Shown: piece after piece, positions 1-33,843 of the stretch | How the letters are laid out: each line of letters begins with the position of its first letter | Numbering within the stretch: position 1 is the first letter of the stretch | Origin: a virus | Strand: one strand, 5' to 3' | Length of the DNA stretch: 33,843 nucleotides | IMG/VR virus record: IMGVR_UViG_3300031463_000020 | Coordinates: 1-33,843 of that record | Notes under the pieces: generated by a model | What the model saw: the letters and a program-made list of their open reading frames with translations, nothing else | The model's database searches: none | What the model was told of the DNA's origin: nothing | Made by a program: the position numbers and the translations under genes

Positions 1-27
1 CGGGAATTCACGGCAGGGAAGATAGGG

Positions 28-33
28 TATAAT
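28..33 (+). promoter_or_regulatory. -10 box of the tRNA-Arg promoter
   Basis: A perfect TATAAT lies 11 bases upstream of the first base of the tRNA-Arg gene, the normal distance for a -10 element whose transcript starts about 5 bases before the mature tRNA. The expected -35 region falls at the very edge of the window and shows no good match. Confidence 0.6.
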
Positions 34-44
34 TTTACGAGCCC

Positions 45-118
45 GCCCTCGTAGCTCAAGTGGACAGAGCGTCTGACTTCGAATCAGCAGGCTGGCGGTT
101 CGAGTCCGCCCGGGGGCG
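45..118 (+). tRNA. tRNA-Arg (anticodon TCG)
   Basis: A full cloverleaf can be drawn. The acceptor stem pairs GCCCTCG with CGGGGGC (one G-U), the D arm is GCTC/GAGC, the anticodon loop is CTTCGAA giving anticodon TCG, and the T arm is GGCGG/CCGCC around TTCGAGT. The base after the acceptor is G, followed by CA, so CCA is not fully encoded. It has its own promoter and a strong terminator. An excisionase-like gene lies directly downstream, so this tRNA could be an integration site. No second copy of its 3' end was seen in the window. Confidence 0.93.
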
Positions 119-147
119 CAGAATATACAGGTCAATACTCCCCGAAA

Positions 148-182
148 CCACCCCCATACTCCACATATGGGGGTGGCGTTTT
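148..182 (+). terminator. Rho-independent terminator after tRNA-Arg
   Basis: Arms CCACCCCCATA (148-158) and TATGGGGGTGG (166-176) pair perfectly over 11 bp around a 7-base loop, and CGTTTT follows. It ends the tRNA-Arg transcript. It also lies just past the stop of the opposing excisionase-like gene and could act weakly in that direction. Confidence 0.85.
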
Positions 183-205
183 AAAGGGATTTGTTTTACT
201 AAGGT

Positions 206-385
206 CTATTTAATGCTTGTGGACATCTTCTCCAGCCATTTCTCCAGTTCCGTCTCCCTTATCCGGACGTCCCGTCCTATCCGTATGTGGGGAATTCTCT
301 GGCGTTGGACCAGGTAATACACCTTGCTTTTTGAGAGCTTGAGGTATTTCGCGACCTCGGGCACGGTAAATAATTGGCCGTTCAT
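206..385 (-). CDS. Excisionase-like small helix-turn-helix protein
   Basis: This 59-residue protein has the layout of HTH_17/excisionase family proteins: TVPEVAKYLKLSKSKVYYLV forms the helix-turn-helix, followed by an IPHIRIGRDVRI wing and a C-terminal LEKWLEK helix. Such proteins bind DNA and either direct integrase towards excision or act as small repressors. The start at 385 is chosen because AAGGAG (397-392) lies 6 bases upstream of that ATG. An upstream in-frame ATG at 406 has no such site. It sits next to tRNA-Arg, which fits a role at an attachment site. It overlaps the Cys-rich reading frame on the same strand. The family call is firm; the excision role is inferred. Confidence 0.8.
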   Translation of the reverse strand: MNGQLFTVPEVAKYLKLSKSKVYYLVQRQRIPHIRIGRDVRIRETELEKWLEKMSTSIK

Positions 386-662
386 CTTGGACTCCTTGTA
401 AAGCATCTACTATTTTGGATACGTAAATTGCTACGACAACCTGTCTTACTCTGGGCGACATTTCCTCCTGAAATTCTTTTAGGGGAAAACGGGGCATTTC
501 AGGGAGATTTACGCCTTTCTTTAGCTCAAAAAAGCGGTAGTCCTTTGCAGGGGCACACCCCTCTACACACCCTTCACTCATGCTGTTCCTGCAAAGCTGG
601 CAGGTACTAAAGGGAGGTAAATGTATTGCTTTTCCGTCTTGTTGTTCAACCATCATTTTCAT
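210..662 (-). CDS. Cys-rich small protein, C-terminal end uncertain
   Basis: The N-terminal about 95 residues look like real protein. They contain CQLC then CVEGC, a possible metal site, followed by a helical stretch with MSPRVRQVVVAIYVSKIVDAL. I do not recognise the family. The reading frame stays open across the excisionase-like gene for a further 57 codons in a different frame, and that part is compositionally odd (rich in G, P, T, R). Either the two genes truly overlap by more than 170 bp, or a frameshift has removed the native stop or broken a fusion with the downstream HTH. The ATG at 662 was chosen over a TTG at 689; ATGs at 656 and 653 are alternatives. Confidence 0.5.
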   Translation of the reverse strand: MKMMVEQQDGKAIHLPPFSTCQLCRNSMSEGCVEGCAPAKDYRFFELKKGVNLPEMPRFPLKEFQEEMSPRVRQVVVAIYVSKIVDALQGVQDERPIIYRARGREIPQALKKQGVLPGPTPENSPHTDRTGRPDKGDGTGEMAGEDVHKH

Positions 663-680
663 CTTACAAATTCCAAGTGA

Positions 681-686
681 TATACT
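681..686 (+). promoter_or_regulatory. -10 box of the tRNA-Thr promoter
   Basis: TATACT ends 6 bases before the first base of the tRNA-Thr gene. No convincing -35 hexamer is visible 17-18 bases further upstream. Confidence 0.4.
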
Positions 687-692
687 CAAATC

Positions 693-765
693 GCTGATAT
701 AGCTCAGTTGGCAGAGCAGAGCCCTTGTAACGCTCAGGTCGCAGGTTCGAAGCCTGTTACCAGCT
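693..765 (+). tRNA. tRNA-Thr (anticodon TGT), imperfect stems
   Basis: The acceptor stem GCTGATA pairs with TACCAGC except for one A-C mismatch. The D arm is GCTC/GAGC. The anticodon loop CTTGTAA gives anticodon TGT, and the anticodon stem has one C-C mismatch next to the loop. The T arm is GCAGG/CCTGT around TTCGAAG. The discriminator is T, followed by CCG. The gene is recognisable, but the two mismatches are unusual for an essential host tRNA. It may be a phage- or element-borne copy, or one that is decaying. Confidence 0.8.
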
Positions 766-802
766 CCGTGGACAGACTAGAAGTTTGGCCTGCCCACGAA
801 CT

Positions 803-967
803 TTACTTACTTAGCTCTGCCTTCAGCCTTTTGTATGGGTCAACCCATACTTCAGTACCGCAGTTGGGACATTCGTAAACATCCCAGTCAACGCCTTTCT
901 CCTTATGTTTCATAAGCGGAGAAAGCTTGGCTCTGCACATCGGGCAAGGGCGGTAGGTCTCATTCAT
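803..967 (-). CDS. Small zinc-ribbon protein
   Basis: This 54-residue protein carries two Cys pairs: CPMC near residue 8 and CPNC near residue 33. The spacing suits a single zinc ribbon. The middle is basic and the C-terminus is helical. The start at 967 is supported by GGAGGTGAT upstream, a near-perfect Shine-Dalgarno site; the ATG at 973 lies inside that site. It follows the ATPase gene on the same strand after a gap of about 55 bp. The function is unknown. Ribbons of this size often bind DNA or act as protein adaptors. Confidence 0.8.
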   Translation of the reverse strand: MNETYRPCPMCRAKLSPLMKHKEKGVDWDVYECPNCGTEVWVDPYKRLKAELSK

Positions 968-1023
968 AGTCATCACCTCCCCTCTAGCCTGTCCTGCTTA
1001 AACGGGTCAAGCCCGTAAAAGCC

Positions 1024-2505
1024 TTAGTTAAGGTGCGGTGGCTCCGATGTCAGCATTCGTTGGTTGACTACATCCAAAGCGTCCCTCAGCCTAATTCCTC
1101 TTTCCTTAAGAAGGTTCTCCTTGACTTCCTCTAAAGGTTCATGGGTCGAGCCGGGTAGGTTTGTTGTCTTTTCTACGTAGCGGATGTATTTGTCCTGCTG
1201 CTTTTCGCTGATGTACCTTCTTAGGAAGCATTCCCTATTTTTCAGTCCTTGTATCCAATTTGCATGGGTGAGGTATTGTCCTCTGTCGGCTTCGATGATT
1301 GGTTGTCCTGTTTCCGACCTGGCCGGCATTTTGACGACGTGGGGGTCATATTTAAAAAGCTGTTGTGCGATTTCATAGGCTTCATTGAGGTCGTGAACCG
1401 CAAAGCACATCACATTCCCAAGTGACCAGATTTTGAGTCTCAGCTCCTTTTCCAGTTGCCAAAGAGCTTGGATAACAACCATGAGTTCCAACTTCCTCGA
1501 CCTGTATAGCGGTGAGATTTTTCCTATTTCCTCGGCCATCCCCGGAATTTGTAAGAGGGAGTAGACTTCATCCAAAACAAGCATTACAGGTTCATCTTTG
1601 GGGTTGGCTGGCCTTCGTTTATTTATCTCCGCGATTATCAAGGAGTAAACTTGAGTAAAGAGGTAGTGCTGAGTACTTTCCTGATTTATGAGGTTTTCAC
1701 CGCTTACCAGAACTATCAATCCTTTATCTATCGCTTCTTTGGGTGTCCATCCAGGCCGATAATAACCAAGCCTTGCCCTTGTTTCCCTAGGTTCGATAAT
1801 CCCCAAAATTGCCCGCAGGGAATAGCTTCTCAGTTCCCTTTCCTGGGGTTTGACATCTGCGCTTAAGAATTCTTTTTCAAAGTACCACTTTGCCTCTGGT
1901 ACCTCGTGTCCGAATTTCGCAGTTGCCTGCCTCAGCATTGGTTTATCTATGAGGAGTTTTTTGGCTTCAGTTATCTGCCAATTTTCGCCGTGCTCGTTGT
2001 GGATTGCACAAATCAATCTGAAAAGCTCAGAACCCGTTTCCGTTATCGCAATATCGCCTAAGATGGGTGCATTCTTCACAAGGTAGTCGGATAATTTTTT
2101 AAGGTTCCTGACCACTCGCTGTACCTGGTCTTCGTAGTAAGCCCCGTATTCTGGTGAGAATTCGGGTAAGGGAACTACCCATTCTCTATTTCCCAGCTCG
2201 TCATAAACGACCCTTTTTAAAAGCTTTTCCTGCACTTCCTTAGGTTGCTGCAGTATCAAGGTCAGGATTGTGTCCGTGAGAGAGCCAGATGAGTCGAGGG
2301 AAAAAATTCCTCGGTTGGGGAATTTAACCGCATAATCCAATATCATCCTTGCGAGGCTGGAGGTCTTGCCCGAACCCTGCTTACCGATAATCAGAGTACC
2401 CATTGTCAGCCCTTCAGCCGGCAACTCATCTTTTCCAAATGCAAGGTAGGGGATTGGTGGTCTATCCCCTAAAAGAACTCTCTTAATGTCCTTCCAGTCC
2501 ATCAT
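1024..2505 (-). CDS. HerA/VirD4-like P-loop ATPase
   Basis: At 493 residues, it has a Walker A motif GKQGSGKTSS near residue 41, a Walker B motif VMLVLDEVYSLL near residue 306, and a following VVIQALWQLEK segment resembling the sensor region of VirD4/TraD/TrwB coupling proteins and HerA-type DNA pumps. No transmembrane segment is visible, so it resembles soluble DUF87/HerA or TcpA-like members. It overlaps the end of the replication-relaxation-like gene by 23 bp, so the two are likely co-translated. With its membrane-protein neighbours upstream, it suggests a DNA-mobilisation or DNA-translocation module. The ATPase fold is certain; the conjugative role is inferred. Confidence 0.85.
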   Translation of the reverse strand: MMDWKDIKRVLLGDRPPIPYLAFGKDELPAEGLTMGTLIIGKQGSGKTSSLARMILDYAVKFPNRGIFSLDSSGSLTDTILTLILQQPKEVQEKLLKRVVYDELGNREWVVPLPEFSPEYGAYYEDQVQRVVRNLKKLSDYLVKNAPILGDIAITETGSELFRLICAIHNEHGENWQITEAKKLLIDKPMLRQATAKFGHEVPEAKWYFEKEFLSADVKPQERELRSYSLRAILGIIEPRETRARLGYYRPGWTPKEAIDKGLIVLVSGENLINQESTQHYLFTQVYSLIIAEINKRRPANPKDEPVMLVLDEVYSLLQIPGMAEEIGKISPLYRSRKLELMVVIQALWQLEKELRLKIWSLGNVMCFAVHDLNEAYEIAQQLFKYDPHVVKMPARSETGQPIIEADRGQYLTHANWIQGLKNRECFLRRYISEKQQDKYIRYVEKTTNLPGSTHEPLEEVKENLLKERGIRLRDALDVVNQRMLTSEPPHLN

Positions 2506-3172
2506 TTTTCAAAGAGTACGGTTGCCCATCCTCTCCCCACAAATAGATTTTCGCGTCCAATTGCTTTCCTAGAGGTACGCTTGTGAAGGTCTCGTAGTCC
2601 ACGAAAAAGTAGGGTCCGTCCGGGTGCTTTTTTTCGATGTAGGTTTGCAATCTGTCCCTTTCCACATCCACCACAAATAAAACCAGGGCTTCGCCTTTGA
2701 ACCTACCTTCGATTGAGGGGAGAGTTGCTTGATAGCGTTTGACCTTGTTCATCACAACTCCCAGCTCGAAGTTAGACCTTGTAGAAAATTCATATAAAAG
2801 AAGTTTCCCATGGTTATAGCGGATGCCCCATTCTGGGACATTTCCCATCCCTTTGAACATCCTTTCGGGAATAATCGTGCAATCCCTATTCGACCAGGCC
2901 ATCCTGATTAGCCCTTCGGTGCAACCCAGTCCGTGATAGATTAAGGGTTTCTTCATACCCTTTACCCTCCGAGGAGCTGAGTAGACGTATTTTTTACCGT
3001 ACTTTTTCACTCTCAGCTTCCCTTGCTTGACCAACCTTGGCAGCATCACCTCTGTCCTTCGGTGTCTTTTCACTTCACCTGTAAACCACTCCACGTAGTG
3101 GTCCCTCGTCGCCCAATGGAATAATTGGGCTGCTCTTAGATATGCGTCCCTCCTTATAATCATGCTGGCCAT
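2483..3172 (-). CDS. Replication-relaxation-like winged-helix protein
   Basis: This 229-residue protein has an N-terminal winged helix (about residues 10-70, with LPRLVKQGKLRVKKYGKKYVY as the last helix and wing). A second domain includes LLLYEFSTRSNFE, NKVKRYQ and ALVLFVVDVERDR. This pattern matches the replication-relaxation family found on plasmids and integrative elements, where a restriction-endonuclease-like core follows the winged helix. AAGGAGG sits 4 bases upstream of the ATG at 3172. It is followed by the ATPase gene with an overlap. DNA binding is likely; nicking activity is not shown by visible residues. Confidence 0.7.
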   Translation of the reverse strand: MASMIIRRDAYLRAAQLFHWATRDHYVEWFTGEVKRHRRTEVMLPRLVKQGKLRVKKYGKKYVYSAPRRVKGMKKPLIYHGLGCTEGLIRMAWSNRDCTIIPERMFKGMGNVPEWGIRYNHGKLLLYEFSTRSNFELGVVMNKVKRYQATLPSIEGRFKGEALVLFVVDVERDRLQTYIEKKHPDGPYFFVDYETFTSVPLGKQLDAKIYLWGEDGQPYSLKNDGLEGH

Positions 3173-3239
3173 TTTCCCTCCTTGAAGCGTGGAGCTAAAC
3201 CGACATATTCCACGTTTCCTCCATTATAGAATATTTATT

Positions 3240-3542
3240 CTAAAATATTAGATGCACTAGCCAGACTGTGATGAAAGCTCCGATTATCCAGCCAGCCAGA
3301 ATTACCAAGAAGGCGACCACGCAAAGGGTTCTATAAAGAAAGCTATCGTATTCCGTTGGAAAACCAGCGGTTACGGCATTACCTACCCACTGGTTTGCTA
3401 TTCGTCTTACGGCCGTTGGCACTCCGACCCAAAGACTGACAACCGACATCGCAACAAGCCGTGCAGTAAATCCGACCACCCTTATAACCCAGGGTATTAT
3501 GAAGCGGATTCCTATCAGGATGAAGCGGGCAATTCGAACCAT
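3240..3542 (-). CDS. Small membrane protein
   Basis: This 100-residue protein has at least two hydrophobic segments, one near residues 5-45 (FILIGIRFIIPWVIRVVGF and onward) and a second at the C-terminus (VVAFLVILAGWIIGAFITVW). The start at 3542 is set by GGAGG 7 bases upstream; the frame stays open further upstream without a better site. It overlaps the preceding membrane-protein gene by 28 bp. The family is not recognised. In this operon it could form the membrane part of a DNA-transfer apparatus with the ATPase. Confidence 0.7.
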   Translation of the reverse strand: MVRIARFILIGIRFIIPWVIRVVGFTARLVAMSVVSLWVGVPTAVRRIANQWVGNAVTAGFPTEYDSFLYRTLCVVAFLVILAGWIIGAFITVWLVHLIF

Positions 3543-3991
3543 CTGACTACCTCCACCCAAGTTCCATCTTCCAACACGACAATTACTGCGGGGTCTGTCA
3601 TCAATGCAGTTCCTAAAATCCAAACAAACCCAAGCGCCAGGTATCCAATCACCTGTGCCATAAACACAGCCACCTGGCCAACGGTATCCAGTATCTCCTT
3701 GCTCTGGATCTCGGGTAATGGTGCCTTGGTTTTTTCAGGTGCTTTGAGGAGTTTAGGCGCTTCGTGAGCTATAATGAAGCCGACTGGTTTAATTCCCGCT
3801 AATTCGATAGTTTTAATTCTTTTTTCCGCTTCTTTGGGTATAATGGTTCTGTCAACCGGAGTGAACCACCACTCGTTCTTGTATAGCGGGGATGCAGGCA
3901 CTCCACCCTTATCAAGTTCCCTGAACCACCAATGGTGTCGCCTTGCTATGGTTAGGGTCTTTTTTAATTCCTCCGTCTTTTGCAGGTACAT
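3515..3991 (-). CDS. Membrane-anchored protein with a soluble N-terminal domain
   Basis: At 158 residues, the first 90 are polar and aromatic-rich (HHWWFRELDKGG, NEWWFTPVDRT) and may form a small soluble domain. A proline- and lysine-rich linker follows, then a hydrophobic stretch around residues 105-140. GGAGG lies 5 bases before the ATG at 3991. It is the first gene of the leftward operon that leads to the ATPase. I do not recognise the family. Confidence 0.7.
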   Translation of the reverse strand: MYLQKTEELKKTLTIARRHHWWFRELDKGGVPASPLYKNEWWFTPVDRTIIPKEAEKRIKTIELAGIKPVGFIIAHEAPKLLKAPEKTKAPLPEIQSKEILDTVGQVAVFMAQVIGYLALGFVWILGTALMTDPAVIVVLEDGTWVEVVRWFELPASS

Positions 3992-4025
3992 TTCATCCTC
4001 CTTCCATTTGGTTTTACCTGTCCAT

Positions 4026-4055
4026 AGTGTATTTCGTGGATAGTTTAAAATTCAA
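4026..4055 (-). promoter_or_regulatory. Possible promoter for the ATPase operon
   Basis: On the minus strand TTGAAT (4055-4050) is followed after 18 bp by TACACT (4031-4026), placing a transcript start near 4019, about 28 bases before the first gene. Both hexamers are only moderate matches to the sigma-70 consensus. The region between the two divergent genes must hold promoters in both directions; I see no convincing one for the rightward gene. Confidence 0.35.
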
Positions 4056-4088
4056 AACCTTTTGTTTTAATTACAGCAGGAGGTAAAA

Positions 4089-5261
4089 ATGGCTGATGTT
4101 AACTACGAATCGCTTCTTGGAACGCTCAATGTTACAGAAGCCGTTATTCTCTTTTGGAAATGTAAAAAACTACCCTATAAACAGATAGCAAGAAAAAAGT
4201 TTCCTTTAAAAATTGATGCTGTCCAATGGCATATGAGTAATGTTTATTCAAAGTTGGGATTTGATCTTACAACACACGCCACCGAACGTTGGAAGATATT
4301 ACAAGATAAGGTTTGTCCGGCTCTGTTTTCTCTTACTAACGGGGATGTAGCCAATATTACAAAGGATATTTTTAAGGGTGAAACACCTAAATTGGTTCCC
4401 AATAATTCCTTATTGCCTCTCGTTAGGGAAGAAAATGCATTAGAGGAAAGCGGAAAAGGAATTATTGTTTCCCCCACTGGTGAAATAATCACACTTGAAA
4501 CTAAAAGAAAGCCTTCTTTAATAGGTCTTGGCTTAATCGTTGCCTTAATTACAGTAGCGGCATTTGTTGTCGGCAGACTTACAGCTCCTCTAATTACAGC
4601 AGCAGTTCCCTCACCAATCGTAATGATAATTACAGCAACCCAACCAACCCCCACAAATACTGTAGTGGCAACTGAAACCCAAGCACCCACAGCAACGATT
4701 GTTCTAACAGAGACACAAATTCCTACAAATACTCCACTTCCATCGCCTGTAGGACCAACAGTGCTTTTTGAAGATAATTTCGATAATGGACGTTCAAGTT
4801 CATGGCAGGTAGTGAGCGGGAATCCGGTTATCGCCAACGATGCCCTGACCACAGATAATGAGGCCACCTTACTAGTTGGTGATTCTTCGTGGGTAAATTA
4901 CTCTGTAGAGTTTGACGCGCTAAACTTCTTTCATCCGGGAGTAAAGGCAGGCGGTATTGTCGGTGTTAGGGTTCAAGACCCGGATAATATGATTGCCTTC
5001 ACTTATTACTTTTTCAATACCTTTTGGGATGTTGTGGAGAATGGAAATTGGAGCGAGGTTCCCAACACAAGAACAGGGGTAATCGGTTATCCTCCCCAAA
5101 GAATAAAAATCACAGCGAACGGACAAAAATATACCGCCGAGGGTAATGATGGAAAAATCTCATCCTTCGTAAACTCAAAATTCTCTTCGGGAAAGATATT
5201 GCTAAAGATTTACGGTGGTGAGATTATTGACAACTTTAAAGTAATTCAATTACCCCAATGA
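4089..5261 (+). CDS. HTH-TM-lectin-like membrane protein
   Basis: This 390-residue protein has three parts. Residues 1-75 hold a LuxR/sigma-4-like helix-turn-helix (KQIARKKFPLKIDAVQWHMSNVYSKLGF). Residues about 138-180 are hydrophobic (LIGLGLIVALITVAAFVVG), giving one membrane span. A Thr/Pro linker (TPTNTVVATETQAPTAT and on) leads to a C-terminal beta-sandwich-like domain starting at VLFEDNFDNG, typical of concanavalin-like or DUF1080-like domains. AGGAGGT lies 4 bases upstream of the ATG. The layout suggests a one-component sensor, with DNA binding inside the cell and ligand binding outside. It is transcribed against the phage genes and ends one base before the convergent holin-like gene, so it is probably an accessory cargo gene or a host gene. 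Confidence 0.75.
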   Translation: MADVNYESLLGTLNVTEAVILFWKCKKLPYKQIARKKFPLKIDAVQWHMSNVYSKLGFDLTTHATERWKILQDKVCPALFSLTNGDVANITKDIFKGETPKLVPNNSLLPLVREENALEESGKGIIVSPTGEIITLETKRKPSLIGLGLIVALITVAAFVVGRLTAPLITAAVPSPIVMIITATQPTPTNTVVATETQAPTATIVLTETQIPTNTPLPSPVGPTVLFEDNFDNGRSSSWQVVSGNPVIANDALTTDNEATLLVGDSSWVNYSVEFDALNFFHPGVKAGGIVGVRVQDPDNMIAFTYYFFNTFWDVVENGNWSEVPNTRTGVIGYPPQRIKITANGQKYTAEGNDGKISSFVNSKFSSGKILLKIYGGEIIDNFKVIQLPQ

Positions 5262-5438
5262 CTATTGGATTTTATTTAAAGCTGACCTTATCCCAATAAT
5301 TCCAAATCCTGCCAAGACGGTGTCTATGGCTACCTGTATATCTAATTTTCCAATGGCAAACCCAATTATTGCCCAGAGGACTGTAAGCCATCCAATAATA
5401 TAAGTTTTCTTTCCATTGATGGTTTCTAAAATCTTCAT
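5262..5438 (-). CDS. Holin-like small membrane protein
   Basis: A 58-residue protein begins with a short polar segment, then NGKKTYIIGWLTVLWAIIGFAIG, a membrane span, then a second, more amphipathic hydrophobic segment with a basic end. The NGKKTY start followed by a span is common in small phage membrane proteins found beside endolysins. A near-perfect AGGAGGTGA precedes the ATG at 5438. It follows the CHAP endolysin by two genes, which supports a role in releasing or activating it. It is the last gene of the late region and stops immediately against the convergent HTH-TM-lectin gene. Confidence 0.72.
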   Translation of the reverse strand: MKILETINGKKTYIIGWLTVLWAIIGFAIGKLDIQVAIDTVLAGFGIIGIRSALNKIQ

Positions 5439-5442
5439 ACTC

Positions 5443-5634
5443 TCACCTCCTTAAATTCATAATTATTGATATCGTTAAAAATATCCAAGCTAAAAGTTCC
5501 ATGGTGTGCATTATTCTGTCGTATTTATTTCTTTTTTTAAATAGATATCTGGTTGCCTCATCTATCGCATGAGAAATTGACAACAAGACCTTTTCTGTTG
5601 CCTTCTCGATAGGATATGTTTTGACATTTCCCAT
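5443..5634 (-). CDS. Small membrane protein of the lysis cassette
   Basis: This 63-residue protein has a polar helical N-terminal half (EKATEKVLLSISHAIDEATRY) and a C-terminal hydrophobic segment LLAWIFLTISIIMNL ending in basic residues. It lies between the endolysin and the holin-like gene, so it may be a second holin, an antiholin or a spanin-like partner. No strong ribosome site precedes the ATG at 5634, 8 bases past the endolysin stop. Confidence 0.6.
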   Translation of the reverse strand: MGNVKTYPIEKATEKVLLSISHAIDEATRYLFKKRNKYDRIMHTMELLAWIFLTISIIMNLRR

Positions 5635-5642
5635 AAATCAAT

Positions 5643-6296
5643 CTACCCAAGCCTTTTTGCTATCTGGTAGAGTAGATTGGCCAACCTTGTTTTAAACGTT
5701 GGTTCAATGGGATTAGCGTAAACAACGGTTCCTTGAGACTCTTTAAGAATTCCAAGTTGCGTTTGTAACTCGCCTAGTTGTGTTCTGGTATTGGCAAGGT
5801 CTCTTTGTAAATCCTTAATCGTGCTCTTTATCTGTTGAACCTCCATTACCCCCAATTCCCCTAAATCAATTTTTGTCTGGTCTGTTATCTTGGGTTCGGG
5901 TTTGGGTAAGTTCTTGGGTCTAAGCCAACCAAGTAAATTATTATAGTTGTGGTTTTGAAAGTGGCATAAACTCCCGATAGGATAATTCTGGTCGAAACTT
6001 ATGAAGTGGCTCATATCGCCTTTAAAACAAATTGCAATATGTCCATATTGTCCTAACCCTGTCCCCCAAATCATTACATCGCCTTCTTCCGGTATTTTTG
6101 AGACTGAATACTCAATTTTGTCGTAAAAGTTGGTAGGGAAGTTGCTCCAGTAGTCTATCGCATTTCCTGATACATTTGGTGCAGCCACAACCTCTTTATT
6201 AAAGGCTTTGAAGACATCGACACATTGAAATCCATAAGCTCCGTCAAAGTCTAGTCCAATGCCGTTGTATTTTAAAAAGAACTCTTCTGGTGTCAT
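5643..6296 (-). CDS. CHAP-domain endolysin
   Basis: This 217-residue protein starts with a CHAP domain. Cys25 sits in the motif YGFQCVDVF and His86 in QYGHIAIC, the expected catalytic pair of this NlpC/P60-like amidase or endopeptidase fold. GDVMIWG, typical of CHAP domains, lies between them. The domain ends near residue 125 (NNLLGWLRPK). A Lys/Pro linker follows, then a coiled coil (about 150-190: STIKDLQRDLANTRTQLGELQ) and a short basic tail. The coiled coil probably replaces a wall-binding domain by oligomerising. It cuts peptidoglycan at the end of infection, and small membrane-protein genes on both sides complete a lysis cassette. Confidence 0.87.
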   Translation of the reverse strand: MTPEEFFLKYNGIGLDFDGAYGFQCVDVFKAFNKEVVAAPNVSGNAIDYWSNFPTNFYDKIEYSVSKIPEEGDVMIWGTGLGQYGHIAICFKGDMSHFISFDQNYPIGSLCHFQNHNYNNLLGWLRPKNLPKPEPKITDQTKIDLGELGVMEVQQIKSTIKDLQRDLANTRTQLGELQTQLGILKESQGTVVYANPIEPTFKTRLANLLYQIAKRLG

Positions 6297-6475
6297 ACCT
6301 CTATTTCTTTGGCCTGATAGATAATATTATGGTCTAATCTTACGGGTTCTTCTATAAAAACGCATCCATATTTTTCGCAGTTGTCTTTATTAGGACAAAT
6401 TACCTCCGTAGGCTCCAGCCTTTCGTGAAGGGCTTTGACCTTGGCTTTAAATTCAATTGGACAAATTTCTTTCAT
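6293..6475 (-). CDS. Small Cys-containing protein
   Basis: A 60-residue protein with four cysteines spread as C5, C27, C33 and C38 (CPNKDNCEKYGC), suggesting a small metal site. Its ATG overlaps the stop of the preceding gene (ATGA), and its own stop overlaps the endolysin start, so it is translationally coupled in the lysis region. The family is not recognised. Confidence 0.6.
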   Translation of the reverse strand: MKEICPIEFKAKVKALHERLEPTEVICPNKDNCEKYGCVFIEEPVRLDHNIIYQAKEIEV

Positions 6476-6741
6476 TTTGCAAGGTGCAACTTTAATAACG
6501 TATCTACATTTCTGTCAATCGTGTCTATCTGCTTGACTACTTGGTTAAACTCGTCCTTATCCACATAATTATCCTGGGCTTTTTCTACCGCCTCGACTCT
6601 TTGAACAATGTTGTTTAAATTTTGCTCAATAGGAGCCAGACGATAAGTAATATAAGCAGCAATGATAAGAGCCATAGTCTGTAAAATCGTGAATGCGATT
6701 CTGACTTCTTCCGATAATGCCAGTTTTTTGAGTTTTGACAT
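6472..6741 (-). CDS. Membrane protein with coiled coil (haemolysin XhlA-like)
   Basis: This 89-residue protein has one membrane span (IAFTILQTMALIIAAYITY) followed by a coiled coil (QNLNNIVQRVEAVEKAQ and onward). XhlA-like proteins that help phage lysis have a similar size and similar parts, in the reverse order. The ATG at 6741 lies 8 bases past the upstream stop with AAGATGG before it. A GTG at 6780 would add 13 residues overlapping the upstream gene. Its position just before the endolysin supports a lysis or membrane-association role. Confidence 0.6.
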   Translation of the reverse strand: MSKLKKLALSEEVRIAFTILQTMALIIAAYITYRLAPIEQNLNNIVQRVEAVEKAQDNYVDKDEFNQVVKQIDTIDRNVDTLLKLHLAK

Positions 6742-6748
6742 GCCATCT

Positions 6749-7723
6749 TTATGTAAGTGCTTGAAATATAGCTGCGCCACCTAATAGATAAGTAACTACC
6801 AATTTGGGGTCTTGGGACACTCCCGTTTGATCTGCTCCATAACCATATAGACCATCTGTAAGCCTATAACCCCAATAGGGATTAGTATCGCTTAAGTCAT
6901 TCGATGTCCTACAACCGAACTTACTTATTCCTGCCTTTGATATATTAGCTATTCCATTTGAATCCAAGGAGATATCGTTATATCCGGTTGTGGAAAAATT
7001 GGAATAACTTACGCTTCCAAAGCTTGTGGTGCCCACGTTTTGATAATCACCAGCCACAAGATTCGTATTTGAAGCCGGGTTGGAACTAACAACGTGAAGT
7101 GCAGGGGCATTGCCTATGGCATTCGCTTTAGAAGAGCCATATAGAGACCAAATTGCAGAGAGGATTTTCGCTTCCGTAGTCATCAAGGAAGTATCAAACA
7201 ATGTAATACCTCTTATAATTCTCCACCATTGCCCCGATGAATCGCCACCAACTAAATCAGCATCAACTCCACCAACTGTAGCTGTAGTAATAGCATTTGT
7301 TCCTGCTCCTGCTCTTTTAGTTGACCAGCTTTCATTGCCTACACCATCCTCCCAAGAGCGTTGGACATAACCATCAACGGTATTTGTTTCGGGGTCGGCA
7401 TCCGGATATTTGGTTAATGTATCAAAACCCAAATTAAACTTCGGATACCAAATAAAATCCCAGAAATGAAGCAAGTACCAAAAGGGCTTGAAAGCGTAGA
7501 ATAGCCTTTTCCCGAACTTGTTGTGGGTTCTGAATTCAATTACATACTCATTTTTCTTTTTGCCCTTCCAAGTAATTGAATTGGGAAGGATACGGATTAT
7601 CTTATTTTTTCCAACAGAAGACCTTTTTCCGTTAATACGAAGGGTATATCTTCCTAGGAAGGTATTTGCGAATGCGAGTAATAATTTTTGGTGTGTTTGA
7701 AACCACTGCTTGTCGAACATCAT
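6749..7723 (-). CDS. Receptor-binding or tail-tip structural protein
   Basis: This 324-residue protein has an N-terminal 100 residues rich in aromatics and basic residues (NEYVIEFRTHNKFGKRLFYAFKPFW). A beta-rich Ser/Gly/Asn part follows from about residue 110, with the pattern of DNRLRE/carbohydrate-binding-like domains (repeated aromatic-hydrophobic strands, TTEAKILSAIWSLYGSS). It lies after the tail fibre genes and before the lysis genes, where receptor-binding proteins sit. Its start overlaps the preceding stop (ATGA). The exact role is inferred from position. Confidence 0.6.
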   Translation of the reverse strand: MMFDKQWFQTHQKLLLAFANTFLGRYTLRINGKRSSVGKNKIIRILPNSITWKGKKKNEYVIEFRTHNKFGKRLFYAFKPFWYLLHFWDFIWYPKFNLGFDTLTKYPDADPETNTVDGYVQRSWEDGVGNESWSTKRAGAGTNAITTATVGGVDADLVGGDSSGQWWRIIRGITLFDTSLMTTEAKILSAIWSLYGSSKANAIGNAPALHVVSSNPASNTNLVAGDYQNVGTTSFGSVSYSNFSTTGYNDISLDSNGIANISKAGISKFGCRTSNDLSDTNPYWGYRLTDGLYGYGADQTGVSQDPKLVVTYLLGGAAIFQALT

Positions 7724-8553
7724 AGGTTTGACCCGATAAGAAAACCATCATAATTGTCGCTAGCGGTACAGATAAAGCCAAAAACGTCCGCTTTACCTGC
7801 GGTGGTGGAGAGTGTTGGAGCTGAACCGCCCGACCATTTGATTGTGGAGAACCAGGTGACTAATTTAGAGCCCCCAGTCCCTTGTATCAACCTGATAACA
7901 AAAGCCTGGCCAATCGATACGTTAGATAGGGCCAATGTCCTATTTCCACCAAGTGTTACCTGATGAATTGTGGCATCCTCTAAATCAAAAGTAATCGTGG
8001 TTCCATCGCTGTCGGTTTTTAAAGTGCTCAATGCACCCTTTAATACTGCTCTAACTCGTTGGTCGGAAATATTAGCATTGGTAATCGAACCTGCTCCAGA
8101 GGCAACCGTTACATCGGCAAGGCGCAAGAAAGGATTGGAAGCACCGATTGCAGTCTGAATTTCCGCATCTGTAGGAGGCTGCGGGGACGCTGCGGGAGTA
8201 CCGGCTACAGCTGTTAACTTGGCAACGTTGGAAGCATCCGAATTCGGAGAGGCAGCCAAATCAACGTAAAGGACGATTGCATCCTTTCTGGGATTGCCTG
8301 AAGAATTAGAGGTAATGGTTACTGTGGCGTTGGCGGAAGACCTGATTGGATAAGCACTGGATGAGGAGCCCTTACAATAGGCATCTCCGGGATAAACCTT
8401 CACCGTCATATCAGGGGTTGGTTGTTCAGTGACTTTAAAATGGTCTGAACCCAAAGAGACTATTCCCGATATTTTTACAAAATCGGTAAAGAACTGTAAT
8501 ACAGAACTTTCAGGATGGGATGTCGCCCCACTTCTTAGTGTATAAATTGTCAT
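7720..8553 (-). CDS. Tail fibre / baseplate upper protein
   Basis: This 277-residue protein is beta-rich and dominated by Ser, Thr, Ala and Asp. It resembles phage fibre base proteins: an N-terminal module with a value-and-units pattern (VKVYPGDAYCKG, RKDAIVLYVDL, FLRLADVTVASGAGSI) and a C-terminal strand-rich domain (HQVTLGGNRTLALSNVSIGQAFVIRL) like those that cap fibres. Its own late-type promoter places the transcript start only a few bases before the ATG at 8553, with no Shine-Dalgarno site. Confidence 0.7.
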   Translation of the reverse strand: MTIYTLRSGATSHPESSVLQFFTDFVKISGIVSLGSDHFKVTEQPTPDMTVKVYPGDAYCKGSSSSAYPIRSSANATVTITSNSSGNPRKDAIVLYVDLAASPNSDASNVAKLTAVAGTPAASPQPPTDAEIQTAIGASNPFLRLADVTVASGAGSITNANISDQRVRAVLKGALSTLKTDSDGTTITFDLEDATIHQVTLGGNRTLALSNVSIGQAFVIRLIQGTGGSKLVTWFSTIKWSGGSAPTLSTTAGKADVFGFICTASDNYDGFLIGSNL

Positions 8554-8561
8554 GCTATTTG

Positions 8562-8593
8562 ATTTTAGGAAGAAATAGGGGAAAGGTTATATA
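8562..8593 (-). promoter_or_regulatory. Late-type promoter P8553
   Basis: On the minus strand TATATAAC (8593-8586) is followed by exactly 18 bases and TAAAAT (8567-8562). The ATG of the fibre gene starts 8 bases after the -10 box, so the predicted transcript is essentially leaderless. It is one of seven sites with the same architecture. Confidence 0.7.
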
Positions 8594-8595
8594 TT

Positions 8596-8820
8596 TTATG
8601 AGGTGCTGATGGTATACCAGGTATTGTTCCTGCATACCTTGAAAGTATTGGTTGTCGTATTGTAATAAATTCTTCCATTCTCTGCGGTTGGGTCTGATGC
8701 TTGAGAATCGACAACCAATTTGCCATCGGAAGGTATTGTTATCTTGGTTAATTCAGCCTTCCTTTCCAAAGCCTCTATCCGCTTTTCCAATTCCTTTATT
8801 ATTTGAGCGAGTTCATCCAT
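8596..8820 (-). CDS. Short coiled-coil fibre protein
   Basis: A 74-residue protein: residues 1-25 form a heptad coiled coil (LAQIIKELEKRIEALERKAEL) and the remainder is a beta-type segment ending NGRIYYNTTTNTFKVCRNNTWYTIS. That ending is common at the head of phage fibres. It is likely a trimeric fibre adaptor or short tail tip component. It starts just after the stop of the preceding tail gene. Confidence 0.65.
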   Translation of the reverse strand: MDELAQIIKELEKRIEALERKAELTKITIPSDGKLVVDSQASDPTAENGRIYYNTTTNTFKVCRNNTWYTISTS

Positions 8821-8821
8821 A

Positions 8822-9862
8822 CTACTTTAAAGATAAAGAGATTACAGCCTTCTGGCTACCGTCAATATCAATGGTTCTTTTATAAACTCTCTTATAGGAG
8901 TTATCTATATCTAATTCGGGAAGATTTATTTTAAGGCTATCCCCAACCTCGTAATCTAAAATATCGGGGGCTCCATCCTCATGGCGGATGGTCAATTGGA
9001 CTAAAGGAGCCTGATTGTCTTCAAGAAATTTATCCCCCCTATCCTGCAAAGTTTGGCTTTCCTTCACATCAGTCTCCGAGAGTATTCCTTCCAGGAGGCC
9101 AAATGTTTCCCTATAAGTAGTTGAGCTGGTCCTGGTCTCATAAATCCTGTCATCATTAACACCTTCTCCTAAAACGTGAACCTTATTGGTCAAGGACATA
9201 ATAAGTGGTTTTCTGTATTCCCAAGAAAGTATATTCTGATCATCGAAATAGATATTTTCTCTTTGGCTTCCTTTGGTCGGGTAATAAACATTGAATTGCT
9301 TTGAGGTGTTTATCCCAAAATCGAAACCATTTTTTAAATTTTCATTGCTCATTTGCCAGATTTCATATTGAATATCGGCAAAGCGGAAAGTCCTATCTCT
9401 ATCAACCGAGGTCTGGATTGTTCCTTGAGTAATACCCAAATCAGAATAATAGGGATCGCTATCTTGGCTTTCATCTATCAATGTCCATGCAATTAGTCCG
9501 GCATCGGTCGCACTAAATTCCCTTTTTGCACCTGTTCTTCTCTTGGAAAGGATGGTAATAAAATCAACCGCCGCCACGGAAATATTGGTTTCTCCACTTT
9601 CGTTTTTATTGATTTGAAAATCCGAAACCAGACCGTAGAAGATTTTCGTCCCTTCCTTCTGAATCCAGATTTCTCGCTTTCCACCAGAAAAGACAAAAAG
9701 AGGGTCGGTTGAATACTTATCGGCTATCTCCTCGACAGCAAGGTAATCAAGTGAAAATCTGGCATCGGAACCCTTATTCAATTCTTCAATAAAAGAGAGT
9801 GAGCTGTAGGGGAGCTCGTATATCCTATCGTTTGCCAGGTCTTTGACGAATAACTGATACAT
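8822..9862 (-). CDS. Tail-associated protein (Gp37-like)
   Basis: This 346-residue protein follows the distal tail protein, as the tail hub or tail-associated lysin/adhesin protein does in siphoviruses. Visible features are DARFSLDYLAVEEIADKYS, FVFSGGKREIWIQKEGTKIFYGLVSDF and the final strand-rich DILDYEVGDSLKINLPEL. These agree with the ReqiPepy6 Gp37-like/siphovirus tail hub family, which has beta-sandwich domains like gp27 of T4. No enzymatic motif is visible. It starts directly at the end of the distal tail gene, sharing one base with it. Confidence 0.72.
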   Translation of the reverse strand: MYQLFVKDLANDRIYELPYSSLSFIEELNKGSDARFSLDYLAVEEIADKYSTDPLFVFSGGKREIWIQKEGTKIFYGLVSDFQINKNESGETNISVAAVDFITILSKRRTGAKREFSATDAGLIAWTLIDESQDSDPYYSDLGITQGTIQTSVDRDRTFRFADIQYEIWQMSNENLKNGFDFGINTSKQFNVYYPTKGSQRENIYFDDQNILSWEYRKPLIMSLTNKVHVLGEGVNDDRIYETRTSSTTYRETFGLLEGILSETDVKESQTLQDRGDKFLEDNQAPLVQLTIRHEDGAPDILDYEVGDSLKINLPELDIDNSYKRVYKRTIDIDGSQKAVISLSLK

Positions 9863-10695
9863 TAAATTCCGAGATAATGATTTCTATATCTTATGAAGCA
9901 TTTCCCCGTTGTTCCTGAAGTGACAGAAAGTTTCAGGTAATTATTGCCAGCAGCCAGAGTCAAAAAGTCCCCAGTAAATTTACCCCTTACGCTGTTGCCT
10001 GAGGGGTATAGTGTTACCGTGTGGAGAAATGTATCAACGACTATGAAATCATCAGCCGTAGCCAGGTTATAAGTGAGGTCTATAGATTCGCCGGTTGTGG
10101 AATTGGTGAGGGTTGGATTTGTCATTATCCCGTAAAAGGTGATTAACGGATATGCCTTGTAATTTCCAGAATTGACTAGAAAAGTTTCGGATGAGCCATC
10201 TGCTGACATGTCCATGGGTATTTCCATCGGGATTGCCATACCTCCGCCTGAAAATATATTGACTTCATTAATAATTTCATCGCTTGATTGTAGAAATGGA
10301 TACTCAGCTTCAAACTCAACTAAAAAAGGGGTTAAGGTTTTATCTTCTGCCTTCAAGTTTCCAACTACGTTTACAGCTTTTACATCAATCTGAACTGAGA
10401 CATCATTATCTTTTGTGATTTTTAAAGTCTGGACACCTTCAGATAGGATATTGCCAAGAAGTCTTACAAATTCTTCCCTTTGACTGGCTAGGTCTGAAAA
10501 AGACTCGCCCACTATTGCCCATTCGGTACTGAATTTGAATGAGCGGGATTGGGGAAGCGTAATCTTCTTACCCAAAAAGCCACCCTTATCTCGAACCGCG
10601 TAAGAAATAGATGGGAAACCAAGATTTCCGATCGCTGTGCAGAATCTTTTACTATTTGATAGTGGTGTATTGCCTAAAGCAATTTCTGTAATCAT
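9862..10695 (-). CDS. Distal tail protein (Dit-like)
   Basis: This 277-residue protein has the expected two-part layout. An N-terminal beta domain begins with GNTPLSNSKRF and includes TLPQSRSFKFSTEWAIVGESFSDLASQREEFVRLLGNIL, as in Dit proteins that form the hexameric ring at the tail end. A galectin-like C-terminal domain (PLITFYGIMTNPTLTNSTTGESIDLTYNL to the end) follows. It comes right after the tape measure gene and overlaps it by 4 bp. Confidence 0.78.
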   Translation of the reverse strand: MITEIALGNTPLSNSKRFCTAIGNLGFPSISYAVRDKGGFLGKKITLPQSRSFKFSTEWAIVGESFSDLASQREEFVRLLGNILSEGVQTLKITKDNDVSVQIDVKAVNVVGNLKAEDKTLTPFLVEFEAEYPFLQSSDEIINEVNIFSGGGMAIPMEIPMDMSADGSSETFLVNSGNYKAYPLITFYGIMTNPTLTNSTTGESIDLTYNLATADDFIVVDTFLHTVTLYPSGNSVRGKFTGDFLTLAAGNNYLKLSVTSGTTGKCFIRYRNHYLGI

Positions 10696-11438
10696 CTTGA
10701 GTTTCTAAGTTCCCAGGCCAAACGCTGGCCCAATAAAGCCAAATCCACATCGCTATTAATGAACGCATTGATATTGATTGGTTGATTTGTAGTTGTTGTT
10801 ATGGAAGGAACAGGCTCTCTACCTGACAGCATATCTTTGGACAAAACAAATTCCCCCGCATGAAGTATCGCCAAACCCGATTGTCCTACCCATCCTCCGG
10901 TATCGAATGAAACTAACGGGATTTTGGGGAGATTCAACCCATTCCATTTAAAACCAGCTATCTTTTTGCCTGCGACATCGACACCGGGGATGTCAATTTT
11001 GATTCCATTAATTGCATCAATAAAGGTGTTGAACATGCCGATTATGGAATTGATGCTGTCTGAAAAGACCTTTTTAATTCCAGTCCACAATTCGGTCATA
11101 ATTTTACTGACAGAGGTCTTTGCCGTATTGAATGCATTAACAACTGTTGTCCATAGATTGGTGAAAAATGTTGTTATTGGTTTCCAGTTCGTCATGACTA
11201 GGGTAGCAGCAGCTCCAATGGCAGCAGCAATCAAAATTACCGGAAGGGAAACTCCGATAAATGTAAGCATGGCAGCTGTAGCGGCCACAATCGAGATAAG
11301 AAGTATTCCGCCAATGGCACCGGCGATTGCTTCTAAGGCTACCTTATGTTCAGAGAGGTATATAATCGTTCCTCCTACTATTTCACCGAATTTCCCATAA
11401 TCCTGACCAAGGTTTATTACATATGCATCGAGGGTCAT
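10692..11438 (-). CDS. Tape measure protein, C-terminal part
   Basis: This 248-residue frame carries the membrane-like segments typical of tape measure proteins (IAGAIGGILLISIVAATAAMLTFIG and VILIAAAIGAAATL), a helical part, and the C-terminal signature GWVGQSGLAILHAGEFVL. It is in the same reading frame as the preceding 256-residue part; a single TAG at 11459-11457 and 6 further codons separate them. A GGGG lies 3 bases before the ATG at 11438, so separate initiation is possible but weakly supported. Confidence 0.75.
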   Translation of the reverse strand: MTLDAYVINLGQDYGKFGEIVGGTIIYLSEHKVALEAIAGAIGGILLISIVAATAAMLTFIGVSLPVILIAAAIGAAATLVMTNWKPITTFFTNLWTTVVNAFNTAKTSVSKIMTELWTGIKKVFSDSINSIIGMFNTFIDAINGIKIDIPGVDVAGKKIAGFKWNGLNLPKIPLVSFDTGGWVGQSGLAILHAGEFVLSKDMLSGREPVPSITTTTNQPININAFINSDVDLALLGQRLAWELRNSR

Positions 11439-11456
11439 GTTCCCCTGGACTAAATT

Positions 11457-12227
11457 CTATGTATCCGTCGCAAGGTTTATAAATTTATCTAATAAAGGTT
11501 CAAGGGCTTTGTCAATCAATCCCCCAATGGATTCTTCCAAGTTGTCTAACGTATTTTTTAAGATTTCCAGCTTTCCTGGAAGGGTTTCCCCTGCTGCCCT
11601 TGCGCTTCCACCAAATTCTGTTTGCAATTCCTTGAGAATGTATTTCTGTGCATCTAAAGACTTACCACTCTCAACCAGCTTCTTAACCATTTCGGTTTGG
11701 GCTTCGTTAAAGTTTACACCTACACGTCTTAGTGCTGTAACTCCTAAAATGGGGTCTTGTAAAGCCTTACCCACCTGTATTGCAGAAGAATTCAAATCCT
11801 GCTTTAATGCGGTGGATACATCCATAACTGCTTCAAGTGTTTGAGGAAAAGTGTCTTTACCTATGTTGGTAAACGTTAGAAGTAGATTTTCAGCTCCTAA
11901 TACTGCTTCATCAGAATAAGTGGTTACAGTACTTAAACTAGATGCTAGTCCTAAAGCCTGTTCCTTTGTTACACCGGCTATTCCCCCAGTGGACTTCAAA
12001 ACAGTTTCAAGTTGCTTGACTACCTTTTGGCTTTCCTCAAACGCACCTACTGATCTGATCGCCTCAGCCGTCAGCCCTGCCAAAGCTGCACCAGAAACAA
12101 TTGCTGCATTTTTGAAACTATTGCTTAGAAGATCACTAAGCCCCCCTGCCTCTTTACCGACTTTCTGGATTTCTTTTGAAGCTTCATCTCTGGCTTTTAA
12201 AACAATTTCTAATATCCGTTCCTCCAT
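11457..12227 (-). CDS. Tape measure protein, N-terminal part
   Basis: This 256-residue protein is mostly helical, with a typical start (ILEIVLKARDEASKEIQKVGKEAGGLSDLL), a short hydrophobic segment (AAIVSGAALAGLTAEAI) and the phage tail tape measure core (GLASSLSTVTTYSDEAVLGAENLLLTF, ALQDPILGVTALRRVGVNF). It sets tail length and is ejected with the DNA. The in-frame TAG at 11459-11457 interrupts it. With the following part it would span about 510 codons, short for the family and implying a short tail. It has its own late-type promoter but no Shine-Dalgarno site upstream of the ATG. Confidence 0.8.
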   Translation of the reverse strand: MEERILEIVLKARDEASKEIQKVGKEAGGLSDLLSNSFKNAAIVSGAALAGLTAEAIRSVGAFEESQKVVKQLETVLKSTGGIAGVTKEQALGLASSLSTVTTYSDEAVLGAENLLLTFTNIGKDTFPQTLEAVMDVSTALKQDLNSSAIQVGKALQDPILGVTALRRVGVNFNEAQTEMVKKLVESGKSLDAQKYILKELQTEFGGSARAAGETLPGKLEILKNTLDNLEESIGGLIDKALEPLLDKFINLATDT

Positions 12228-12267
12228 GAAATTTGATTTTTTAAAAGGTAAGCTCTATGATTAACTC

Positions 12268-12299
12268 ATTGTAGTAACCCGCCTATTCAAAGTTATATA
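12268..12299 (-). promoter_or_regulatory. Late-type promoter P12227
   Basis: TATATAAC (12299-12292), 18 bases, TACAAT (12273-12268), then GAGTTA. The predicted start near 12261 gives a leader of about 34 bases before the tape measure ATG. The -35 box lies immediately in front of the divergent 12302 gene. Confidence 0.68.
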
Positions 12300-12301
12300 A
12301 A

Positions 12302-12565
12302 ATGACAGGGGTTCAATGCACCAATTGCTTGCAGTATAAAATTCAAAGAAGGTCGGATATTATCGGCGGAACTGGAGCATTAATGAGTGCCTTCGGCTTT
12401 TTTCTAATACCCTTCGTTATCGGTATCCCAATAGTTATATGCGGTTTAGCGGCATTAATTTATGGCTTGACGATTCGATTCACCAAGTATGAAAAATATA
12501 TCTGCAGGAACTGTAAGAAAATTTACTCGGCTCTGGAATACAAAAGACTAAGAGTTATCGCTTAG
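12302..12565 (+). CDS. Zinc-ribbon membrane protein, reversed accessory gene
   Basis: This 87-residue protein has CTNC near the N-terminus and CRNC near the C-terminus flanking a long hydrophobic hairpin (LMSAFGFFLIPFVIGIPIVICGLAALIYGLTI). Both ends can meet on the cytoplasmic side to form one zinc ribbon. It is the only rightward gene inside the leftward head-to-lysis region and ends overlapping the chaperone reading frame by 11 bp. That is the signature of a moron gene inserted between tail genes. No Shine-Dalgarno site precedes its ATG; TATATA just upstream could serve as the -10 box of a leaderless transcript. Possible roles are superinfection exclusion or another membrane-directed host-change function. 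Confidence 0.65.
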   Translation: MTGVQCTNCLQYKIQRRSDIIGGTGALMSAFGFFLIPFVIGIPIVICGLAALIYGLTIRFTKYEKYICRNCKKIYSALEYKRLRVIA

Positions 12566-12776
12566 CTTTACCTTTCTCCTTCTCCGCCTTAGCTTTCCCT
12601 TCAAGATAAAGCATGCTAAGAACAACCCAATCGGCAGGCTGTTGTTGAAGTTCGGTATAGGTAATTCCCAGTGTCTGACAGAGATGTACTTCAGTCATTT
12701 CGTCGGGAAGATGTCGGGCATTATCACTGTAGAAGGCTTTGAATACTTCTGTCTTTAAGAAGTCCCCCTTTTTTTG
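12555..12776 (-). CDS. Tail assembly chaperone, T-part reached by -1 frameshift
   Basis: This frame has no early ATG but stays open from the A7G5 run to a TAA at 12557-12555. It encodes about 70 residues including VFKAFYSDNARHLPDEMTEVHL and a basic C-terminus (KAKAEKEKGKAKR). It follows the G-like chaperone and precedes the tape measure gene, exactly where long-tailed phages place the T part of the G/GT pair. It would be made as a fusion to the first 110 or so residues of the 13102 gene. An internal ATG exists but would give only a 47-residue fragment. Confidence 0.75.
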   Translation of the reverse strand, partial: QKKGDFLKTEVFKAFYSDNARHLPDEMTEVHLCQTLGITYTELQQQPADWVVLSMLYLEGKAKAEKEKGKAKR

Positions 12777-13102
12777 TCAATTTTCAAGTCTTTTGTGAGT
12801 TCGTCAATTTTGTCTTTAATGCATTGGCCATCAGGAATATCCATCTCATGAAGTGTTTTGGCAATATCAGTTGCTTCAGTTCCATCCGGTAAAAGGATTT
12901 TTACAACCAGCATCTCCATTGCTTTTCGGGACCCGACATACAAAACATCGCCTGTTATATCATTTTTTGCTTGCTGGGTGGAAGGGTCAATTTTTATTTG
13001 GGCGGCTACATATTCTTGAAGATCTTGGAATTCCCCCCATGACAATTTGGGCTTTAGGTAGACTTTGTAACCTCCTGGGGTTTTGAGTTCGATATATTCC
13101 AT
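12755..13102 (-). CDS. Tail assembly chaperone (G-like)
   Basis: This 115-residue protein is located between the tail tube gene and the tape measure gene. It has a beta-type start (YIELKTPGGYKVYLKPKLSWGEFQDLQEY) and a helical end (ATDIAKTLHEMDIPDGQCIKDKIDELTKDL), consistent with tail assembly chaperones that coat the tape measure protein before tube polymerisation. The C-terminal codons run through the slippery site. Its start overlaps the stop of the tail tube gene. Confidence 0.75.
   Translation of the reverse strand: MEYIELKTPGGYKVYLKPKLSWGEFQDLQEYVAAQIKIDPSTQQAKNDITGDVLYVGSRKAMEMLVVKILLPDGTEATDIAKTLHEMDIPDGQCIKDKIDELTKDLKIDKKRGTS
12764..12775 (-). promoter_or_regulatory. Slippery run for -1 frameshifting (A7G5)
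   Basis: On the minus strand seven A (12775-12769) are followed by five G (12768-12764). In the G frame this reads AAA AAA AGG GGG. A -1 slip on the lysine codons enters the open T frame 4 codons before the G stop. A homopolymer at the end of the upstream chaperone gene is the usual place for this recoding. Confidence 0.65.
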
Positions 13103-14052
13103 TAAGTAAGATTGGTGAGCAAATTGGTCACAACCACATTCAAGAGTTTGCTGGTTGCGGTATCATAAACTCCCTGAAATTCGATAGTTAGCAAGTTGTA
13201 GTCTTCCCTGAGAGGTGTTTCCGCTGAGGTAAATACGGCTTTGGGTATGGTCATATCGAACTTATTATTTGAGGCGCTACCTATTACATCGCCGGTGAGT
13301 ATAAGTTCAACCGACCTTTCCGTTTTTCCCAGATAGTCAGTAATGAAAGCAGCGGTTGTTGAATCAAGATATAATTCGACCTTACCTTTTACTTCGGATG
13401 CCTTAACATAGTTATATGCAGGGTCATTAGTGGCATTTAGTGCGTGTAAGACCTCCAATCCGTTTATGTATTCGATTTCAAAGTTCTCAACCTCTCCTAT
13501 GGCTGTTCCCCCCAGCTTGATAGAAACATCTTTCCAATTATAGGGACGTGGTGTGGTGTAGGCAGCAGTTATCTTGGAAGCCGTTGCCTGGGATTTTCCT
13601 TTTACTCCGAAAACGAACTTAACGCTTTCTCCTGCTTTTCCGCTTATCTTGAAATTGGTAACTAGGCATCCCGCAAACCTTTTGACGTTTTGGTCGATTG
13701 CCTGCTCGATGGTGAAGCTGGGTTTAGACTCCTGCTCAGTTATGGTATGCTCATAAACTGTACTTTCTCCTCCTTTGAGAGCGGAATTAACAGCTCCCAG
13801 GGCTCCCAGAATGAAATAGGCTGGATAATCGGGCATAAAATCCAGCGTGAACTCCCCCTCGTGTTTTTGGGCTCCAATATATGAATTTATGTTTTTAGCT
13901 AGTTGGGCTTTGAGTTCTTGGTTGAACTTAATATCGAGGTCTGTTTTGATTCCACCAGAGAAATCAACTGGAATAGATTTATCGGGAACAACAGCAGTCC
14001 CCCATGCGGATTCTTTCTTGAACGATATTTGATTTAAAACCCCCGTACTCAT
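13102..14052 (-). CDS. Major tail tube protein
   Basis: This 316-residue protein has the signature start of many phage tail tube proteins (LNQISFKKESAWGTAVVPDKSIPVDFSGG). Beta-strand-rich segments follow, including EGEFTLDFMPDYPAYFILGALGAV and WKDVSIKLGGTAIGEVENFEIEYING, and a Thr/Val-rich end. It polymerises around the tape measure to form the tail tube. Its ATG overlaps the stop of the preceding small gene (ATGA). Confidence 0.82.
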   Translation of the reverse strand: MSTGVLNQISFKKESAWGTAVVPDKSIPVDFSGGIKTDLDIKFNQELKAQLAKNINSYIGAQKHEGEFTLDFMPDYPAYFILGALGAVNSALKGGESTVYEHTITEQESKPSFTIEQAIDQNVKRFAGCLVTNFKISGKAGESVKFVFGVKGKSQATASKITAAYTTPRPYNWKDVSIKLGGTAIGEVENFEIEYINGLEVLHALNATNDPAYNYVKASEVKGKVELYLDSTTAAFITDYLGKTERSVELILTGDVIGSASNNKFDMTIPKAVFTSAETPLREDYNLLTIEFQGVYDTATSKLLNVVVTNLLTNLT

Positions 14053-14204
14053 ATTTCCTTAGTTTTATTCTTTTTTTCCTTTACCTCCTCGAAATCAGGG
14101 TGGTTGATTGGTTGTTCAACTTTATATTCCTTGCCTGGTTCAAATGTGCCCAGATAGGGAATGTTCACTATCTCATTACCTGTATATTTATATCGGTACC
14201 TCAT
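14049..14204 (-). CDS. Small protein before the tail tube gene
   Basis: This 51-residue protein starts MRYRYKYTGNEIVNIPYLGTF and ends in a Lys/Glu-rich tail. It has no cysteines or membrane span. The pattern of a short beta-rich part with a charged end resembles small phage accessory proteins near head-tail joining genes (for example DUF7210-like proteins), but I do not assign it firmly. The ATG at 14204 lies 10 bases after a late-type -10 box and has no Shine-Dalgarno site. Its stop overlaps the tail tube start. Confidence 0.65.
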   Translation of the reverse strand: MRYRYKYTGNEIVNIPYLGTFEPGKEYKVEQPINHPDFEEVKEKKNKTKEI

Positions 14205-14214
14205 AGCCTAACTC

Positions 14215-14246
14215 ATTCTATAAAGGAGCTACCCCTTTGTTATATA
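14215..14246 (-). promoter_or_regulatory. Late-type promoter P14204
   Basis: TATATAAC (14246-14239), 18 bases, TAGAAT (14220-14215), then GAG and TTAGG, 10 bases before the ATG of the small gene. It precedes the tail tube and tail chaperone genes. Confidence 0.68.
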
Positions 14247-14249
14247 TTT

Positions 14250-14651
14250 TTAGCGGTTAATGCGTTTGTATGCATCAATGGTTATTTCGACAACCTTTAC
14301 AGGGACTTCCCTTTCTGCGCTTCTCCAAATGCCCTTAGAGGGCGTGGAATAATCGCAGGTGTCATTCAGGGAAACATGGCTTTCAAGTTTGTCTATAACC
14401 AGGTCTGCTATGCTTCTTAGGATCCCCTCTGCATCGTTTGCGCTGTCCAATTTGTAATAAAGTCTGATGATATGGCTATAGCATCGTCTATTGGCTGCCG
14501 TATCGTTTGGTACGTTCTGGTGACTTATCGAAGAAACCGTAGCACAGGGATATTTAAGAAGCTCAGCCGGTTCTTTGCTGTAAACCGCCAAAAGCTCCGT
14601 AATTTCGCTTAATAAACTAACAATGGCATATGAAATGGCTACGTAACTCAT
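14250..14651 (-). CDS. Tail terminator / head-tail joining protein
   Basis: This 133-residue protein has a helical start (AISYAIVSLLSEITELLAVYSKEP) followed by strands and a Cys-containing middle. Order and size match the tail terminator of siphoviruses (the slot of lambda gpU), between a HK97 gp10-like protein and the tail tube. I see no diagnostic motif, so the call rests on position. Confidence 0.6.
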   Translation of the reverse strand: MSYVAISYAIVSLLSEITELLAVYSKEPAELLKYPCATVSSISHQNVPNDTAANRRCYSHIIRLYYKLDSANDAEGILRSIADLVIDKLESHVSLNDTCDYSTPSKGIWRSAEREVPVKVVEITIDAYKRINR

Positions 14652-14652
14652 A

Positions 14653-15132
14653 TTACCCTGCTAAAATTGAAACGATATTTCCCAATGCCTCCTTCATAAA
14701 ATTGACCATAATTGGTTGCGATTCGTCTCTCGCCCTTTTAAAAAACAATTTTCCCTTTACACCCCTTACAGCTCGGGCAAATATCCACTGCCCGTTTTTC
14801 TTCCAGGCCAGGACTTTGGCTCGGATTGGCCTGATCATCCTTCTGCTTTTTCCATAAATTCCTGTTCCATACTCCTGATAGGGAGCATATTCGATATTCG
14901 TTCCCACTTTGGCGATAACATTGTTACCCTGGGCTTCTGCCCGCTGGGTGGTAATGCTTCCCCGTAGAACTGTATATTGAACAGGGGCATAGCTTTTCGC
15001 TTTTCCCTCGACTGTAAAAGCTGTTTTATTTAGGGCATCTTTTAAATTGCCAATTACTATCTCGGGGCTTCTTTCAAACAAGTCTTCCAGTTCTTTTCCC
15101 CCAATTACTTCAACCGATAAGTTGTAGTTCAT
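14653..15132 (-). CDS. HK97 gp10-like tail completion protein
   Basis: This 159-residue protein carries the family pattern: VEGKAKSYAPVQYTVLRGSI, then EYAPYQEYGTG followed by basic residues (YGKSRRMIRPIRAK). This APV-x-TG-x-LR-x-SI and YA-x-Y-x-E-x-GT arrangement is well known for gp10/minor tail proteins that finish the head-tail junction. It overlaps the upstream connector gene by 4 bp. Confidence 0.85.
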   Translation of the reverse strand: MNYNLSVEVIGGKELEDLFERSPEIVIGNLKDALNKTAFTVEGKAKSYAPVQYTVLRGSITTQRAEAQGNNVIAKVGTNIEYAPYQEYGTGIYGKSRRMIRPIRAKVLAWKKNGQWIFARAVRGVKGKLFFKRARDESQPIMVNFMKEALGNIVSILAG

Positions 15133-15437
15133 ATTACTTTTTCAGCGACCATCCTTTGATAATACGCCAGGCTGGTATCGTAAACCGTAGGGACACCACG
15201 GATAATATATTCATCATCCCCGCTTTTCAATTTGTCTGCATTTTCCAGGGTTACAGGCTGGTAAACAAAGACTTCATAAGTGGCATAAGCGGGAAGTTCG
15301 GGATAGACCGCTAAAATATCCGTCTGTGCAGGAAAAATAGTGCTATCAAGCCCAGTAATAACAGCAGTCGGATCGTATTCTTGGTTATTTCCTGTTTTAG
15401 TAAGTCTGTAAACATCAACGGTATGGGTAGGTAACAT
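15129..15437 (-). CDS. Head closure (stopper) protein
   Basis: At 102 residues it is mainly beta-type: THTVDVYRLTK at the start, TTIFPAQ-like and DKLKSGDDEYIIRGVPTVYDTSLAYYQRM near the end. This matches the head closure/phage head-tail adaptor type by size, by order (after the gp6-like connector and before gp10) and by its N-terminal strand pattern. It acts at the portal exit to hold packaged DNA. Confidence 0.65.
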   Translation of the reverse strand: MLPTHTVDVYRLTKTGNNQEYDPTAVITGLDSTIFPAQTDILAVYPELPAYATYEVFVYQPVTLENADKLKSGDDEYIIRGVPTVYDTSLAYYQRMVAEKVI

Positions 15438-16001
15438 TTAGACATTAATAAGCCTGTATCTATTCAAGACCTTTTCGACATAGAGGGGAATCCCGTCTTT
15501 GGTGAGGTAATCAATGCTCATTGGTCCAATTGAAACCCGGCTGACTGCTTTTCCAGCAGAATCCTGGGATTTAAATATTTCAGATACCCATCTCACAATT
15601 GCGTGTTTTAAATCTTCAGGGACGGTGGTTGCAGAGGTTTTATATTTTATTTCAACCGAGCGGGGTATATCTGAAGCGGGGCTGGCAAGCTTAACGTAAG
15701 TATCATAAACGTAAAATTCATCTTCGCTCTCCTCAAGAAGGTCGCCAGCATAATCCGCCCTTATATCGGTTTTAACGCTGGTTACACTGACAATTGGGGG
15801 ATAATTAATAAAGAAAAGGTCGGTACCACCGTCAAAGATTTCGGCAATTTCATCTGATGAGGTTTTGGACCAAGTACGGTTGCAGTAATCATCAACAAAG
15901 GCATCAATGGAAACAATCAGATCGGTAACTAAAGCTATACCATCAGCCGTTAAAGTAATATTTAAGAATTTTTCAATATCCCCCGTTTCTATATATGGCA
16001 T
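15438..16001 (-). CDS. Head-tail connector protein (gp6-like)
   Basis: This 187-residue protein begins with YIETGDIEKFLNITLTADGIALVTDLIVSIDAFVDDYCNRTW, the classical helical start of gp6-like adaptor proteins. A beta insertion (FFINYPPIVSVTSVKTD) and a C-terminal helix ending YVEKVLNRYR follow. It forms a ring under the portal. It comes after the Ser-X repeat protein gene; a late-type promoter overlapping that gene's 3' end precedes it. Confidence 0.82.
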   Translation of the reverse strand: MPYIETGDIEKFLNITLTADGIALVTDLIVSIDAFVDDYCNRTWSKTSSDEIAEIFDGGTDLFFINYPPIVSVTSVKTDIRADYAGDLLEESEDEFYVYDTYVKLASPASDIPRSVEIKYKTSATTVPEDLKHAIVRWVSEIFKSQDSAGKAVSRVSIGPMSIDYLTKDGIPLYVEKVLNRYRLINV

Positions 16002-16034
16002 TGTTAATTTTTAGATGGGCTTCCTTTTTAAAGA

Positions 16035-19000
16035 CTACCTACCGCTATTATATAGATTGCCTGCATTTCTATTATATAAATTACCTTTCCTACTAAACAT
16101 TGCTAACTTGCGTTCATAAAGTTTGCCGGGCTCTGGAGAAGGAGATGGTGAAGCGCTGGGACTTAAACTGGCCGATGGCGACAATGAAGCTGATGGACTT
16201 AAAGAGGCTGATGCTGACGCTGACGGACTCAAGGATGCACTAACCGATGCACTGGGGGAAAAAGAGGCCGAAGGAGATATAGAAGGACTAACTGAACCGG
16301 ATGGCGAAATGGAGGCACTCACGCTAGCAGATGGAGAGATTGAAGCTGATGGACTAACGCTGGATGATACTGAAGAAGAGGGACTTATGCTGGGACTAAC
16401 GGATGCCGATGGAGAGATAGATGGAGATACACTAGGACTTACACTGGGACTCACTGAGGGAGAAGGGCTAATACTGGCTGACGGGGAAATGGAAGCGCTG
16501 ACGCTGGCAGAAGGCGACAAACTTCGACTAACTGACGCACTGGGTGAAAGCGAAGCTGAAGGTGAAAGAGAACGAGAAACCGAGGCAGAGGGACTTACAC
16601 TAGGTGATACGGAAGGGCTTACTGACGCTGACTCTGGCGGTATAGAAGGACTAATAGATGCTGAAGGGCTAATCGAGGCTGATACCGAAGGAGAGACAGA
16701 TTTACTTACCGATGCCGACGGACTAATTGAGGGAGACACACTGGAAGAAACTGAAGGCGATACAGATGCACTAATAGAAGGACTGATGCTTGCCGAAGGG
16801 CTTACTGACGGAGATACACTTGGCGAAACCGACGGACTTATCGAAGGTGAAACGGATTTAGATACAGATGCCGATGGGCTTATTGATGGACTAACAGATG
16901 CAGATGGTGAAACCGACGCTGAGACAGACGCCGAAGGTGAAATAGATGGTGACACTGAGGGGCTTATGGAAGCGGAAGGTGAAAGACTGGGACTTACAGA
17001 TGGACTAACTGAAGGCGAGACAGAAGGTGATACCGATGGACTCACACTAGCACTAGGAGACAGGCTTGGTGAAACGCTTGGGGAAACACTGGGGCTTACT
17101 GAAGGACTCACACTTCTTGATACTGAGGCACTTGGGGAAATGCTGGGACTTACCGAAGCTGATGGTGATTTAGAAGCAGAAGGACTTATCGATGCCGATA
17201 CACTTGAACTTGGACTTACACTAGGACTTATTGAAGCGCTTGGTGAAACTGACGGACTAACTGATGGACTTACACTAGGACTTACCGAAGCAGATGGGCT
17301 TATCGACGGTGAAACAGATGAACTTGGACTAATGGAAGGTGATACCGATGCCGATGGTGAAATCGACGGACTAACTGATGCTGAAGGACTTATCGATGGA
17401 GAAACCGAAGCGCTAGGACTAATCGATGCACTTGGAGAAATACTGGGAGATACACTAGCTGATGGAGAAATTGAAGGAGATATTGATGGTGAAACAGATG
17501 CGGAAGGACTAACTGACGCACTTGGACTTATGGATGCTGATGGACTGACGGATGGTGATGCGGAAGCTGAGGGAGATATACTAGCAGATGGTGATATAGA
17601 GGCCGATGATCCTCCACCTGCCGCAGTAGTAAAACTCCTTGTAGTAGCCCATGCCCCCCAAGTATTACTTCCAGATGGGTCAATAGCTCTTACTTTCCAG
17701 TAATAAGTAGTGGAAGCAGCCAGTCCTGCCTCTGCCTGAACTGCATAGGTTATTTCATTTCCTGAAGGCCAAGGGTGAGGGTCGCCTGTTCCTGTAAAAT
17801 GAGAGGGGGATTCGGTGGATGAGAGGACATCAAGGAGAGGTGTAGATCCAAACTTAATTTCCATTACCACCGCACCCGTATCTTCAGTACCACTAAAACT
17901 CATATCAACAGTAGTATCGTTAGTATTCTTAAACTCAGTTGAGATTTTATAATCATTAGCAGCATCAACAGCTTCAGAAATTATGGTAAATCCACTACCC
18001 GCAGTACAGGCTGAATTATAAGATGGGGCAAAACAACCGTAGGTGGCATTTGATGTACTTCCAAAAGCTCCTAAAGTTACAGATAAAGAGCTTGCACCTG
18101 TATTACGACCTACTTGATTTTGAACAACTCCTTGGTTCGTTGCTGTATCTACGTTAGTAAATTCATCAACAACAACAGTACATCTATCTTGAGTCTGTCC
18201 TGAATGATCTGTAATAATAGTTCCAGAACCACTACTGGCAGGTATTCCTCTAAAGACTGTTAATCTAGCTCTACTACTACTGGCATCATCAGGTAAAACA
18301 GTATTTACCTGTGTCCAAGAGGTACTAAATCCAGTAATAGTAGGAATGTTTGGATCAGTGTTTGTTCTTAACCCTGAATGAACTGAAACTACATAAAGTT
18401 TTCCTGCTGTAACTGAAAATGAAGATGTCTCATAAGATGAAGCCTGGGTGTCCGTACTTCCCCATTGAAGTTTGCTTGCAACACTAACTGTAGTAGGGAA
18501 ATTAACATTAGAAACTTGTACCTCATACTCCACTTCATCTGCTTCTGTATCTGTTCCTGTAAAGGTTAAGGCTGGGGTTACACTTACTCCTGTTGCGCTA
18601 TCGGCTGGAGTACCTAAAGCAGTTGTGGGGGAAACATTAGCCGTAAAGATAAGATAGGATAATGCACCATCTTCTCCGTTATTACTGCCAGTACAGGTAA
18701 TTGCTGTCGAACTTAAAGCGGTTGTTCTTGTAGCAGTTGTGTGAGTATGTGAACCAGCATTAACCTCAAGATCTTCAGTAGCATTTGCCCAAGTTTTTGA
18801 AGTGGTAGTGGCAGTTGCTCCACCAGCTACTGCAATAAACCCCCCATCCGTTGCGATAGTAATTGCTCCCGTTGTGAGGGGAGAAGTAGCATCCATGTCG
18901 GTTGACCCATTTCCCCCCGTTGAAGAATAAACAGCATCAGCAACATCATAAACAGAAATGTGGTTTGTTGTTGTATCTACATCTGCTCCAAAAGTAACTG

Positions 19001-19265
19001 CCACTGTAGCAGTATTTCCTGTAGGATATTTAAGATAAAAGGCTCTGGCATATACAACCCCGTAATTTCCTTGCGTACCAGCACTCATAGCCGAACCACC
19101 CAGAGTACAGGAATTTATTGTTGCACCAGATAATTCTGAAGTTACTAAAACTACAACAGTTCTATCTGGGTGGGCTGTACCGATAGATACATTTGAGTAT
19201 GTTGCTACTTTAGATGAAGAAGCTACGCCTGCTGGATTATCAGTCCTTGTAATTGAAACTGCCAT
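16035..19265 (-). CDS. Giant Ser-X repeat structural protein
   Basis: This 1076-residue protein has an N-terminal 215 or so residues of beta-rich Thr/Gly/Ala sequence ([22 protein letters not shown], then phage-decoration-like strands). An Ig/fibronectin-like segment follows ([27 protein letters not shown] and [18 protein letters not shown]). Next come about 490 residues in which nearly every second residue is Ser, with Pro, Ala, Val or Ile between ([11 protein letters not shown] type). The basic tail carries GNLYN twice. It lies between capsid and connector genes, so it is likely a head decoration or head fibre exposed on the virion, with fibronectin-like modules that may bind cell surfaces. 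A late-type promoter and a terminator precede it. The complementary strand has a long open frame that is only a shadow of the repeat. Confidence 0.75.
16047..16078 (-). promoter_or_regulatory. Late-type promoter P16001 inside coding sequence
   Basis: TATATAAT (16078-16071), 18 bases, TATAAT (16052-16047), then AGCGGTAGG. It lies in the last codons of the Ser-X repeat protein, and both boxes fall in codons for a repeated GNLYN peptide. The spacing matches the other late sites, but the coding repeat could create the match by chance. Confidence 0.5.
16133..17609 (-). repeat. Ser-X low-complexity repeat tract
   Basis: This is the DNA of the Ser-X tract in the 1076-residue protein, about 1.5 kb. 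The unit is close to 18 bp, encoding S-P-S-X-S-X, with many synonymous changes between copies. There are no exact long tandem copies, which suggests the amino-acid pattern is kept by selection while the DNA has diversified and so resists recombinational loss. Confidence 0.85.
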
Positions 19266-19342
19266 TACCCTACCCTCACTTTCTCCGAGCTAATCTGAAG
19301 CTTATACTTTGAAGAATTTAGAGATGTTTTGTTGATGGCCAT
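19265..19342 (-). CDS. Possible leader ORF before the Ser-X protein
   Basis: A 25-codon frame starts at ATG 19342 and ends with TAA that overlaps the ATG of the 1076-residue gene (TAATG). It would encode a basic Ser/Lys-rich peptide. Such an overlap permits translational coupling. No Shine-Dalgarno site precedes it. It is too short to judge alone. Confidence 0.3.
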
Positions 19343-19366
19343 ACATATTATTTAAGCATTAACAAT

Positions 19367-19398
19367 AGCATAATCAATACAACCAATTATTTTATATA
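19367..19398 (-). promoter_or_regulatory. Late-type promoter P19265
   Basis: TATATAAA (19398-19391), 18 bases, TATGCT (19372-19367). The -10 box is the weakest match of the seven. The -35 box starts inside the T-run of the terminator just upstream, so transcription seems to end and restart at this point, between the 19678 gene and the Ser-X protein gene. Confidence 0.5.
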
Positions 19399-19421
19399 AA
19401 AAATCCCCGCCAAGGCGAGGA
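19398..19421 (-). terminator. Rho-independent terminator after the capsid genes
   Basis: On the minus strand TCCTCGCC and GGCGGGGA pair over 8 bp with one G-T (loop effectively four bases once the closing pair opens), followed by six T at 19403-19398. It lies about 70 bases downstream of the stop of the 19678 gene, ending the head operon. The 19265-19493 gap holds only this terminator, the promoter and the possible leader ORF. Confidence 0.82.
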
Positions 19422-19492
19422 CAAGTTTCTTCTCTTTATTAATTCACTTATTAAAATCGAGGGTGTTGAAAAACAAGTTCAAAATCCTTATT

Positions 19493-19678
19493 TTACTTTG
19501 AAACTTCAGGAGTTTTTACCATTTTGTCCACTTTTGGACTTTTGATTTCTTTTAAAACCCTAACCGAATTTCCCAATGCTTTGGCTTTTTGCTCATCAAT
19601 TTCATATTCCTCTCCGGCAATATATCTTTTGCCCTCAAAGGTTGTTCCTTCTATTACTTTTACGCTTACTTTAGTCAT
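19493..19678 (-). CDS. Small phage protein after capsid gene
   Basis: This 61-residue protein reads TKVSVKVIEGTTFEGKRYIAGEEYEIDEQKAKALGNSVRVL, a pattern seen in small phage proteins found near head genes (a short SH3-like/DUF7210 type). The ATG at 19678 was chosen because GGCGGTGA lies about 6 bases upstream. A GTG at 19744 would add 22 basic residues. It follows the capsid gene and precedes the terminator, so it may be a head accessory protein. Confidence 0.65.
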   Translation of the reverse strand: MTKVSVKVIEGTTFEGKRYIAGEEYEIDEQKAKALGNSVRVLKEIKSPKVDKMVKTPEVSK

Positions 19679-19783
19679 GTATTTCACCGCCTTTCGGCTG
19701 GCTCGTGGTCTCAGCTTTCTTATGTGTTCTGTCCGCTTTTCCACTCACCCTAGAGCCATCAGTTAATTAGATTTTCCCTCGGC

Positions 19784-20929
19784 TTACGAAGCTGCTGTCT
19801 TCAACCATGCATAAGCGTTAGCTTGTTCGGCTAACTTTATGTCGATTCTCTCAACAAACTTCACGGCTGACATATCCTGCTCAAAAAGATTGAGCGCGGT
19901 AGTTCCATCTGTATCGGTAACTGTTGCTTCATCCGATATAGACATGGTTATCTGCTTCCTGTCGCCAAACAACATATAGTTGAAATTGGATAGGGCTACA
20001 AATTTAGTAGATGCTGCCGAATCGCTCGCTGCTGGCAAAGCATCGGATAATTCAACAGGAAGTGTCCAAAGGGTTGTAATGCCGCTTCCGGCTGGCTGTT
20101 GCACAATGTAATCACCAGACAGTGTTGATTTCAGCTTTCTAAAAATATTCAATACTGTGTGATGCATAACATATCGAGCACCGCCTACAGCCTTGCTTTT
20201 AAGTTCATTCTGCATATCCAGAAGATCATCGGCAGTTGCATCAGTAAAGGCATCCTTGGTAGAACCCATTGTTACACCTGTAACGTCTGAACCTTGGAAA
20301 ATACCTTCAGTTGCTGCCAAACCTTTCAAACCCCACTCATCTTCCTTACCGGCCAATGCCTCCGCCGCAAGTATGGTTAACAGATTTACAAGATCCGGGT
20401 CTGCATCTTCCAATAATTCATTTGATATTGGGATAAGTGCAGCCAGTTTTTGAGCCGTTAAGACAACCTCGCTCAAAGTTGCCTTTGAGGAAGTTGCCTT
20501 CGTATTCTCTGAAATCCTATAAGCTGTTACTCCACTTGCGCTGGGAACGTGCTGAGTAAGGCTCTTCATCGGCCAATGCCTGGCTAGTCTTCTGACTACA
20601 CCATAATCATTGGCAACCCTGATAATCTCATTGCTGAAATATTCAGGAACAATGAATCCCCCATCTGCATCGGTTCCCTCGGACATTGCTTTGCGCTCAA
20701 CTTCTGTCAAAGCTTTAGCCCGTGCTCCATCTTTATTCTTGATGGCCTTCACAAATTCTGAGGCTCTTTTCTTATCATCAAGGTCCTCGGTTTTAGTGTC
20801 TTTATCACCACCGAAGATGTCTTTGCGGAGAGGTAATTCGTTTTTAACTTTTTCAAATACCTCTTTGGTAATACCGTTTTTAAGCTCCTCTTTTATATCA
20901 TCGAGGATTTTCTTTGCTTCTTCATCCAT
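19784..20929 (-). CDS. Major capsid protein (HK97 fold)
   Basis: This 381-residue protein has an N-terminal helical, charged region of about 85 residues, the delta domain removed by the protease. The HK97-type core follows: GTDADGGFIVPEYFSNEIIRVANDYGVVRRLARHWPM, then QKLAALIPISNELLEDADPDLVNLL, and a C-terminal part with FVALSNFNYMLFGDRKQITMSISDEA. It builds the icosahedral head. Its start lies directly after the protease stop. Confidence 0.9.
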   Translation of the reverse strand: MDEEAKKILDDIKEELKNGITKEVFEKVKNELPLRKDIFGGDKDTKTEDLDDKKRASEFVKAIKNKDGARAKALTEVERKAMSEGTDADGGFIVPEYFSNEIIRVANDYGVVRRLARHWPMKSLTQHVPSASGVTAYRISENTKATSSKATLSEVVLTAQKLAALIPISNELLEDADPDLVNLLTILAAEALAGKEDEWGLKGLAATEGIFQGSDVTGVTMGSTKDAFTDATADDLLDMQNELKSKAVGGARYVMHHTVLNIFRKLKSTLSGDYIVQQPAGSGITTLWTLPVELSDALPAASDSAASTKFVALSNFNYMLFGDRKQITMSISDEATVTDTDGTTALNLFEQDMSAVKFVERIDIKLAEQANAYAWLKTAAS

Positions 20930-21958
20930 TCACTTCTCACCCCCTCCCACTTTTAAAGTCTTTAATAACCTTAAAGCCAAACCAGTATGTTTATCGGATT
21001 GTCGAAGGTGGATTTGAACGGCTTTTAAGAAGGCCAAAGTATCTTCTTTCACTTCAGGTTGTTCTATTTCGCTTTCAATCAATAGTTGCAGCTCTTCAGT
21101 TTGAGAAATCAATTCGTCAAAAAGGTCTTTGGATATCTCAATCTTTTCTTCCTTTTCTTCCGGAGGTTGAGCTTGTGCTCCGGAGGCCGCCTCAAATTTT
21201 CCGCCATGGTTTTCACAGTGAGTTCGAGCTGCTTCCTTTTCCCAGGTATCTTTGGGATATCTATAAGCCTGTTCGGTCATGGTATCTTGACCTTTGAGCT
21301 TCCCCATAATCACCCGATATTCCTTACCATCGTGTTTCCTCGTAGTGCTTCTGAAGGAATCGTTTTCAAAATCATCAGGATTTCTCAATCTGCATGAATG
21401 CTCTTCAGGATAAGGTTTTAAAACCTCCTCGGCCTTTATCTCCTCAGTCTCTTCGGATTTCTTTTGTTCCTCAATAATTTGGTCTGGGTCAAAACCTTTG
21501 CTTCTGACCATCGTCAATGCATCGGGATTATCAGGAACAAGTACTGCGGAAAATTCATAGAGTTCCCACTCCTTATAAATCCTTCCTCCATCAGGTCTTT
21601 CCTCAGATTCAATTGGCATAAAACCGATTGACCAAGCATTCATATAGCCCTTGCGGTTGAGCTCGTAAATCATGTCTGCTTCGGGGTTTACCCCCTTAGG
21701 GGTAAAGGCAACTTTTGCAATAACCCCGTCATTAGTGACGTTTATCTCTGTGGCTTTTCCGATCGGGGGCCTATCATAACGGTGGAAGGCAGCTACAATC
21801 GGATTTTTCTGGTAGTTCTCCAATAAAACGCCCCCGGGAATAACAACATCATTGCTTCTATCTGGGGTAGGAGTGGAAATCTTGACGTACAAAGTACGCT
21901 TTTCCCCCTCGGCTTTGGTTACTTCGGTCTGTGTATATGTTTTTCGTATTAACTTCAT
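20930..21958 (-). CDS. HK97-family prohead protease with C-terminal extension
   Basis: The first about 160 residues are the protease: NPIVAAFHRYDRPPIGKATE carries the His, NAWSIGFMPIE the Ser, and LYEFSAVLVPDNPDAL is typical of the family. An extension follows with EEHSCRLRNPDDFENDSFRS, RKHDGKEYRVIMGKLKG and EKEAARTHCENHGGKFE, and then a Glu-rich tail with helices. The extension resembles a small Cys/His-containing domain seen in some phage head proteases, and the Glu-rich tail could act as an internal scaffold. A late-type promoter lies only 9 bases before the ATG at 21958. Confidence 0.85.
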   Translation of the reverse strand: MKLIRKTYTQTEVTKAEGEKRTLYVKISTPTPDRSNDVVIPGGVLLENYQKNPIVAAFHRYDRPPIGKATEINVTNDGVIAKVAFTPKGVNPEADMIYELNRKGYMNAWSIGFMPIESEERPDGGRIYKEWELYEFSAVLVPDNPDALTMVRSKGFDPDQIIEEQKKSEETEEIKAEEVLKPYPEEHSCRLRNPDDFENDSFRSTTRKHDGKEYRVIMGKLKGQDTMTEQAYRYPKDTWEKEAARTHCENHGGKFEAASGAQAQPPEEKEEKIEISKDLFDELISQTEELQLLIESEIEQPEVKEDTLAFLKAVQIHLRQSDKHTGLALRLLKTLKVGGGEK

Positions 21959-21967
21959 GCCTAAACG

Positions 21968-21999
21968 ATTGTAGGGAAATCTCTCCCACTTGTTATATA
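21968..21999 (-). promoter_or_regulatory. Late-type promoter P21958
   Basis: TATATAAC (21999-21992), 18 bases, TACAAT (21973-21968), then CGTTTAGGC and ATG. The start codon is 9 bases after the -10 box. The last bases before the ATG closely match those of the portal promoter (CCCTACAATC, then TTTAGG). Confidence 0.75.
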
Positions 22000-22003
22000 T
22001 TTT

Positions 22004-22132
22004 CTAAACACCCGCTTTGTTTTGACAATTGTTATTACAATAATGATTTTTTGACCTATTGAAATCGTAACGGCTTCTTACCCATCTAGTTCGTTCGCTC
22101 CCGCAATAACCGCAATTAAAAGTAAATAACAT
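22004..22132 (-). CDS. Small zinc-finger protein
   Basis: This 42-residue protein has CGYC near residue 7 and CNNNC near residue 32, a CxxC...CxxxC finger with Arg/Asn-rich residues between (RSRYDFNRSKNHYC). It lies between the portal and protease genes, starting 4 bases after the portal stop, with GGAG 8 bases before the ATG. Phages commonly encode such fingers; the function here is unknown. It fills what would otherwise be an empty gap of about 180 bp. Confidence 0.75.
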   Translation of the reverse strand: MLFTFNCGYCGSERTRWVRSRYDFNRSKNHYCNNNCQNKAGV

Positions 22133-22135
22133 AAT

Positions 22136-24085
22136 TTAAACTCCGGGTATAATAACACAGCGACAGTTAGGATGTACGGGCGGAACCATGTTTCCAGTTG
22201 AAAAGGCTTTATCCAAAGGTATGTCTCCATCGGCTTCATTCAGAAGGCATTCGGGATCCACTCGGTCATCACCTGCCGTCAGCCACCTTTTAGTTTTGAC
22301 TACTCCTGATTGGCGGTATCCTTCTAAGGTTCCCTCTGCATAGCCGGCAACAACTTCACTTCTTGCTATCCGGAGTGCTCGCCATTTACTTTCATTATCA
22401 AAAAAATCCCCGATTGTTTCAGCAATGTCTGCTGCGCCTTTGCCTTCCTCAAACGCATTTAAAATCCTTTCCCGCATATCGTCTTTTATGGATTCGGATA
22501 CACTCTCGGCATGTTCCAATCCATGCTTCTCCAACCATGCTTTTGCAAGAGGATTTTCAAGGTCAAAAGAAATTTCGGATTCGACGTGTGTAAGAGCCTG
22601 CTTGCCCCCAAAAGCAAGAGTTTCTTTCAGGGCATCAGATATGGGTCCGACTAAAACTCCTATCCATTCATTCCAGCCGTCAAACAGAAAATGCACCAAA
22701 TCTTTAGCAGCATCCTTGTTCTGCTTTTTATTCGATTTCTCATCCAGCCTTTTAATCAAAAAGGACTTCCTGTCTTTCAGAAGTCCCTCGAAAACATCCT
22801 GATATTCGCTTATCTTTTTCCTGAGATATTTAACCCTCCGTGCAACCAGCTTATCAGACGCGCTTTTCTTCTTTAGCGCTGTCCTTTTCCCCTCTTGGCT
22901 GTTATTGTCTTTTGACGGTTCTGTTGAACCAAACGGGGTTAGGATAAAAGGTTCATCTCCCCAATCGACAGGCTGTTTACCGAGTTCGTCTCTAACCTCG
23001 TTTATTGTGTAATAGCCGGTCTTTAATCCCGACTCCCAGCGTTTAATATCCTGATCGATGTTTTGAGGAACAGGGCTTTCGTAATCAAAGAAATATTCCT
23101 CCTGGTCAAGCCCCCACATCGGAAGATAAAACTCATTAAGCTTGTCAACGATAAATCTAACTTCTGGATCGATAACCCGCTTTGCAAAGATATAATCGGT
23201 TGCCTCGGCATTAGCTCTATTTACATCATCCGTAATTCCCAATACTGAACGGGGCACCCTGAAAAGGGATAATATTTCGTCTCTTGAGAATTTGCGCTGT
23301 TCAAGAAAATCCATCTCTACTGGGGTAAGAGAGACTTTCTCAAATTTCAAGCCCCCGTCCAGAACAGCCACTTTATGTGCATTTTCAATTCCTTTGTAGT
23401 TTGCATCCCATTGTTTCTTAATCCTATTAAAAATATCCTTTGACAAAGTGTTCTCCGTGGAAAGAATCCCCGAAGGTATGGCTGAATTTAAAAATATATT
23501 CCGGTTCCATTTGGAAGCATATGTATCGGCATCTATTGCATAGGCTGCTGCCCGAATAACACCGATACCTCGGTATGGATTAAGTGGATTGAATTTCTTG
23601 AAGTGGATAATTTCATTGGCTTCAAAAGGAACCTTTTCTGCTTTGTCGTTAGTAAAGACATAACCGCCTATAAACTTCTTGGCATCCTTTACAATCTGCA
23701 TCCTATCTGGTCTAAGCGGCCAAATCTCTATAGGAGTTCGATTCCCGCTTCGAACGATATACCAGAATGCGTTACCGTCAAGTTTTAAATACCCTCCCGT
23801 TGCATACAACAAATCGCTAGAAGACATGAAGTCGTTGACGTTTCTAAGAAGCTTGCTAGCCTCATGCTCATCTTCTATTTCTACGTTCTCGCCTTTTTGG
23901 TGTTTCAGATGGAGTTTGGTTGCTGCAACATCATCGACGATAGCATTAACGCAGGCATAAACCCAGCCCGTATAGTAAGCGGAAAGATAATCGTCATCCT
24001 TTCTATCAGGATAGGCAATATTATTAAAAAATCCATATATAGGGCTGTTAACAGCTTTTTTCCGTAAAAAATTAAAAATTCCCAT
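22136..24085 (-). CDS. Portal protein fused to a MuF/SPP1 gp7-like domain
   Basis: This 649-residue protein is long for a portal. Residues about 1-390 are the portal (YTGWVYACVNAIVDDVAATKLHL, DGNAFWYIVRSGNRTPIEIWPLRPDRMQIV, NRANAEATDYIFAKRVIDP). A Lys/Ser linker follows, then about 200 residues of a head morphogenesis domain ending EGTLEGYRQSGVVKTKRWLTAGDDRVDPEC and MVPPVHPNCRCVIIP. That ending is typical of MuF/SPP1 gp7 minor head proteins. The fusion combines the DNA-entry ring with a minor head protein. A late promoter sits 9 bases upstream of the ATG. Confidence 0.9.
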   Translation of the reverse strand: MGIFNFLRKKAVNSPIYGFFNNIAYPDRKDDDYLSAYYTGWVYACVNAIVDDVAATKLHLKHQKGENVEIEDEHEASKLLRNVNDFMSSSDLLYATGGYLKLDGNAFWYIVRSGNRTPIEIWPLRPDRMQIVKDAKKFIGGYVFTNDKAEKVPFEANEIIHFKKFNPLNPYRGIGVIRAAAYAIDADTYASKWNRNIFLNSAIPSGILSTENTLSKDIFNRIKKQWDANYKGIENAHKVAVLDGGLKFEKVSLTPVEMDFLEQRKFSRDEILSLFRVPRSVLGITDDVNRANAEATDYIFAKRVIDPEVRFIVDKLNEFYLPMWGLDQEEYFFDYESPVPQNIDQDIKRWESGLKTGYYTINEVRDELGKQPVDWGDEPFILTPFGSTEPSKDNNSQEGKRTALKKKSASDKLVARRVKYLRKKISEYQDVFEGLLKDRKSFLIKRLDEKSNKKQNKDAAKDLVHFLFDGWNEWIGVLVGPISDALKETLAFGGKQALTHVESEISFDLENPLAKAWLEKHGLEHAESVSESIKDDMRERILNAFEEGKGAADIAETIGDFFDNESKWRALRIARSEVVAGYAEGTLEGYRQSGVVKTKRWLTAGDDRVDPECLLNEADGDIPLDKAFSTGNMVPPVHPNCRCVIIPGV

Positions 24086-24094
24086 ACCTAAAAG

Positions 24095-24126
24095 ATTGTA
24101 GGGGATTGAAGGTCTTTACTTATACA
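24095..24126 (-). promoter_or_regulatory. Late-type promoter P24085
   Basis: TGTATAAG (24126-24119), 18 bases, TACAAT (24100-24095), then CTTTTAGGT and ATG 9 bases after the -10 box. The -35 variant is the most divergent of the set, but the region from the -10 box to the ATG is nearly identical to that of the protease promoter. Confidence 0.65.
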
Positions 24127-24132
24127 AATTGA

Positions 24133-25494
24133 CTAGATCCATCTAACCTTTGGAGCAATGCGTTGGGTAAACGTAAGCATCCAGGCTTCAGCATAATCAG
24201 GGCTTTTGCCGGTTCGTTTCTTCAATTCCTCTTTGGGCTCAATCTGCACCACCTTATCTGTGGATACTTTGTACTTTATCCAGTTAATTTGCCTAAAGCC
24301 GGGGTTTTTAATAAGTTTTCCACCGCCTTTTAACCAAACTCTACCCTTCCAAAAGTTTTCCGCTTTGATGTTTTTATATCTAGTCTGATCAACCGGCTCC
24401 TTACCTACAGATACCCCATTAACTGCGAAACCCTTTTCTATACACCTATCCGTTACCCCACGGCCAACACCTATATCGTCAATGTAAACATCGGTTGCAT
24501 CCAGGGTGGGGTATTTCTTTAGAATCCGTTCAACTTCGTTGACATTGGTCATTGTGTCGTTGCTGCGATTTTTGCTCTCCACCCAAGCCTCTTTTCGGTT
24601 TCTAAGAACATACACGTTGTAATCCCCTCCACCTCCAATATCTACACCCAGTTTTAGCTTGATTTCTACATCTGGCTCTTTTTCAATAAAAGCCCCCTCA
24701 ACCTCCTCATCCGTCACTAGGAAACGATAACCCTTCTCGTCAATGTAGTCTGCTTCGGGAAATAAGCATTCGTAGAAGATATCGAAAAAGGCTTCTTCGC
24801 GCATCTCCTCAATAAACTCAGGTGAGTATCTGCCTTCCTCTAGTCCAATGTGGTAATCAATGAAAATCTTGTTATACCTATCGGAATGCCAGGTCCGATG
24901 GAAATGGTTTCTATAAAAGGGATTACCTATTTCAAGAAGAAACTGGTCATTGTAGGGATAACCCCCCAGCATTCTCTTAACTGTCGCATAAAGGCTATCG
25001 TCAATTAAAGACGACTCATCCAGAATTATCCGGTTTCCTCCAAAACCCATTGCGGCCTCAAGGCTTCTCTTTTTGTTTCTAGCATCGAGGGTAAGGGTCA
25101 TTACTCCCCCACCGCCTTTGAAGGTCATATGAGTACGGCTTCTTTGCCTTCTAAGTCTGTCTAAGGTCTCGGATTTATCCAATTCCAGGCGTTCTACGAA
25201 TAGACGGTCATCAAAACAATGGTCAATAAATTGCCCCATGATGATTTGTGTCTTTTTCTCGGAGGGTGCAAGAATTACAAATTTCTCATCCGAGCTGGTA
25301 ATCCGAAGAAGCGTTGCCTGGGCAACGGTCATGGACTTTCCATATTGAGTGGGGGCAATTACCTGGTTTCTCCTAAAGAGATTAAACATTATCAGTTCTG
25401 CAATCCTTCGCTGATTGGGAGTCCAGATAACGGGCTGTCTATTTACCTTAAATACTCTTTCTATCCCTAATGTTTTTAAGTTTCCGTTCGTCAT
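24133..25494 (-). CDS. terL: Terminase large subunit
   Basis: This 453-residue protein has an ATPase part with Walker A-like APTQYGKSMTV near residue 52 and Walker B RIILDESSLIDD near residue 155. A C-terminal RNase H-like nuclease follows with KLGVDIGGGGDYNVYVL near residue 280, DVYIDDIGVGRGV near 340, and KSPDYAEAWMLTF near the end; these aspartates would bind metal. It pumps DNA into the prohead and cuts it. It overlaps the small subunit gene by 47 bp. Confidence 0.92.
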   Translation of the reverse strand: MTNGNLKTLGIERVFKVNRQPVIWTPNQRRIAELIMFNLFRRNQVIAPTQYGKSMTVAQATLLRITSSDEKFVILAPSEKKTQIIMGQFIDHCFDDRLFVERLELDKSETLDRLRRQRSRTHMTFKGGGGVMTLTLDARNKKRSLEAAMGFGGNRIILDESSLIDDSLYATVKRMLGGYPYNDQFLLEIGNPFYRNHFHRTWHSDRYNKIFIDYHIGLEEGRYSPEFIEEMREEAFFDIFYECLFPEADYIDEKGYRFLVTDEEVEGAFIEKEPDVEIKLKLGVDIGGGGDYNVYVLRNRKEAWVESKNRSNDTMTNVNEVERILKKYPTLDATDVYIDDIGVGRGVTDRCIEKGFAVNGVSVGKEPVDQTRYKNIKAENFWKGRVWLKGGGKLIKNPGFRQINWIKYKVSTDKVVQIEPKEELKKRTGKSPDYAEAWMLTFTQRIAPKVRWI

Positions 25495-25951
25495 GCTGCA
25501 TAAGTTCTTTTAAGAGCTTCACCCCTTCGCTTTCGGTTACATCTTCATGCTTTAGAATTGCCCCAAATCCTGCCATCTCCAACGCCTTTATGGATACATT
25601 TGCTTTTACAATGGCTGGCGTTTTTGGATTTCTAATCAAATCCTTTATTACGATGATTGCGTCCACTGCTATCTCTTCAATTTCCTTCGAGATCCGCTCC
25701 AACCTTTTTCTCCGGTCCTTCAGTTGTAATTTCCTCATGTGCTGGTAGGCTTCATAACAAGGACCCGATTTGGTAAAGTACCAGCGAGCTGTCATGTACT
25801 CAATATTCAGCTTGGCGGCAATATCTTTTAAGCCGATATTCTCCAAACGCATATCAACCGCCTGGCGCATCTTCTCATTCAACTTCAAGTATGGATCTGT
25901 CTGCAGTACAATATTGTTTGGTTCTGTATTGTTCTGTTTATTTTTCCGCAT
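25448..25951 (-). CDS. terS: Terminase small subunit (HTH)
   Basis: This 167-residue protein has an N-terminal helix-turn-helix (NIGLKDIAAKLNIEYMTARWYFTKSGPCYE), followed by long helices (RKRLERISKEIEEIAVDAIIVIKDLI) that would oligomerise, and a tail for large-subunit contact. It recognises the packaging site and lies directly before the large subunit. Repeated TAGGGGAGTG motifs precede its start. Confidence 0.75.
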   Translation of the reverse strand: MRKNKQNNTEPNNIVLQTDPYLKLNEKMRQAVDMRLENIGLKDIAAKLNIEYMTARWYFTKSGPCYEAYQHMRKLQLKDRRKRLERISKEIEEIAVDAIIVIKDLIRNPKTPAIVKANVSIKALEMAGFGAILKHEDVTESEGVKLLKELMQHDERKLKNIRDRKSI

Positions 25952-25958
25952 ATTTCCG

Positions 25959-26013
25959 CACTCCCCTACTCTACTTTCCCCCTATCTCCTAGCTTCAATT
26001 ACCCACTCCCCTA
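25959..26013 (-). repeat. TAGGGGAGTG repeats before the terminase genes
   Basis: On the minus strand TAGGGGAGTG occurs at 26013-26004 and 25968-25959, with a related TAGGGGG between them. The two copies are 45 bp apart, in the gap just before the terminase small subunit gene. Repeats here often mark packaging (pac/cos) or regulator binding sites. The function is not shown. Confidence 0.4.
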
Positions 26014-26016
26014 TCG

Positions 26017-26211
26017 CTAATTCAATTTTTCCTTGATCTCTGCAAGCAATTTCCGCAATATCTCCAAATCAAGTCTGGGATATTCTTTTAAAACTTTGTT
26101 TTGGTCCCAGATTACAAACATTCTTCCCGGTGTCACCTCAGGATTGGAAAGATAAAACAAATAGACTAAGTTGCGAACCAGTATAAACTTTTCATCAGTT
26201 AGTCCCGACAT
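26017..26211 (-). CDS. Small helical protein before terminase
   Basis: This 64-residue protein reads DEKFILVRNLVYLFYLSNPEVTPGRMFVIWDQNKVL, with a helical C-terminus (RLDLEILRKLLAEIKEKLN). It overlaps the end of the HTH regulator gene by 17 bp, so the two are likely co-translated. I do not recognise the family; in this position it may act with the late regulator or the terminase. Confidence 0.55.
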   Translation of the reverse strand: MSGLTDEKFILVRNLVYLFYLSNPEVTPGRMFVIWDQNKVLKEYPRLDLEILRKLLAEIKEKLN

Positions 26212-26482
26212 GGCAGAGTACTCTTTTCCTTATCCTAGGAATAATTTGGTGGACGGCTTGTAAACTTATACCTAGTTTTTGGGCGATCTCTTTTCTCTTA
26301 AAGCCCCTGGATAAAAGATCAACCACCTTTTTCTGCTTATTGGTAAGACAAGAGATTACGGTGAGCTCGTCAAAATGGCCATATATATCTTCTTGCTGGC
26401 CGCCATTATCTCCCAAGTCAAAACCATTCTCTTGTAATGTGGTTAAAGATACTTGTTTAACGTAGACCCGTCTAAAATCCAT
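26195..26482 (-). CDS. Sigma-region-4-like regulator, candidate late activator
   Basis: This 95-residue protein ends with a sigma-70 region 4/LuxR-type helix-turn-helix: LTNKQKKVVDLLSRGFKRKEIAQKLGISLQAVHQIIPRIRKRV. The N-terminal half is variable and acidic. Gram-positive phages place ArpU/RinA-type late regulators in exactly this slot, just before terminase. The ATG at 26482 has no Shine-Dalgarno site but overlaps a 26-codon leader ORF that spans an intrinsic terminator. I infer, without proof, that it recognises the shared late promoters. Confidence 0.75.
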   Translation of the reverse strand: MDFRRVYVKQVSLTTLQENGFDLGDNGGQQEDIYGHFDELTVISCLTNKQKKVVDLLSRGFKRKEIAQKLGISLQAVHQIIPRIRKRVLCHVGTN

Positions 26483-26552
26483 GACTATGGAAAACAAAAG
26501 ACGCCCGCCTAATAATTGCGAGCGTCTCTATATTTTTCATGAAATCAGGCAT
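26472..26552 (-). CDS. Leader ORF overlapping the regulator start
   Basis: A 26-codon frame starts at ATG 26552, 8 bases past a -10 box, and runs through the terminator hairpin. Its TAG stop lies 10 bases inside the regulator gene in another frame. The product would start MPDFMKNIETLAIIRRAS. Translation across the hairpin could open it and couple ribosomes to the regulator start. It is a candidate attenuator peptide and may also be fortuitous. Confidence 0.45.
   Translation of the reverse strand: MPDFMKNIETLAIIRRASFVFHSHGF
26491..26527 (-). terminator. Intrinsic terminator in the regulator leader
   Basis: AGACGCTCGC pairs with GCGGGCGTCT over 10 bp (one T-G) around a 9-base loop, followed by TTTGTTTT. 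It lies between the promoter and the regulator ATG, only 9 bases before the start codon. It can end transcripts coming from the DUF3800 region and also abort those from the nearby promoter. The + strand of the hairpin is also followed by a T-rich run. Confidence 0.8.
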
Positions 26553-26560
26553 TCCAATTT

Positions 26561-26589
26561 AGTATGGCAACAATAAAAGCTGGTGTCAA
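26561..26589 (-). promoter_or_regulatory. Sigma-70 promoter for the regulator operon
   Basis: A perfect TTGACA (26589-26584), 17 bp, and CATACT (26566-26561) predict a start near 26554, just before the leader ORF ATG. A second possible site with the late-type layout (TATATAAT, 18 bases, TACATT) lies at 26660-26629 and would read the same way. Confidence 0.55.
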
Positions 26590-26613
26590 GATTCTTTGAA
26601 TATTCATTTGCTA

Positions 26614-26783
26614 GGGAGGTCAAATTTTAATGTAAAGATTGTAAAATGTGTTATTATATATGTGCAATTGTGCATCTAAACGTTCCTCCTTGCTGAAAGA
26701 GCCCCCCATGGCTCTGATAGTTTGGGGCAGTCACAAGACCCCGGCGAAAGCTGAACTATCTAGGCGAGGAGGTCAAATTTAAT
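26614..26783. repeat. Direct repeats flanking the structured RNA region
   Basis: GGGAGGTCAAATTTTAAT (26614-26631) and GAGGAGGTCAAATTTAAT (26766-26783) are near-identical direct repeats with the structured element between them. The right copy overlaps the last codons of the DUF3800 gene and contains the 3' strand of the RNA's closing helix. Such an arrangement could come from insertion or duplication, or give two binding sites. Confidence 0.65.
26664..26772 (+). ncRNA. Structured RNA element next to DUF3800
   Basis: A closing helix pairs CCTCCTTGC (26685-26693) with GCGAGGAGG (26764-26772). Inside it, AGAGCC/GGCTCT forms a hairpin (26698-26715) and GATAGTT/AACTATC (26716-26760) encloses two more hairpins. 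One has GGGG/CCCC with an inner GTC-ACAA-GAC. The other is GGC-GAAA-GCT, a GNRA tetraloop. The GNRA loop favours the + strand, as does an extended -10 box TGTTATTAT (26649-26657), which would start the RNA near 26664. Candidate structured RNAs named DUF3800 motifs have been described beside such genes. I cannot assign this one to a named class, and the opposite strand could also fold. Confidence 0.6.
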
Positions 26784-27468
26784 AGTAGTCCATATCCCCG
26801 CTTCTAAAAGCATCCAATTCGGGTCTCTCAAGTAAACCTCTGATTAGGTCATAACTTCTTGTATCCCCATCTTCCCATTTTCTGAAGATGGCCCAATTAA
26901 CGTAATCAGTAATTTGAAGAAAGCAATTGGACGCTGAAGTAGGGAAATAAATCCTAAATGGTGTCTTAGGACCCTTTTTTACAATTTCACTTTTAATCGT
27001 ATTTATAAATAACTTTTTTTGTTTATTCACAGGAGTGCCATCTACAAAGATGCACAATTTGGAATATCTATATGCTTTAAAAACATAGTCCAATAATGAA
27101 CCGAGAAACCGAGGATAGAAAACATGCGGTTCTCTAAGTGTTGGATTGGTTCGATATTTCCGAATTACAATTGAATTAGCTTGGAAGCATCCCATGTGAC
27201 CAATCAATTCAAAAAACAAATCTCTTACGGGTTGCTTATCCTCGGTAGCATGAAATAAATGGCACAAGTGATTTTCAAGGTATCCCAGATTTATGCAGGA
27301 TAATATATCCCCTGAGAGTATTTCATGCCGTAACCTTGTTATTGCTTCAACACTATCATAGGGAGTCGGAGTAATAACAGCTGTAAAAGTATAATGCCTC
27401 GTTCCGGAGGCAGTGAAATTGAAATCCCCCGACTCATCGATGAAGATATATAAAGGATCTGTGGCCAT
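26779..27468 (-). CDS. DUF3800 family protein (RNase H-like fold)
   Basis: This 229-residue protein has the family hallmark near the N-terminus, IFIDESGDFNF, with acidic residues D11, E12 and D15. LCIFVDGTP lies in the middle and the C-terminal LQITDYVNWAIFRKWED carries the Q-x-x-D pattern. These residues fit a metal-dependent RNase H-like nuclease fold; activity is not proven for the family. It lies between the SprT-like gene and the late regulator, with the structured RNA and its direct repeats immediately 3'. Only a weak GAGGG precedes the ATG. DUF3800 genes often travel on mobile elements and near defence genes. Confidence 0.87.
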   Translation of the reverse strand: MATDPLYIFIDESGDFNFTASGTRHYTFTAVITPTPYDSVEAITRLRHEILSGDILSCINLGYLENHLCHLFHATEDKQPVRDLFFELIGHMGCFQANSIVIRKYRTNPTLREPHVFYPRFLGSLLDYVFKAYRYSKLCIFVDGTPVNKQKKLFINTIKSEIVKKGPKTPFRIYFPTSASNCFLQITDYVNWAIFRKWEDGDTRSYDLIRGLLERPELDAFRSGDMDYY

Positions 27469-27566
27469 ATTGTTAGAAACCCTCTCGTTTTGTCAAAAAT
27501 ACTTTGTATTCGGAAAACCATTGGAGATAATTTTCTCACTAAATTGTAACTTGATTTTGTAATTTA

Positions 27567-27589
27567 ATCGTTCCCGAGGATGGAACAAT
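27567..27589. promoter_or_regulatory. Inverted repeat upstream of DUF3800
   Basis: ATCGTTCC (27567-27574) and GGAACAAT (27582-27589) form an 8-bp inverted repeat with one G-T pair around a 7-base centre. It lies in the 148-bp gap between the SprT-like gene and DUF3800 and may be an operator. A TTGACA on the minus strand also lies close to the DUF3800 start, but its -10 would fall on the ATG. Confidence 0.35.
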
Positions 27590-27616
27590 CAATAGGATAG
27601 GAATTAGGAGAGTATT

Positions 27617-28618
27617 TTAAAAATCCCCGGTTGTATCTGCTTCATCATGGTAGTAAATAGAATGACTTCTGTCGAAATTCTCGTAATCCCTGTCCGCTTC
27701 GAATCGTTTATCCTCTTCCCAGTCTTTAAATTCCTCTTCTGTCATTTCGCTTTCAGCCTTTTTAAGTTCTCCCTCTAACGGGTCTCTGGGTGCTTCGTAA
27801 ATGGTCTGGTGAGCACCTTCCTCAGCTCTTACAAAGAATACCTTTTCTCCTTTTTTGGCTGAACAAGAGTCGTGAACTATCTCCGGATCCCCCTTAATTC
27901 CTATTCTTGCATTTAGACCGCACTCGGGGCAAGTCCATTTATGAAGAGTTGATTTGCCTTTCCTGCCCTTTCCCAGTTCCTCCATAAACCACCTGAACCA
28001 ATCAATATTCAAATCACCTGGAGGTTCGGGTAGCCCTTGCGGTTTTTCTACTCCCAATTCCTTCATCAAAATTTCAAATGGTCCGTCGGCCAATTGGGTG
28101 TGGCAGCCTGCGCCAAGCATAGGATGAAGTCCGATTGATTCGCACTTTTCCACAAACTCCTTATTGTGGTAGTTCTTGCTTTTACCTGGGATAATGGGAT
28201 CTTTTCCATAGACCTGTTGAAACTCGTGTACCTGTTCATGTAATAAAGTTTCCAGTTCCGCCCACCTCCCAAACGCCCATTCCTTTTTTCCATCTTTATC
28301 AATGAAGTGTTCGCTATTCATTATGATTTCATTCTGCAGCCCTTCAGGGCTTCGGGTTAATCTGAAAGCAGCAAAGGTGTTGAGGTTCCGTAAATTCTCA
28401 AAGGCGATTACCGGATCGGGAAGCCTTTCCCTATCTAATCGGTGCAGGGGGTCTATCAGCCTATCTTTAAACAAAACAGCCTTCTGGTACAAATAAGAGG
28501 CTTCTTCAGCATATTCCCAATCGCTGGCTTTCTCAGCATTTTTCCGTACTTCGGGTTGTGGATTGACCTTCTCTATCAATTTCCCCCGTTTAGCTATGTT
28601 CGGAACTTCGTGCTCCAT
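27617..28618 (-). CDS. SprT-like zinc metalloprotease
   Basis: This 333-residue protein has the zinc protease motif LLHEQVHEFQQ near residue 126 (HExxH) and a downstream NYHNKEFVEKCESIGL, the usual third ligand region of SprT/WSS1-like domains. A zinc ribbon follows (CPEC near residue 230 and a later Cys), also typical of SprT proteins. An acidic tail ends the protein. SprT-like proteases cut DNA-bound proteins or DNA-protein crosslinks; in phages their role is unknown. It lies between early and late genes. Confidence 0.8.
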   Translation of the reverse strand: MEHEVPNIAKRGKLIEKVNPQPEVRKNAEKASDWEYAEEASYLYQKAVLFKDRLIDPLHRLDRERLPDPVIAFENLRNLNTFAAFRLTRSPEGLQNEIIMNSEHFIDKDGKKEWAFGRWAELETLLHEQVHEFQQVYGKDPIIPGKSKNYHNKEFVEKCESIGLHPMLGAGCHTQLADGPFEILMKELGVEKPQGLPEPPGDLNIDWFRWFMEELGKGRKGKSTLHKWTCPECGLNARIGIKGDPEIVHDSCSAKKGEKVFFVRAEEGAHQTIYEAPRDPLEGELKKAESEMTEEEFKDWEEDKRFEADRDYENFDRSHSIYYHDEADTTGDF

Positions 28619-28702
28619 ATTCTGTTAAATAATTTTCCAGAAATACCCCCTTTATTTTGTTTTTTTCATTTTGAGAAACTCCCCCTTCTTATTGTTTTGT
28701 TT

Positions 28703-29011
28703 TTAATCGACACGCTGAATTCCTGATGTTCGCCTTTCATAATTTTTCCTGTACTCTCGCATATAGAAATATCTTTTGGTACTCAAGTTGCATATTCTGC
28801 TCCAATACCTATTGTGGCATTTTGGACTACAAAACTTATAATTGCTTTGCTTTTTGGTAAACCATTCATGGCAACAATAACAGCGTATTTCTTCTGGCTT
28901 GTAAGTTCTAAGACATGCCTTGCATCTGCTTGTCTTACCCGATTTTCTATATTTATCATTCCTAAATTCATCTAATGGTTTTTCTTGTTTACAATTGGAA
29001 CATTTCTTCAC
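28703..29011 (-). CDS. Zinc-finger protein with three Cys pairs
   Basis: This 102-residue protein has CSNC, CKAC, CYCC and CSPKC, making two zinc sites, separated by basic residues. The first site (KCSNCKQEKPLDEFRNDKYRKSGKTSRCKAC) resembles zinc domains often joined to HNH nucleases, but no HNH catalytic histidines are evident. It may bind DNA. It is transcribed with the early operon. The 84-bp gap to the SprT-like gene contains two imperfect AAGGGGG-TTTCT repeats and nothing else I can name. Confidence 0.6.
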   Translation of the reverse strand: MKKCSNCKQEKPLDEFRNDKYRKSGKTSRCKACLRTYKPEEIRCYCCHEWFTKKQSNYKFCSPKCHNRYWSRICNLSTKRYFYMREYRKNYERRTSGIQRVD

Positions 29012-29017
29012 TTTGCT

Positions 29018-29158
29018 TTATACTCTCTTTTCATATTTTTCAATTTCTATCGGATTTAAAAAACCTAATAATCTAATAAGCAAAGCCCCTATCGAGAAAA
29101 TAATAATCAAAGGAAATATTATTAGCCAACCGACTATAAATAAATTTTGTTCTTTCAT
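29018..29158 (-). CDS. Small single-span membrane protein
   Basis: This 46-residue protein is almost entirely one membrane span (LFIVGWLIIFPLIIIFSIGALLIRLLGFL) with a short charged tail. Its ATG overlaps the stop of the upstream coiled-coil membrane protein (ATGA). The pair may act together at the membrane. Confidence 0.6.
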   Translation of the reverse strand: MKEQNLFIVGWLIIFPLIIIFSIGALLIRLLGFLNPIEIEKYEKRV

Positions 29159-29505
29159 TTTTTCTTATTTATCTTCTTCGTTAGTATTAAGCTTTTAAGA
29201 GATGAGATATTTCTATTTATTTCTTCGAGATTCACTATCAAATAAGGAAATTTATCCCGTAACAGAAAATCCATATCTACATATACTTTACCTAATTTTG
29301 TTAAAGTATCGTTTTGCCTATCAATCTTTTTATTTAATTCTTTATGTCCACCCAATAACATTCCTATATTCTTGCCTAATTCAAACCAAAGTTCATCATT
29401 GTCTTTCTTCATTCTTCTTATCTGGTCATTAAGCAGGAGGAGTAGAACAGCAATTATAAATAAAACTATTAAAATCGGTAGGGTTATATTCATTGGTATA
29501 TACAT
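29155..29505 (-). CDS. Membrane-anchored coiled-coil protein
   Basis: This 116-residue protein has an N-terminal span (LPILIVLFIIAVLLLLL) followed by helical, charged segments with heptad-like patterns (GHKELNKKIDRQNDTLTKLGKVY, LEEINRNISSLKSLIL). The soluble part would be cytoplasmic. The family is not recognised. Confidence 0.6.
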   Translation of the reverse strand: MYIPMNITLPILIVLFIIAVLLLLLNDQIRRMKKDNDELWFELGKNIGMLLGGHKELNKKIDRQNDTLTKLGKVYVDMDFLLRDKFPYLIVNLEEINRNISSLKSLILTKKINKKK

Positions 29506-29510
29506 TTTAT

Positions 29511-29738
29511 TTATATTTTTCTTTTATAAAATCTTAATTTATCCCAATTCAACCCAAATTCTCTAAACATCATTCCCACATTGTCTAAATTATCAAGAAA
29601 ATAAAATGCTTCATCTCGGGTAAATTGAGCGTTACTAATAGTAAAAACTTGTGGCACTTCTTTAACTGTGAACCAATCGTTACACGCTTGAGAAAGTGTA
29701 AATTTTTTTCCTTTATACTTTCCTCTTAATATCATCAT
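29511..29738 (-). CDS. Small early phage protein
   Basis: This 75-residue protein starts MMILRGKYKGKKFTLSQACNDWFTV and ends in basic residues. Its start overlaps the stop of the NinG-like gene (ATGA). The pattern suggests a small alpha/beta protein; I do not recognise it. Confidence 0.55.
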   Translation of the reverse strand: MMILRGKYKGKKFTLSQACNDWFTVKEVPQVFTISNAQFTRDEAFYFLDNLDNVGMMFREFGLNWDKLRFYKRKI

Positions 29739-30124
29739 TTTTGTGAATCTTTTTGTAAATCTTTTAAAACTGATTCAAACTCATCCTTTAAAATCTTTAG
29801 TTGCCAAACTTTAAGATGTGATACTTGATTCCACCTTGCATATAAGTTATCAAATTCTTTTTCACCGTATTTTTTTATAAACCAGTTATTGTATGGATAA
29901 GTATTATGTGTATGCAAATAATTGCATGGCCAACAGTTTATGTGACAATTACCCTTTTCTTCTATATCCCATCTTGTTGCTAAGTGGGTTCTTGAGAATA
30001 TATGACTAGTTCCTAATTGTTTTGTTGATCCGCAAACAACGCACTTACCTTCTCTTATAAGAAGAATTTGTGTAACTAATCCGTCCAACTTTTTAATAAG
30101 ACTTTTCCTTGATATTTTTCTCAT
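29735..30124 (-). CDS. NinG/HNH-like recombination protein
   Basis: This 129-residue protein has CVVCGSTKQLGTSHIFSRTH followed by CHINCWPCNYLHTHN, two zinc-binding Cys pairs around an HNH-like core, as in lambda NinG (Rap) proteins. Those process Holliday junction-like structures during phage recombination. It is encoded in the same early operon as the ERF annealing protein, which supports a DNA recombination role. Confidence 0.75.
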   Translation of the reverse strand: MRKISRKSLIKKLDGLVTQILLIREGKCVVCGSTKQLGTSHIFSRTHLATRWDIEEKGNCHINCWPCNYLHTHNTYPYNNWFIKKYGEKEFDNLYARWNQVSHLKVWQLKILKDEFESVLKDLQKDSQK

Positions 30125-30264
30125 TTTCCCGATTTAGTAATATGCTTTTTACTACATTCTGGAATCCTTATTACCTTTATGGGTTTAGGTTTCTCCACAA
30201 GTTTTCCTTTTTGTGGTTTAGAAAATTCAAATCCTGGTAAGTTGTCAAATAGTCTTTCGTTCAT
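30121..30264 (-). CDS. Small early protein
   Basis: This 47-residue protein reads NERLFDNLPGFEFSKPQKGKL and ends in basic residues with one Cys. It starts inside the preceding gene (20-bp overlap) and its stop overlaps the NinG-like start (ATGA). The tight packing supports a real gene of unknown function. Confidence 0.55.
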   Translation of the reverse strand: MNERLFDNLPGFEFSKPQKGKLVEKPKPIKVIRIPECSKKHITKSGK

Positions 30265-30394
30265 TTTTAGATTTATAAATGTGTTGTACGTTCTTTAAGT
30301 ACTTCTCGTAATCCTCCTGATTTTTAAATTCTTCTTTCTTAGCGATAACAGAATTCTTTTTTGTTCTAATATAAATTGTTTCTATTTCTTCCAT
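30245..30394 (-). CDS. Small early protein
   Basis: This 49-residue protein is Lys/Glu-rich and helical (KKEEFKNQEDYEKYLKNVQHIY). It starts 3 bases after the stop of the 30607 gene and overlaps the next by 20 bp. No known motif. Confidence 0.5.
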   Translation of the reverse strand: MEEIETIYIRTKKNSVIAKKEEFKNQEDYEKYLKNVQHIYKSKNERKTI

Positions 30395-30397
30395 TTC

Positions 30398-30607
30398 TTA
30401 CAAATTCTGGTTGTCAGCGAAAATCTTTTTTGCTTCATCGACTATATTTTCATTACCAGTTTTTATATATTCTTCAACCATGTCACAAAACTTTAAGACC
30501 GATTTTCTATATAACTCTTTATCAGATCTGCTCTGGAATTCTCTGAAAAACTTGATTGCTTTGATTAATCTATCTGATAACATATTTAATTCTTCATATT
30601 TCCCCAT
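30398..30607 (-). CDS. Small helical early protein
   Basis: This 69-residue protein is all-helical (YEELNMLSDRLIKAIKFFREFQSR, KFCDMVEEYIKTGNENIVDEA). The ATG at 30607 has AGGGAG immediately upstream; a TTG at 30637 is less likely. No family recognised. Confidence 0.6.
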   Translation of the reverse strand: MGKYEELNMLSDRLIKAIKFFREFQSRSDKELYRKSVLKFCDMVEEYIKTGNENIVDEAKKIFADNQNL

Positions 30608-30853
30608 TCTCCCTAGCTCGCTTACTCTCTCCCTCAACCCGAATGTGTCTGTTGCTCCCAGCTACCTTGTTTTTACTTGTGTAGCTCAAGTGAACTTTCG
30701 GTATATCGGTCGGTCGTTTTGTTTCGCTAGTAGTTTGTGTTAAAATTAATTCGGCTGAATTAGTTTTTTCGCACCTACTACTCGGGGCGGCATAGTCTCT
30801 TTTCTTCGGGAACCTTTTAAAAGGGTAGAGCGGCCTGCCGCAGGTCTCCTATC
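30608..30853. other. 246-bp gap with inverted repeats and a start-less frame
   Basis: No convincing gene is visible. TAATTC (30747-30752) and GAATTA (30757-30762) form a palindrome around 4 bases, a possible operator. On the minus strand a frame stays open from about 30844 to a TGA at 30596-30594 without any ATG, and a 15-codon ATG frame lies inside it. CCTTTTAAAAGG is a further palindrome. It may hold a promoter region, a small RNA or a decayed gene. Confidence 0.3.
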
Positions 30854-31087
30854 TTACTCGTATCCTTTCAATTTCAATTTCTTTCTTAACCGCCAAATTG
30901 TGACTTTACTTCCAACTAGGTTTTGGTAAGCATTCTTTGGAACGTTAATTGAGTTATCCAATATCCACAAAAACCATTCCCTTATAGTTAGCTTGGGGTT
31001 TAATTGTCCGCCGAAGGGAATATCATTTGGAATGTTGAAGTTACCGAGGGGATCAAAGAAGGGTTTGGTTTTAATTTGAAAGGTCAT
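30854..31087 (-). CDS. Small protein with a possible C-terminal HTH
   Basis: This 77-residue protein ends AYQNLVGSKVTIWRLRKKLKLKGYE, which could be a helix-turn-helix recognition helix with a basic tail. The N-terminal half is Phe/Pro-rich. It may bind DNA. It lies after the 31487 gene with a short gap that contains an imperfect TTGACT-based promoter. Confidence 0.5.
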   Translation of the reverse strand: MTFQIKTKPFFDPLGNFNIPNDIPFGGQLNPKLTIREWFLWILDNSINVPKNAYQNLVGSKVTIWRLRKKLKLKGYE

Positions 31088-31145
31088 AATACAGAATTAC
31101 ATATTGAAATTCAAAAGTCAAGTACATCTTTTGGAACAAACCCTA

Positions 31146-31487
31146 TCATTCAAACATCCTCAAATTCCCATTCTCCGCAACTCTAAAACGATATTCCGGT
31201 TTGAGTTTCCAGATAGTAATATACCTGCCGTGTGCTATCGGTCTTTTAGTGGACTTTGTATCAACCTTTTCCCACATATCCTTTTTAAATGTTGCTCCAA
31301 ACACTCTAGGGTCAACTGTGAGGGTCTTAAACTTGGGAAGTTGGCTTATCTGTTCTCTTACTTGGTCTATTGTGCAATATCCGTCGTTTTCTTTCGCTAT
31401 CTTTATTGCTATCCAACGGGAATAATCCAGAAGTTCGGCTCTGTATTGCTCAAAAAGGTTTAAAGCCCCCTGTTTAGTTAAGGTCAT
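31146..31487 (-). CDS. Possible winged-helix protein
   Basis: This 113-residue protein reads KENDGYCTIDQVREQISQLPKF, then DPRVFGATFKKDMWEKVDT and GRYITIWKLKPEYRF. This looks like a winged-helix with the wing at the end. It overlaps the 31663 gene by 4 bp. A role in regulating early genes is possible. Confidence 0.5.
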   Translation of the reverse strand: MTLTKQGALNLFEQYRAELLDYSRWIAIKIAKENDGYCTIDQVREQISQLPKFKTLTVDPRVFGATFKKDMWEKVDTKSTKRPIAHGRYITIWKLKPEYRFRVAENGNLRMFE

Positions 31488-31663
31488 TTCTTCCTTCTAT
31501 AAAATCTTTGCGTAGCACTAACCAATCCTCTAAGTACAGGAAACACCTCATTCTTCTCGATTGCGAAAGTTACTTTGTCCTTCTCTATCAGGACTTGTTT
31601 ATTGACTTTATCGTAGAACATCGAGAAATGCTTTAAAGTCTTTACTGGTATAAGTTCTTCCAT
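31484..31663 (-). CDS. Small early protein
   Basis: This 59-residue protein is beta-rich (LKHFSMFYDKVNKQVLIEKDKVTFAIEKNEVF) with a basic end. The ATG at 31663 is used since GGTGGTGA lies just upstream and the preceding stop is at 31666. No family recognised. Confidence 0.55.
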   Translation of the reverse strand: MEELIPVKTLKHFSMFYDKVNKQVLIEKDKVTFAIEKNEVFPVLRGLVSATQRFYRRKK

Positions 31664-31665
31664 AT

Positions 31666-32181
31666 TCACCACCCCTCGGAATAAAGGTTATAGCAAACCC
31701 ATTGTTCGGGTCCATAAGTCTTGAAAATATCGTATGCAACCGAGACATTTAGTTGCCAATTTGTTTTAAACTCAGGATTATAATGTTTAGACCAAAATGA
31801 ATTTATTTGGAAAGGACCACGGTCAATTGAGCCGTTTTTATTAGTATGAACAGCGTCTTTTCTAAACCTGCTTTCGCAGTGGGCTAACCTAACACCTAAA
31901 TAGGCGTCTTTCCCCCAGACCTGTTCGATATAAGAAACTACCTCTTGCCATCCTTCAGCTTTATCCCTTAATCCGGAAATTCTTGGGTCTGCCACCAACC
32001 CCTCATCCGGAGAGACCCCCGTCCCAGATGTGGGGGTTGGTGAGATGTATTGTGCATCTGCGTAAATAACTATAGTAGATGAAGAATGGAGCCAACTATT
32101 CAGTAGCCCCATAAGTGAGGCAAAAATGAGAATTAAAATACTCAGTCTTATAGCATCTTTCTTGTAGTGGTTCTGGTACAT
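31666..32181 (-). CDS. Membrane-anchored lytic transglycosylase
   Basis: This 171-residue protein has an N-terminal membrane anchor (AIRLSILILIFASLMGLLNSWL), a Ser/Pro/Thr linker (YISPTPTSGTGVSP) and then a lysozyme-like/SLT domain: LAHCESRFRKDAVHTNKNGSIDRGPFQINSFW carries the catalytic Glu of HCESRF, and the end has VAYDIFKTYGPEQWVCYN. The two Cys may form a disulfide outside the cell. The ATG at 32181 lies right after the upstream stop. It sits in the early operon, separate from the CHAP endolysin. Confidence 0.78.
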   Translation of the reverse strand: MYQNHYKKDAIRLSILILIFASLMGLLNSWLHSSSTIVIYADAQYISPTPTSGTGVSPDEGLVADPRISGLRDKAEGWQEVVSYIEQVWGKDAYLGVRLAHCESRFRKDAVHTNKNGSIDRGPFQINSFWSKHYNPEFKTNWQLNVSVAYDIFKTYGPEQWVCYNLYSEGW

Positions 32182-32182
32182 A

Positions 32183-32377
32183 TCAACTGTCAATGTTCTG
32201 TTCCGGTTCTTTCAAATATCTCGGTCCAAAACTAAAAGTATTTTTCCATCCGTTACCGGAACACCAAATTTTTCTTCCGTCTTTTCTTAGATATTCGTGT
32301 GAATACCAGCTCTTTCCGTCTTTGGTATGCTTATCCATTTCTACGTTGTGTACTAAACAGGTTTTTGTATCTTTCAT
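32183..32377 (-). CDS. Small early protein with a Cys/His site
   Basis: This 64-residue protein reads TCLVHNVEMDKHTKDGKSWYSHEYLRKDGRKIWCSGNGW, with Cys and His residues that could bind a zinc ion. It overlaps or abuts the transglycosylase start. No family recognised; phages often encode such small ribbon-like proteins. Confidence 0.55.
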   Translation of the reverse strand: MKDTKTCLVHNVEMDKHTKDGKSWYSHEYLRKDGRKIWCSGNGWKNTFSFGPRYLKEPEQNIDS

Positions 32378-32398
32378 ATAGATTGGTCTAACTTACTT

Positions 32399-32485
32399 TT
32401 AAAAAGGTTCTTCCCAGCGTATACAAAGCCAAATGTAAAATTTAGAGCTTATCCTTCTGGCTATATAAAGAATTGCTTTTCTCAT
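32399..32485 (-). CDS. Possible 28-residue peptide
   Basis: A short frame starts at an ATG that overlaps the stop of the ERF gene (ATGA) and encodes MRKAILYIARRISSKFYIW and a short tail. It is too short to be confident, but its position in the tightly packed operon fits a real peptide. Confidence 0.3.
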   Translation of the reverse strand: MRKAILYIARRISSKFYIWLCIRWEEPF

Positions 32486-33060
32486 TTCTTATTAGGGTTA
32501 TTCGGGCAACTTGGTTTATGGAAATTCCCTACAGCTCCACAATACTCACATTTATTAGAGTTGATCGATTTATTTTCAAGTCTATGCTCTGGCTGTTTTT
32601 GTTTTCTGTTATCCATCGAATCTGCATCTTTTGTATCATCAATGGCGAACAATCCGCTTAAAGCATACTTTCTTGCATAGGAGCTGGTTGCTCCGGTTAT
32701 TTGCGAGTCATCCATTCCCTTTTTATCTTGGGCTTCTCTTGCTAGTGCAATGTTACTTATTGTGTTTTCTCCATCTGAGATAGTTGCAGTTGCCTTGACA
32801 TAATATCTTTCGCCAACTTGCACTATTTCATCATTTAAAGTTATTACGCAATCTCCAAGTAAAGGTTTGACGGCTTCTAAAATATCTTCACAGCTTCTAT
32901 AGTGATAATTTCCAAATGTATTATGCTGATTCTTTGGAGCTTTTAATTCTTTTTGAATTCGGTTTAATTGCTTGAAAACTAATGTCTGCTCTATTGGCGT
33001 TTCGACTTCTTTTGTCTTTTCTCGAAATACATCTTGATTCATATTATTTTCTGGCGTCAT
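32482..33060 (-). CDS. ERF-family single-strand annealing protein
   Basis: This 192-residue protein has an ERF core in residues about 25-150: LNRIQKELKAPKNQHNTFGNYHYRSCEDILEAVKPLL, then YYVKATATISDGENTISNIALAREAQDKKGMDDSQITGATSSYARKYALSGLFAIDD. The second block is the ERF signature. The C-terminus has CEYCGAVGNFHKPSC, a zinc knuckle-like end common in phage ERF proteins. It anneals single strands in phage recombination. It is the third gene of the early operon. Confidence 0.87.
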   Translation of the reverse strand: MTPENNMNQDVFREKTKEVETPIEQTLVFKQLNRIQKELKAPKNQHNTFGNYHYRSCEDILEAVKPLLGDCVITLNDEIVQVGERYYVKATATISDGENTISNIALAREAQDKKGMDDSQITGATSSYARKYALSGLFAIDDTKDADSMDNRKQKQPEHRLENKSINSNKCEYCGAVGNFHKPSCPNNPNKK

Positions 33061-33214
33061 GGTTTTTTAAATGATTTTTTAAGGCATCTATACCGCCTTC
33101 GCAATATGCTTCCTTCAAAGCTATCTCTATATATTTAAGATGTGCTTGATACTTAATTCCAGTAAAAGTACTAATATCTTTGGTGAGTTTTTTGGCTATC
33201 TTTTCAGCGTTCAT
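33044..33214 (-). CDS. Small early protein
   Basis: This 56-residue helical protein reads NAEKIAKKLTKDISTFTGIKYQAHLKYIEIALKEAYCEG. It overlaps the ERF start by 17 bp, so the two are likely co-translated. It lies after a sigma-70 promoter in front of the early operon. No family recognised. Confidence 0.6.
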   Translation of the reverse strand: MNAEKIAKKLTKDISTFTGIKYQAHLKYIEIALKEAYCEGGIDALKNHLKNHDARK

Positions 33215-33234
33215 AGAATTAATATTCTAAGAAT

Positions 33235-33264
33235 AGATTAGCATACCAACTGCTCGGTTGTCAA
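33235..33264 (-). promoter_or_regulatory. Sigma-70 promoter of the early operon
   Basis: A perfect TTGACA (33264-33259), 18 bp, and TAATCT (33240-33235) preceded by TGC, an extended -10. The predicted start is near 33228, about 14 bases before the ATG of the 56-residue gene. The -35 box overlaps the end of the KGG-type gene. Confidence 0.55.
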
Positions 33265-33443
33265 GAGGATAAAGTTCCCGTATCTTCGGCCTTTTTTTCC
33301 TTACGTGCTTTTACCCCTAACTCGCTTAATTTCTTAAAGTAATCCTTTCCATATTTCTTCAGAGTTGCACGTCCACCGCGGGAGCCAAGTGCTTTGCCTA
33401 TGTCTTTAATTCTTATGAGGTTTGTCTTTTTATTGTTTGCCAT
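33261..33443 (-). CDS. KGG-type small basic protein
   Basis: This 60-residue protein has SRGGRATLKKYGKDYFKKLSELGVKARKEKK, like stress-type KGG proteins (GGKATAKKYGKEHFSE-type). Such small proteins are found in stress responses and on mobile elements. It is the first leftward gene after the switch region. No Shine-Dalgarno site precedes the ATG at 33443. Confidence 0.65.
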   Translation of the reverse strand: MANNKKTNLIRIKDIGKALGSRGGRATLKKYGKDYFKKLSELGVKARKEKKAEDTGTLSS

Positions 33444-33500
33444 TTTTTACATCAAGCAGTCGGTAGTATAATGATAGAATATATGTACTAGCGTTGTCAA
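33444..33500. promoter_or_regulatory. Switch region with face-to-face promoters
   Basis: Leftward: TTGACA (33500-33495), 18 bp, TATCAT (33476-33471), towards the KGG-type gene. Rightward: TTTTTA (33444-33449), 17 bp, TATAAT (33467-33472), towards the small gene and integrase. The two -10 boxes overlap by 2 bases, so polymerase cannot use both at once. No repressor gene is visible on either side in the window; it may lie beyond the integrase. Confidence 0.5.
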
Positions 33501-33515
33501 GTAAGGCAGGTATTG

Positions 33516-33701
33516 ATGAAAGAGTTCGAGATTGTTCAAGCCTTAACCCGGCAAGCCGAGGATGGATTAATCCCTCTGGCTCAATATCTTCACAAAAACC
33601 ATATGAAGGAATTCCATATTCTTCTCATGGGGGGAAGTTTTGAGTGGAAGCCTTATGAGGACGACCCCGAGGAAAACGAAGATGTCTCGTCGAAGGAGTA
33701 A
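33516..33701 (+). CDS. Small protein before the integrase
   Basis: This 61-residue protein reads KEFEIVQALTRQAEDGLIPLAQYLHKNHMKEFHILLMGGSFEWKPYEDDPEENED. It is helical with an acidic end. It overlaps the integrase start by 20 bp and may be made with it. The ATG at 33516 has AGG upstream. No family recognised. Confidence 0.6.
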   Translation: MKEFEIVQALTRQAEDGLIPLAQYLHKNHMKEFHILLMGGSFEWKPYEDDPEENEDVSSKE

Positions 33702-33843
33702 AGGCGAAGGTAGCATTTATTTTTCCAATACCCTGAACCTCTGGGTAGCTCAAATCAATCTTCCTAACGGCAAGAGAAAAACCAAGTACTCCAAAACCCA
33801 AAAGGTCGTCAAAGATTGGCTCCTGGCTCAACGTAACGCAATA
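33682..33843 (+). CDS. Tyrosine integrase, N-terminal fragment cut by window end
   Basis: The first 54 residues (RRSKGEGSIYFSNTLNLWVAQ, then PNGKRKTKYSKTQKVVKDWL) match the arm-type DNA-binding start of phage tyrosine recombinases (AP2-like/SAM-like domain). The catalytic Arg, His and Tyr lie beyond the window. It runs rightward from the switch region and would integrate or excise the phage genome. Confidence 0.82.
   Translation, partial: MSRRRSKGEGSIYFSNTLNLWVAQINLPNGKRKTKYSKTQKVVKDWLLAQRNAI

Follow-up and report, generated by a model that had tools for sequence, protein, structure and literature searches.

The window analysed here is the whole 33,843-base IMG/VR virus record IMGVR_UViG_3300031463_000020, which is 59% AT and carries its block of genes from terminase to fibre on the minus strand. 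The genes on which the analysis turns are the following:

26195..26497, minus strand: sigma-region-4-like regulator (100 aa), the candidate -35 reader, with the reading helix SLQAVHQI
26017..26211, minus strand: partner protein (64 aa) beside the regulator, with conserved W, L and Y (W..x..VLKEYxRP)
25448..25951, minus strand: gene at the terminase small subunit position, with a weak PHROG match, kept before terL in 12 records
24133..25494, minus strand: terminase large subunit (terL), the query used to find relatives

The predicted late promoters of this block, with their weight-matrix scores, are:

24095..24126, minus strand: before portal, TGTATAAG-N18-TACAAT, ATG 9 nt past the -10 box, score 21.1
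21968..21999, minus strand: before prohead protease, TATATAAC-N18-TACAAT, ATG 9 nt after, score 25.1
16047..16078, minus strand: before head-tail connector, TATATAAT-N18-TATAAT, leader of about 40 nt, score 17.5
14215..14246, minus strand: before a 51-aa gene and tail tube, TATATAAC-N18-TAGAAT, ATG 10 nt after, score 24.0
12268..12299, minus strand: before tape measure, TATATAAC-N18-TACAAT, an exact match, leader of about 40 nt, score 13.3
8562..8593, minus strand: before a fibre-like gene, TATATAAC-N18-TAAAAT, ATG 8 nt after, score 25.7

The pattern TATATAAC-N18-TANAAT is matched exactly at 8593-8562, 12299-12268, 14246-14215 and 21999-21968, with one mismatch at 16078-16047 and two at 24126-24095, which carries TGTATAAG, the commoner form among relatives. 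The box at 16078-16047 partly codes for a repeated GNLYN peptide, so this site should be read with caution. The connector promoter overlaps the 3' end of the Ser-X gene.

Seven boxes had originally been predicted to share this architecture, and six of them stand. Under a weight matrix trained on 14 relatives with the window left out, the six highest scores in the window, both strands included, are those of the six sites (25.7, 25.1, 24.0, 21.1, 17.5 and 13.3), and the best score per randomised window (n = 200) has a mean of 9.7 and a 95% level of 14.5. At scores of at least 12 there are seven real sites compared with 0.24 expected; the seventh of these is an antisense match at + 8347, inside the fibre gene. 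This match and another antisense one at + 30508 fall within coding regions and were taken as chance. When the minus strand was scanned by spacer length, a spacer of 18 recovered the six sites and any other spacer none or one. The spacer profile of the relatives agrees, and the spacing of exactly 18 bp is correct in the window as predicted. The TTAGG or GTAGG continuation proposed for most boxes did not hold up as a motif; what follows the box is purines and little more.

The claimed seventh promoter (19367..19398, minus strand) was rejected. It has three mismatches, on a par with chance matches, falls outside the top 26 matrix scores for the window and has no counterpart in relatives, and its TATATAA is the T-tail of an intrinsic-terminator-like hairpin (19422-19403) directly ahead. 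For the Ser-X homologues in relatives, the motif is absent from the list of TANAAT boxes before an ATG. With this site Ser-X drops out of the genes said to be served, and the portal, protease, connector, tail tube, tape measure and fibre genes are retained.

Relatives were retrieved from IMG/VR with the terminase large subunit (22, at 41–68% identity), and more were added by alignment; gene calls in relatives are plain ORFs. Cultured phages with a related terL were distant ones only, the best at 28% identity. In the terL tree, the motif phages, a group with an A-tract version of the late promoter and three phages with neither form one clade of 24, the inner order of which is poorly resolved. 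One relative sits integrated in a Candidatus Daviesbacteria contig, with pyrophosphatase, tRNA synthetase and glutamine synthetase genes on its flanks. The host of the motif-bearing phages has to be taken from the family because this integrated relative carries neither the regulator nor the motif; the window's TraG-like gene, as a pointer to the host, gave distant matches only. We infer that the hosts are Patescibacteria, a placement made through relatives and not through the window itself.

The relatives were read without presupposing a -35 box, by taking every TANAAT 4–15 nt before an ATG. In one phage group most such boxes are preceded, at a distance of exactly 18 bp, by TGTATAAG or TATATAAC, and the consensus is AAAA-TRTATAAS-N18-TANAAT followed by purines, with the A-rich stretch ahead of the -35 element; T3, A4, T5 and A6 of TRTATAAS do not vary. 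Across 14 relatives, 56 of the 85 TANAAT boxes before an ATG bear the -35 element, where chance would give 2.3% at each position; the count is descriptive because the selection used a consensus learned from the same genomes. All six window sites have positional counterparts before homologous genes in relatives: the portal site in G006, G007, G008, G009, G011, G013 and G016-G018, the protease site in G006, G007, G009, G013 and G016-G018, the connector site in G009, G013 and G017, the site of the 51-aa gene and tail tube in G009, G013, G017 and G028, and the tape measure and fibre sites each in G009, G011, G013 and G017. Across records there are about 80 or fewer sites on the late strand and one on the other, and randomised windows hold about 0.07 sites per genome. 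The relatives' matrix, the positional conservation, a strand bias of about 60 to 1 and the lack of enrichment in the host genome (see below) together give good support to the prediction that these promoters form a single late regulon whose -35 specificity is distinct.

The regulator passes the Pfam family Sigma70_r4_2 with 26.1 bits (cut-off 25.7). The structural models are modest (pLDDT 72 and 67), and pLDDT exceeds 90 in the DNA-binding half of the regulator. Its best Foldseek matches are -35-binding sigma domains (probability 1.0, E 0.02) with LuxR-type domains alongside; no fold match in the Foldseek searches of the structural models fell below E 0.001. The Pfam and Foldseek matches give the regulator a region 4 fold, with which it would read the -35 element. 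Most homologues have the helix QAVHQI, and the regulator is present in motif-bearing records long enough to cover the locus. Sigma region 2 (PF04542) was found in none of 15 phage records, with the control positive in 10 of 14 genomes. As region 2 was not found in these records, the regulator is not considered a sigma factor, and a complete phage-coded sigma factor was rejected. A search of 380 Patescibacteria genomes gave only four weak matches to the regulator (about E 5e-7, in 124–183-aa frames); because these were taken as host sigma-type genes, no prophage copy was found in this set. Ahead of the regulator gene, position 26660 scores 4.4, a weak match to the motif that was left uncalled.

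The helix-turn-helix of the regulator is common to LuxR/GerE regulators too, and class II activators overlap the -35 as well. The regulator might accordingly be a conventional activator of the LuxR/GerE or Ltr kind, perhaps dimeric, that binds the -35 region and recruits host polymerase while sigma region 4 is kept. We regard this as unlikely, given that the element is a single short 8-mer, asymmetric and fixed in its spacing, that the regions tested hold no direct repeats and that no TTGACA-like box is conserved alongside for sigma. We prefer the reading in which the regulator itself takes the -35 contact.

Co-occurrence of regulator and motif was scored with a matrix that omits each record's own cluster. 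All 16 records with the regulator have late-strand sites (1 to 9 each, with a single other-strand match overall), compared with 5 of 33 records without it; three of these five (G016, G017 and G019) are contigs that end near the expected regulator locus. Fisher's test gives 6e-9 with records treated as independent, which overstates the link because the records are related. Counted by lineage, sites occur in 13 of 13 with the regulator and in about 2 of 22 without. A search by the regulator protein alone led to two new contigs, L132 and L138, both of which bear the motif, L132 having a terminase of a different type. These contigs are the best single test because the motif there was predicted beforehand. 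Together with the record counts they give good support to the original suggestion that a sigma-region-4-like protein serves the regulon. The co-occurrence could mirror one related phage clade, as most motif phages fall in one terL clade.

Homologues of the partner are about 65 aa long and adjoin the regulator or lie close to it. The two proteins are fused in G027, G028 and G042, and in G001-G005 the partner is fused to a different region-4-like domain; these fusions suggest that partner and regulator act together. No Pfam or PHROG family matched the partner, and its structure, part of a low-confidence model, gave no fold match. The partner protein and its fusion, like the leaderless geometry and the relatives with another late promoter, lie beyond what had originally been predicted.

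At four of the six window sites (8593, 14246, 21999 and 24126) the ATG lies 8–10 nt past the -10 box, so that mRNAs from these promoters should be nearly leaderless; leaders of about 40 nt follow 12299 and 16078. In the relatives, the commonest distances from -10 box to ATG are 6, 8 and 9 nt. Leaderless bacterial genes have a TANNNT box about 12 nt ahead of the start codon, and Patescibacteria are not among the bacterial groups listed with such genes in the accessible text of the source (PMC3160421). The four window sites are like these genes in that the -10 box lies within about 4–12 nt of the start codon, and differ from the cases set out in that text in that the arrangement is seen in phage and Patescibacteria host alike. 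In the genome of the Daviesbacteria relative's host, -10 boxes pile up 4–12 nt before ATGs (0.29 per gene, compared with 0.06–0.19 at greater distances upstream), and there are few Shine-Dalgarno-like sequences (10%). Among 39 host leaderless promoters, 11 have a TTGACA-like element with a 17-bp spacer, and the phage -35 with its 18-bp spacer is seen in none. Nor does the host genome show enrichment of the phage motif, with 4 matches compared with 6 in the reversed control. Host promoters thus share the -10 box and the start geometry and use TTGACA-N17, from which we conclude that the former two conform to the host pattern and the -35 belongs to the phage.

The same comparison bears on the possibility that the sites are read by a sigma factor of the host, main or alternative, and have nothing to do with the phage protein. 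The sites do match the host in -10 box and leaderless geometry, but the different -35 of the host leaderless promoters, the missing enrichment in the host genome and the absence of the motif from most related phages without the protein make this improbable. Chance or a composition effect of AT-rich intergenic DNA, to which the AT content of the window and the one chance find among seven reported sites might point, is scarcely credible, as it is refuted by the window matrix test and the strand counts across records, and the motif persists in a relative of 51% GC (L138) and with the GC-rich spacers of G030.

We consider it probable that the late promoters are read by host sigma at the -10 box and by the phage regulator at the -35 element, with the partner in the complex. 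The six sites would be late promoters of a tailed phage belonging to a family that occurs in Patescibacteria. The RNA polymerase of the host, carrying its main sigma factor, would recognise the ordinary -10 box TANAAT; host sigma is the most likely reader there because the phage box stands at the region 4 position, the candidate -35 reader is a lone region-4-like domain and no region 2 was found in the 15 phage records. Transcription would begin at most sites at or just ahead of the ATG, as in the leaderless genes of the host. The -35 contact, made in the host with TTGACA at 17 bp, would be taken by the 26195-26497 protein, reading TRTATAAS at 18 bp, and the partner (26017-26211) would join the same complex, where it might release or remodel the beta-flap or region 4 of host sigma. 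Produced ahead of the structural proteins, the two would turn on in concert the operons for portal, protease, connector, tail tube, tape measure and fibre. What the analysis establishes is the sites, how they are conserved, how they track the regulator and that no sigma region 2 was detectable in the phages; we infer the DNA binding by the regulator, the role of the partner, the timing and the use of host sigma.

In T4 (gp55/gp33) and in SPO1 (gp33/gp34), a pair of small phage proteins likewise brings host polymerase to the late promoters, and those of SPO1 also have an 18-bp spacer. T4 gp55 reads the -10 region instead of host sigma region 2, whereas in the window the -10 box resembles that of the host and the difference is confined to the -35. 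Xpf, the positive control factor of PBSX, is, like the regulator, a lone sigma-region-4-like factor, acting on late genes, and we know of no partner for it. The corresponding NCBIfam family, NF005385, is matched weakly by 8 of 13 regulator members, with the window regulator at 17.6 bits (cut-off 136). The Ltr/ArpU/RinA systems of Gram-positive phages are similar in that a small regulator, encoded immediately ahead of the terminase genes, switches on the genes for packaging and structure; the late promoter at which Ltr acts has several repeats upstream of it (PMC13123087). Here, in contrast, there are at least six promoters with a single -35 box each. No Ltr-type repeat arrays were present in the regions tested, so that the window system does not fit the Ltr class in this respect, and the Ltr/ArpU/RinA families are not among the best 25 NCBIfam matches.

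At T4 middle promoters (MotA/AsiA sigma appropriation), the -35 gives way to a phage box, and host sigma works together with two phage proteins (PMC6755090). The window system would be alike in its retained and well-matched -10 box, its phage-specific box in place of the -35, its two small phage proteins and its presumed need for host sigma region 2. It differs in that the candidate DNA reader is itself sigma-region-4-like, the promoters belong to structural (late) genes, the box falls precisely at the -35 position and the mRNAs are predicted to be mostly leaderless. MotA and AsiA families are absent from the Pfam and PHROG matches listed for regulator or partner. By analogy, T4 sigma appropriation is the closest known logic, and the window system appears not to be a member of it.

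Very few Patescibacteria hosts are in culture, and our literature search found nothing on gene control or late promoters in Patescibacteria phages. We see an even case for and against a new class of late-gene switch in these phages: a split or fused two-domain factor, the sigma-region-4-like half of which would take only the -35 contact of host sigma, with the reading helix changed within the family and late promoters rewritten genome-wide to match (TRTATAAS, nGGATAAC, or A-tract plus CCATAnAAT). A regulator-promoter pair recognisable from sequence alone would give a way in, marking late operons and predicting start sites, and would offer a compact, possibly orthogonal promoter system. It would also provide a series, made by nature, in which reading helix and -35 box are paired, for studying DNA choice by sigma-region-4-like domains.

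Relatives with another reading helix show another element. G042, with YQI in place of HQI, has TRTATAAA, a case that proves little because the A also occurs with HQI in G016-G018. In G025 the helix is KRLQICRM and the element nGGATAAC. G001-G005 are without QAVHQI and without TRTATAAS; an A-tract and CCATAnAATA stand before their late genes, and the ATG follows the -10 box by 6–9 nt. In G002 and G005, sites of this kind number 8–9 on the late strand and 0 on the other; 0.2 are expected.

The related phages G002 (L037) and G005 (L039) carry a different late promoter, in which an A-tract is followed by CCATAnAATA and the distance from the -10 box to the ATG is about 6 nt. The relatives G029 (L088) and G031 (L084-L085) have neither this promoter type nor the TRTATAAS-N18-TANAAT type of the window, and other leaderless patterns recur in them. 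An example from G029 is AGGTATAAT, located 6 nt upstream of the ATG. Based on one Patescibacteria genome, the Candidatus Daviesbacteria host MAG G023 (L108-L124), leaderless TTGACA-N17-TATAAT promoters appear to be common on the host side and Shine-Dalgarno sequences are few.

Within the window, the connector promoter is partly made of codons for a duplicated GNLYN peptide, which forms the C-terminal end of a 1076-aa protein (16035-19265, minus strand) with a long SPSASVSPS repeat.

The tape measure gene of the window (10692-12227, minus strand) is split over two ORFs of 256 and 248 aa; each homologue in the relatives is a single ORF of 590-770 aa. The split involves a stop codon or a shift of reading frame at about 11440-11460, which is either genuine or an assembly error. 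Between tail genes, a gene on the opposite strand (12302-12565, plus strand) stands back to back with the promoter of the tape measure gene. Its product, 87 aa long, contains Cys pairs as well as hydrophobic segments. Homologues identified by clustering occur at different locations in the genomes G006, G013 and G017, and this is perhaps a small mobile gene.

Another gene that runs against its surroundings (4089-5261, plus strand) encodes a protein of 390 aa that has one hydrophobic segment and a linker rich in PTPT; a Pfam search with this protein returned no match.

The edge of the window (1-3200) contains the following:
two tRNA genes (Arg and Thr)
an excisionase-like HTH_17 protein
a TraG/TraD-like ATPase
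This region is possibly an integration site or an adjoining mobile element.
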